Shown: positions 1-64,000 of the stretch, one piece after another
Layout of the letters: each line of letters opens with the position of its first letter
Numbering within the stretch: position 1 is the stretch's first letter
Source: Rhabdophis nuchalis
Lineage: Eukaryota > Chordata > Lepidosauria > Squamata > Natricidae
NCBI GenBank assembly: GCA_039707465.1
Contig: CM077643.1
Location: 378,116,419-378,180,418 of the forward strand
Length of the DNA: 64,000 bases
Reading direction: 5' to 3'
Translations under genes and position numbers: made by a program
The notes under the pieces: model-generated
What the model was told of the DNA's origin: nothing
The model's database searches: none
What the model saw: the letters and a program-made list of their open reading frames with translations, nothing else

Positions 1-118
1 TCCTCTTCATTTCCATGTCCATATCCCCACACCAACCAAGAGTATACACTCCTGCCACTGAATGGATGAGCAGAGCTCTCATGATGACCCAAAGACTACT
101 CCACTGGGAGTTCAGCAT
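1..118 (-). CDS. POMC: POMC-like copy 1, exon 2 coding part (truncated by window edge)
   Basis: This is the signal-peptide exon of a second pro-opiomelanocortin gene. POMC is the secreted precursor of ACTH, MSH and beta-endorphin. The start codon is at 118-116 and the frame is open to base 1; exon 3 lies left of the window. It begins MLNSQWSSLW and has a hydrophobic core (ALLIHSVAGV), matching copy 2 at 54115-53984. The exon acceptor (TTTCTCAG) falls after base 144, leaving a 25-base 5'UTR part (119-143) identical to copy 2. Compared with copy 2 there are 16 substitutions in 118 aligned bases; 11 of 14 changed codons alter the residue. A 12-base deletion together with a Cys-to-Gly change removes the first conserved Cys: copy 2 reads LCWDNSWC, copy 1 reads LGWC. 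No stop or frameshift is visible, so it may be a functional diverged paralog or an early pseudogene; exon 3 would decide. Confidence 0.85.
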   Translation of the reverse strand, partial: MLNSQWSSLWVIMRALLIHSVAGVYTLGWCGDMDMEMKR

Positions 119-194
119 CTTCACAGAAAGAAGACTGTTTCTGCTGAGAAAAAAATATTGGCCATCAAAGAAAGCAAAGTAATATAGATTAAGG

Positions 195-775
195 AGAGCC
201 AGTCTGATGTAGCAGTTGAAGCATCACACAGTCACTTTCTCTCAACCTAGGAAAGAAGCAATGCCAAACAACTTCAGAAAAACCTTGCCAAGAAAACTGC
301 AGGGGATTATCCTGCCCCGTACATCCCTTCGTCCAATCCGCTCCCACAGAGAGGGCCTTCTCCGGGTGCCGTCGGCGGGGCAATGCCATTTGGCGACACC
401 CAGGGGAAGGGCCTTCTCTGTGGCGGGCCCGACCCTCTGGAACGACCTACCCCCCGACCTTCGCACTATCTCGGACCTCTTCCGCCAATGTCTTAAGACA
501 TATTTATTTCAGCAAGCCGGCCTAGGATAGCCCCCCGTTTCTGACTTTTTAAAAATAAATTATAATTTGGGAAGGTTTTTAACATGGGTTTTAGCACGGG
601 TTAACTAATTTAATATATTTTAACTGATATTTATTGTATTTTGTGGTTTTAATAATGCCTGTGCGCCGCCCTGGGTCCTAACAAGGAGAAGGGTGGGGTA
701 TAAATTTAATAAAATAAATAAATAAAAAATTATCCAGACAGTCTATAAGAATCAGACATAATTGAATGGAAGAAA
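195..775 (+). repeat. Sauria-type tRNA SINE, internally deleted and split by a CR1 insertion
   Basis: The start (gagagccagtctgatgtagc) and the end (agacataattgaatgg) match the SINE at 54195-54415 in the paralogous unit. The middle of the tRNA-like head is deleted relative to that copy. A CR1 3' fragment sits at 313-728 with the repeated target attatcc on each side. The SINE therefore predates the duplication and the CR1 postdates it. Confidence 0.75.
313..728 (+). mobile_element. CR1/L3-clade LINE, 5'-truncated 3' end
   Basis: This encodes the C-terminal tail of the CR1/L3 ORF2 ([16 protein letters not shown], then [16 protein letters not shown]). A short 3'UTR ending in an ATAA-type repeat follows. 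Target duplication attatcc lies at 306-312 and 729-735; the paralogous site near 54376 is empty. Confidence 0.85.
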
Positions 776-1105
776 GTAGCATGAAATGATGGGGTGCATG
801 AGCTATCAAAGGTTTAGTCCAGATTTATCGTAAGCTTACTACCTGATCCTGGTTCACTTCATTTCTTCTTATCTGCATTACTGATGGATAATTGCCACCA
901 CATAAGGATTTTTTCCCAAGGATTCTAGGAGTAAGTCTCAATTTCCAATACCAGTTTGCCTGAATCAATGTGAACCGGAAGCAACCCACCTCTGGTTCCT
1001 GGTTCCAGAGTCTTCTGAGTTTTCAGACTTTTGCTGGAGCTGCGCAGTGAACTCCTCTCTCACCAGAAAGTGTTCTCACCAGAATACAATCTAGTGAGAG
1101 AGGAA
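776..1105. other. Copy 1 intron 1 sequence, no gene seen
   Basis: This aligns in pieces with 54416-54600 and 56290-56400 of the other unit. About 1.7 kb present in copy 2 (near 54.6-56.3 kb) is missing here. I see no exon. Confidence 0.5.
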
Positions 1106-1550
1106 TTTATTTTATTTTATTTATTTTGTCAAGCATGTCTAAGATAACAGAAATAAATATAAACATGATTATGAACACAGGAAATGGCTATGAACCAATG
1201 GAGACAGTAGGACAATGATGATAGGCACCTTGGTGCACTTAAGCACACCGCCTTACAGACCTCTTAGGAATGGGGTGAGGTCAACAGTAGACAGTTTATG
1301 GTTATAGTTATGGGGATTATGAAACCACAGAGTGAGGTATAGTGCATTCCAACCACTCTGTTGCTGAAGTCATATTTTCTGCAATCAAGTTTGGAGCAGT
1401 TTACCTTACGTTTTTATCTATTGCTTGTGTATTGTTGTGGTTGAAGCTGAAATAGTCATTGACAGGTAGGACATTGTAGCAGATAATTTTAGGGTTGGGG
1501 TCCTTCCATTCTCTATTTTACGTGGTGTATTTCCACCTTTTACCTCAAGA
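1106..1550 (-). mobile_element. Non-LTR retrotransposon 3' fragment (CR1-type, second family)
   Basis: An ATTTT-rich tail is on the left. On the minus strand the sequence reads like the C-terminal end of a CR1/jockey-type ORF2, with a degenerate 'RK YDFSNRV .. W..LP' pattern. The paralogous unit lacks it, so it was probably inserted after duplication. The family name is uncertain. Confidence 0.5.
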
Positions 1551-1761
1551 AGGTTTTTAGTGAATAGGATCTATATTGGAGTTCAATATCTTCCTTAGGC
1601 AGCTCTCATTGATTTCAATGTACTCATTGTACAGAAAAATTCTGCAGAGGATTGGGTCCATGGTATTTATGAGAAGACTGGTTAGGCACCACCAAATTTC
1701 AAGTGAACCCTACTAGAGATTGAATTTTCCTCTTCTTCCCATACTATTACCATAATGTTCC

Positions 1762-2270
1762 TATTGTGTAGTGGACTTCAGTAGGCAAGAAGCACACAGC
1801 ATAGATACAACAGCATTTGTGGCTCCAAACTGGAACTAAGGAACACCAGGCAAATGTCTGTAATTTATACTCTGGCCCCACAGGGCCTTAACCAATCATA
1901 ATACTTGAAAAAGCCCACCCAAATATGAGTGTTCTAAATTTCCCTCCAAACCAGTTGGAATTAACAGTTAGGATCATCTAAAGCAGGGGTAGTCAACCTT
2001 TTTATACCTACCGCCCACTTTTGTATCTCTGTTAGTAGCAAAATTTTCTAACCGCCCACCAATTCCACAGTAATGGTGATTTATAAAGTAGGAAAGTCAA
2101 TTAAATTAAAAAAGGAAAGTGCTTCAGTATTGGACAAAACCCCTATCACCCACCATGAAAGCTGGAATGCCCACTGGTGGGCGGTAGGGACCAGGTTGAC
2201 TAACACTGATCTAAAGGTTAGTTTCACTTTAAAAGGGCTTAACGCAACTTTATATATTCAATACATAACA
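1762..2270 (-). repeat. Gypsy left LTR (3' LTR on the element's strand)
   Basis: It aligns throughout with 9906-10343, from tattgtgtag to acataaca. It is longer because it carries a different hAT MITE from the right LTR. Confidence 0.85.
1984..2208. mobile_element. hAT MITE in Gypsy left LTR
   Basis: The ends are caggggtagtcaacc and ggttgactaacactg, a degenerate inverted pair. The eight-base duplication atctaaag is exact at 1976-1983 and 2209-2216. There is no coding capacity. Confidence 0.85.
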
Positions 2271-2300
2271 CACACAGCTGTAGGATAGTTCTTATCCTCA

Positions 2301-4960
2301 GTCTGTTCAATATTCATAGTCTTTGAGATAGGCTGGGGGTTCACGGATCCTGGTGGGCCACCGCAATGTTACTGGAGAGCCCTGTTTAAATGGGGTATTA
2401 TCCATCTCCAATTGGACAAAATCTTGAGGGCCATTTTTGTCGCTTGTGAGTGGTGGTGGCTCTTCAGCCCTTGCTACCTTCATTTCGGGTAATGTAAGCA
2501 AACCTGGAGCAAAAGTGGGTCTGATAAAGCCTTGGTGTTATATCTTCACGAAAAGACAGGGTCCGGAATCAGGTTTGCTCTAACAGGTTTCTTTATTTCA
2601 GTTACAGAAGAAATAGGGAGTAAAGTAAAGCGCGGTAGACAGGGGCTCCCGCGCTTTGACAGCTCTTTATATTTGGAACTGTCAAAGGGGGAGCCAATCA
2701 GGCTGCAGCAAGGGCCAGGCGCGCCTCAGCCAATCAGGCGCGTCTGTCGGTTGGCCGCCTTGCTACAGCCTGTTGCCAAGGCTCCAAGAGGCAGCCTGGA
2801 AGACCTGCGGCCGGTCGCAAGTCGAGACCGGTCGCAGGTCGAGGACACAACACCCCTTTCCCCCCTCGGTCTGCGCATGCGCGAAAAGCTGTCCATCAGG
2901 AGAGCGGAGCATGCGCAGTCCGCCGGATTGTCCCAGAGTCTCGTCAGGAGCTGAAGGAAGAGGACGTGCCCCTGGAAGCTCCTCCTTGCCGGGGTGTAGC
3001 TCCGGGCGGCGTCATCGGAGAGGCCTACCCGATAGGCGGAGTCCTCTGGAACGGTGAGTCGGGGTGAGGGGGCGTGGCGATTGTTGTGTAGGCCTGGTCG
3101 TCCGCTCGGCTTGAGCTAGGCCGATGAAGGTTGCCGGTAGGCGGCGTCAGGAGCAGGGAGGCCTGAACGGTGAAGGCCTTTTGTAGATCTTGCAGATGGG
3201 TAGGCCAGCCCGGTTGGGCGAGGTTGTTGGGCCCGGCGTGGCAGCCGGTTGGCCGCCTTGCTACAGCCTGTTGCCAAGGCTCCAAGAGGCAGCCTGGAAG
3301 ACCTGCGGCCGGTCGCAAGTCGAGACCGGTCGCAGGTCGAGGACACAACACTTGGGATCCTCATCCAGGACTGGCCCAGACTCCTGATGCTGTAATTCGT
3401 AAATGTAACATTTGATTGTACAATCACTCCCCAGAGTAACCTCGTATGACAAGGGGCCCGTTACCTTAGTTACCCTAACTGCCACCCAATGTGCCTTACT
3501 CCCATAGTTCCTGGCCCAGACCAAGTCACGTGGCTAAGTTCCTGAGGGGAGGTGGGGTGGCTGAGCCATCTCTGCTGCTACTCTGTCTGGGTGAAGTCAG
3601 TTGAACATCATCATGAGCCAGAGGCCCCACCTCATCTCCACTGGGCTGCAACCTATTGCTGTACTGGGAGTCATGTGTTGACACAGGAAGGAGTTCACCA
3701 GGTAGTGATTCCAGTCCCCAGTTGTCATCTGCTTGAGCTCCTTCTTTGTGGTCCTGACCATTCGTTCAGCCTGACCTGTTGGTCGCAGAGTGGAATGGAG
3801 CAGATGTTACATGCTGAATCATGTTGGCATTGAGGAATGACTGAAACTCTTCTGCCATGAATTCTGCCCCATTGTCGGACATGATTACATCTGGCAGACC
3901 ATGTGTGGTGAACAGCTGGCACAACTCTCGGATGATCCTGGTTGTTGTCATTGATGAGACTGGGGCCACTTCAAATCACTTGGAATAACTATCCATTACT
4001 ATCAGGAACCCCCAATTCAATGTGCACACGAGACCATGGGGCTTGCATGGTCTCCCAGCAGTGCACTGATGCTTACTTGATTCTCAATGTCTTTGTCCAG
4101 GCCTGGACACCAAAAGTAGCTCCTGGCTAGAGCCTTCAACCAAACATTTCCTGGGTGCCTCTCATGAAGGGAATCCAGCACCTTGGTGTGAAAACTGGGT
4201 GGAGTGATGACCCTGCTGCCCCACTGCACACATCCCTTGTGGGCTAACAGTTCATTTTTTCGAGAAGCATAGTGTTGGAACTCAGGGCCTGGCCGAGCCT
4301 CTGGCCATCCCCTTAACACCCAATTGAGAACATGGCTAAGTGTTCTGTCCATAGGGGTTTCAGATGCAATGTCTTCTGCATGTAAGAGTTCTTGAGGCAG
4401 GTCCTGGATCTCCAGAATAAGACAAGCTGGGGCCATATCTGGCTCAGTCTGCAGTGGAGGCTGTTGGCTGAGGGTGTCGGCATGGCCAATTTCCTTGCCC
4501 GGCTTGTGGACTAGCTGGTACAAGTATGTAGCCATAAAAATGGACCATCATAGCATTCGCAGCAATAGGATCTGTGGTGTCTGGTTGTCTGCTGTGAAGG
4601 GACCAAGCAGAGATTTGTGGTCTGTAAAGATGGTGAAGGTTCATCCATATAAGAAGTTGTGGAACTTCTTAATGCCAGTCCACGGATCCTGGTGGATCAC
4701 AGCAATGTTACTGGAGAGTCCTGTTTATGGCAAGATGTCCTTGTCTATCTGGGCATAGTCCTTTCAGCCAATGATAACTTTCTACAATAGTATGCGATGG
4801 GGGCTTTTCTACCATCTGGCATCCTGTGGCTTAGTACTACCTCAATGCTGTATGACGGAGGATCACATGCTAGTGTTACTGGTAGGATTTCACTGAAATC
4901 AACTAAGACGAAGTCCGAGGATAGCAATGATGTTAGTGCCTTGAACACTTCGTCTTGAGT
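2301..4960 (-). pseudogene. Gypsy pol 3' half: RNase H, integrase and C-terminal tail, broken
   Basis: Read from high to low coordinates. An RNase H-like part at 4948-4745 has RKAPIAYYCRKLSLAE. A tether and integrase zinc-finger region at 4535-4017 includes HKPGKEIGHADTLSQQ and a DSLHERHPGNVWLKALARSY segment. The integrase core at 3969-3766 has THGLPDVIMSDNGAEF and then a degraded APFHSATN. A chromodomain-like tail is at 3524-3353, and its last part resumes at 2501-2307 (TRIREPPAYLKDY) on the other side of the nested LTR element. Several frame changes separate these pieces. Confidence 0.8.
2536..3350 (-). mobile_element. Nested LTR element, recombined, inside Gypsy pol
   Basis: The left LTR at 2536-2852 is about 317 bp, starts TGTTATAT and ends ACACAACA. 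The last 104 bp of it recur at about 3247-3350, so the right LTR is truncated. Target duplication cttgg is exact at 2531-2535 and 3351-3355. On the minus strand a polypurine tract (GGGGGGAAAGGGG) lies directly before the LTR at 2853-2866, and the LTR has TATAAAG and AATAAA motifs. The roughly 395 internal bases carry no recognisable gene. Confidence 0.8.
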
Positions 4961-4979
4961 GCTCGACCAGACCCAGGAT

Positions 4980-6170
4980 GCTTGTTTGAAATATTGTTTC
5001 TTTTTTTATATTAATATTTTCTGTCACATCTCCATTCACCATTATTTTAGCTCTCTGGTGTGTGTAAATTACCTTTAGCATATTTGTAAATTTTTTGCCA
5101 AAGTCCATGCATTTTAATTGTTGCAAAATAAATTGGCAATTGACCTTAATAATAATAATAATAATAATAAATTTAATTTGTAGACTGCTCCCTCTCCCCG
5201 AAGGGACTCGGAGCGGTGCACAGGGGAATTAAAAAACATACAAACATAAATACATCATAAATATATGTAAAATCAAATTAAACAATTTATTCCTGCGCTA
5301 AAAACCCAGAATACTAAAAACTAAATGCCTTAAGAACCCAATTAAAACAATAAACAGATGACTAACCTAGGCCGGCCAAGCAGAAAAAGTGCGTTTTTAA
5401 TTTTTGACGGAAGGAGCGGAGGTCCGTAGTTGTTCTAATTTCGGGGGGCAGGTCGTTCCAGAGGGTCGGGCCCGCCACAGAGAAGGCCCTTCCCCTGGGC
5501 GCCGCCCGCTGGCATAGCCTAGTGGACGGCACCCGGAGAAGTCCCTCTCTGTGGGAGCGAATCGGCCGCAGGGATGTATGGGGCAGGATGCAATCCCGCA
5601 GATAGCTAGGTCCCGTGCCAAATACTTATCAAATGCTTTCTGGGCATCCAAAAATATTAACACTGATTGTTTTTCACTATGTATTTCATAGTACTCCAAT
5701 ACATCAAAATTATTTTAATATTGTTTCTGATTTGCCTCTTAGATAAAAACCCATTTTGATCAGAATTTATAAACTCAATCAGAAATCTTTTTAATCCTTC
5801 AGCAAATATTAAAGCAAATCTCTTATAGTCTGTATTTAATAGAGACATTGACATGTAGTTCTTTATTTGTGTTACATCTGAGTCTTCTTTTGGGATCAAA
5901 CTAATGTAAGCTTCTGTCCACGTATCTGGTATCTTGGCTTCTAATAGGACCTCATCATACACCTCTAATATTGGCAAATTCAATGCATCTTGCACGTCTT
6001 TATGAGTTTTTGCTGGTAAACCATCTGGATTTGGTGTTTTATTATTATTTTTTGTCTTTTGATCGCTTCTGTTAAGTTTGCCATTGTTATTCTTTCGTTC
6101 AACGTGTTCTTCACCATTTCGGAAATTTTTGGTAAATTAGCTTCTGATTTGTCATCCGAGTGGGGCATCT
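4980..6170 (-). pseudogene. L1 LINE reverse transcriptase fragment, split by CR1
   Basis: The minus-strand pieces match L1 ORF2. At 5995-5657 there is IPDTWTEAYISLIPKEDSD, then a degraded 'KNY.. SLLNTDYK' and DQNGFLSKRQIRNNI. The next piece has FLDAQKAFD, and 5126-4980 has CMDFGKKFTNMLKVIY and QRAKIMVNGDVTENI. The gap is filled by a CR1 3' end at about 5146-5620. Stops and frame changes make it inactive. Confidence 0.8.
5146..5620 (-). mobile_element. CR1/L3 LINE 3' end with (AAT)n tail, inserted in L1
   Basis: The tail (AAT)n is at 5146-5170, then the 3'UTR box (ctccccgaagggactcgg), then the minus-strand ORF2 end with a CR1-type [10 protein letters not shown] segment. It interrupts the L1 reverse transcriptase. 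Confidence 0.8.
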
Positions 6171-6479
6171 GTGGCTAGTAGGGCTCCATGAAGGGTAGCT
6201 GATTTCTGCCTGCCTGGAGGCTCTTTGGAGCCAAATGTCAACTTGTAGGGGTGACAAGAAAAGAAGGGCTCCCACAGATTGCAAGTGGACAGCGGTCTAC
6301 TTTTGCTCGATGCGGGGAAATCTTCTTGACAGGTGGAGAAGAAGCCGGCCATTCATGGCCTAAGCAGAGCTCTGACAGCCGGAACAAGTAAGCATGAATA
6401 AGAGGAGGAGGGGAAAGGAACAGTGTCTTGGATTTGGGTAAGAATTGCATAATTTCTACCCAAAACCTAGACTAAATTC
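6171..6479. other. Unassigned sequence inside the Gypsy element
   Basis: This is neither Gypsy nor CR1 by eye. It could be the 5' leader of a LINE. No convincing ORF is present. Confidence 0.3.
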
Positions 6480-6938
6480 ACCAAAATTTAGGGGCGTAGT
6501 TATATGCGAGACCGTCTCCTGCCCCATACATCCCTCAGACCGATACGCTCCCACAGAGAGGGCCTTCTCAGGGTGCCGTCGGCCGGACAATGCCGACTGG
6601 CGACACCCAGGGGAAGAGCCTTCTCTGTGGCGGGGCCAGCCCTCTGGAATGACCTACCCCCTGAATTACGCACCATCACCGACCTCCGCCTCTTCCGCCA
6701 ATGTCTTAAGACATATTTGTTCCAACAAGCCGGCCTAGCCTAACCTCCCATGGGCACTTTTAGGTAGTTTTAAATTGGGTTTTTAAAATTTGGTTTTAGC
6801 GCAGGATAGGATTATTTAATAGTTTTTTATATTATATTTATTGTATTTTGTATGTCTTTTAAATTTCCTGTGCGCCGCCCTGGGTCCTCTGTGGAGAAGG
6901 GCGGGATATAAATTTAAATAAATAAATAAATAAAATAT
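6480..6938 (+). mobile_element. CR1/L3 LINE 3' end with (AAAT)n tail
   Basis: An ORF at 6504-6743 encodes [16 protein letters not shown] and ends in LKTYLFQQAGLA, the C-terminus of this family's ORF2. A 3'UTR with the ggtcctctgtggagaagggcg box and a short AAAT repeat follows. Confidence 0.85.
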
Positions 6939-7765
6939 TTTTATGAAGAAAGGAGAGTCCAGAGAGAAGGAGGGCGGGAAATGTTACTCTTTGTCCCCTT
7001 GAGAAGTGGTGAGTGAAAGTTTTGAGTGGAAATGGAAGTGAAGCAAGGAAATATCTATTTTTAATTGGAAGAGAAAGACTGGATTGAGTATCTTAATAAG
7101 ATATTTTTTTAAGATATAGATATTATGTATTTTTGAGGGTTTTTTCCCCCCCAAACCTCTTTTTGGCTACATCTCGTGAAAGTTCTTTTTCTCTTTTTTT
7201 TCTTTAATTTTCTTTTTCCAGACTCCTAACTTAGAGTGGAAAGGAAAAAGAAAGCAAGGCTGCCATCTGCTGGCTAAAGTTGGTAAATACAAGAAGAAAT
7301 GCCTTGAACTGGTTATTTACTTATTTTGAGAACTGCTACATCTGGTGCTAGGAAATAGATTAAATATTGTGTTTTGTTTTGGAAATTACTGTGGGAAAAG
7401 CAAGATTGGGACTGCTATAGAGAAGAATTATTTCTGGATCTTTGTAGAATATAAAAAGTGAAAAGACAAATACTTATTTTGCAGAAGACTGGGGATATAG
7501 CAGGCCCTATGAATTACAAATATTAATGGATAGAACATAAAAGACAGGTCTTTATTTTTCAGAGGTGAGAAGAAAACGTTGGATTTATCGACATCACCAT
7601 CATCATTATTATTATTATTATCATTATTATCATCATCATCCCTATTTCTTTCTTTCTTTCTTTTCTTTTTTATCCCTCTTTTTCCCCTCAAACATTGGAC
7701 CACCAAAGACTGCGGATGCAGCAGGCCCTATGGATTACAAATACTAACTGATAAAATATAAAAGA
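6939..7765. other. Unassigned AT-rich sequence with a duplicated 60-base segment
   Basis: A segment at about 7488-7548 recurs in similar form at about 7708-7768 (both contain gcaggccctat.gattacaaat), flanking an ATT/CTTT-rich stretch. It may be LINE-derived. No gene is seen. Confidence 0.3.
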
Positions 7766-8870
7766 CATTTTTAAGGGCTTGTTTGTCCCATAGGCAGTGT
7801 AGCGGTTTTGCCAGGTAGCCTTGTGCGGTAAAAAAAAAAAAAAGTGGTAAAAATCAAGCAAGCCCAGGAATGCCTGAAGCTCCTCCTTGGATTTTGGTGT
7901 GGTTGCTTGCTGAATTATCTTTAGCTTTGCTTCAGGTGGTGGATTCTGGCAATGTCAATATAGAAACCCAGAAATTCTGTGGACTTCATGCAGATCTGGC
8001 ACTTTTCCCTCTCACAGAAACTCAAGACCTACCTTTTCCAACAGTCCGGCCTGGCCTAACTCTACCTAGCCTTTAGCCTGACATCAAATTGTTTTAATTG
8101 GTTTTTAAGGGTAATAGTTGAATTTATTGTAAATTTTAGCACAGGGTTAATAATTTAATTTGATTTTAAATTTTGTATATTGTCATGTTTTTATATGCTT
8201 TTTTAATTTCCTGTGCACCGCCCCGAGTCCCTTTTTGGGAAAGGGAGCAGTATATAAGTTAAATAAATCTAATCTAATCTAATCACATTTCAGGCCTGCC
8301 TCGTGGAAACGTTGGAGTATTGTGTGGAGATTTTCCACCAGGACTGCTGCTGATTCCCCTGCAATTAGGACCTCACCAAAGTATAGGCAAACACTGGGAA
8401 TGTTCTTCGGTGTTCATTCCATAATACTTTGAAACAACCCTGGTGCTCCACTTACCCCAAACTGCAAGTGGCACACTTGGAATGCACCTCTTTATGTGAC
8501 TATTGTTTGTGCTTCTGTGGTAGCATCATCTAATGGTAGCTGCTGGTAGGTAAGGGTGAGGTTTAGATTAGCGAAGATTCATCCTCTCTGGAGTGGGGGA
8601 GGATGTGGCTTACCAATGGTACAGGGTAGGCATGCGGCTGTAATGCCTTGTTTATGGTGCACTTGTACTCTGTGCAAATGCGAAGATCCCCATTAGGCTT
8701 AACTGGAATCACGATGGGAGTCTTCCAATGGCTACAGTCCACAGGTTGGAGCACTCCCTGCTGTACCAGCTTGTCTAGTTCCACATCAGTTTTAGGCTTC
8801 AATGCAAAGGGAACTCTGTGTGGTTTTAATCAGGCTGCATTGAGATTGAGTGAAATGGGTGCCCCTTTGT
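7766..8870 (-). pseudogene. Gypsy reverse transcriptase fragments
   Basis: At 8802-8563 the minus strand gives LDKLVQQGVLQPVDCSHWKT, PIVIPVKPNGDLRICTEYKC and NKALQPHAYPVP, the N-terminal part of Ty3/Gypsy RT. The palm and the conserved YLDD region are too degraded or missing to follow. At about 8000-7780 the frame resembles the post-RT connection (a degraded VEFLG.. and AFLGL.. pattern). A CR1 fragment at 8003-8284 separates the parts. Confidence 0.7.
8003..8284 (+). mobile_element. CR1/L3 LINE 3' end with (AATCT)n tail
   Basis: It starts in the sequence for the ORF2 C-terminus (KTYLFQQSGLA-like) and continues through the 3'UTR box ccccgagtccctttttggg. It ends in taaatctaatctaatctaatc. It breaks the Gypsy RT. 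Confidence 0.75.
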
Positions 8871-9905
8871 ATTGTTCCCGCTCAGTGCTGAATACATCAA
8901 TTTATTGTTGGCATACCGCTTCTAGATCGGCTATTTGGGTTCAAAGGATGCTTATTTCCCTGATTCCCAGGACCTCAAATCAGTCCTGTCCTATGAGGCT
9001 GGTGCATGGCCCCTCGATGACCATTACATTGAGGGGGGCCTCAAACTCTCTGAATCATACTCTAATAATAGCTTCATCCCTTATGGAAACGTGGTAATTC
9101 TGGAAGTCAGTTAGCACTAAGGTCAATGATTTGAGTGGGATCCGCCATTAGCTACATTTGGTGTGTTGGCTACAGGGGCTGGTGTATGTTTTTGGTGACT
9201 GGAGAGTCTTCATTGCCCCTCTGGCAGCCTCATCTGCCATGACTTCTTTCAATGTGTCTTGGAAAGTCAGTTTTTCCATGGCGAAAAGGCGTTGCTGTAA
9301 TTCACTATTACACAAGCCACAAACAGCCTGTCTCTGAGATGGTATTTCTGATCAGGGAACTCACATTGGTGCGAAGCTTGGTGAAGGGCTGCCACAAACT
9401 CTGCTGCACATTCCCCAGAATTCTGTTCATGTTGCTCGAATGCATGGCACTGGTCCAAAATGTTCCCTTATTTTCTTGAGGTCAGTGCAGGCCACTGTCA
9501 AGTAGTGATATCAAATGTGGCTTGTCCACAGACACATAATAAACTTGCTGCCTTCATGCTATCATCCATGACCTGGTTAGCCCAGAGATAGTTGTCTACT
9601 CGGGAGATGTATGGGCTCCACTGTAGTGAGTAATCCAGCTCCACCCGGTGAGTAATATCAAATTCATTGAGCCTTCCCAGTTTAGTAATTTTGAAAAAGG
9701 CCCTATGGTGCTGGTTAATGCCCGCACTGCTGCAGTTGGAGCTGGGACACACTTAAGAGTCCTGAGGATGGATCCCTCGGGTATGTCTATGCCTCCAGTG
9801 TGTCTTACTAGCAGGCAGGGCGGGGTGTGTGTAGCAAAGCATGTGTGACATGAACCAGCAGTAATGTCGGCAGCAACCCACCCTGGATCCCACCTTTGTT
9901 GCCAC
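8871..9905 (-). pseudogene. Gypsy gag/protease region, degenerate
   Basis: Minus-strand ORFs at 9752-9498 (FFKITKLGRLNEFDITHRVE) and 9458-9267 (HEQNSGECAAEFVAALHQAS) look like a Gypsy gag capsid region. Its position between the 5' LTR and RT fits. No CCHC knuckle or DTG protease motif is readable. Confidence 0.6.
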
Positions 9906-10343
9906 TATTGTGTAGTGGGCTTCAGTAGGCAAGAAGCAGACCAGCATAGATATAACATCATTTATTGGTTCCAAACTGGAACTAAGGAACAGCAGGCAAA
10001 TGCCTGTAATTTATACTCTGGGCTGATAGGACCGTAACCAATCATAATACTTGAAAAGCCCGCCCAAATATGAATGTTCTAAATTTCCCTCCAAAATAGT
10101 TGGAGTTAACAGTTAGGATCATCTAAAGCAGGGGTCTCAAACTCAATTTACCTGGGGGCCGCTGGAGGTAGAGGCTGGGTGAGGCTGGGCCGCATAAGGG
10201 ATACACTCCCCCTGCGGGCCGCAGTAATATTATACTTTCATATCATGGTGGGGGCCACAAGATCCGAGTTTGAGACCCCTGATCTAAAGGTTAGTTTCAC
10301 TTTAGCAGGACTTAACACAACTTTATATATTTAATACATAACA
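9906..10343 (-). repeat. Gypsy right LTR (5' LTR on the element's strand)
   Basis: It aligns with 1762-2270 outside the two different inserted MITEs. The inner edge borders a candidate primer-binding site (minus strand TGGCAACAAAGGTGGG). Confidence 0.85.
10129..10281. mobile_element. hAT MITE in Gypsy right LTR, same target site as in the left LTR
   Basis: The ends are perfect inverted repeats, caggggtctcaaactc and gagtttgagacccctg. The duplication atctaaag is exact at 10121-10128 and 10282-10289. The interior is unrelated to the MITE at 1984-2208. Confidence 0.85.
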
Positions 10344-11368
10344 GTTCCCACATTCAGGCTCTTACATGCAAGGATCTTCCATATCTCCTCCATGTAATCA
10401 CACCATTGGATTTTTTTAATCTCCAAAATAATGGAACTGCTTTTGATTTGCATACCAGCTCCATGGAAGAATTACACATCATCAATGTCAAAAGTGTGCG
10501 TTCTCTTTCTTCAGTTAATTAGATCTCATTTAAGATAGCTTACATTCTCATATTTTCCTCCACATGTGTTTTAGAGAATAACCATTTCCTCATAGCAAAA
10601 TTAAACTGTTATGTCTCCTAGTTACAAAAAGCAATATTTTTTAAACCCTATATAAAAAGCTAATAGACTAAAAATAGTTTTAGTCTAATAAAAACGAATT
10701 GTATTTTAGAAGAATTGTCATCCCCAGAGCTTATATAGTCTTGAATATGGATTTGAAGCTAGGAGAAAGGGGGTAAAGTAAAGGGGGATAAAAGAAAAGC
10801 TCTGATTAAAAAGACACAAATGGATTTTATTCTTGAAGAGTTACGTAACTACAAAATCATCTTTCTCAAAAGTTCCTGCCCTTTTTAAATTTTAATTATT
10901 CAACCCATTTGGGATACTGCATTCGCAACTGTCTACACAGGCAGAACGCCTGAAGAATTAAGCAGAGAACAGAAGTTGCCTACAAAAGGAGAAAGCAAAA
11001 CTATGCATGTGAAATAAACTCTTACCACTTACCACTCTTCACTTGGCTGGGAGAGAAGCAAATAAAAGGGGATCAGATCCCTTGGCAAGGCTATCTGCAA
11101 TATGACAGAAACTTAGAAGCAGGACATGCCACGGATGGCAACTTGCTTCATTGCCTTCAAAGCTACCTCCTGCCGTGCCCTGGTCTGAGTTTTTCCCTTC
11201 TTGATGTTTGTCAGCTGGGATCTGCACTGCAGAACTTTAAAGCCCATGCTTCTTCAGCTACACTTGAAAGAAAATGAATAAAGCAAGCCTTGCCATCCTT
11301 TCAGAGGGAAACCTATGGGATCAGCATCTGAAGAATTAAAGTGCAGCCAAGGCAAGAGGGTTACTTAC
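10344..11368. other. POMC copy 1 intron 1, promoter-proximal part
   Basis: This is nearly identical to 57050-57289 and 57467-58257 in the other unit. No exon is seen. ORFs here are conserved between the units only because the whole block is nearly identical. Confidence 0.7.
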
Positions 11369-11455
11369 CTGTTGCTGCAACGAGAGTTCTCCCTCTTCTC
11401 TCCCTCTCTTTCTCTCTCGGTCTCTCTCCCTTTCTTCCTCTTAACAACTGCAAGG
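11369..11455 (-). other. POMC: POMC copy 1 exon 1 (non-coding 5'UTR), predicted
   Basis: It ends in GCAACAG followed by a strong donor GTAAGTAA (from 11368 down). The 5' end is placed 25-30 bases after the TATA box at 11485-11477, giving an exon of about 87 bases, a normal size for POMC exon 1. It is identical to copy 2. There is no ATG in a sensible context, as expected for a leader exon. Confidence 0.7.
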
Positions 11456-11690
11456 TTTCAGCAGCAACCCCAGCCCCTTTTTATACCACACAAGCTAGTC
11501 TTTCGTGCTAGAGTAACCTTCCGGACAGACCTTTTGAAGCAACAAGAAAACGGGAGGTGACCAGGAAAGCTCCAGGTGTACAAGAATGGGAGAGATTAGC
11601 AGGCATCCACCAAGACGTCGAAGCATACGTGGGGAAAGGCTCACAAAAGGCAGCTGGAGGTGGAGGGAGGATTAGCACCCCAATGTGAAG
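11456..11690 (-). promoter_or_regulatory. POMC copy 1 promoter
   Basis: The TATA box reads TATAAAAAG on the minus strand (11485-11477). Further upstream are an E-box (CACCTG, 11578-11573) and a TAATCC homeodomain site (11674-11669), the kinds of site used by NeuroD1 and Pitx1 at mammalian POMC promoters. Factor assignment is inference. The block differs from copy 2 by only about 1%. Confidence 0.65.
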
Positions 11691-12536
11691 AGGACGACCA
11701 GAATGAGGCAGAGGAAAACTTCCCCCATTTTTAGCCCCTTAAATTGGTTCTGCGGATCAGGAATAGGCAGGTGATTATTATTATTTTTAATTAGAAACCA
11801 GACACCCTTTGGTAATAATGGCACATTGGTTCATGGAGGTTTAACACACTATTGTGTGCATATTGTACACATCTGTTCAATGCTATCGCTCCTTTTTTTA
11901 TTCCCTTTCCAAATTGCATTTTGTAAAGTTCCTTTGTTCAGCTTAGCAAGAAAAAAGAGGCTCAACTGGTGGTCCATATGGTAACGTTTGTGTACCACTC
12001 CGGTAAGATAGATTTCAGATGACATGACAGTAGGATGCCATGCCTCTCCAGCTACGGTCATCTTAAGCAATCCCCTCTAAAATCCCCTCGATTTTAAATG
12101 ATGCCCCCAACCCCCGAATTATAACTGCAATCAGCTCTAAAGAGCTTTATGGAATTCCCTTCCTTTTCATCTAAGGGTTTCCAACTTTTATTTTAGATTT
12201 CCTCAATAATCTAAAAGCACATTTCACCAAAAGGTATATTTGAACCAAACTGTTTAGAAATTCACCTAAAGACTTTTAAGGCATATGAAAGAATATGAAA
12301 GACTTTTTTTTTTTTTGCACATGAGCTAAACGGTCACTCAGGGCATAACAAATCCAAAAAAATCTTGCTTAAACTGAGATTTGAGGAATGACCAAGGACA
12401 ACCCACCATATTTACAAATATTTGTGTTGCATTTAGCATATCGATGTTAGAATAGTATAAATTATTTAGAGTAATTTAATTTTAAAAAACCATGAAAAAG
12501 AAAACATCTATCTAATGCCTTGAGTTGACAAAAATA

Positions 12537-12537
<1 letters not shown>

Positions 12538-12578
<41 letters not shown>

Positions 12579-12592
12579 ATATATATATATAT
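12538..12592. repeat. Microsatellite (GAT)n followed by (AT)n
   Basis: About 13 GAT units are followed by about 7 AT units. Copy 2 has only a short CAT run at the matching place (about 59565-59580). Confidence 0.95.
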
Positions 12593-13060
12593 GAGAGAAT
12601 ATTATCACAGCTCCTGTTCAGGGTCCCTTTAAGGGGAGGAGACTTAACGTCATCCCTCTCTGCCCTTCGACTCAACCTAGAGATCATCCAGACAGAGAAC
12701 CAATTAGATTACTGCTGTGTGACATTTTTTAGATATGTGTTAGATTTTTAAGGGCTGAAAATAAAGAGACCAGGATTGATCCATTTCAGGCTTCTTAGCC
12801 TTCTTCAGCTGGCCATACTCCTTCTACTGGGATTTGAACCGATGCTTTCCAGCATATGAGGCAGGCTTCTCTATGCCTTGAGCTATCCGGTATCCCTGAT
12901 ATATCAGCCAATTTACAGGACTCTTAAATGAGAGAATATTATCACAGCTCCTGTTCAGGGTCCCTTTAAGGGGAGGAGACTTAACGCCATCCCTCTCTGC
13001 CCTTCGACTCAACCTGGAGATCATCCAGACAGGAACCAATTAGATTATTGCTTAATTTTT
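12593..13060 (-). mobile_element. tRNA-derived SINE, one full copy plus a second tail (dimer)
   Basis: On the minus strand a tRNA-like head at about 12895-12820 has an A-box-like tagctcaaggc and a B-box ggttcaaatcc. A 120-base block occurs at about 12929-13052 and again at about 12590-12710 with few differences. The order on the minus strand is therefore tail block, head, body, tail block. The paralogous unit lacks it. Family not recognised. Confidence 0.6.
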
Positions 13061-13092
13061 AAAAATCTAACATATATATATATATATATATA

Positions 13093-13277
13093 TGTTTTCT
13101 GAGGTTTTTGCGGGTGTTTGTATGCAGGTCTTTGGTTGTTCGGGTTTTCTCCCGCGTAGAATTGGAAGTATCTTTTCTCCTGCGTAGAATGGGAAGTATC
13201 TTCACGACGTTTCGATGAAGTCTCATTCATCATCTTCAGGTTGGTGCTTCCGGCTTGGTGCTTTCAGGAGCAATGGA
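13093..13277 (-). repeat. 185-bp unit A with hammerhead-like core
   Basis: It is almost identical to 13291-13475 (one difference seen). The minus strand at 13239-13205 has CTGAAGA, then a perfect 6-bp hairpin GATGAA/TTCATC with loop TGAGAC, then GAAAC. This matches the CUGANGA-stem II-GAAA core of hammerhead ribozymes apart from one extra T. (AT)n runs flank it. Confidence 0.65.
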
Positions 13278-13290
13278 ATATATATATATA

Positions 13291-13473
13291 TGTTTTCTGA
13301 GGTTTTTGCGGGTGTTTGTATGCAGGTCTTTGGTTGTTCGGGTTTTCTCCCGCGTAGAATTGGAAGTATCTTTTCTCCCGCGTAGAATGGGAAGTATCTT
13401 CACGACGTTTCGATGAAGTCTCATTCATCATCTTCAGGTTGGTGCTTCCGGCTTGGTGCTTTCAGGAGCAATG

Positions 13474-13475
<2 letters not shown>
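13291..13475 (-). repeat. 185-bp unit B with hammerhead-like core
   Basis: This is the second tandem copy; the core is at 13437-13403. Tandem units with hammerhead motifs are known for Penelope-like retroelement termini, so this may be a remnant of one. No reverse transcriptase is attached. Confidence 0.65.

Positions 13476-13565
<90 letters not shown>
13476..13565. repeat. Microsatellite (AT)n, about 90 bp
   Basis: This is an uninterrupted AT repeat. ORFs reading Tyr-Ile across it are artefacts. Confidence 0.98.
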
Positions 13566-13568
<3 letters not shown>

Positions 13569-13775
13569 CAAATTGCAGCTTCCTGCAATAACACCAGTGG
13601 AACTGCAAAAAACTGTGCTACTTGGAACATCTTACATTCTACGAAGATACTTGGTTGATACCTGGGATGCTGGCAGCAAACTGTATCAACCATTAGCACC
13701 AGTCAATAGTATTTGTAATATGCATTTTTAAATGTTCAGTTGGCTGAGTTTCATGTTTTATGAATAAAGTAAATA
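13566..13775 (+). pseudogene. R4-like LINE 3' end
   Basis: The translation gives [20 protein letters not shown] followed by VDTWDAG, resembling the extreme C-terminus of R4/Rex6-type ORFs. A 3'UTR with aataaagtaaataataa follows. The related piece at 59580-59730 lies in the paralogous unit. Confidence 0.55.
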
Positions 13776-13854
13776 ATAATACCTTAACAGTTCCTAGATC
13801 CTCGGGTAGGACTCAAGCTGCTGAGCTACCAACCAGCCCCAAAGGCTGTGAATC

Positions 13855-14670
13855 TCACCAAAGATTAACCACAGAATAATAATACCATCCAAACTGGCCT
13901 ACAAGAAAGGCCAAACAAAAAACAGGGAAAAGCATGGCAAGGCTAAATTTTATATCGTCAATACATAAATACCAGGCAAACATACTCTGGCAATGGCTAA
14001 GAGCAGAAAATTTGAAGAAAAGGACCAAGGGGCTAATTCTAGCTACACAAGGTGACTCCTGTAGAAAAAATGCATACAAAGTCAGAATTGAGGAGACAAC
14101 AGACGGCAAACACTGCCTCTGCAAAGAAGCTGAAGAAACACTGGATCACCTAGATATTTGCAGCAAGAAGATCACACAAACTGACCCCAAACAAGAACAT
14201 GTCAAAGTAGGAACAATGGTGCATTGGAAAATCTGTAAAAAAGATACTATTTGCCTGAAGACAAGGACTGGTGGGACCATAAAATAGGCAAAGTAATGGA
14301 AAACGAAGAAGCTAACCTGCTCTGGGATTTCCGAATTCAAACAGATGAGCACCTTTCACATAACACCCCAGATTTAACAACCGTCAATGGGGAAGGGGAA
14401 AAAACCTGGATAGTGGATATTGCAGTATCAGGAGACATCAGGAGAATAGAAGAGAAACAAATGGAGAAAAATCACAAAAAAAACAAAAAAATGGGAAGAA
14501 ATGGGAAAGTGCAGAGATTCCAAAATGAGAGGACCCTCATAGAAGAAAAGAAGATTCAAGTGCTGCCATTTATAGAGGGTGAATTTAAAAAGATGTTGAA
14601 GGAACATCTTTCAACACAAAAAAGGATTGCTAGGTCTATACGACTATTAGATTTAGGTTAGAATAAAGAC
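13855..14670 (+). pseudogene. R4-clade (Dong/Rex6-like) LINE, C-terminal endonuclease region
   Basis: ORFs at 13934-14287 and 14251-14661 overlap with one frameshift. Recognisable parts are CLCKEAEETLDHL (the cysteine/histidine motif before the endonuclease), DWWDHKIGKVMENEEANLLW, and PDLTTV..KTWIVDIAVSGD (the restriction-like endonuclease core). The paralogous unit has the same insertion at 59735-61180, so it predates the duplication. About 0.7 kb present there is deleted here. Confidence 0.7.
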
Positions 14671-14769
14671 AGAAAGTTTGAAGTGTTGCATTTAGAAAAT
14701 CTAAAGTAAACGAGAGAGAAAAAATAGGAGGGAGATCATTCATTAACAGAAGATGACAAGGATTTGTTT

Positions 14770-14774
14770 ACTAT

Positions 14775-14845
<71 letters not shown>

Positions 14846-15438
14846 TATTTATATCCCGCCCTTCTCCACAGAGGACCCAGGGCGGCGCACAGGAAATTAA
14901 AAAACATACAAAATACAAAAAATAAATACATAATTTAAAATATATATTAAACTATCCTATCCTATGCTAAAAGCCAAATTTTAAAATACCCAATTTAAAA
15001 CTTTCTAAAAAGTCCCCGTGGGAGGTTAGGCTAGGCCGGCTTGTTGGAACAGGTATGTCTTTAGACATTGGCGGAAGAGGCGGAGGTCGGTGATGGTGCG
15101 TAATTCAGGGGGTAGGTCGTTCCAAAGGGCTGGGCCCGCCACAGAGAAGGCTCTTCCCCTGGGTGTCGCCAGTCGGCATTGTCTGGCCGACGGCACCCTG
15201 AGAAGGCCCTCTCTGTGGGAGCGTATCGGTCTAAGGGATGTATGGGGCAAGAGGCGGTCTCGCATATAACTAGGCCCCGAGCCATGGAGCGCTTTAAAGA
15301 TGGTCGTCAGGACCTTGAAGCGCACTCGAAAGGCCACAGGAAGCCAATGCAGCTCGCGCAGGATCGGTGTTATGTGGGAGCATCTGGTGGCTCCCATAAT
15401 CACCCGCGCGGCTGCGTTTTGGACTAACTGTAGCTTTC
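14770..15438 (-). mobile_element. CR1/L3 LINE 3' end with (ATTT)n tail of about 80 bp
   Basis: The tail is at 14768-14847. The minus-strand ORF2 end includes [34 protein letters not shown] and [16 protein letters not shown]. The paralogous unit (around 61290) is empty, so it was inserted after the duplication. Confidence 0.88.
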
Positions 15439-15547
15439 TATGGCCCCATAAGGCAAATTCTGTCAAATAGGCTTCATTGGTGGAAGATGGGGAGAATACA
15501 TTTGGTTGAAACTTAGTAAAATTTAAGAATATTTCATTAATGGAACC

Positions 15548-15668
15548 AGTTTGTTTATTTGTTTGCTTGCTTGTTTGTTTTGTCAAACATGTAGAATATA
15601 ACAGGTAAAAGTATAAACATAAAACATGAACAAAGGAAGTGAATGCAGATAAATGGGGACAGCAAGAT
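15548..15668 (-). mobile_element. Short LINE tail fragment, same family as 1106-1550
   Basis: It shares the ttttgtcaa.catgt..aataacag and ataaacat..acatgaac segments with 1115-1180. No coding part is left. Confidence 0.4.
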
Positions 15669-16426
15669 TAAAAGAAGGTTGTACTTTAATTGCACTCACA
15701 ACCTGACAGTTCAAACTGCCCCCACCCTGCCCGCAGATACTGGGCAGTAAAATACAAGAGGAGGCCAATTTTGTACATGTGCTTTCACTTGTAAAGTTGC
15801 TTATTAGTCATCTTTCACCTTAAAATACATGAGTCATAAAAATGCTTACATATGGCTAAGACTCTTACAGGCTATTATCACTGCTACCTTGGAGATAAGT
15901 TGAAATTTTAGAATGAAATGATAATTTAGTTTAACTGACACTGATTTTCAGAGATAGATAGAAACTATTCCCTACAGAAGCTATCTGTAGGGAATTCATG
16001 CTAGTGGAAGATTCACTGCCAGCATTAGGGCCTTCCAGTTTTAGCAGCCTGAACTATCTTAGGAAACATTATGCTTTGATAGAAGGCTATTTGGATAGTC
16101 AAAATGGGCCCAATCAAAGGCCAAGCTATTGTCTTGAATTTCACATCTCAACAGAAAGTAGTTTGGGTGTCTAACTGGTAGTAACAAATCAGTTTCAAAA
16201 GGATGACATTCAAAGCAATAAAGAATGTGGATATGGAATGCAGAGATAGAGAACCACCTTTTAAGCACTATGACAGTTTCTGTGCAAATTGGGTTCCTGC
16301 CCTCCTGCTTTTTTCTTTATTTAGCTTTGTCTATCATCCTTCTGCTTGATTGCTTCCATTTCTAACTTTTGAGCAGAAAAGACCAGCCAGATATTCATCC
16401 TTAGTCCTACTTCTTATCCCTTACTA
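15669..16426. other. Segmental-duplication block, upstream flank of POMC copy 1
   Basis: It matches 62795-63580 at about 95% by eye. No gene is seen in either copy. Confidence 0.75.
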
Positions 16427-19400
16427 GGAGGCGGATGGATCCGCTAAGAGGGGGGACATACAGGTCGTTTCCATAGAGGGCCTTCCCATCGAGAGGCTGA
16501 TGGGGAGAGGCAGATCCGAGGGGAGTTATATTCCACCCTCCCGGTTGGGGGCACAGAACCGTTGGCTACAAACGGTGAAGTGCCACAACCCCTGCAGACT
16601 AGGTGGTCAGGGTGTACAGAGCCAGGGCCTGCGGCTGATGTTTTGTAATGCCAGGTCCGTTGTCAACAAAGCCCCCCTCATCCATGACCTTGTGTCAGAG
16701 GGGGAACCGGACCTGGCAGGAATTGCGGAGACCTGGTTGGGCCACGAGGGGGGCCTTCCCCTCGTTGAAATGTGCCCACCAGGTTACCGCGCTTTTCATC
16801 AGCCCCGGGCCCTAGGCAGGGGTGGTGGGGTGGCGGTCATAGTAAAGGAAGGTCTTGAGCCGAGAGAGACCATTGTGCCACAGACCACCGGTTGTGAGTC
16901 CCTCTGCGTGAAGTGGGGCCTAGGGAGGCAGTTGGGCTTGCTGGTTGTATACCTGGCTCCCCGCTATGTAGCAGCAGCCCTGCCCGAGCTCCTGGAGGTG
17001 ATCGCTACGGTGGCAGTTGAGACCCCCAGACTTTTAGTCATGGGGGACTTTAATCTGCCATCGGTGGGCGAATCATCCGTGGTAGCTCGGGAGTTCATGG
17101 CTTCCATGACGGCCATGGACCTGACCCAATTAATTCAAGGCCCCACTCACGAGGGTGGACATACACCGGATCTCATTTTTGTCTCTGGCCAATGGAAGAG
17201 TGATCTGGGTATAGGGGATATAGCCATCACGCCCTTGTCATGGTCAGACCATTCACTTCTCCGGCTCAACTTTCCGACCGCTACCCCCCTCCGCGGGGAG
17301 GCGGAACCTAAATCTCCAATCTGGTTCCGCCCCAGGCGCTTGATGGACCCTGATGGGTTCCAGGCGGCGCTTGGGCCACTTCCTGTGCCCCTGACCCGCG
17401 CCCCGATGGAGGACCTCGTGGTCGCATGGAATACTGCCACCACGGGAGCCTTGGATCGGGTCGCGCCCTTGCGGCCTCTCTTGCGGCGGCGAGCCACCCT
17501 GGCTCCTTGGTTTACCGAGGAGCTGAGGGTGATGAAACGCCACAAGAGACGCCTAGAGAGAAGATGGAGGTCTAGCCGATCTGAATCTGACCGGACACAG
17601 GTAAGAGCCCATTTACGGACTTACATTATGGCGCTGAGAGTGGCCAAACGCCATCATTGTGCCACTCTCATAGCATCCGCAGATAACCGCCCTGCCGCCC
17701 TGTTTAGGGTGACCCGCTCCCTCCTTCAACAGAGGGTGCGGGAAGCCCCGCTACAGGGTAGAGCAGAGGAATTTGTGATTTATCTGCAGGAGAAAATCGC
17801 TCAGATACAGAACGAGCTAGCCCCCATTCATGGCCCAGTGGGTTGCCACGAGGCGGATCTTGTTTGGGAGGAGTTTGACTCCGTTACTTCCGAGGATATG
17901 GACAGGCTACGTGGGCGACTGCGAGCCACCACATGTTTATTGGACCCGTGTCCCTCCTGGCTTGTACTGGCATCCTGGGAGGTGACACGAGGCTGGCTCC
18001 AAGAGGTTGTCAACGCATCCTTAAGTGAGGGTTCCTTGCCTGCTTCCCTAAAAGAAGCGATGGTGAGGCCCCTCCTTAAGAAGCCCTCTTTGGATCCAGC
18101 TCTTTTGAACAACTACCGTCCAGTCTCCAACCTTCCCTTTCTGGCGAAGGTTGTTGAGAGTGTGGTGGCACAACAGTTTCCCCGTCACCTGGAGGAAGTT
18201 GATTATCTAGATCCGCGCCAGTCCGGCTTTCGGCCCGGGCATAGCACCGAGACGGCATTGGTCGCGTTGGTCGATGATCTCTGGAGGGCCAGAGATGGGG
18301 GTTGTTCCTCCATCCTGGTCCTATTAGACCTCTCGGCGGCTTTCGATACCATCGACCATGGTATCCTATTGCATCGGCTGGGGGGGTTGGGGGTGGGAGG
18401 CACCGTTCTACGGTGGTTCTCCTCCTACCTCTCTGGCCGGTCGCAATTTGTGTTGACGGGGGCAGAGGTCGACCGCGAGACCCCTCGCATGTGGGGTGCC
18501 TCAGGGGTCGGTCCTCTCGCCCCTCCTGTTCAACGCATATATGAAGCCGCTGGGTGAGATCATCCGTGGTTTTGGGGTAGAGTACCACCTGTACGCTGAT
18601 GATACACAGCTGTACATTTCTACCCCAAACCACCCCAACGATGCCGTAGCGGTGATGTGCCAGTGCCTGGAAGCCGTGCGGATCTGGATGGGAAGTAACG
18701 GACTCAGGCTCAACCCGACCAAGACCGAGTGGCTGTGGTTTCCGGCTGCCCGATTCAACCAGCTCACTCCATCGCTGGCCATAGGGGGCGAACATCTTGC
18801 CCCTGTGGATGGGGCGCACAATTTGGGTGTCCTCCTGGATGCCCGGCTGTCCATGGAAGATCAAGTGACAGCCGTGGCCAGGAGGGCGTTTTACCAGGTT
18901 CGCCTGGTTCGCCAATTGCGCCCCCTATTGGATCGGGATGCCCTTCGCACAGTCACTCATGCCCTCGTGACATCCCGACTGGACTATTGTAACTCTCTCT
19001 ACATGGGGCTCCCCTTGAGGTGCACCCGGAGGCTTCAGTTGGTCCAGAATGCAGCCGCGCGAGCAATAATGGGGACCTCTAGGTTTGCCCACGTAACACC
19101 GCTCTTGCGCGAGCTGCACTGGCTACCTGTCGTCTTCCGGGTGCGCTTCAAGGTGTTAGTTATCATCTTCAAAGCGCTCCATGGCTCGGGACCTAGTTAC
19201 CTGCGGGATCAGATCCTGCCCCATACCTCCTCAAGGCCGATTCGCTCCCACAGAGAGGGACTTCTCCGGGTGCCGTCCACTAGACTTTGTCAGCGGGCGA
19301 CGCCCAGGGGAAGGGCCTTCTCTGTGGCGGGCCCAGCCCTCTGGAACGATCTTCCCCCCGATATTAGGACAACTACGGACCTCCGCTCCTTCCGTTTAAA

Positions 19401-19633
19401 ATTAAAGACACATCTTTTTCGTCTGGCCGGCCTTGGGTAGTCTCTTTTAGATTAGGGGTTTAGGGGTTGTTTTAGTTAGTTTATAGGTTTTTAGCGCAGG
19501 ATCTATTTAATTCATTTTTAACTTTGTACTTTGTTTGTGTCTTATTTATATTTTTAATATGCCTGTGCCCCGCCTCGAGTCCCCTTGGGGAGAGAGAGCG
19601 GGATATAAAAATAAAATATTATTATTATTATTA
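16427..19633 (+). mobile_element. CR1/L3 LINE, nearly full length, (ATT)n tail
   Basis: It runs from a 5' region resembling 34556-34680 through a complete ORF2 and 3'UTR to (ATT)n. The paralogous unit has an uninterrupted join near 63585, so it inserted after the POMC duplication. No clear target duplication is visible. Confidence 0.9.
16500..19440 (+). pseudogene. CR1/L3 ORF2 (endonuclease-reverse transcriptase), one frameshift
   Basis: An apurinic endonuclease domain comes first: [55 protein letters not shown], with N, E, D and SDH residues in place. The reverse transcriptase follows: NYRPVSNLPFLAKVVES, QSGFRPGHSTETALV, LLDLSAAFDTID. A one-base shift near 18460-18500 moves the frame; the second part (18496-19440) has [19 protein letters not shown], the catalytic YADD and the C-terminal RELHWLPV and [10 protein letters not shown] segments. 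It ends AGLG at 19440. The intact relative at 34535-37576 shows the expected frame. It would have been a reverse transcriptase; as it stands it is broken. Confidence 0.9.
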
Positions 19634-20489
19634 TTACTTTTCTGATGCCTTGACTACGATTGCCATATTATTGATGATGTTCCCTAATTGGAAAATGGAA
19701 CTCAGAAAGCAAACAATCAATCTCAGGCAGCCCCAAAAACTCCACAATTCAGTTAACATTTGAAAAACATTTATCATTCATTTCTTCATCTGCAAATATA
19801 TTTTACCTCTGTCATGTAATATGGGAAATACACACATATTAAACTAGAATATGCTTTGTTTGCTTTTGATTTAACACAGTAGTTGTTTAAGATCAGGAAT
19901 TAATTCAAAGCCATGTTTTGTTAATGGCTGACCGGAACTGTCTTCAGTTAAACCAAAGATGAATTGATTAAAATCAGGATTCCTTGTTTGCAAAAATTAC
20001 TCTCGTTTGGACCAGAAAACATGCTTAAAACAAACCATTGTTTTGGGTATTGATAAGCTTCATAGTATAACAGCCTATTATTGAGTGCTGAATAATAAGT
20101 AAATTAAAAATTTGAACTATTGCTTCTATGATTGAGTGCTTAAATAAAGTTCAGATAGGCATATTCAGCACCCTAAATCTGGCACTATAATCTCTTTCTG
20201 ATTTGTTAGTTATTAAATCCATTTTTTCTAGAAAAATAACCAAATCAATCTAGCTACTGGAGTAGGGGGCTATTATGAAGGTAGATTTCATGCTAGACTA
20301 CAAAAAAATATTGAGACTCTAGACAGAATGCAGAGCAACAAAGATGGTTAGGCAACTGCAGGCTAAAACATATGAGGAATGATTGCAGGAACTGGGTATG
20401 TCTCATTTAATGAGAAGAAGGACTAGGGAAGACATGATAGTGTTCCAATATCTGAGGGGCTGCCTAACTCTTCTATTGGTCAGCTAGAG
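19634..20489. other. End of the POMC-unit homology, then unassigned sequence
   Basis: Bases 19634 to about 19945 match 63585-63881. Beyond this the match cannot be tested, because the other unit runs into a hAT insertion and the window edge. No gene is seen. Confidence 0.6.
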
Positions 20490-20595
20490 CAGGGGTCTCC
20501 AACCTTTGCAACTTTAAGTCTGAAGGACTTCAGCTCCCAGAATTCTGGGAGCTGAAGTCCTTCAGACTTAAAGTTGCAAAGGTTGGAGACCCCTG
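20490..20595. mobile_element. hAT foldback MITE: a perfect 106-bp palindrome
   Basis: Every base from 20490 to 20595 pairs with its partner around the centre cagaattctg. The ends are caggggtctccaacc. The flanks agctagag (20482-20489) and aggtaaag (20596-20603) agree at 6 of 8 positions, consistent with an aged eight-base duplication. Confidence 0.85.
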
Positions 20596-20631
20596 AGGTA
20601 AAGGAAGAGTGCTTACTAGTTCAAGGTCTTC

Positions 20632-22095
20632 CGAAGTTAAGTGTAGCAAAGTTGGTGAAACCTTTTTTCCCCAAGGATGTGATTGGAAGATTGTGGCTTG
20701 GAAACTTTCTCAGAAAACATATCCTAGCCGTGTTGGCTGTAGCTGTTAATTCTAGCCAGCACCCAAAATGTTTATCTTCTCCTCGGAGATCTGCTTATCT
20801 AATAGCCCATCCAAACTGATTCAGCACAAAAGCTAAATGGAGCAAATAGGTACACAGGCTTCTGAACAGGAATGGTTAGGAGAAGGATAATTGTCCCCAC
20901 CCATTCCACAACACATTTATCTCAAAACATTCATTTGGTCCCGTGTGAAATTGTCTTTGGGATTAGAGCAGCCCTTCATCCCATTCACTAGTATAAAATA
21001 TGACTCACTGAGCAATTACAAGGAAGACTTCTCCTCAAGCAGCTGATAAGACGTAATGATTTTTGAATGAAGTAAAAGTATATGGGGTGCACTAGTCTGA
21101 AAACAATGGGAGCATTGTGCATGGGATCACTGCCTTCTCAGACAAATAAGATCAGGAAGGCAAGATGTTGCCTTGTTGTTGTTGTTGTTGAATTTGAATT
21201 TTGAATTTTTTTATTTATAACCCGCTCTCTCTCCCCGAAGGGACTCGAGGCGGGGCACAGGGAATTAAAAACGGTTAAAAAGGCAAAATACAAAATTAAA
21301 ACAATAAATGTACATAAATAACTAACTAAAAGGCACATTAAACAGCTGACCCTGCGCTAAAATTCCCCAAATATATTTACTAAAATCCCTAAACAATCAG
21401 GAGAGACTATCCTAGGCCGACCAAGCGAAAAAGATGTGTTTTTAATTTCAGACGGAAGTCTAGTGGACGGCACCCGGAGAAGTCCCTCTCTGTGGGAGCG
21501 AATCGGCCGTGAGGATGTATGGGGCAGGATCCGATCCCACAGATAGCTAGGTCCCGAGCCATGGAGCGCTTTGAAGATGACAACTAGCACCTTGAAGCGC
21601 ACCCGAAAGACGACAGGCAGCCAGTGCAGCTCGCGCAAGAGCGGTGTTACATGGGTAAACCTTGAGGTTCCCACTATTGCTCGCGCGGCTGCATTCTTGA
21701 CCAGCTGAAGTCTCCGGGTGCACCTCAAGGGGAGCCCCATGTAGAGAGAGTTACAATAGTCCAGTCGGGATGTCACGAGAGCATGAGTGACTGTGCGAAG
21801 GGCATCCCGATCCAATAGGGGGCGCAACTGGCGTACCAAGCGAACCTGGTAAAACGCCCTCCTGGCCACAGCTGTCACTTGATCTTCCATGGACAGCCGA
21901 GTATCCAGGAGGACGCCCAAGTTGCGCGCCCCATCCACAGGGGCAAGGTGTTCGCCTCCTATGGCCAGCGATGGAATCAGCTGGTTGAATCGGGCAGCCG
22001 GAAACCACAGCCACTCGGTCTTGGTCGGGTTGAGCCTGAGTCCGTTACTTCCCATCCAGAGTCCGTTACTTCCCATGTTGTTGTTGTTGTTGTTG

Positions 22096-22145
<50 letters not shown>

Positions 22146-22490
22146 TCGACTTATTAACCGCCCCCTCTCTCCGAAGGGACTTGTGAAGGAAGAAAAGTGC
22201 TACAATCACACAATGCTTTCTAGAATTCTCTAAACGAGGCATTGCAACAGTTCTTGACAATTACATACACAGTGTATGTATTTAAATAAGGGATTGGGCT
22301 GCCTTTGACCTTGGCAATGTCAAGGCTATCCAAATTTGCTGAATCAAAGATCCGGGCCCACTGACACAACATGGGCCATAGGAATCAACAGTCACACAGA
22401 GTCAAATGAAAAGAGGAATGAACTTGAAGGAGAAATCGTAAATAAGCTGCATGGTGACTTTATTTTTCTCAGCTCCCCATTCTAAGATAT
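20632..22490. repeat. Local duplication unit A (paralog of 28627-29835)
   Basis: 20632-21176 matches 28627-29170, and 22185-22490 matches 29171-29258 plus 29591-29800. The interruption here is a pair of CR1 pieces; the interruption there is a hAT MITE. It is non-coding as far as I can see. Confidence 0.8.
21177..22179 (-). mobile_element. Two nested CR1/L3 3' fragments
   Basis: The outer one is only about 35 bases of CR1 3'UTR (22146-22179) with a (TTG)n(ATT)n tail. A larger CR1 (about 21190-22076, ORF2 end with [18 protein letters not shown]) sits inside that tail. Target duplication cttgt is at 21172-21176 and 22180-22184; unit A' at 29170 is empty. Confidence 0.8.
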
Positions 22491-22764
22491 AAAGCAGCAT
22501 TCTGGTTTTCTAGTCTACCTTGCTGCCTTAAAGAATATACTTAATGTTGGCATTAATCCCTTATACTTTTCCTCAACTTTCAATTCCGCTAGTCAATTTA
22601 TTTGTTCCCAAATAAATTCACAATTTATTTGTTCACAATTTATTTTAAGCATTTATTTGTCATCCCTCATTACAACAAAGTCTTCCTTGTACTCAACTAA
22701 AAAGTAAATGAGCTTGGGGTTTTTTTTAACATAAAAGGAGGATAGCTATTAAAGGGTTGCAATA

Positions 22765-23060
22765 GTAAAGGTAAAGGTTCTCCTCACACATATGTGCTAC
22801 TTGTTCCCAACTTTAGGGGGCAGTGCTCATCCCTGTTTCAAAGTTGAAGAGCCAGCACTTTTCAAAGACATCTCAGTGGTCATGTGGCTGGCATGACTAA
22901 ACACCGAAGGTGCATGGAACACTGTTACCTTCTCACCAAAGGTAGTCCCTATTTTTCTCCTTGCATTTTTTACGTGCTTTTGAACTGCTAGGTTGGCAGA
23001 ACAAGCATCGTGCGCTCACTCAGTTATGCAGTGCTAGGGATTCGACAAGCTCAAGGTAAG
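22765..23060 (+). repeat. SINE-like interspersed repeat, unnamed
   Basis: It begins gtaaaggtaaaggttc and includes catgtggctggcatgactaa, acctt.tcaccaaaggtagtccctattttt and aactgctaggttggcag. I know this pattern from squamate DNA but cannot assign a family name. Confidence 0.45.
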
Positions 23061-24536
<1,476 letters not shown>

Positions 24537-25035
24537 CCCTTTTTTTAAAATTAAATTTATACCCCGCCCTTCTCCTAAAAAAGGACCCAGGGCGGCGCAC
24601 AGGCATCATTAAAATCATACAAAATACAAAAATACAAAATTATTAAAAAACTAATTAAATATTCCCTGTGCTAAAATTAATAAAGCTCTAAAATTTAAAA
24701 TTATCCCTATAAAAATCAGAAACGGGGTTATGCTAGGCCGGCTTGTTGGAATAAATAGGTTTTAAGACATTGGCGGAAAAGGTGGAGGTCCACGATTGTG
24801 CGTAGATCGGGGGGAAGGTCGTTCCAGAGGGCAGGGCCCGCCACAGAGAAGACTCTTCCCCTGGGCACCACCAACCAGCATTGCCCGGCCGACAGTACCC
24901 TGAGAAGGCCCTCTCTGTGGGAACGGATCGGTCGAAGGGATGTATGGGACAGGAGGCGGTCGCGGATATAGCTAGGCCCCGAGCCATGGAGCGCTTTGAA
25001 GATGGTCGTCAGCACCTTGAAGTGCACCCGAAAGG
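24537..25035 (-). mobile_element. CR1/L3 LINE 3' end, split by a hAT element
   Basis: The minus strand gives [20 protein letters not shown] and [16 protein letters not shown], with the 3'UTR box ccgcccttctcc on the left. It continues for a few bases at 27972 on the far side of the hAT element. Confidence 0.85.
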
Positions 25036-27963
25036 CAGGGGTGGGTTCCTAAGGGTTCGCGCGGGCTCCCGCGAGCCCTTTCGTCAAATTTCCCGATCCC
25101 AAGCAATGGGAGGTCCCCCTCGCGCTCCCCATCTTCCCCGCTGGCGTCTGGAGTGATCAGGGGCCGTGCAGAAACGCGGCGCTTTTCCACAGTGGGAAAG
25201 ATAGGCACGTGCGGGTCCTGCAGAATTACAGCGCAGATTCGCACCGCTGCGGACTCTCCGAGGCTGTAATCGGGCGGGGCATGCCCCTCGCCGCCTCCCT
25301 CGCCTGCCAAGACCCTGACAGCTGTTCCTTGAGATGGGGGGAGCTGCAGCTACTTCCCAGGAGGGGCAGCCTTCAAAGGCACCGCTTGCACCGCAGTGGA
25401 ACTCCTGCGCCGCTCCCCTCCGTTCCCCGCTGCCCTCCGTGTGCCGTTGGGGCGGGGATGGTGAGGCCCGACTCGGCCTGCCCAGGACCTGCCCTGAAGC
25501 CACGGGGCAGGTGGGAGGCGGCTCGGCGCCTGCCTGCCTACCTACCTACTCCTCCTTCCTTCGGGCCGCCCTCGCGGTACCTGTCCGACCCCACCGCCGG
25601 CCGGTGGAGGTGCTGACATGGGAGCTGACCTGGGGCGCCCCTCCCCGGCGGCCCGGCCCCCTGCCCCACCTGCGGGTGGCCAACCCCGCCCCCGGACCGC
25701 GGCTCGCCATTGGCCGGCGTGCGCGGCTGCCCGAGCTGCTTCGGCCGCTGCAGGTACCCGCCGGGCGCAGCCTTCCGGCTCTGGGAGCGGGGGAGGGGAA
25801 CGGGGACTACGGGGCTCACCCCGCCCCCGCCGGCCAAACCTACCGGCCTGCCAAAGCAGCAGAAGCCGCAGAGCGGCAGAGCGAAGCGCCGAGGGGGCGG
25901 CTGCATCCGGAAACCGGGCAACCTCGGGGGCCGAGGTGAGCCGGTGAAGCGGGGCGATGCAGGCGGAGGACTCGGAGGCGCGGGAGCTGGGCTGCCTGAG
26001 ACGGCGGGCAGGAGGGGAGGAGGAGGGTCCAGGCGGGCCGAGAACAAGGCTCCTCTGTCCGACCCACGTCCCACAGCCCCACCCCGGCCCCGAGGCAGTG
26101 CTTGGCAGGGGCTCCGGTCTTCGTCCGTCTCTGCCAGGGCCGGCCTAGGCTAAAGGCAGCTGAGAGGCCCAGCCGAAGGAGCTGGGCGCGTGGGGGTGGG
26201 GAGGCAGGTCGGATGAGGGAGTTAACCAAGGAGGCCGGGGCTGCCCTAACAGGTGAGGCCAAGGGCAAGAACAGGTGCACAGGTGGGCACATACCCGCGG
26301 TCTCCACAGCTCTTCAGTGCATCCCAGCTTGGAAGGTGCCCACCAGCACTTTGGCCTCTCCAGCTGACCTGCAGGGATTAGGCCAGTACGGAGGGGGGGG
26401 AGGCGCAGGCAGTCAGCCAGGGCCCCGTGGGGGCAGGAAGCTTCCTGGGGCCCAGAAATGCAGGTACTCAGAGGGCCCCAGTTGGTGCCCGCAGAATCTT
26501 CTCTCCATGCACAGAGAAATCTTCCCTGGGCCTCAGCTCAAGGCTGTGCGCCCCACTCCACCCCACCAGAGGGGGAATGCTCCTGGTTCACGCTGGTTCG
26601 AGCAAACCGATAGTAGCGGCGGCACGAGGCTCCACCCTCCCACCCTGACATCAGCCCTTCTGCTCATGCCCAGACGTGCCACGTGTAAGTGCGCTCCCGC
26701 TACCAACGGGTAGTGGAGAAAATAGAATACCATCTCTGCCCCCCACACATACCTAGGCTGCAGGTGCAGTTTGTGGTTGGAGGAAGCCTTGAGCTCATCT
26801 GGCTAAGCTGCCCACAGTTGTGCCCCCAGCTTGAGCCCCCTTACCTGCTCCTTGGCAACTGGAGAGAGAGCCACCCCTGTGGCAGAGTTCCTGGCCTGTT
26901 CCTTGCGTGGTTTGGCTTTGGCAGCATTTCTCCGGCGCTTCTAGAGATGCAAAGAGGGGAAGGGTAGTCAGCCGTGCAGCCCTCAGGGGGTGGCCAGCTC
27001 TCCTGACCCCTCTCTGCTGCTTCCCTGCCTCCCTGCCTGAGAGGTAGGAAAGGCTCAGGGATGGTTGCGTGCCAGTCACTGACGGAGGCCCTTTCAACAC
27101 AACCCCCCCCCCCCAGCCTTCTGTGCTCTCTGCAGTTGTGGGCAGAACTCCCCCTCTGCACAATGAAGGCTTTGAGGTTGCCTGACCCGCTTTTGGCAGA
27201 GAAGGGCGAAGGCCCAGTGCCTGCAACCCCTTGCCATGGGCACAGCATCGTGCCGCAGGGTTCTTCCAGGAAGAGCCAGTGGGCATCCAGAAGGGCTCCA
27301 GACGCCATCGGGGAAGACGGGGAGCGCGAGGGGGACCTCGCGGATGGCGTCGCCGCTGCTTCACGCGATATTCTGTGGACACAGTGACCGGCAGACAGAG
27401 AGAGGCAGAGAGAGAGGGGGGGGGGAGGGTGGAAGGGAATCAGAATCTGACAGACACAGAGAGAATGACAGAGAGAGACAGGAAGGGAGGGGAGAGACAC
27501 AGAGATAAGAGGGAGGGAGGGAGGAAAGAAAGGCAGGCACAGAGAGAGAATGACAGAAAGAGACAGGGAGGGAGGGAAGGAGGGAGAGAAAGAGCCACAG
27601 AGAGAGAGAGTCAGACAGACACAGAGAATGATAGAAAGACACAGAGAGGGAGGGAGGGAGGGAGAGAGAGATAAAGAGCCACAGTGAGAGACAGACAGAC
27701 TTAGAGAGAGAGAGAGAGACAGAGAGAAAGAGAAAGAAGGGAAGAAAGAAAAGAAAGAAAAACAAAGTGGGACAGAGATGAAAGAGAATTTATGACCACA
27801 ATTGAGGCCAACATTTTGGTTGCTAAGCAAGACCGTTGTTAAGTGAATTTCACCACATTTTCCTAGTTGGCCACGCCCACCCGGTCACATGACTGCCGAG
27901 CCACTCCCACAAAGCAGGCCACACCCACAGAACCTGTTCCAAAAATTTTGAAACCCACCCCTG
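25036..27963. mobile_element. 2.9-kb non-autonomous hAT element with CpG-rich interior
   Basis: The ends are caggggtgggttc and gaaacccacccctg. The eight-base duplication ccgaaagg is exact at 25028-25035 and 27964-27971. Near both ends lies a longer inverted pair: about 25109-25155 is complementary to about 27298-27342. From about 25.1 to 26.7 kb the sequence is very GC- and CpG-rich, with an inverted CCAAT motif (25707-25715). Bases 27390-27780 are a purine tract. There is no transposase. The long ORFs inside are low-complexity and not recognised. Confidence 0.85.
27390..27780. repeat. Purine (GA/GGGA) tract inside the hAT element
   Basis: This is almost pure purine on the plus strand. The 120-150 bases after it (ttatgaccacaattgagg to gccacgcccacc) are shared with the hAT elements at 29853-30990 and 48184-49258. 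Confidence 0.9.
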
Positions 27964-28021
27964 CCGAAAGGCCACAGGTTGACACAAGGTAGGTTGACAC
28001 AAGGTAGGTTTAATAGTGGTT

Positions 28022-28617
28022 CTAACCAATGTTTAGTTGAGTCCAGTCTTTATTAAGCACCAATAATGCTCTAGACATCTCTTTTCTCTTTTCAGCAGCC
28101 TCGATTCTCAATGAAGGAGAATTGTATATGTATGATCTGGTCCAAATCCTTGACCTCCCCCCTATTTGAAGCAGTGAGATTATTCGAGATGGAATAATTC
28201 CCAGTTCTGCCTGAAACCCATCCAGGTCCCTCAGTCATCAGGATGGGCCAATCTAATGAGTCAAGTCCTACTGCATCAGATAATGGCAATATAGCACCTC
28301 ATGGTAATTCAGGTATGATCTGACATTGATAAGGGAGACACCAAGGCTCCCCCAATTTCAGATCACATAGCCACTCTCTGGCAGGAACACCACTATCCAT
28401 GATGGGACCACTGAGAGAGGAAAGTGTGCAAGTTATTTTATAGAATAGAATAGAATTCTTTATTGCAAAGCGTGATTGAACACACAAGGAATTTGTCTTT
28501 AGTGCATATGCTCTCAGTGTACATAAAGAAAAAATAAAATACATCCATCAGGAATCATAAAATACAAAACTTAGTGATAGTCATAGGTTACTAATAAGCA
28601 ATGAAATCATACTGGGA
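28022..28617. repeat. Local duplication unit B (paralog of 29811-31560)
   Basis: It matches 29811-29852 plus 30999-31500. Both copies hold the LINE tail starting ttttatagaatagaattc. Unit B lacks the hAT element found in B'. Confidence 0.8.
28436..28565 (-). mobile_element. LINE 3' tail with TAGAA repeat
   Basis: It starts tagaatagaatagaattctttattg and is shared with 31342-31470, where it is longer. It resembles the common snake CR1 3' region that seeds AATAG microsatellites. Confidence 0.5.
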
Positions 28618-28626
28618 AACAAATAA

Positions 28627-29835
28627 AACAATACGAAGTTAAGTGTAGCAAGCTTGGTGATGTATTTCCTTCATATATATATATATGTTTTTCAGGGATT
28701 ACTATAGGAAGATTGTGGTTTGGAACCCTTCTCAGAAGACATATCCTAGTCGTATTAGCTGTAGCTGATAATTGCAGCCAGCATCCAAAATATTTAATCT
28801 TCTCCTTGGTGATGTACTTGTTTAATACTAAATCTAGTTCAGCATAAAAGCTAAATAGGGCACTAGGCACATAGACTTCTGAACATGAGTAGTTAAGAGA
28901 AGGGTAATTGTTCCCAACCATTCCACAGCTCATATATCGCAAAACATTCATTTAATCCCATGTGAAATTGTCTTCAGGATTAGAGCAGCCCTTCATCCCA
29001 TTCTCTAGTATAAGATATGACTCACTGAACAATTATGAGGAAGATTTCTCCTTAAGCCGCTGATAAGAGGTAATGGTTTTTGAATGAAGTAAAAATATAT
29101 GGTGCGCACTAGTCTGAAAGCAATGGGAACATTGTGCATGGGGACACCGTTTTCTCAGATGTTGTCTTGTGAAGGAAAGAAAGTGCTACAATCACATGGT
29201 ACTTTTTGTGGTTTTCTATATGAGGCATTGCAACATTTGTTGACAATTACGTACACAGTATCTGCACAGTGGTGGGTTCCAGATCCCATTGCAAGCAGTA
29301 CGCTGCAACGAGGCCGGGCATCCACCACGTGCATGTGCTCAGCACACACACAGTGCGCGCAAGTGTACTTATCGCCCACGACGCTCCAGCTGCTCAGCGG
29401 AGCGTCATGCAGGCTCCATAGACGCCGTGCGCATGGGCGAAAGCCCTGATTGGCTCAAATATAGGTAAGGAGGGTGGGCAAGCAGGTGGGTCCTCCAGAG
29501 CACCGTACTGGAACGCTCCCAGGTGCTCCCAGCAGGCACTGGTACGCTCGTACTGGGGTGTACCGGTCGTATCCCACCACTGTATCTGCAGCTAAAGAAG
29601 GAATTGGTCTAAGTTGTCTTTGACTTTGGCAATGTCAAGGCCTTCCAACTTTGCTGATTCAAAGATCAGGACCCCCCAACATAAAATGGCCATAGGAACC
29701 AACAGTCCCAGAGTCAAATTAAATGATGAATGAACTTGAAGGAGAATCCATAATTAAGATGCATGGTCACTTTATTTTCCTCATCTCCCCTTTGGTTCTA
29801 AGCAATATTTAGTTGGGTTCAGTCTTTATTAAACC
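28627..29835. repeat. Local duplication unit A' (paralog of 20632-22490)
   Basis: It is diverged by several percent from unit A. It sits directly between units B and B', so the order is A ... B A' B'. Confidence 0.75.
29267..29582. mobile_element. hAT MITE, CAGTGGTGGG family
   Basis: The ends are cagtggtgggttcc and cgtatcccaccactg. The eight-base duplication tatctgca is exact at 29259-29266 and 29583-29590. Unit A has no insertion here. Confidence 0.88.
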
Positions 29836-29852
29836 CTAGCAATGCTCTAGAC

Positions 29853-30035
29853 CAGGAGTCCCCAACCTTTTTTTCACCAGGGACCGGTTTCATTTTAAAG
29901 AAAATTCTGCGGACCGGCTGAGTGGCTCAGCAGTCATGTGACTGGGTGGGCGTGGCCAACTTGGAAAATGTGAAACTCACTTAACAATGATCTTGGTGAG
30001 CAACCAAACTTTTGGCCTCAACTGTGGTCATAAGT

Positions 30036-30094
<59 letters not shown>

Positions 30095-30990
30095 CTTTTT
30101 CTTTGTTTCTTTTTCTTTCTCTCTCTCTCTCTTTCTTTGTCTCTGTCTCTCTTTCTTTCTCTCGCTGTTTCTTTCTTTCTCTCTTTCTCTCTCTTTCCCT
30201 TTCTTTCTTTCTTTTTCTCTTTCTCTCTTTCTGTATCTTTTTCTGTCTCTTTCTTTCCTTTCTGTCTCTTTCTCTCTGTCTGTCTTTCTCTCTCTCCCAC
30301 TTTCTTTTTCTTTCTTTCTCTGTCTCTCTCCTTCATCCGCCCATCTCTGTCACTCTGTGCGTGTGTGTGCGTGTGTCTGTCTGTCTTGCATTCACTCATT
30401 CACTCATTCTGTGTCTCTGTCTATCTTTCTCTCCCTCCCTCCCTCTCTCTGTCTCTCTATGTGTGTCTGTCGTCGTCGTCATCCCCCCCCCAGCCTCCTC
30501 AGCCCGTCCGCCGTGCTTGGTCACTCGTTCGCTCGGTCAGGCTCCGTGGCTGGGTAGGAGCCGGGCTGCAGGGCTGGAGAGGAGGAGGAGGGAGGAGGGG
30601 GCGGCCCATTGGGCAGAGCGCGCGGGAGAACGCAGGAGGATGGTGGGGGCTCTTCCTCCACCCTCGTCGACGGAGCAACCTTCCCTACGGCCGCCAGTTC
30701 CCTCCCCCGCCCGCGGAGCCTCCACAGCCCCTGGAAGAAAATGAGTGGCCGGCATGCCAGCAGGGGAGGGAATTGGTGGCCGGTCCGGCGGCGCCCAGGA
30801 GTCCCTCCGTCGACGAGGGTGGAGGAAGAGCCACACTCCAACGGCGCGAACAGCCGCGCCTGCGTTCTTCTGCGCGCTCTGTTCAGGGGGCTGCCCCCTC
30901 CTCCCTCCTCCTCCTCTCCAGCCCTGCGGCCCGGCTCCCACCCAGCCACGGAACGGCACCAATCCACGGCCCGGGGGTTGGGGACCCCTG
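29853..30990. mobile_element. hAT (Charlie/MER1-like ends) non-autonomous element
   Basis: The right end on the reverse strand reads caggggtccccaacccccgg, like mammalian MER1-type Charlie elements; the left end is caggagtccccaacc. The duplication is ctctagac (29845-29852) and ctttagac (30991-30998). Unit B shows the single site at 28069-28076. The interior has a pyrimidine tract at about 30030-30480 and a GC-rich part. Confidence 0.88.
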
Positions 30991-31341
30991 CTTTAGACAT
31001 CTCTTTTCTCTTTTCAATAGCCTTAATTCTCAGTAAACCCTGAGGAGTGATGGGGCTTATAGAAGGGAATGGCCACATGGGTATGATCTGATCCAAATCG
31101 TTGAGTGACCCCCATATTTGAAGCAGTGACCAAGGCTGTAATTGGACTGTGTGGAATAATTCTCAGCTCCACCTGAAACCCTTGGTTTGGTTGCCCCTCA
31201 ATGATAACAAAGTCCTCATAAATTTCATGCAGAAATTAAGGCTTGGTGCCCTTCCAAATTGCTTCTTGAACATATTGCTCAGATTTGTGGCAAGCAGGAC
31301 ATATAAGGGAAATATGAGAGAAGAAAGTGTGCAAGTTATTT

Positions 31342-31745
31342 TATAGAATGGAATAGAATTCTTTATTAGACAAGTGTGATTGAACACACAAGGAATTTGT
31401 CTTTGGGTACGCTCTCAGTGTACATAAAGAAGAAATAAAATACATTCATCAAGAATCATAAAATACAAAACTTAATGATAGTCATAGGTTACTAATAAGC
31501 AATCAAGTAATACTAGGACACAAAGGAAACAATATAAATTATAAAGATACAATCAACATGGTTATAGTCATAAGTGGAAAGAGATAGGTACTAGGAAGGA
31601 TGAGAATAATAACAATAATACAGTCTTACTAAATAATTTGACAGTGTTCTGGGAATTAGTTATTTAGCAGAGTGATGGCATTCGGGGGGGAAATATCCTG
31701 TGTCTAGTTGTTCTGGCATGCAGTGCCCTATAGGGTTGCTATTTC
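31342..31745 (-). mobile_element. LINE 3' fragment with TAGAA tail, longer copy
   Basis: It extends the family at 28436 through taatgatagtcataggttac and acagtgttctgggaattag to tgtctagttgttctggc. Only untranslated or degraded C-terminal sequence is visible. Confidence 0.5.
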
Positions 31746-31758
31746 ATTCCATTCTAAT

Positions 31759-31908
31759 CAGTGGTGGGTTTCAATTTATTTTACTACTGGTTTGCTCGTT
31801 CGAACTCGCACACTTGTATGACGTCCGGGCGGGTGAGTGGAGCCTCCCGCCACCGCCGCCACTACCAGTTCACCTGATCCAGGGCAAACTAACAAAAACA
31901 CACATCTG
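31759..31908. mobile_element. hAT MITE, CAGTGGTGGG family
   Basis: It starts cagtggtgggtttc. The duplication attctaat is exact at 31751-31758 and 31909-31916. Confidence 0.8.
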
Positions 31909-32274
31909 ATTCTAATGAACAGCAAAAAAAAAATATGGTCATGGGTTTATTGTTATTATTGTTTCCAATTACAGATGGAAAGAAGGTATTGCCCTGTTTT
32001 CTTCTGATTCATTAAGCAGAACTGGAAAGAGTCAGGACCTCAGCCTCCAGAAGGACTCAAGGACAGATTGCTCCTTTTAAACCTGATGATCTGATTGACT
32101 GAAGTGAGTTGAGGATTCGTTGCAAGTCATTACATTCAGCCCTCCCTTTCAAAAAGAGATCTTTTTGATCTATCCAGGACACTGAGAGCTTGTGGACTGT
32201 ATGTGTTCATGAATTTCACGAAATTCGTGGATTCTTTTTTCCCCCAGGATTATTTTTAAGATCAAAACTAAAAC

Positions 32275-32547
32275 ACCTGGGGGCAGGACAAGAAGCAATG
32301 GGTGGAAACTAATCAAGGAGAGAAGCAACTTAGAACTGAGGAGAAATTTCCTGACAGTCAGAACAATTAACCTCTGGAACAGCTTGCCTCCAGAAGTTGT
32401 GAATGCCCCAACCCTGGAAGTCTTTAAGAAGATGTTAGATAGCCATTTGTCTGAAATGGTATAAGGTTCCTGCCCACGCAGGGGGTTGGACTAGAAGACC
32501 TACAAGGTCCCTTCCAACTCTGCTATTGTATTGTATTGTACACTTTC
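32275..32547 (+). mobile_element. CR1 LINE 3' end (bird-like CR1 type), (TATTG)n tail
   Basis: It encodes the end of ORF2 (NLWNSLPPEV-type; here gcttgcctccagaagttgtg). It continues ggggttggactagaagacc, the classic CR1 3'UTR, and ends with a short ATTGT repeat. Confidence 0.88.
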
Positions 32548-32869
32548 CTAGAGAAAAATGATTAGCTTCATGGAAATTTCCATGCTACAGCAGTAATTGG
32601 TCCCAGATTTTTTAATATATTCTTTAAGCAAGTTGATTTGAGATTTCTAGATTCAAAAATTGTTGTGGTGTAATGCACAAGGAGCAAGAGCATTTTCTGG
32701 TGTCCTGCCAGCTTTCCCATTGACCTTCCTATGGGAAGCTGGAAGAGAGCATTCCTTCCTTCCCCTCTCCCTTGCTCCCTCCCTCCTTCCAGCCTTCCTT
32801 CCTTCCTCTATCCCTCCACTCCCCTATCTTCCTCTCCTTCCTTCCCTGTTCTTTCATCACTCTCTTTCT

Positions 32870-33140
32870 GTATTACAATAATACAATAGCAGAGTTGGAA
32901 GGGACCTTGTAGGTCTTCTAGTCCAACCCCCTGCGTGGGCAGGAACCTTATACCATTTCAGACAAAGGTCTATCTAACATCTTCTTAAAGACTTCCAGGG
33001 TTGGGGCATTCACAACTTCTGGAGGCAAGCTGTTCCAGAGGTTAATTGTTCTAAATGTCAGGAAATTTCTCCTTAGTTCTAAGTTGCTTCTCTCCTTGAT
33101 TAGTTTCCACCCATTGCTTCTTGTCCTGCTCCCAGGACAA
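32870..33140 (-). mobile_element. CR1 LINE 3' end, inverted relative to 32275-32547
   Basis: It is the reverse complement of nearly the same 270 bases, with only a few differences. It lies about 320 bases away, so together they form a large inverted repeat. Confidence 0.88.
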
Positions 33141-33926
33141 TATTAGCCTATTAACTACTTTAGCTGCTTAAAAGGGTGGTACTATTCAGATCTGGCCAGT
33201 GTGATTTTGACCAGAATTGTCAGTCACTGTGTAAACCACGAGTATCTAATGATTATTATTGAGTAGGATCTTTGGGGGCTTTACACTTTGGATAAATATT
33301 GGATTTTGTTCAATATTCCAAGAATGTGTTTCAATGATTTTCAGACATAGAAAAGCACATACAATCATTTGCAAATCCAGTTTATTGTTTAAAAGCATTC
33401 AAAGCAGCAAGGATTTTTCTCATGATTTCAAAGTTACTATAATCCAGATTCCACCAGGCGTTCATGGAGAAGACGGTGGTTTTTTCATGTCTCGATCAGA
33501 TGTCTTTTCCCTTGGAAAAATGGTTGGAAATAGTTTGAAATAAATTGGTATAGTGCAATCATTAAAATTATTATTTTTATCTTTCTGCATCATTCAGTGC
33601 AACCTTTGTACGTAGTTTCTACTTAGGCGGAGAGGAGGATATGAATGGATCTAATAACGCTTATTTATCAGGTTGGTTTATGAAGTCACCTTCATAAAGC
33701 AGCCATCGGTTCCTTTGGTAAATAACATGGCACATTGTCCCTCCATTGTCCCTCCTCCTTCCTCCAAATGCTTCCTTCACTTATAATAGTATCATTTATA
33801 TTAAATCATGCCAGCAATATCTGAAAATATGTCAGATTTCCTTTCTATTAATCAATGTTTCAAGTACGCTCAAACCTTTTGTCGCAGTGCTTCCTTTCAG
33901 AGGCAATGTCTTATGTATGTTGTATG
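33141..33926. other. No gene seen
   Basis: Short ORFs have no recognisable motif. No repeat was assigned. Confidence 0.5.
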
Positions 33927-34232
33927 CAGTGGTGAAATTCAGAAAGTTTCCCTACCAGTTCTGTGGGCACATGGCTTGATGAGTGTGGCTTGGTGGGTGT
34001 GGCTTGGTGGTCATGGGACCAGGTAGGATGGCTGCACTCACACACAATGTAAAAGCAGCTGGACTTCACACAAAATGGCCCCTGCAACAAGCAGGAATCT
34101 CACAGGCAATCAGGCACAGCTGATCGTTGCACAGCTGATCGTTGCACAGCTGATCGTCAGAACTTTTTAAAAACGTTTTTAGCATTTTTTTTACTACCAG
34201 TTCAGGTGAACAGTAGCATTTTTTACTACCGG
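33927..34232. repeat. hAT-like MITE remnant with a triplicated 15-mer
   Basis: It begins cagtggtgaaattc like the CAGTGGTGGG family, but the far end is eroded. A 15-base unit (gcacagctgatcgtt) is repeated nearly three times at about 34115-34158. Confidence 0.4.
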
Positions 34233-34439
34233 TTTGGGTTGTCATAAAACGGGAGACACTAAAAACAGAAATGCAAACATGCAACCACAATTCTGCTTTG
34301 AATTAAAAGGTTTATTATTCCATGATTAGCTCAAACATGAAAATACCAGAGATTTACAACAATACTTCAGTAAGCCTGCACTTACAAAGGTTTGAGGTGC
34401 AACACGGGTAAGAGATAGCAGCTAAGTGGCGAAAGCGCA

Positions 34440-37400
34440 GGTGTAGGGTTTTTTTAGTAAAAAAGCTGTTGTCTGTTTTAGGGGGTACCAGGGAGGAGGG
34501 AGGGTATAGTCAGGTTGAGACTAGCAAGAAGGGAATGGGCCGAGCCAACAGACGACGGAGGGAGGCGGATGGTTCCGCTAAGAGGGGGGATACAGGGGTC
34601 GTTTCCATGGAGGGCCTACCCATTGAGAGGGTGGCAGGGAGAGGCAGATCCGATGGGAGACGAGTTCTATCCTCCCGGTTGGGGGCACGAGGCCGATGGC
34701 TACAAACGGTCAAGTGCCACAACCCCCGCAGGCTAGGTGGTCAGGGAGTACAGAGCCAGGGCCTGCGGCTGATGTTCTGCAATGCCAGGTCCGTGGTCAA
34801 CAAAGCCCCCCTCATCCATGACCTTGTGTCAGAGGGGGAGCCGGACCTGGTAGGAATTGCGGAGACCTGGTTGGGCCACGAGGGAGGACTCCCCCTCGTT
34901 GAAATGTGCCCACCAGGTTACCGCGCTTTTCATCAGCCTCGGGCCCTAGGCAGGGGTGGTGGGGTAGCGGTTATTATTAGGGAAGGTCTAGAGCCGAGAG
35001 AGACCATTGTGCCACAGACTATCGGTTGTGAGTCCCTCTGCGTGAAGTGGGGCCTAGGGAGGCAGTTGGGCTTGCTAGTTGTATACCTGGCCCCCCGCTA
35101 TGTAACAGCAGCCCTGCCCGAGCTCCTCGAGGTGATCGCTACGATGGCAGTTGAGACCCCCAGACTTTTAGTCATGGGGGACTTTAATCTGCCATCGGCG
35201 GGCGAATCATCCGGGGTAGCTCGGGAGTTCATGGCTTCCATGACGGCCATGGACCTGACCCAACTAATTCAAGGCCCCACTCACGAGGGTGGACATACAC
35301 CGGATCTCATCTTTGTCTCAGGCCAATGGAAGAGTGATCTGGGTATAGGGGATATAGTCATCACGCTCTTGTCATGGACAGACCACTCACTTCTCCGGCT
35401 CGACTTTCCAACCGCTGCCCCTCACCGCGGGGAGGCGGAACCTGAGTCACCTATTTGGTTCCGCCCCAGGCGTCTGATGGACCCTGATGGGTTCCAGACG
35501 GCGCTTGGGCCACTTCCTGTACCTCTGACCCGCGCCCCGATGGAGGACCTCGTGGCCGCATGGAATATTGCGACCACGGGAGCCTTGGATCGGGTCGCGC
35601 CCTTGCGGCCTCTCTTGTGGCGCCGAAACACCCTGGCTCCTTGGTTTACCGAGGAGCTGAGGGTGATGAAACGCCACAAGAGATGCCTAGAGAGAAGATG
35701 GAGGGCTACCCGTTCTGAATCTGACCGGACACAGGTAAGAGCCCAGTTACGGACTTACATTGTGGCGCTGAGAGTGGCCAAACGTCATCATTGTGCCACT
35801 CTCATAGCATCCGCAGAAAACCGCCCTGCCGCCCTGTTTAGGGTGACCCGTTCCCTCCTTCAACAGAGGGTGCGGGAAGCCCCGCTGCAGGGTAGAGCAG
35901 AGGAATTTGTGATTTTTCTGCAGGAGAAAATCGCTCAGATACAGAATGAGTTAGCCTCCATTGATGGCCCAGTGGGATGCCACGAGACAGATCTTGTTTG
36001 GGAGGAGTTTGACTCCGTTACTTCCGAGGATATGGACAGGTTACGTGGGCGACTGCGAGCCACCACATGTTTATTGGACCCGTGTCCCTCCTGGCTTGTA
36101 CTGGCATCCTGGGAGGTGACACGAGGCTGGCTCCAAGAGGTTGTCAACGCATCCTTAAGTGAGGGTGCCTTACCTGCTTCCCTAAAAGAGGCCATGGTGA
36201 GGCCCCTCCTTAAGAAGCCCTCTTTGGATCCAGCTTTATTAACCAACTATCGTCCAGTCTCCAACCTTCCCTTTTTGGCGAAGGTTGTTGAGAGTGTGGT
36301 GGCACAACAGTTTCCCCGTCACCTGGAGGAAGTTGATTATCTAGACCCGCGCCAGTCCGGCTTTCGGCCCGGGCATAGCACCGAGACGGCATTGGTCGCG
36401 TTGGTCGATGATCTCTGGAGGGCCAGAGATGGGGGTTGCTCCTCCATCCTGGTCCTATTAGACCTCTCGGCGGCTTTCGATACCATCGACCATGGTATCC
36501 TATTGCATCGGCTGGAGGGGTTGGGGGTGGGAGGCACCGTTTTACGGTGGTTCTCCTCCTACCTCTCTGGCCAATCGCAATTTGTGTTGGCAGGAGAGCA
36601 GAGGTCGACCTCAAGACCCCTCACATGTGGGGTCCCTCAGGGGTCGGTCCTCTCGCCTCTCCTGTTCAACACATATATGAAGCCGCTGGGTGAGATCATC
36701 CGTGGCTTTGGGGTAGAGTACCATCTCTACGCTGATGATACTCAGCTGTATATATCTACCCCAAGCCACCCCAACGATGCCGTAGCGGTGATGTGCCAGT
36801 GCCTGGAAGCCGTACGGATCTGGATGGGAAGTAACGGACTCAGACTCAACCCGACCAAGACCGAGTGGCTGTGGTTTCCGGCTGCCCGATTCAACCAGCT
36901 GACTCCATCGCTGGCCATAGGGGGCGAACATCTTGCCCCTGTGGATGGGGTGCGCAACTTGGGTGTCCTCCTGGATGCCCGGCTGTCCATGGAAGATCAA
37001 GTGACAGCCGTGGCCAGGAGGGCGTTTTACCAGGTTCGCCTGGTTCGCCAGTTGCGCCCCCTATTGGATCGGGACGCCCTTCGCACAGTCACTCATGCGC
37101 TCGTGACATCCCGACTGGACTATTGTAACTCTCTCTACATGGGGCTCCCCTTGAGCTGCACCCGAAGACTTCAGCTGGTCCAGAATGCAGCCGCACGAGC
37201 AATAATGGGTACCGCAAGGTATACCCATGTAACACCGCTCTTGCGCGAGCTGCACTGGCTACCTGTCGTCTTTCGGGTGCGCTTCAAGGTGTTAGTCCTC
37301 ATCTTTAAAGCGCTCCATGGCTCGGGACCTAGCTATCTGCGGGATCGGATTCTGCCTCATACATCTTCCCGGCCCATTCGCTCCCACAGAGAGGGACTTC

Positions 37401-37771
37401 TCCGGGTGCCGTCCACTAGACTTTGTCAGCGGGCGACGCCCAGGGGAAGGGCCTTCTCTGTGGCGGGCCCAGCCCTCTGGAACGACCTTCCCCCCGACAT
37501 TAGAACAACTACGGACCTCCGCTCCTTCCGTCAGAAATTAAAAACTCACTTTTTCTGCTTGGCCGGCCTAGGTTAGTCTCTACCTCAGGGGTTAGGGAAT
37601 GTTAATTTTAAAATGGGGATTTTAGTACAGGGACAGTTGATTTAATTTGTTTTTATTGTATTTATTTATGTATATATTTTATGCTGTTTTAATTTTCCCT
37701 GTGCACCGCTCCGAGTCCCCCTGGGGAGAGGACGCGGTATAGAAAAATAAAATCTATCTATCTATCTATCT
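34440..37771 (+). mobile_element. CR1/L3 LINE with open ORF2, (ATCT)n tail
   Basis: A leader of unknown exact start is followed by a long ORF (34535-37576), a 3'UTR with the gctccgagtccccctgggg box and a TCTA microsatellite ending near 37771. It closely matches 16427-19633 but without the frameshift. Confidence 0.9.
34535..37576 (+). CDS. CR1/L3 ORF2 protein, uninterrupted
   Basis: This encodes the endonuclease-reverse transcriptase of a non-LTR retrotransposon, which would nick target DNA and copy its own RNA there. I start at the first ATG (34535), giving 1,013 residues; the frame is open upstream to a TTG at 34469. In order: a short basic N-terminus; an apurinic-type endonuclease ([34 protein letters not shown], then WTDHSLLRL, where the usual SDH is TDH); a linker; and a reverse transcriptase with [51 protein letters not shown], the catalytic LYADDTQLY and RLNPTKTEW. 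The C-terminal tail is [18 protein letters not shown] and [10 protein letters not shown] see no stop. No ORF1 is recognisable upstream, so the element may be 5'-incomplete. The S-to-T change in SDH may weaken the nuclease. Confidence 0.9.
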   Translation: MGRANRRRREADGSAKRGDTGVVSMEGLPIERVAGRGRSDGRRVLSSRLGARGRWLQTVKCHNPRRLGGQGVQSQGLRLMFCNARSVVNKAPLIHDLVSEGEPDLVGIAETWLGHEGGLPLVEMCPPGYRAFHQPRALGRGGGVAVIIREGLEPRETIVPQTIGCESLCVKWGLGRQLGLLVVYLAPRYVTAALPELLEVIATMAVETPRLLVMGDFNLPSAGESSGVAREFMASMTAMDLTQLIQGPTHEGGHTPDLIFVSGQWKSDLGIGDIVITLLSWTDHSLLRLDFPTAAPHRGEAEPESPIWFRPRRLMDPDGFQTALGPLPVPLTRAPMEDLVAAWNIATTGALDRVAPLRPLLWRRNTLAPWFTEELRVMKRHKRCLERRWRATRSESDRTQVRAQLRTYIVALRVAKRHHCATLIASAENRPAALFRVTRSLLQQRVREAPLQGRAEEFVIFLQEKIAQIQNELASIDGPVGCHETDLVWEEFDSVTSEDMDRLRGRLRATTCLLDPCPSWLVLASWEVTRGWLQEVVNASLSEGALPASLKEAMVRPLLKKPSLDPALLTNYRPVSNLPFLAKVVESVVAQQFPRHLEEVDYLDPRQSGFRPGHSTETALVALVDDLWRARDGGCSSILVLLDLSAAFDTIDHGILLHRLEGLGVGGTVLRWFSSYLSGQSQFVLAGEQRSTSRPLTCGVPQGSVLSPLLFNTYMKPLGEIIRGFGVEYHLYADDTQLYISTPSHPNDAVAVMCQCLEAVRIWMGSNGLRLNPTKTEWLWFPAARFNQLTPSLAIGGEHLAPVDGVRNLGVLLDARLSMEDQVTAVARRAFYQVRLVRQLRPLLDRDALRTVTHALVTSRLDYCNSLYMGLPLSCTRRLQLVQNAAARAIMGTARYTHVTPLLRELHWLPVVFRVRFKVLVLIFKALHGSGPSYLRDRILPHTSSRPIRSHREGLLRVPSTRLCQRATPRGRAFSVAGPALWNDLPPDIRTTTDLRSFRQKLKTHFFCLAGLG

Positions 37772-40147
37772 AAATCCAGTGAGGAACAGCTACCATCAAT
37801 GGCGTCGGCATGATCACAAGCCTTCATTTTTATACCTATTTTCACATATCTTGTTCCCCTGGAATATTACCTGGGTAACTTCCTCTTCTTGCAGAGAACC
37901 CTTCTCCATTTACCGTACTTTAATGTACCCATCTGAGATCTGTTACCCTCTGCAACTTTCATTCCTTGTTCTTTCTTACTGACTGTCACTGACCGTCACT
38001 CTCTGCAAACACCCATGTAAATTTGAAGTTCCTCATTTCCCACTATCTCCTTCCTCTTGCTCTAAATTTATCCATATCAGTATAAACTTTGCAGAAAATG
38101 CAGAGACATTAGAAATATTAGTCTGGTACATTTTGCAATTATATTAGTTTAAACTTTGGTTCAGTGAGGCCTGCAAGCTCACTCCTAGGCCTATTACTTG
38201 CAACTTTCCAATGGATATTTTCTCCCCTCACAAGGTGAACTGTCCCGAACCGGTAGCCCTGGTTATATGTCTGTGTGTATGTCTCCCTCTATGTGTGTGT
38301 TTGCTTCTCAGTGAGACTCATGTCTAGAGTCAGAAAACAAAGTACTTGATGATAGAGCCCTTTCCAGGTGAGTGTTGACTCACTTCTCAGCCCAGCCCAA
38401 CAGTGTCTGATTCATTCTCAGAAGACGAATGTGATGACCTTTACATTCAAACAGGTAATTTACTTGTTGCATGTCTCCTCAGGAAGCTGCAATGACGAAA
38501 GGGAAAAGCAGAACAATCAAAAACTCCATATAAAAATATTCAAAACGAAATCCTGTTTTAGAAAGAAGGAATGCACTGATATGAAGGCCATTAGCAGCTA
38601 CAGAGGGAAGACAAACAATGTTTAAGCTTAATAATATCAAGTCATAATGCAACTTTTTTTTTTTGGCTACAGTCCTGGACACACCTTACTGTGCATTTTT
38701 CAAGAACATTTGGATTGTTATCAGGTACCAGTAAACCCTTTAAACTGCAGGGGATAGGACCTAGCAAGCCTTGGCTGTTTTTGTAGAAATCCAGAGTCAA
38801 AATAGGGTCAAACTTAGTTTGCAGATTTTGAAAACAATCTAGCTTGCAGGCCCATCTAGGAAGAAGACAATGTCTTTGTATCATTGCCACAAAAACTGCA
38901 CGAATGTAGTTGTAGTTTTTCAGTGGTTAACTTTACATTTAAGTTATTTATAAGATCATATGATGATGCAACTGTGTTTTTACTTCCCTTAGTCAGAAAA
39001 TCAGCTAGGAAAATCCACCACACTCTTATCACATAGAAAGGATAGAGAACACAAGTTCCATCTAGCCAATAGGTCAGTTGGTGATTTCTAATTCAATTAA
39101 GCAAAAACTCTTTAAAACTCAGGGGAAAGAAGTGTAGAATTTCTTTATGGATTTTTTTCCTGGAAAAAAAGAAGAAAATGAACTTGTGATATGTGGCTTT
39201 GACCATTAGAAAGAGTAGAAGGGTAGACAATGGAAAGAAGGAAAATATGTTGTAACATAAAAGTGGGTAAAAGAAAAGTGTAACTGCTGTTAAGAAAATC
39301 AGAAGCTACTTTTCTTTTCTCTTTTTTAAATTATTTATTACTTTTTTCCTTTTACTCTTCTCTTTCAAAATGTGTGTTGATTTTAATGTTCAAAAAATTA
39401 ATAAAATTATGATGGTTACAAAAGGAAAAGAAGTGTAGAATTCCTCGAGGCATGCTTCTTCTAGGCACTTGGGTTGGGAGGGGAAATGGCAGGTCTCTTA
39501 TCAATTGCACACAGGTAAAGAAAACAGAGTCTTCTACCTCACTGTTTCTTCTGTGTCACTGTGGAAAAGAAAGAAAAGAAAGAAAAGCTCAGGCACCAGT
39601 AAAATGCAAGAAATTAAAAGAGATTCCTAGTTGCAGATTCTTCTAAGAGAAATGCTCAGAAGCTCAGGGCAATCTTCTCCAAGCTGGGAGAAAGACATTG
39701 GAAAGAAACTTTAATGATGAACCACCAAACACATGGCTCTGCTGCAGCTGACAAAATGGAGTTGAGACTGAAAGGGTTTTATACGGGCTTTGCACTTGAA
39801 CTTCCTGTTCCTGTGCAAGGACATGTATTCTATTGGCTGATGTCCGACTCCCATGGGACCATGTAAGGGTTATATAGGGTTATAGTTGGCTCTGCAAGCA
39901 AACTATAAATCCTAGGTGTTTGTCTGAGCCAGAGGTGGGTTGCTCCTGGTTCAGACTAGTTCAGGAGAACCAGTAGGGGTAATTGGGCATGGGTCACCGA
40001 ACTTGTAGTGATGGCTGGCAGGCCGTGCCCCTGAACTGGTATGCTTGGAAGCTCACCCTGCCTCGCCTTCGCCACGTGCATCCACACAACTGCCTCCCAC
40101 TGGCTACACACATGTAAGCAGCATGGGCTGCTCAGGGAGCCCTGAAT
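37772..40147. other. No gene seen
   Basis: AT-rich DNA with short ORFs lacking motifs. A weak MITE-like start (cagaggtgggttgctcc) occurs at about 39931. Confidence 0.5.
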
Positions 40148-42235
40148 TTATTTAGATTTATAGAACCACCCTTCTCCATCGAAATGGACTCAGGGCGGTG
40201 CACAGGAAATTAAAATCGATAAATAACAATAAATACAGAAGAATTAAGAATAAATTAAACTAAAAGCCTGTGCTAAAAATCCCAATTAAAATTCTAAAAT
40301 ACATTTACTCATTGGCTAAGCTAGGCGAGCTTGATGGAACAGATAAGTTTTAAGTGAGCGGTGAAAGAGGGGAAGGTCTGAGATGGTCCGAAGTTCGGGA
40401 GGTAGGTCGTTCCAGACGGATGGCCCAGCCACTGAGAAGGCCCTTCCCCTGGGCACCGCTAGCCAGAATTGGCCGGCGGATGGTACCCTGAGGAGGCCCT
40501 CCCTATGGGAGCAGATCGGACGGAGGGAAGTATGCGACAGGAGACGGTCCCGCAAATAACTAGGCCCCGTGCCATGGAGCGATTTAAAGATAGTAACAAG
40601 CACCTTGAAGCGCACCCGGAAGGCCACCGGCAGCCAGTGCAGCTCATGCAGGAGAGGTGTTACGTGGGAGCTTCGAGATGCTCCCAGGATCCCCTGCGCG
40701 GCCGCATTCTGTACTAGCTGGAGCCTCCAGATGCACCTCAAGGGGAGCCCCATGTAGAGAGCATTACAGTAGTCTAGGCAGGACGTAACAAGCGCTTGAG
40801 TGACTGTGCGGAGGGCATCCCGGTCAAGAAAGAGGCGCAACTGGCATACTATTCCATGCGGCCACTAGGCCCTCGGTCAAGTCGTGGGTTAGGGTTACAG
40901 GTATCGGCCCAAGCTCCGTCTGGAACCTCTCAGGGTCCATCAAGCGCCTGGGGCGGAACCATATTGGTATCTCTGGTTCCGCCTCCCCGCGGTGGGGTGT
41001 AGCGGTAGGGAAGTCAAGCTGAAGGAGAGAGTGATCTGACCATGACAGGGGTTCGATGACTAATTCCCCTATTCCTAGATCACTCAACCACTGGTCAGAG
41101 GTAAAAATTAGGTCTAGTGTGTTTCCCCCTGTATGCGTAGGGGCCTGAATTACCTGGGTCAGGTCCATGGCCGTCATGGAGGCCATGAACTCCTGAGCCG
41201 CCTCAGAGGACTCACCTACTGATGGCAGGTTAAAGTCCCCCATGACTAAAAGTCTGGGGGTCTCAACTGCCACCCCGGCGATGACCTCGAGGAGCTCGGG
41301 CAGGGCCACTGATACGTAGTGGGGAGCCAGGTACACAATCAGCAGGCCCAGCTGCCTCCCACGACCCCATTTCACATACAGGGATTCACACCCGACTACC
41401 TGAGGCACAGTGGCCTCCCTTGGCTTGAGATCTTCCTTAATAATAACCGCCACTCCCTCACCCCTCCCCTGGGCCCTAGGCCGATGCAACGCCAGGTAAC
41501 CTGGTGGGCACATTTCCATGAGGGGTACACCTCCCTCGTGACCCAACCAGGTTTCCGTGATACCCACCAGGTCCGGGTCCCCCTCCGAAACTAGATCGTA
41601 AACAAGGGGGGCTTTGTTAACCACGGACCTGGCGTTGCACAACATCAGTCTAGGGCCCCGGCCCTATAATCCTCCACCTAGATTGCGGGAAGAGTTCAGG
41701 GGGTCGGGGCGGGCGACCGCTTGTAAACAGCGGATACACACACACCCCGACAGTTGATATGGCCCCCGACTCCCGTCATACCTACCCCTCCCCAAAACCG
41801 TCCTAATGGGAAGACCCTCAATGGAAACGACCCCCACCCCCCTCTCTATATCAGACCCTCTATCCTCCATCTTGCCGCTCTCGGCCGGTCTAGCAATCTG
41901 CCCTGTTAAATCAGAGTAAATGGGCCAACCCACCACCCTGGGTCCCCTTAAAACCCAAGTTAAAAAGCTAATTTAAAAACCCCGCAGCTTGTGTTTTTTC
42001 CACCTCTCTTGGCTAATAAGCCCATCCTTGAGGTGGGCCCTCGTTAACTCTGAGGGCCAAGCCTGCGAGAGGGGGGACTCCCGCAGGGAGAGGAGAGTAG
42101 CCCTTGAATACATAGGTCGTAATAAATAGTAGTGGCTTCGCAACCACCGCCTTCTAAGTGGGATTGAGCCTCCCCGCCTCCTCGATGCACGGAGGCAGGA
42201 GGCGGCAGTTTCATTTGCTGAAATGAAACAGGTAA
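40148..42235 (-). mobile_element. CR1/L3 LINE with internal deletion of the RT
   Basis: The 3' side is on the left (box ccacccttctcc..gactcagggcgg). The ORF2 tail at 40840-40316 ([22 protein letters not shown]) joins directly to the endonuclease at 41645-40824 ([42 protein letters not shown]). The fusion near 40840 removes roughly the whole reverse transcriptase. A 5' leader extends to about 42.2 kb. Confidence 0.85.
40824..41645 (-). pseudogene. CR1/L3 endonuclease domain, truncated ORF2
   Basis: This is an open frame of 273 residues with all visible endonuclease residues (N, E, D..N, SDH). It stops soon after the domain because of the deletion. It diverges from the copies at 16.5 and 34.5 kb, so it is an older subfamily. 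Confidence 0.8.
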
Positions 42236-42246
42236 CAGGTTTGGTT

Positions 42247-42605
42247 AAGGTGACCAGATTTGTAATTTGGCTAAGTAGAGGGGGGGGAGGGGAGTCAGCC
42301 CTGACGAAGCGACGAAGGGCCTCCAGTGAGGCCCAGCAGCCGCCGCTTCCCCCGTCCGCCACCCCCGACGGCGGCTACCGGCTACTCCAGCAAGGCCCGG
42401 CAGCCGCCGCTTCCTCTGTCCGCCACTCCCGCCGGCAGCTACCGGGCCTTGCTGGAGTCAATTCAGCACTTGGAGGACCTGAGGCATCTTGGGAAATGCA
42501 GTTCCCTACAACAAATCAGGACGTTTTAACAATGGCACAGGATGCGGGACAAATTGCTGCAACTTGGGACTATCCCGCCAAAAGCGGGACATCTGGTCAC
42601 CATAG
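42247..42605. mobile_element. MITE with GGTGACCAGAT ends, GC-rich interior
   Basis: The ends ggtgaccagat and atctggtcacc are inverted. The eight-base duplication gtttggtt is at 42239-42246 and 42606-42613, which suggests hAT. The interior holds two direct copies of a roughly 70-base unit containing agccgccgcttcc. Confidence 0.65.
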
Positions 42606-43635
42606 GTTTGGTTGAAGCTTGGACTGCTCTTGGACAATCCTTATTGTGGCTTAATGGCTTTCCATGGTGTTGGATCTTGAGTGAGGCCTAATCCTATCAC
42701 ACTGTCTTTGTTTCAAAATATCCTGTCTTGAATAAATTTACCAAATCTGCATTTCTAAAAGCTGGCCTCAGTATCTTCTGGGGGCAGGGAGATTGAGGTC
42801 ATCTTTTAAGACCATGTTTCTCCATTTCTCCTTTAAGGAAATATAATATTTTGTCTTTTTAATATCTCCCAAAATATTTCATTCTTCTGGGGGGTAGGTA
42901 CTGACTTTCTGTACCTCCAATCTCTTTGTTTCAGTGATAGTGACAGAATGGCTGGCATTATCTGAAGAAGTCTAACATCAGGAGATGTAATGGAGTAGTT
43001 TCACATACCTGGAAAGGTGGGGCTCATTGCACCCTCAAGAAGATCTACCTCACATTTCTAACCTCTTCTCTTGAAGAAACTGGGATTTCATCTCAACTAA
43101 TGACAAACTCCAGCATCAGATGGCTACAACTTCAGTCTCTCCCTATTAAGATGTGGCCGTCACTGTTAGCCATGTTCATCATAGGTGTCCCTAAGAACCC
43201 TTGATGACAGTACGCCCATGCAATAATGCAATGATGTATGAAAAGCAATTGTGGTTTCTTATAGACTTCCACAGTGGGTGGCAGCTTCTAGGATAGGATT
43301 TATTGTTTTATTTTATTGTTGTCTCATTAGCAAGGTTAGTCTCACTAGCAGAGGTAACTGGAGGTTGTATGATTGATTGGAGGTTGTGGTGGCCTAGAGT
43401 CAAGAAGAACATATCAATGGTCCACTGGCTGTTGAGATTTCTGGGGAATTATTACATCCAGTGCTGTTAGATTGAAGTAAGCACTGACAGGATGGGGAGA
43501 AGGATAGGAGAAAAACAATTCGTCTCCCTTAAGAAAAAGTGCAAATGCAGATCTGTCTTGCTTACAGTGCCATCTGCTGCCAAGCAAGGAGAATTGCTTC
43601 ACAGGGGAGAGGAACGGCAGACAGACAGCTGACCT
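42606..43635. other. No gene seen
   Basis: No repeat family or exon recognised. Confidence 0.5.
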
Positions 43636-44020
43636 AGAAAGATAGGATAGGATAGGATAGGATAGGATAGGATAGGATAGGATAGGATAGGGCAGGGCAG
43701 GGCAGGGCAGGGCAGGGCAGGGCAGGGCAGGGCAGGGCAGGGCAGGGCAGGGCAGAATAGAATAGAATAGAATAGAATAGAATAGAATAGAATAGAATAG
43801 AATAGAATAGAATAGAATAGAATAGATACAGGGCAGGGCAGGGCAGGGCAGAATAGAATAGAATAGAATAGAATAGAATAGAATAGAATAGATCTTAGAG
43901 ATTTTCTAGTCCAACCATCTGCTCAGGTAGGAAATACCATTTCAGACAAATGGATGTCCAATCTCTTCTTTAAAACTTCTAGTGTTGGAGCATTCACAAC
44001 TTCTGAAGCAAGTTTGATCA
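43636..44020 (-). mobile_element. CR1 LINE 3' end with a long block-structured pentamer tail
   Basis: The CR1 part (43892-44020) has ctagtccaaccatctgc and atttcagacaaatgg. The tail at about 43636-43891 runs (GATAG)n, (GGCAG)n, (AATAG)n, a short (GGCAG) block, then (AATAG)n again. Confidence 0.88.
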
Positions 44021-44640
44021 GACCAAGGGGACTGGAAGGGCGGTGGGCACCTCCATAGCAGCTGGACACTCTCAAGGGATGGTATTCCCACTGAGAGCTC
44101 TAGCACTAGGAATGGCTATATGGAATGCTCCGACATGTCTTTAAAGAAGCATTCCTCTGTCTCTTTGGCATTCCAGCAAAATATGCCTGAATACCTTTCA
44201 GTAATCATTGGCCATTGCTGAGTGTTCCAGGTGATGTACCAAAGTTTTCAATTCAATATAGAGCATCTACCATTAGTCAATAATGTGTCCTATTCACTGC
44301 AACAACAATGTCAGTTTTCCCTTGCATTATAGCAAGTTTAACGTTCATTATATGGGTTTTGGAATTCTATTCACTTAAAATTCATTTCCTAAAAATTGTT
44401 CTCTGATTTTGCATGTTTGGGGTGAGGAGTCTTCTCCTTTGTGTACTTTGATATCTGTTCCATAAAAATTGGTTAAACTTGCACAGAGGGTTCCATGAGC
44501 TTCCCAAAACCTTTTTGGTGCATCTTCCTGGCAAAAAGGCTGCTGGAGGGTCGCTTGAATCCACAGCGCTATGGGGTTTTCTGACCCACCCCAAATAAGA
44601 GCTCGGTGTTGAGTTCAAGAATCACTACTGTGGAGGTCAA
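44021..44640. other. No gene seen
   Basis: No recognisable feature. Confidence 0.5.
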
Positions 44641-45510
44641 TGGGGGGAAATAAAAAGGGGGCAGCGGGAATCCCTGGCTAAGGAAGAGGAGGGTCCCGTC
44701 TAGAGCTGCCATGAAGCCTCCCTTCCGCTGCAGTCACCCACCCACCCCCGAACGGACCCCGCCTCCCAATTTCTCCCCTTCTGTCTTTGCTACGAACTCC
44801 CTCCTCCTTCAGGCGAAGTCACAAAGGACTCTGCCTGGAGACCGATGACGCACAAGCAAGGGGAATTCCCATTGGTGCTGCCTTTGGTTCTGGCCTTTCC
44901 CGCCTCCGAGATCAACGCTTCCTCCCCCAATTCTGATTCCTCATCCCGGGCATGTGGCTGGGAAGCGTGTGGCTGGGACAAGTACATACGCACGTACAAT
45001 GAGAAGAGGGGAGGCGCATCCATAGTCAAGGAAGACTTGGGGGGTCACAGAAACTCCCCAATCCGAAGGGAAGCTACGGAAAACAATCAGCTAAAGCAGG
45101 CAAAGGCGGAGAGGATCTGCAGGGATCTAATCCTGCCGGGTCCTCTGCCCAGCTCCTCCGCTCCTTCCCGGGAGAATCCTCCGCTCGGCTTTCTCGGGAA
45201 AGGCGCAGCATCGCTTCGTGGGGGGGGAAATGCGATTTCTTTCCTTCAAACACGCGTCTCTCTTGCTCAGAACGTCTGTACGAACCGCCTCCTCCACCCC
45301 GATTGTGTAGGAATCCCCCTCTTTTCTTTCTGTGGGTCAGGATCCCCCTTTTCCTTGCAAAGCAGCCCCGAATGAAGATCCCAGAATAAAGTTTCGCCAT
45401 TTCTCCTGCGCCTCTTTTCGGAGAACGTCGATATCTTTGTGATAAAGGTATCATCTGATAGCCATTATTTCCTACTCCTCTCATTACTTTCCTCATCGTT
45501 AGTTGTTGCT
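44641..45510. other. Unexplained GC-richer stretch, promoter-like
   Basis: GC content rises and CpGs are frequent compared with both sides. There is an inverted CCAAT motif (cccattggtg, about 44869) and a CRE-like tgacgcac (about 44846). Overlapping ORFs on both strands (44845-45375 plus, 45496-45074 minus) show no known domain. It could be a CpG-island promoter or an old GC-rich repeat. Confidence 0.35.
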
Positions 45511-45698
45511 GACATAGTCAATTGGGGGGGGGGAATCTTGCAGCCCCTGTTAGTCTCTTAACTGATGTGTCGTCCCCCACCCCCATGCATTCCTTCCAAA
45601 GTCCTGTTGGCTGGAGGGGCAGACAGCAGCCAACACCTACCCCCCCCCCCCCACCCCCAGGTGTCTGTGGATGGAAGCCTCCCTGGTGCTTTCTAGGC

Positions 45699-46160
45699 CC
45701 GTGATGGCGAACCTATGGCATGCGTGCCACAAGTGAAACGCGGAGCCATATCAGCAGGCACACCAGCTGTTGCCCTAGCTGATTTTCGGCTGACCCACCC
45801 ACGCTTCCCTTCCCTTCCCAGGAGTCTCCACGCAATGCCAGGTAAGTAGAGGGTTCACATAGAGGCTCTGGGAGGGTGTTTTCAGCCTCCAGAGGGCCTC
45901 TGGGGTGGGGAAAACAAACCTACCAGACTGGAAGTCAGTAAATGGGACATATCCAGCTTCTGGGGGGAGGGGGAGGCATTTTTGCCCTGCCCAGGCTCCA
46001 AAAAAGCCATGCACTCATGCATTGGGCAGCAGGACAGGTGTCACACATGCATGCACGGTATGGGGGGTGATTAAATTATTGATCTGGGCACGCATGGGTG
46101 CATGATAACACGTGCATGTGTGCTTTTGGCACCCGAGGCAATAAAGGTTCGCCATCACTG
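45699..46160. mobile_element. hAT non-autonomous element, C(A/C)GTGATGGCGAACC ends
   Basis: The ends are ccgtgatggcgaacc and ggttcgccatcactg. The duplication ttctaggc is exact at 45691-45698 and 46161-46168. Confidence 0.88.
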
Positions 46161-46837
46161 TTCTAGGCCCTTGACAAGCTTCTTTTAAATGTAGGTTTTC
46201 TGGTCATGAAAAAGAAGGTTGAATGTGCTAGTTCAACACAAGTTTATATTTGTTTGAAAGGCTGTTTGAATCTTGTGCTGCACAAGAGGGATCCATTTGT
46301 ATTGGAAAGGAAAGTTGGGTTCTGCCAGCTATATGTTTCTGACTCGGCCATTGCTAAGTGAATTACAGGGAGGAGGGATGTTAGATTCCAGATGATAATG
46401 AGTTTCTTAGATCCAGACTTATACTGTTTTTACTGCTTTTATTAATTTTTCAACACCACACTGTTTCCCTGACTGGTTGATGCTCTCACATCCAGCTTTC
46501 TTGGGGTTTGTTGTGCAATGCACCATGAGATGATCGGCATAATTTTGTGTGTTCCATTCCTGTTTTGATAGCCTCGGCTGCTTCTTCGGGATGCCCCTGG
46601 ACAAGAGAACTGAAAGTTTACCGGTCACTTTCCCAGCCAGTCCCTTGCAGCTTACCATTGCTCCTCCGGCTTCACCTTATGACCTTCTTCTCCCGTGTTC
46701 CCTTGGGCTCTTTTATTTTCCAGAAAAGGCACAAGGGAGCAGTTGCCTTAGCAAGAGTGTTGGGAGAAGGCCCTCTTGTCCCTTCCTCCCTCCTTTCCCT
46801 TCCTGTTTGTCATCTGTTAAGCAACGTCTTGTTGTTG

Positions 46838-47130
46838 TTAGTTGCGAAGTCGTGTCTGACCCATCACAACCCCATGGACAACATTCCTCCAGGCCTTCTT
46901 GTCCTCTACCACCCTCTGGAGTCCATTTAAGCTCACACCGACTGCTTCAGTGACTCCATCCAGCCACCTCATTCTCTGTCGTCCCCGTCTTCTTTTGCCC
47001 TCAATCATTCCCAGCATTAGGCTCTTCTCCAGTGCGTCCTTCCTTCTCATTAGGTGGCCAAAGCAACTTGACAAATCCCTAAAACTTCCATTCAACTAGT
47101 CCTGTCCTTTTTTCATCCCCACTTTAGAGA
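46838..47130 (-). pseudogene. BovB LINE ORF2 C-terminal fragment
   Basis: The minus strand reads FGHLMRRKDALEKSLMLGMI, then EGKRRRGRQRMRWLDGVTEA, then AWRNVVHGVVMGQTRLRN. This is the characteristic end of the BovB/RTE ORF. It is truncated at both sides. Confidence 0.85.
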
Positions 47131-48175
47131 GAGTGATTGGTGATTGTTTCCATACCAATCTGGGATGCTTGGTTGACTGCTCTCCTTAACTTCAGAAAGA
47201 ATCTGGCTGCACGGGGCCTTTTCTGACTAACCTTACAAAAACAGGCAGGGGCGTTTCTGATGAAGTAAGATACAGCTCACAAAAAGCTGCCTATTGAGAA
47301 AAACCGCTAATCGGAAACAGTGCTACCAAACGCCTCTTTTTTTTGACACTGTAGACTAACATGGCTTCCTCTGCTCCAATATCTCCTTAATCTGACGCTA
47401 AAATGGTTAGTAAAAATAGTGTTGGTTACCTGCTTCATTATTAGAGTAGAATAGGTTGTCCCTGGACCAATACATTTTAAGTTGGGATATTTTTCTGTTA
47501 GTTCAAGCAGGAGTTTAATTCAGTCATAAGGAAGAACCCAAAGTCTCTGCACCAAAGAGCTTGAATTTGGGACAAACTATAAAAATTATATACCACCCTC
47601 ATTCTGAAGTCTGCTATTCTCTATGACCTTAACACAGATGATAAGAGTTGTACTGTCTATGGTATGAGTCAAATATATAGAAACTTAACCTGGGCACCAG
47701 GCACTGAATTATGCACAGGCCCCATGCCATCTGCTGTAAAATAAGACATCACCCCCCCCCCAAAATAAGACAATATTGGTTTTTTATATTTAAAATGGAC
47801 ATTAGGGCCTGGTTGCTAAATTATTTGAATTCCACCACCACTGGAGCTGAGCGTTTACTGGCTGGATGCCCTTCCTGACACCTATGCAGAGCTCACAGCA
47901 GATATTTTCTCTTTGTGCCCAGAGAGAGAAATATCTGCCGCTAGGATCCAATTCACAGCCTCCTGATTTTGAGAAGCTGCACATCTCTGAATATCAATAA
48001 CCATGAAAGACAAATAGGCTATCATGTCCCTAGAGACATCTAGTTGGCTACCATAGAAACATAACTACTGGATTCATACAAGATACATCTGATGGGCCTT
48101 CAGCAGCTATCAGCTCTTTGAACTGAAGATAAAAATCCTGAAAAAGCCATCCTGTTTTTCTTCAAACGCATCGTA
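47131..48175. other. No gene; possible SINE remnant at 47815-47990
   Basis: The segment tggctggatgcccttcctga and the following 150 bases resemble a tRNA-type SINE, but I cannot assign it. The rest is unassigned. Confidence 0.35.
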
Positions 48176-48183
48176 GTCTAGCA

Positions 48184-49258
48184 CAGAGGTCCCCAACCCC
48201 CGGGCCGCAGACCGGTGCCGGTCCGTGGCTGGATAGGACCCGGGCCGCAGGGCTAGAGAGGAGGAGGAGGGAGGAGGGGGCAGTCCCCTGAGCACAGCGC
48301 GCGGGAGAACGCAGGCGCGGCTGTTCGCGCCTTTGGAGTGTGCCTCTTCCTCCACCCTCGTCGAGGGAGGGATTCCTGGACGCCGCCGGACCGGCCACCG
48401 ATTCCCTCCCCTGCTGGCATGCCGGCCACTCATTTTCTTTCAAGGACTGCGGAGGCTCCGCGGGCTGGGGAGGGAACTGGCGGGTTGCTCCGGCGGCGCA
48501 CAGAAGTCCCTCCGTCGACGAGGGTGGAGGAAGAGCCCCCACCATCCTCCTGCGTTCTCCCGCGCGCTGTGCCCAATGGGCTGCCCCCCTCCCTCCTCCT
48601 CCTCCTCTCCAGCCCGGCTCCTATCCAGCCACGGAGCCTGACCGAGCAAACGAGCAACCAAGCATGGCAGGCGGGATGAGGAGGCGGGGGGGGGACGACG
48701 ATGACGACGACAGACACACATAGAGAGACAGAGAGAGGGAGGGAGGGAGAGAAAGATAGACAGAGACACAGAAGGAGTGATTGAATGAATGCAAGACAGA
48801 CAGACACACGCACACACACACACAGAGTGACAGAAATGGGCGGATGAAGGAGAGTCAGAGAAAGAGAGAAAGAAAGAAAAAAGTGGGAGAGAGAAAGACA
48901 GACAGAGAAAGAGACAGAAAGGAAAGAGACAGAAAAAGATACAGAAAGAGGGAAAGAGAAAAAGAAAGAGAAAGAAATAGAGAGAAAGGGAAAGAGAGAA
49001 AGAAAGAAATAGCGAGAGAAAAAAAGAGAGACAGCGACAAAGAAAGAGAAAGAACGAGAGAGAGAGAAAGAAAGAACTTACGACCACAGTTGAGGCCAAA
49101 AGTTTGGTTGCTAACCAAGATCATTGTTAAGTGAGTTTCACATTTTCAAAGTTGGCCACGCCCACCCAGTCACATGACTGCTGAGCCACACAGCCGGTCC
49201 GCAGAATTTTCTTTAAAATGAAACCGGTCCCTGGTGCAAAAAAGGTTGGGGACCCCTG
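48184..49258. mobile_element. hAT (Charlie/MER1-like ends) element, inverted copy of 29853-30990
   Basis: The ends are cagaggtccccaacccccgg and ggttggggacccctg. The duplication gtctagca is exact at 48176-48183 and 49259-49266. It has the same modules as 29853-30990 in opposite orientation: GC-rich part, purine tract (about 48720-49078), then the gttggccacgcccaccc segment. Confidence 0.9.
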
Positions 49259-49939
49259 GTCTAGCATAAATGTCTTAATCCAGTGCAACCCACACCTTCC
49301 ATCTCCATCCTTACTAGTGTTGACCCCTCACCTTCTGAAGACATTCCAACATAACAGCTAAATGTGCCTCTTGGTTCTCCTTGTTGGACTTCACTTTCTG
49401 TATCAGCCTCTCCTTGGCAGTTTTGATGAAATTGTTGTTGATAGTTTTTTTATGAAACCGAGGCGTCAAAACTTGTTATGTGGTTCTTTTGCTTGGTTCT
49501 CAAGCACATCCTCATTTTCAGTCAAATTGTGGCCAGACAGTGTCTTCACAGCATGGTTCCCCACCCAATTTAATAACCAATGTAATGGAGGTGCTGAGGG
49601 GGAAAGGTGAATATTTAGAGATGGCATCCTAAAGAGATGGCATCCCTTGAGATGTGTACCTAAAAGTGGTTTGGCTTTGCCTGCTTTTTGGCCTACTCAC
49701 TTCTGGACTAACTCTTGGCTTACAAAGACAAGTCCAAATATAGTTTTCCCCCCTCCAAAAATAAGCCTTCTCTTAATTTATCTTTTTTTTTTTAATGTTG
49801 ACAATATTGACATTGCCTCCCTGCCTGCTGCAAGGCTGAAGACTCCGAAATGATGACAATTGCCCTCCAAGTGACCAAAAGACAACTTCAGAGACTCGGT
49901 TAGTTTGCAAAAAGAATGTATTAGTAGTAGTATTTTATA

Positions 49940-50295
49940 ACTTTAATCCTTTCATTTACAGTATTGTACAGCTGGTTTAAAATATAAAAATAATCTGTCC
50001 CTCTGAAAGATAACTACTCCTTTAGCTCTTCTTCCTGCTTACTTGCACACAATGGCAGATGTCCCCTTAAAGATCTGCCACCCACGCTTCCCACCAATTA
50101 TTGGTATATTCAAAACCAGAAGGCAAACGTGAAAGTGTCTCCTAAGCAGTGAGTTTCTTATTTAATAAGTAAGAACAATGAAAATAAATGATATTCGTTA
50201 ATAATAGTATCATGAAATATGCCAGAGAAATTCATCAGACCCTTTTCCCCGTGGCTACAATTCCAGGGTGTGGTTGGCCCTGGTCTCCCTCACCC
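49940..50295 (-). other. POMC: POMC copy 2 3'UTR, predicted
   Basis: It follows the stop codon at 50298-50296. No AATAAA is visible on the minus strand; ATTAAA variants occur at 50166-50161 and near 49960. The exact end is not determined. Confidence 0.4.
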
Positions 50296-50955
50296 TTACT
50301 GGCCTTTCTTATAAGCAGTTTTGACGATGGCATTCTTAAAAAGAGTCACTAGAGGAGTGTGACTGTGCTCTGAGGTCATGAAGCCGCCGTAGCGCTTCTT
50401 CTTGGACAGGGCTGGGGTGTTCCACCGAAAGTGGTGCATCTTGTAGGCAGTATTATCATTTTTTATTTTTCTCAGCTGCTTTTCTTTGTCCACCTTAATC
50501 GCTTCGCTGCTCTGTTTTTCCTCTGGGGAGTCAAGTTCGGGGTATTCCATCTCCCAGGAAAGGTCTCTTCTGAACTCCTCAGGATAACTCTCCTCAGATT
50601 CTTCTGCTGCCCCATTTGGATTGACTCTGATAGGTCGCCTCTTCCTGCCCACTGGCTTCCCCCATCGGAAGTGCTCCATTGCATAGGACCTCTTGCCTTC
50701 TTTCTTTTCATGGGACTCTTGGTGGCTTTCCGAGTCTCCTTCCCAGGTCTCTTGGGTTTCTGAAGAAGCCGAGAAGAGATCTGCATCAGAGTCACTGGAA
50801 GGGTTCTTTCTTTTGTTGCCTAAGCTGTTACTCTTCCCAAATTTGTCCCAGTGGATGTTCTTCTGAGTATCTTCAGAGAGAGGTTGCATGTGACCATTTC
50901 CTGGATATACTGGAGACTCATTTGAGAGGCCCATACTGCAGGCCTTGAGGCACTC
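50296..50955 (-). CDS. POMC: POMC copy 2 exon 3: ACTH, alpha-MSH, beta-MSH and beta-endorphin
   Basis: This is the main coding exon of pro-opiomelanocortin, a secreted precursor cut at dibasic sites in pituitary and brain cells. The acceptor TTGCAG ends at 50956; the exon gives 219 residues in phase 0 with exon 2 (263 in total). In exon numbering: the N-terminal domain's last two Cys (ECLKAC, 2-6) and [15 protein letters not shown]; a degraded gamma-MSH site (30-40, [11 protein letters not shown], no HFRW); an acidic joining region; KR at 88-89; ACTH at 90-128 (50688-50572), beginning [19 protein letters not shown] and ending F128; RR; beta-MSH around 168-186 with [13 protein letters not shown]; and beta-endorphin at 189-219 (50391-50299), [20 protein letters not shown] and so on to KKGQ. 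Ser3 of alpha-MSH is Ala. No stop or frameshift. The hormone parts for the ACTH receptor and opioid receptors look functional. Confidence 0.97.
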
Positions 50956-53983
<3,028 letters not shown>

Positions 53984-54115
53984 CATCATTTTCACTTCTG
54001 TGTCCATGTCCCAACACCAACTGTTGTCCCAACAAAGGCTATGCACTCCTGCCACTGAATGGATGAGCAGAACTCCCATAATGGCCCAAAGACTCCTCCA
54101 CTGGGAGTTCAGCAT
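53984..54115 (-). CDS. POMC: POMC copy 2 exon 2: start codon, signal peptide, first Cys pair
   Basis: The exon spans 54140-53984; coding begins at the ATG at 54115-54113. It encodes 44 residues: MLNSQWRSLW, hydrophobic AIMGVLLIHSVAGV, then HSLCWDNSWC and WDMDTEVKMM. Signal cleavage is expected near residues 24-27. The pattern C-x5-C, followed across the splice by C-x3-C, is the four-Cys N-terminal domain of POMC, which forms two disulfides and helps sort the precursor into regulated granules. The acceptor is TTTTTTCTCAG and the donor GTAAGT, in phase 0 with exon 3. Only the first third of this exon matches copy 1 well. Confidence 0.95.
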
Positions 54116-54194
54116 CTTCACAGAAAGAAGACTGTTTCTGCTGAGAAAAAAGAATATTGGCCACCAAAGAAAGCAAAGTAACATAGATTAAAGA

Positions 54195-54415
54195 GAGCCA
54201 GTCTGATGTAGCAGTTAAAGCATCACGCTAGAGACTGTGAGACTGTGAGTCTTTGTCCCGCCTTAGACACAAATCCAGTTGAGTGACTTTGGGCCAGTCA
54301 CTTTCTCTCAACCCTAGGAAGGAAGCAATGCCAAAACCACTTCAGAAAAACCTTGCCAAGGAAACTGCAGGGGATTGTCCAGATAGTCTATAAGAATCAG
54401 ACATAATTGAATGGA
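54195..54415 (+). mobile_element. Sauria-type tRNA SINE, nearly complete
   Basis: The head is gagagccagtctgatgtagc with the B-box region gagtctttgtcccgcc. The conserved middle is ttgggccagtcactttctct, and the BovB-like tail is agaatcagacataattgaat. The degenerate copy at 195-775 is its paralog. Confidence 0.75.
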
Positions 54416-55313
54416 AGGGAAAATATGGGTTATAAGTTGCATGAAATGATGGGGTACATGAGCTATCAAAGGTTTAGCCCAGATTTATCCTAGGCTTACT
54501 ACCTAGTCCTGGTTTACTTCATTTCTTTCATCTGCATTACTGCTGGATAATACTATATTGCCTCAAATAAGGATCCCCCCCCCCCCCCCCCCCCAAGGAT
54601 AGGCGTATCTCTTCAGAAATCTCTCTCAAAAGGTTAACTCCTGGCTAAAGTAGCAAAGTCCTGCTGGCACATTCTTTGGTATCCGCCTACTTATTGTAGG
54701 TAAGAATAAGAGCTTGCAGGCTGCAACAATAATATCCAGTCTCAAGCATAATACATTTCCATTAATGTCTTCAGACTCATACAGACCCTGGAGACATTCT
54801 TGGAAAAATAAAATAAATGGTTCAGAATCAGCAGCCCTGTCCTTTGTTTAAATATGGTAAAAGAGTTAACCATCTCTACCCCAACACAATTTTTGTGACA
54901 ATGTCTTCCACATGCTATCAGAATTCCAGCTGTGCTTGCTGTATTTGTCCTAAAAGGCAGAGAACCACTGCTTTAAAGGCTAGACAATTCTAGCATTAGA
55001 GGTTGGCAATTGTAGAGATATGTATATTCCCTGTTCTCTAGCACAACCAACCTGAACTCGCTAACATTATATTTTCCCACTAATTTGCTTAACCTCTCCC
55101 ACACAGGCTATGCTGACGCATGGTAAGCACAAATAAAGTTGATTTGCTTCTGCCTTATCCTGTTATACAAGTCCAGCCACCATGTTTGGCAACCAGAGCG
55201 GAAGTATGGGAACACAGCCAAATTGTGATTTGTTCAATAAGCCATTGTTAAAACAAACCATTCCTTAGAGTAATAATGTGTGAAAGTAGCCAATGGTGCT
55301 AATGGGTTTCCTA

Positions 55314-55467
55314 CAGTGGTGGGATTCAAAAAATTTTACTACTGGTTCTGTGGGCGTGGCTTTGTGGCAGGGGAAGGAAACTACAAAATCTTCATTCCCT
55401 CCCGACTCTCAAAATTTCTTCTACCGGTTCTCCAGAACCTGTCAGAACTGGCTGAATACCACCTCTG
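55314..55467. mobile_element. hAT MITE, CAGTGGTGGG family
   Basis: The ends are cagtggtgggattc and gaataccacctctg. The duplication is gtttccta (55306-55313) and gtttccca (55468-55475), 7 of 8 matching. Confidence 0.82.
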
Positions 55468-57289
55468 GTTTCCCAGAACATTCTTTGTGCATTTGCTGCC
55501 CTGCCATGAATAAGAGGTACAACCCTCATGAAAGAAAGAAGACCACATGGTGTGTTATTTTATCCAAAACCCAAGTCCCAATGGCTGAAATAAACGATTA
55601 CTATGGCTTATGATGCTATAACTATGTCTAGTACCGACCCCCCACTAAACCAGCTGCTAATTCTACAGAAATACAAAAATGAAATTTATTACAAAGGAAA
55701 AAGGGGTGAAGCTAAACTTCTTGGGCTGTAGGCTGAGACCTTTGTATAGACTATTTGTATATTCCACCACCACCCTGTCACTTTCTATAAGTCTGTCTAT
55801 AAGTCTATTTTCTACATACATTTCCATGTACATTAAAAAATATTACAAATCTGCTCCAGATGTTGGGCAAGACTGTGTCATTATTCTTAGCAGGTATTTT
55901 CAAGAATGTTCCTATAAATAAACACATATGTTGCAAGGGAAGAGTGGTTTTGATTTCCCCCCCTCTCATTTCAACATTTACATTTCAACTTTTCCCATCT
56001 ATTATTTCAAGGTCTGCTGAAACTATCACAGACGTATGTGGCTCCAAACAGAAAATGACTAGGCTGCTCTCCGGGGATGTCAGTCCTTCTACTACCAAGT
56101 TAGTTTGCTAGTTCATCTAGACGATTAATATTACAATAACAGCATGCCAGTTAAAAATTAAAATCTGAAGAACTTGATTGTATTCTGGAATTGTCTATTC
56201 ATGAGCTGTATTCAGGGCATGCACGTAACTCTGAAATTTGTGAAGAAGCTGTGGGAGAAACCTAAGTATGCAGGATCCAATCGGGGTCGGTCACTAGGAC
56301 CAGAGATTTAGTCTTCTAGGTTTTTGGACTTTTGCTGGAGTTCCTGGAAGAACTTTCTTATTCGAAAGTGTTCTCACCAGAATGCAATCTAGTGTGAGAG
56401 AAATTCCTTGGGATGGGCTCCAGCATGAGCCCAAAACTTGGAAGATTAAGAGCTGCCTAAGACTGACTCAGATTGGATCCTGCAACATTATCTGGGACAT
56501 GTATATTTTCCTTCATTCATGAGACGTAAGGATCTTAGCAATTGAAGGAGATGCCGTCTTGAAACTGTGTCATTAAAAAATGAATAAGAATACAAAAAGC
56601 AAAAAGCAAGGAGGGAGAAAAAGGAACTGAAATGCGCATAGAAGGTTATAGTTGCTTCAACAGTGAGATGGGTGGCATATAAATTTAGTAAAATATTTTT
56701 AAAGTGGAGAGTTTGCCAAGTGTTCCAAACAGTCAGGACATTCCACTTCCATGGAGAAACTGCAATAGAGCAAGAGAAAAGGCCACAAATGGAGTACCAA
56801 GAGGAGGCAGCCCATTGGCTCCAAGGATATGGTTCCCCAAGGAGATCTTTAGTGAATAGGATCTATGTTGGACTTCCATAGCCTCCTTAGGCAGCTCTCT
56901 TTGATTTCAATGAGATTCGTCCAGAAAAATTCTGCAGGATATTAGGTCCATGGTTTTTAGGAGAAGAATGGTTAGGCACCACAAAATTTCAAGAGAACCT
57001 TATTAGAGACTGAATTTCCCTCTTCTTCCCACACTATTACCATACTGTTACCACGTTTAGGGTCTTACACGTTCAGATGTGCAGGGAACTTACACATGTC
57101 CTCCATGTAATAACAAAATGGGATATTTTTTTTAATCTCCAAACTAATGGAACTTTTGATTTGCATAGCAGCTCCATGGAAGAATTACTCATCCTCAATG
57201 TCAAAAATATGCATTCTCTTTCTTCAGTGAATTAGATCCCCTTTAAGATACCTTACATTTTCATGTTTTCCTCCACATATGTTTTATAG

Positions 57290-57458
57290 CAGGGGTCACC
57301 AACCTTTTGAACTTCAGGGACCACTAATTCATAATTTTAAATCCCATCGACCACTAATATTATTTTTTTAAAAGATAAATAATATTTAGTGCAATATAAA
57401 AAATGCAAATAATTTTTCTGTGAACCACCAAAATTTTCTCACAGACCACCACCACCTG
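57290..57458. mobile_element. hAT-like element in POMC copy 2 intron 1
   Basis: It starts caggggtcaccaacc; the far end is eroded (caccacctg). The flanks ttttatag and ttttagcg each differ by one base or so from the single site ttttagag at 10569-10576 in copy 1, which is therefore the empty site. Confidence 0.75.
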
Positions 57459-58257
57459 TTTTAGCGGATAACTATTTCCTCATAGCAAAATTAAACTGTT
57501 ATGTCTCCTAGTTGCAAAAACCAAGCTTTTAAAAAACTATATAAAAAGCTAATAGACTAAAAATAGTTTTAGTCTAATAAAAACGAATTGTATTTTAGAA
57601 GAATTGTCATCCCCAGAGCTTATATAGTCTTGAATATGGATTTGAAGCTAGGAGAAAGGGGGTAAAGTAAAGGGGGATAAAAGAAAAGCTCTGATTAAAA
57701 AGACACAAATGGATTTTATTCTTGAAGAGTTACGTAACTACAAAATCATCTTTCTCAAAAGTTCCTGCCCTTTTTAAATTTTAATTATTCAACCCACTTG
57801 GGATACTGCATTCACAACTGTCTACACAGGCAGAACTCCTGAAGAATTAAGCAGAGAACAGAAGTTGCCTACAAAAGGAGAAAGCAAAACTATGCATGTG
57901 AAATAAACTCTTACCACTTACCACTCTTCACTTGGCTGGGAGAGAAGCAAATAAAAGGGGATCAGATCCCTTGGAAAGGCTATCTGCAATATGACAGAAA
58001 CTTAGAAGCAGGACATGCCACGGAGGGCAACTTGCTTCATTGCCTTCAAAGCTACCTCCTGCCGTGCCCTGGTCTGAGTTTTTCCCTTCTTGATGTTTGT
58101 CAGCTGGGATCTGCACTGCAGAACTTTAAAGCCCATGCTTCTTCAGCTACCCTTGAAAGAAAATGAATAAAGCAAGCCTTGCCATCCTTTCAGAGGGAAA
58201 CTTATGGGATCAGCATCTGAAGAATTAAAGTGCAGCCAAGGCAAGAGGGTTACTTAC

Positions 58258-58344
58258 CTGTTGCTGCAACGAGAGTTCTCCCTCTTCTCTCCCTCTCTTT
58301 CTCTCTCGGTCTCTCTCCCTTTCTTCCTCTTAACAACTGCAAGG
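58258..58344 (-). other. POMC: POMC copy 2 exon 1 (non-coding 5'UTR), predicted
   Basis: It ends GCAACAG followed by donor GTAAGTAA (58257 down). The start is placed 25-30 bases below the TATA box. It is identical to copy 1 exon 1 as far as I can see. Intron 1 would be about 4.1 kb. Confidence 0.75.
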
Positions 58345-58590
58345 TTTCAGCAGCAACCCCAGCCCCTTTTTATACCACACAAGCTAGTCTTTCGTGCTAG
58401 AGTAACCTTCCGGACAGACCTTTTGAAGCAACAAGAAAAGGGGAGGTGACCAGGAAAGCTCCAGGTGTACAAGAATGGGAGAGATTAGCAGGCATCCACC
58501 AAGACGTCGAAGCATACGTGGGGAAAGGCTCACAAAAGGCAGCTGGAGGTGGAGGGAGGATTAGCACCCCAATGTGAAGAGGACGACCAG
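58345..58590 (-). promoter_or_regulatory. POMC copy 2 promoter
   Basis: TATAAAAAG is at 58374-58366. The E-box CACCTG is at 58467-58462 and the TAATCC site at 58563-58558, at the same spacing as in copy 1. Pitx/NeuroD use is inferred from mammalian POMC, not shown here. Confidence 0.65.
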
Positions 58591-59185
58591 AATGAGGCAG
58601 AGGAAAACTTCCCCCATTTTTAGCCCCTTAAATTGGTTCTGCGGATCAGGAATAGGCAGGTGATTATTATTATTATTTAATTAGAAACCAGACACCCTTT
58701 GGTAATAATGGCACATTGGTTCATGGAGGTTTAACACACTATTGTGTGCATATTGTACACATCTGTTCAATACTATCTCTCCTTTTTTTATTCCCTTTCC
58801 AAATTGCATTTTGTAAAGTTCCTTTGTTCAGCTTGGCAAGAAAAAAGAGGCTCAACTGGTGGTCCATATGGTAACGTTTGTGTACCACTCTGGTCAGATA
58901 GATTTCAGATGACATGACAGTAGGATGCCATGCCTCTCCAGCTACGGTCATCTTAAGCAATCCCCTCTAAAATCCCCTCGGTTTTAAATGATGCCCCCAA
59001 CCCCCGAATTATAACTGCAATCAGCTCTAAGGAGCTTTATGGAATTCCCTTCCTTTTCATCTAAGGGTTTCCAACTTTTATTTTAGATTTCCTCAACAAT
59101 CTAAAAGCACATTTCACCAAAAGGTATATTTGAACCAAATCAGAGGGGTCTTTGTTTAGAAAGGCACCTAAAGACGTTTAAGGAA

Positions 59186-59186
<1 letters not shown>

Positions 59187-59246
<60 letters not shown>

Positions 59247-59279
59247 TAATTAGATTTCTAGACCGCCCCCTCTCCCCGA
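59187..59279 (-). mobile_element. Minimal CR1/L3 insertion: about 35 bases plus (ATT)n tail
   Basis: The tail (ATT)n is followed by agaccgccccctctccccgaaggga. The target gaatat is repeated on both sides. Copy 1 (near 12287) is empty. Confidence 0.8.
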
Positions 59280-59574
59280 AGGGACGAATATGAAAGAATA
59301 TGGAAGACTTTTTGTAAGTGTAACGTCTCCTGGATTTTGCACATGAGCTAAATGGTCACTCAAGACAAAACAAATCCAAGAAATCCCTTCCTTAAACTGA
59401 GATTGGAGGAATAACAAGGGTCAACCCACCATATTTACAAACATTTTAGCATGTCCATGTTAGAATAATGTAAATTATTTAGAGTGTTTTAATTTAAAAA
59501 ACCATTAAAAAGAAAACATCTGTCTAATGCCTTGAGTTGACCAAAAATAAATAGTGGGATGATCATCATCATCA

Positions 59575-61180
59575 TCATCACCGTACATCTCATGTAGGTA
59601 CTTGGTTGATACCTAGGATGCTGGCAGCAACCCGTATCAACCATCAATGCCAGTAAATAATATGTGTGATACATTTTTAAATGTTCAGTTGACTGAGTTT
59701 CATGTTTAATAAATAAATGTTTATAATAATAATACCATCAAACTGGCCTACAAGAAAGGCCAAATGAAAAACAGAAAAGAAACATGACAAGGCAAAGTGT
59801 TATATGGTCAATTCATAGCAGGCCAAACAGATATTAATAAGCCCAGGCAAAGGCTAAGGGCAGAAAAAATGAAGAAAAGGACCATGGCTATAGAAGATGA
59901 ATCCTTTAGAAAAAAATGCATACAAAGTTGGAATTGAGGAGACAACAACAGACGGCAAACACTGCCTCTGCAAAGAAGCTGAAGAAACACTGGATCACCT
60001 AGGTATCTGCTGCAAGAAGATCACACAGACTGACCCCAAGCAAGAGCATGACAAAGTAGCAACAATGGTGCATTGGAAGATCTGTAAGAAATACTGTTTG
60101 CCTGCAGGCAAGGACTGGTGAGACTATAAAATAGGCAAAGTAATGGAAAATGAAGCTAATGTGCTCTGGGATTTCCAAATTCAAACAGACTTTTCACGTA
60201 ACACCCCAGATTTAACAATTGTCAATTAGAAAAACAAAAAAAATCTGGATAGTAGACATTGCAGTACCAGAAGACAGCAGAATAGAAGAGAAAGAAATGA
60301 AGAAGAATCACACAAAAAAAGAAAGACCTGCAAATAGAAATAAAAGTAGAAGTAGCAAAAGAAAGCAAAGGTACTACCAATAGTGATTGGCACCTTGGTT
60401 CAATCCCAAAACATTTGGAGCACCTCTTGAACACCACTGGCATTGGCAAAATCATCATCAGTCAACTGTAGATATAAACTTTACTTGGAACATCTTTTAT
60501 CTTGTGACAATACCTTTAACACCATAAAAACAAAAACATCTGTCTTTTCAAGGACCTTGGAAACGATTCAATAGTATAAAAATGCCAATTCTAATCTAAA
60601 CATATGGCTGATTGTGCAACCAACCACAATAATGCTAGGCTTACAATCTGGTTCTGATACTAATGGACTAAGTGTGTAATCATAGGCTTGCCACACAACC
60701 CAAAATTTGGCTTCCCATTGTGAATTATATCCTTTCCATTTTATCTCAAGTAGCAAAACACTAGAAAAGCTAGAGGCATTTTCTGTTTTTGTTTTAGCAA
60801 TACAATGATGTACTCAACTGTTCTTTATTTAAAGTAGACTTAATTTTAAATTGCTGGCCAGCATTGCTAAACAGTGACACATTGGCAAACTTTGGGGAGG
60901 GGAGTGTATCCCTCTATCATTCTTTTATCATTTTATTTACCTTCCAGAATAGGGATATTGTGTTTCCTACAAAGATGCATTTAGTGGGAAAACGGGAGAT
61001 GTTGGTTGCTTTGAGTAAATAGAAATGGGAAAGTGCAGAGATTCCAGAATGAGAGGATCCTCATAGAGGAAAAGAAAATTAAAAGTGTTGCCATTTATAG
61101 AGGAGTGAATTTAAAAAGATGTTGAAGGAACGGAAACAAAAAGGGTTGCTGGGTCTATACAACTATTAGATTTAGGCTAG
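59575..61180 (+). pseudogene. R4-clade LINE remnant, paralog of 13566-14670
   Basis: The ORF at 59897-60121 has KEAEETLDHLGICCKKITQ (the Cys/His motif). Further on, AGKDWW...IGKVMENEANVLWDF-like codons are readable but shifted. Extra sequence at about 60320-61020 includes more of the 3' end (ttacttggaacatcttttatc) that copy 1 lost. No intact ORF. Confidence 0.65.
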
Positions 61181-63881
61181 AATAAGGACAAAAAGCTTGA
61201 AATGTTGCATTTTGGAAATCTAAAGTAAATGGAGGCAGAAAAATATGAGATGGATCATTCATTAACAGATAGTGGCAAATATTTGCTTATTATGGTCCCA
61301 CAGGGCAAACTCTGTCAAATAGGCTTCATTGATGGGAGATGGGGAGAATACATTTAGTTGAAACTTAGTGAAACTTAAGAATATTTCAGTAATGGAACTA
61401 ACAGAGAATATTGATTATGGAGTGGTATAATGCAATCGGATATGGATGGGTAGGTGAAGGTGGGGGAATCTTTTAGGAAACATCTAATGGTCCTATCTAT
61501 CTCAGTTATTTATTTTTTTGCTCTTCTTGCTTAGTTTGCAAGCCTGGGGTCTCAATCTGTTCTTTCCTTCTTTGTTTCTTTAAAGCAGTGGTAGAAACGA
61601 AGCAAGTGCACCAAGAATTTTGACATTTTGGAAAAGCAGAGAATGCTACCTTTTCAAAAGGAAAAATGGGGTTAAGAGTAATATAAACAAAGCCAAAGTC
61701 TAAATTTCAAACTCTTTTACCTCTAGTCACATCCAGGTCATAGGGTCCTTGAGCAAATAATTTTTTTCACAGTGTGAACAAACCTCCTCATTCTTAAGAC
61801 CACGGGCTGCTAAAAATCACAAGCCAATAATCCAGGAACCATCCTGAATGGAGCACAATGCCACAATGCCTCCAGAGATTGGCTGAGGTTGGGATCCTAG
61901 AGATTTGGGTTTTTGAGAATCAAAGTCTACGACCCTCAAAGTCCTTGTAGGGGACTACTTACCCCATCTTCTTTTTACATTTTACAACCATTCTATGAAT
62001 AAACAATGTCCATGACAGCCCAGAAATGAGAGTGCTCAAAACATGTTCTCAGAATTCCAAATTTTCTCATCAGCCCCCAAAGGGTGAGAGTTGAAAGTTG
62101 AGTCTTTAGTCCTCAGACTTTTTTTATAAAGATCTGAATGGCATAAGATTGGAGTGCCTAAAGCAAAACAAAGGATTCAGTGTGATCAAAGTCGCTCGGG
62201 ATTCAGTCCAGAGCTCTCCAGTCCCTTACATTGGCCAGAAGAAAACAGAAGGATGGGAGTAAATCTCAAATTGATCCTCTCTTATAAAGCATATATAGTT
62301 TCTGAAAGCAATATTCACTCATAGTCCGCATGGGAGGGTGTATTAAATATCTCCACAGCAAACAGGAGCTGAGAGAAAGGAGTTATTGAGCAGAAAATGA
62401 TTATAAGACTCTCATTCTGGAGGAGGTTTAAATCAGAGGCTAATTAAACGTCTTAATTTTTTTTTTGTTAAAGTCTTAATGGCATAATGTGCTTAGCAGG
62501 ACCTTAGCAACCCTTTTTATAGATTAAAGCAGCCTTTCCCACCCCAATGCCCTCCAGATGAGTTCAACTAACATTTTCAGCCAGCATGTGTGAAAGGAGC
62601 AGGATTATAAGAATCTTCCAAATCATCAGGAGGACATCAGGTGGAGAATGACTGTTTAAGGGCCACAAGAGCCCAAAGCAATGGAGAAATGTACTGTATG
62701 TATGAATAGGAGATAAAAAAAGTTCTTTTTAAAGAAAAAGAAAAATGATCTTTGTAGAAGATAAATTAAAATAGAAAGCAGGGGGACACATTAAAAGGGG
62801 GTTGTTCTTTAATTGCACTCACAACCTGACTGTTCAAACTGCCCCCACCCTGCCCGCAGATACTGGGCAGTAAAATACAAGAGGAGGCCAATTCTGTATA
62901 TGTGATTTCACTTGTAAAGTTGCTTATTAGTCATCTTTCACCTTAAAATATATGAGTCATAAAAATGCTTACATAGGGCTAAGATTCTTGCAGGCTATTA
63001 TCACTGCTACCTTGCACCCCCAAAAATCCCATAAGCTTGGAGGTAAGTTGAAATTTTAGAATGAAATGATAATTTAGTTTAACTGACACTGATTTTCAGA
63101 GATAGATAGAAACTATTCCCTACAGACACTATCTGTAGGGAATTCATGCTAGTGGAAGATTCACTGCCAGCATTAGGGCCTTCCAGTTTTAGCAGCCTGA
63201 ATTATCCTGAGAAACATTGTTTTGACGGAGGGCTATTTGGATAGTCAAAGTGGGCTCAATCAAAGTCCAGGATGTTGACTTGAATTTCACCTCTGCACAT
63301 CTCAACTGAAAGTAGTTTGGGTGTCTAACTGGTAGTAACAAATCAGTTTCAAAAGGATGACATTCAGAGCAATAAAGAATTTGGATAGGGAATGCAGAGA
63401 TAGAGAACCACGTTTTAAGCATTATGACAGTCTCTGTGCAAATTGGGTTCCTGCCCTCCTGCTTTTCTCTTTATTTAGCTTTGTCTATCATCCTTCTGCT
63501 TGATTGCTTCTATTTTTAAACTTTGAGCAGAAAAGACCAGATAGATTTTCCTCCTTGGTCCTACTTCTTACCCCTTACTACTTACTTTTCTGATGCCTTG
63601 ACTACAATTGTCATATTATTGATGATGTTCCCTAATTGGATAACTGAACTCTGAAAGCAAACAATCAAGCTCAGACAGCCGTAAGGACTCCACAATTTAG
63701 TTAACATTGGGGAAAATTATTATTAATTCCTTCATCTGCAAATATATATTTATCCCTGTCACATAATATTAGAAATATGTACATGTTAAACTTTTGACTT
63801 AGCACAGTAGTTATTTAAAATCAGTAATTAATTCAAAGCCATGGTTTGTTATTGGCTAACCGGAACTGTCTTCAGCTAAGC
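61181..63881. other. Upstream flank of POMC copy 2, segmental-duplication block
   Basis: It matches 15439-15545, 15669-16426 and 19634-19945 in pieces. About 1.3 kb (61.45-62.79 kb) is missing from copy 1. No gene is seen. Confidence 0.7.
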
Positions 63882-64000
63882 CAGTGTGTCTCAACCTTGA
63901 CGACTTCAAGTCCTGTGGACTTCAACTCCCTGAATCCCCCAGCCAGCACAGCTGGCTGGGGAATTCTGGGAGCTGAAGTCCACAGGACTTAAAGTCGCCA
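63882..64000. mobile_element. hAT foldback MITE, cut by window end
   Basis: It starts cagtgtgtctcaacc and folds back (cttcaagtcctgtggacttc pairs with gaagtccacaggacttaaag). It is related to the palindrome at 20490. The left duplication half is agctaagc (63874-63881). Copy 1 at 19945 is empty. Confidence 0.75.

Follow-up and report, generated by a model that had tools for sequence, protein, structure and literature searches.

Two POMC genes lie in tandem on the minus strand at the locus analysed here, which comprises the window, a stretch of 64,000 nucleotides of Rhabdophis nuchalis DNA, and sequence adjoining it (Table 1). Copy 2 was found to be an intact POMC of 263 aa, encoded by the joined exons 2 and 3, whose start codon, splice sites and exon 3 were read on the minus strand up to a stop at 50296. 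Its NPP, ACTH and opioid domains were all above the Pfam cut-off, as in a POMC of the full type, and the single YGGFM with an endorphin context in the 224 kb compared around the locus was that of copy 2. Copy 1, the downstream copy, encodes 177 aa, in which a signal peptide, N-POMC and ACTH/alpha-MSH are followed by a stop ahead of beta-MSH/beta-endorphin. Its coding region runs from 118 to -1 in exon 2 and continues through an exon 3 located 1.8 kb left of base 1, the exon on whose presence there the earlier note had made the duplication depend. The TATA box and the exon 1 donor were present in both copies, and copy 1 keeps its splice sites and its 177-aa frame. A processed retrocopy was ruled out, since copy 1 has both introns and a promoter.

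Two adjoining units with one POMC each

The two genes belong to two collinear units of ~54 kb, arranged head to tail on the same strand with a junction near base 49,500. This arrangement was given by the best collinear chain, comprising 30 of the 222 matches obtained when the 224 kb around the POMC locus were compared. Units A and B are directly adjoining, and only the 127 bases at 49440-49566 are assigned to neither. Within the window, self-comparison matched the exon 2 region (32-227 with 54029-54226) at 92% and the promoter, exon 1 and intron 1 at 97.5%, with flank matches reaching 19955 and 63883. In this way, exon 1, exon 2 and the flanks proved to be doubled on the minus strand where the earlier note had placed them. 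The extent that it had proposed, to ~19.9 and ~63.9 kb, was too small, for collinear matches continue to 49,439 and 104,263. Toward the right, from 20.5 to 43 kb, the chain thins out: it has zero matches at 20.5-32.9 kb, and those at 32.9-37.7 kb may all come from a single repeat family.

Table 1. Coordinates of the features at the POMC locus, in window positions; negative numbers denote positions left of window base 1
Feature	Position	Strand	Remarks
Unit A	about -4080 to 49439; in window 1..49439		holds copy 1, truncated POMC; chain with unit B
Unit B	about 49567 to 104263; in window 49567..64000		holds copy 2, full POMC
Copy 1 exon 1, non-coding	11369..11455	-	start predicted from TATA box; donor present
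Copy 1 exon 2, coding from 118	1..143 and two bases left of window	-	
Copy 1 exon 3	-1835 to -2248 (G000:C1:378114583-378114170)	-	1.8 kb left of base 1
Copy 2 exon 1, non-coding	58258..58344	-	start predicted from TATA box
Copy 2 exon 2, coding from 54115	53984..54140	-	
Copy 2 exon 3, coding portion including stop	50296..50955	-	
Copy 1 high-identity tract from promoter through exon 1 into the start of intron 1	10567..12286	-	partner 57457-59188
Copy 2 high-identity tract from promoter through exon 1 into the start of intron 1	57457..59188	-	
Copy 2 beta-endorphin end and 3' UTR, high-identity tract	49945..50357	-	partner -2932 to -2520
LINE private to unit A, 3.2 kb	16427..19633	+	unit B site (63580/63582) empty
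Stathmin exon, 5'-truncated piece, end of unit A	49259..49439	-	chain, edge comparison, Pfam Stathmin

The end of the chain is anchored by a stathmin exon (Pfam Stathmin), which is whole in unit B, at 104.1-104.4 kb, and of which only the 3' part is present in unit A. One edge of the duplication thus lies inside a gene other than POMC. No repeat common to both unit edges was seen in the edge comparison. This exon presumably belongs to STMN4, a gene that in human lies near PNOC. A stathmin neighbour is plausible in view of that proximity and of the common location of POMC and PNOC, which PMC2865548 describes for chicken and teleosts.

Sequence divergence between the units was measured in 22 block pairs. 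The two high-identity tracts and the exon 2 and exon 3 blocks were excluded, and the remaining 18 pairs together served as the non-coding background. In this background, 501 of the 4389 aligned columns differed (11.4%), and 11 of the 46 non-coding gaps were multiples of three. Moreover, unit A carries a private LINE encoding an APE-type endonuclease and a reverse transcriptase, and the corresponding site of unit B is empty. The earlier note had mentioned shared older insertions, among them an R4 LINE, and private younger ones; a private one was borne out, and the name R4, if the same element was meant, does not fit the two domains. Such divergence and the private insertion show that the units are not an assembly echo, as the note had argued, nor haplotypes. 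Together with the adjoining position of the units and the truncated POMC of two other snakes (see below), they support a real segmental tandem duplication.

Other elements were observed in the unit. A LINE frame at 34412-37576, open over 1054 aa and likewise with APE-type endonuclease and reverse transcriptase domains, is 92.5% like the private LINE at 16427-19617. At 20490-20595, 106 bases match their own reverse complement perfectly, and a minus-strand frame at 4020-4547 has an integrase zinc-binding domain (Integrase_H2C2, E 5e-6). The endorphin remnant of copy 1 contains, at about -2519 to -2385, a 135-bp hairpin matching its own reverse complement at 130 of 135 positions and flanked by an 8-bp target repeat, CTCTAGTG, a configuration that we take to fit a hAT-type MITE. 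Rfam gave zero matches in the window.

When exon 3 of copy 2 was used as query in one DNA search of the whole assembly (1,917,733,297 bases, 348 contigs), three matches were obtained at two loci, corresponding to copy 2 itself and to exon 3 of copy 1. Neither this search nor tblastn of the 224 kb revealed a third POMC, although a distant copy may exist.

The truncated copy and its relatives in other snakes

The stop of copy 1 is a TAG at the position of a CAG in copy 2. Behind it, the beta-MSH region can still be read; the YGGFM core has been lost by deletion, and the endorphin remnant bears a small insertion. In Pfam, the NPP and ACTH domains of copy 1 were above the cut-off and the opioid domain was absent, so that copy 1 is a POMC paralogue by descent and not a full POMC by content. 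Given the position of the stop ahead of the endorphin part, its product would likely comprise only ACTH- and MSH-type hormones. Both an HFRW core and a basic stretch of the KKRRP type, which PMC3622036 describes as needed for an ACTH-type melanocortin ligand, are present in copy 1, in which K15 is replaced by R, as it is in copy 2 and in the lizard rows of the protein alignment. A search of solved structures with this ACTH-like stretch gave zero matches. On either side of it, copy 1 was found to be altered. Its signal peptide has an Arg in the core and is less hydrophobic (Kyte-Doolittle score 2.12 versus 2.58), and its N-POMC shows a 4-residue loss and three cysteines, compared with four in full copies. 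The linker is rebuilt, with repeats of SPVYPGKGHMQ, the KR cleavage site ahead of alpha-MSH has become GR, and the CLIP-like tail is new.

Protein searches with copy 2 gave 554 matches and those with the truncated set 874, the best 120 being examined in each case. Among the best 120 of the 874, the opioid domain was absent from four entries, P0026 (Pituophis), P0027 (Ahaetulla), P0123 (king cobra) and P0134 (Aegotheles), and the truncated form was recognised in two snake species only. P0026 (Pituophis 'POMC-like') and P0027 (Ahaetulla 'POMC B-like') end after ACTH as copy 1 does, and resemble it in the signal-peptide Arg, in the loss of 4 residues and in having three cysteines. In a gap-free count from EYPE, for which only proteins were available, the Ahaetulla sequence ends on the CAG codon of copy 2 and that of Pituophis one residue earlier; the frame of copy 1 is thus open up to a stop at the end point of its relatives, within one residue. 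A second POMC in other snakes, for which the earlier note had proposed a search, was therefore found at the protein level. In a tree built from 15 rows over 200 columns, copy 1 grouped with P0026 and P0027 (97/92) inside the snakes, closer to the POMC of Ahaetulla than to that of python, which points to these two proteins as direct relatives of copy 1. An alternative tree joining copy 1 with copy 2 was marginally rejected (p-AU 0.046). The branch of copy 1 (0.73) was far longer than those of Pituophis (0.14) and Ahaetulla (0.12), whose proteins, unlike the much more diverged copy 1, keep the KR before alpha-MSH and a recognisable linker.

The king cobra entry, annotated as 'POMC B, partial', was rejected as a truncated copy, since it continues like the full type. 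It was the one match, among two candidates, when the tail of the Ahaetulla protein was used as query for short relatives; residues common to copy 2 and Ahaetulla POMC are absent from this fragment, an observation that likely places the present genome with the colubrid snakes. The bird entry P0134 (195 aa) has NPP and ACTH without the opioid domain. The alignment also bears on gamma-MSH, whose core is missing in all five snake rows other than copy 1 (copy 2, the full POMC of Ahaetulla and Liasis, and the truncated forms of Pituophis and Ahaetulla), which read ...HWNKFGK or similar. SHFRW was present in eight of the nine non-snake rows, Anolis having SHFPW, and the number of ACTH stretches recognised by Pfam was two for both copy 2 and Liasis and three for Elgaria. 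From this alignment, gamma-MSH would seem to have been lost in snakes.

Near-identical tracts and unequal rates

Two tracts departed sharply from the divergence described above. In the promoter-to-intron-1 tract only 31 of 1719 columns differed, against a background of 11.4% (P 2e-52), and in the tract covering the endorphin end and the 3' UTR only 2 of 413 did (P 3e-19), the latter extending with two further differences across the beta-MSH remnant up to the stop of copy 1. In both cases the edges of raised identity lie inside the unit, and the near identity of promoter, exon 1 and 3' end suggests gene conversion between the copies.

The coding exon of copy 1 followed a different course. With the python protein as outgroup to polarise changes on shared columns, 67 private residue changes were assigned to copy 1 and three to copy 2, the corresponding figures for the Ahaetulla pair being 41 and 6. 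Over 112 reliable codons, dS was 0.148 and dN 0.185 (dN/dS ~1.25), with 30 changes attributed to copy 1, three to copy 2 and four unclear. Owing to their poor alignment, codons 65-99 and 148-177 were excluded; dN and dS in the segments containing them came to 0.52-0.82. With the ACTH core left aside, the reliable codons of exon 3 differed at 36 of 159 bases, compared with 27 of 319 in the adjacent intron (p 4e-5) and with the pooled non-coding columns (p 8e-5). Exon 3 of copy 1 is therefore more diverged than its intron, with the exception of the ACTH core, whose codons 122-140 differ from copy 2 at only 1 of 57 bases (p 0.018 versus non-coding sequence). Silent changes are few in the core too, so that a short conversion tract could explain its conservation.

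The survival of the frame was compared with neutral expectation in simulations of 20000 runs per setting. The frame remained open in 360 runs under the base setting, in 870 at half the indel rate and in 65 at twice the substitutions; HFRWGKPVG was kept in frame in 215, 412 and 10 runs, respectively.

A probable melanocortin-only prohormone beside a complete POMC

The explanation favoured here, to which we assign a probability of about 0.6, is that a POMC block of ~54 kb occurs twice head to tail and that copy 1 likely works as a prohormone for melanocortins alone, with a complete POMC next to it. It rests on the gene structure, the stop, the sequence tracts, the unequal rates and the truncated proteins of two species. 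A single duplication would have occurred in an ancestor common to Rhabdophis nuchalis, Pituophis and Ahaetulla, its two breaks falling in the stathmin exon and downstream of POMC. Gene conversion would then have equalised the promoter, exon 1 and the 3' end, and because these parts are alike copy 1 would retain POMC-type expression. Freed from opioid duty, copy 1 may have acquired the early stop that removes the beta-MSH/beta-endorphin half, and after this truncation it would have changed fast, with only its melanocortin receptor-binding core being spared. This reading of copy 1 is drawn from the combination of like ends, a fast coding exon, a fixed receptor core and a frame open in three species. 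Counting against it are the GR site, the lost cysteine, the weaker hydropathy of the signal peptide and the long branch, and the dN/dS of ~1.25 also fits relaxed constraint. The more specific proposal of a dedicated colubrid melanocortin gene, with regulatory ends matched by conversion and a coding exon under positive selection around a fixed ACTH core, can be put forward only tentatively.

The features that count against a melanocortin-only hormone, together with the 135-bp insertion in the remnant, would be expected of a decaying gene, which lost its opioid half and then a cleavage site and a cysteine, and which is now drifting while conversion with copy 2, visible in the two tracts, keeps parts of it intact-looking. 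Such a history is the main rival of the explanation favoured here and the less likely of the two, since plain drift should at most equal the divergence of the adjacent intron and of the pooled non-coding sequence, which exon 3 outside the ACTH core exceeds. Moreover, the frame is open in three species, and its neutral survival was rare in every simulated setting. Descent of the truncated genes of Rhabdophis nuchalis, Pituophis and Ahaetulla from separate duplications with independent truncations is improbable: the long branch makes the placement of copy 1 unsure, and the tree joining the two Rhabdophis copies was rejected by a narrow margin, but the three sequences form one well-supported group with a common Arg, 4-residue loss and end point. 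Least probable of all, and hardly credible, is that one block is a haplotype or an assembly artefact. The 98-99% identity of the two tracts could be read in that sense, but the non-coding differences, the private LINE and the dissimilar coding contents speak against it, and in Ahaetulla the full and truncated proteins are both encoded on contigs of 377,630,096 bases.

Tandem POMC genes are in themselves known from some fish, and the novelty of the snake pair lies in the content of copy 1. The earlier note had attributed the two POMC genes of fish to genome duplication rather than to tandem copies; PMC4992253, citing Harris et al. 2014, describes teleost POMC1A and POMC1B as tandem duplicates. 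These resemble the snake pair in being tandem, with unequal products and expression in the fish, and differ from it in stemming from an event in another lineage. Lamprey POC and POM likewise are two POMC-type precursors, with differing melanocortins, according to PMC3622036. In that paper, POMC-type genes keep one opioid core, whereas copy 1 has none, and the lamprey event is very old. No description of a duplicated snake POMC was found, by title or abstract opening, among the matches listed in searches of an open-access collection.

PCR-based studies of snake POMC may mix two genes, given that the promoter, exon 1 and the 3' UTR are nearly alike. POMC is one precursor tying together stress, pigment, appetite and pain. 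If the melanocortin-only reading of copy 1 is true, a single duplication plus a single stop codon would suffice to sever the link between melanocortins and opioids, and if copy 1 is a dedicated melanocortin gene, melanocortin output would be free to change with endorphin output unaffected. The snake pair would then offer a test of how far the pleiotropy of POMC limits the evolution of colour and stress response in reptiles.
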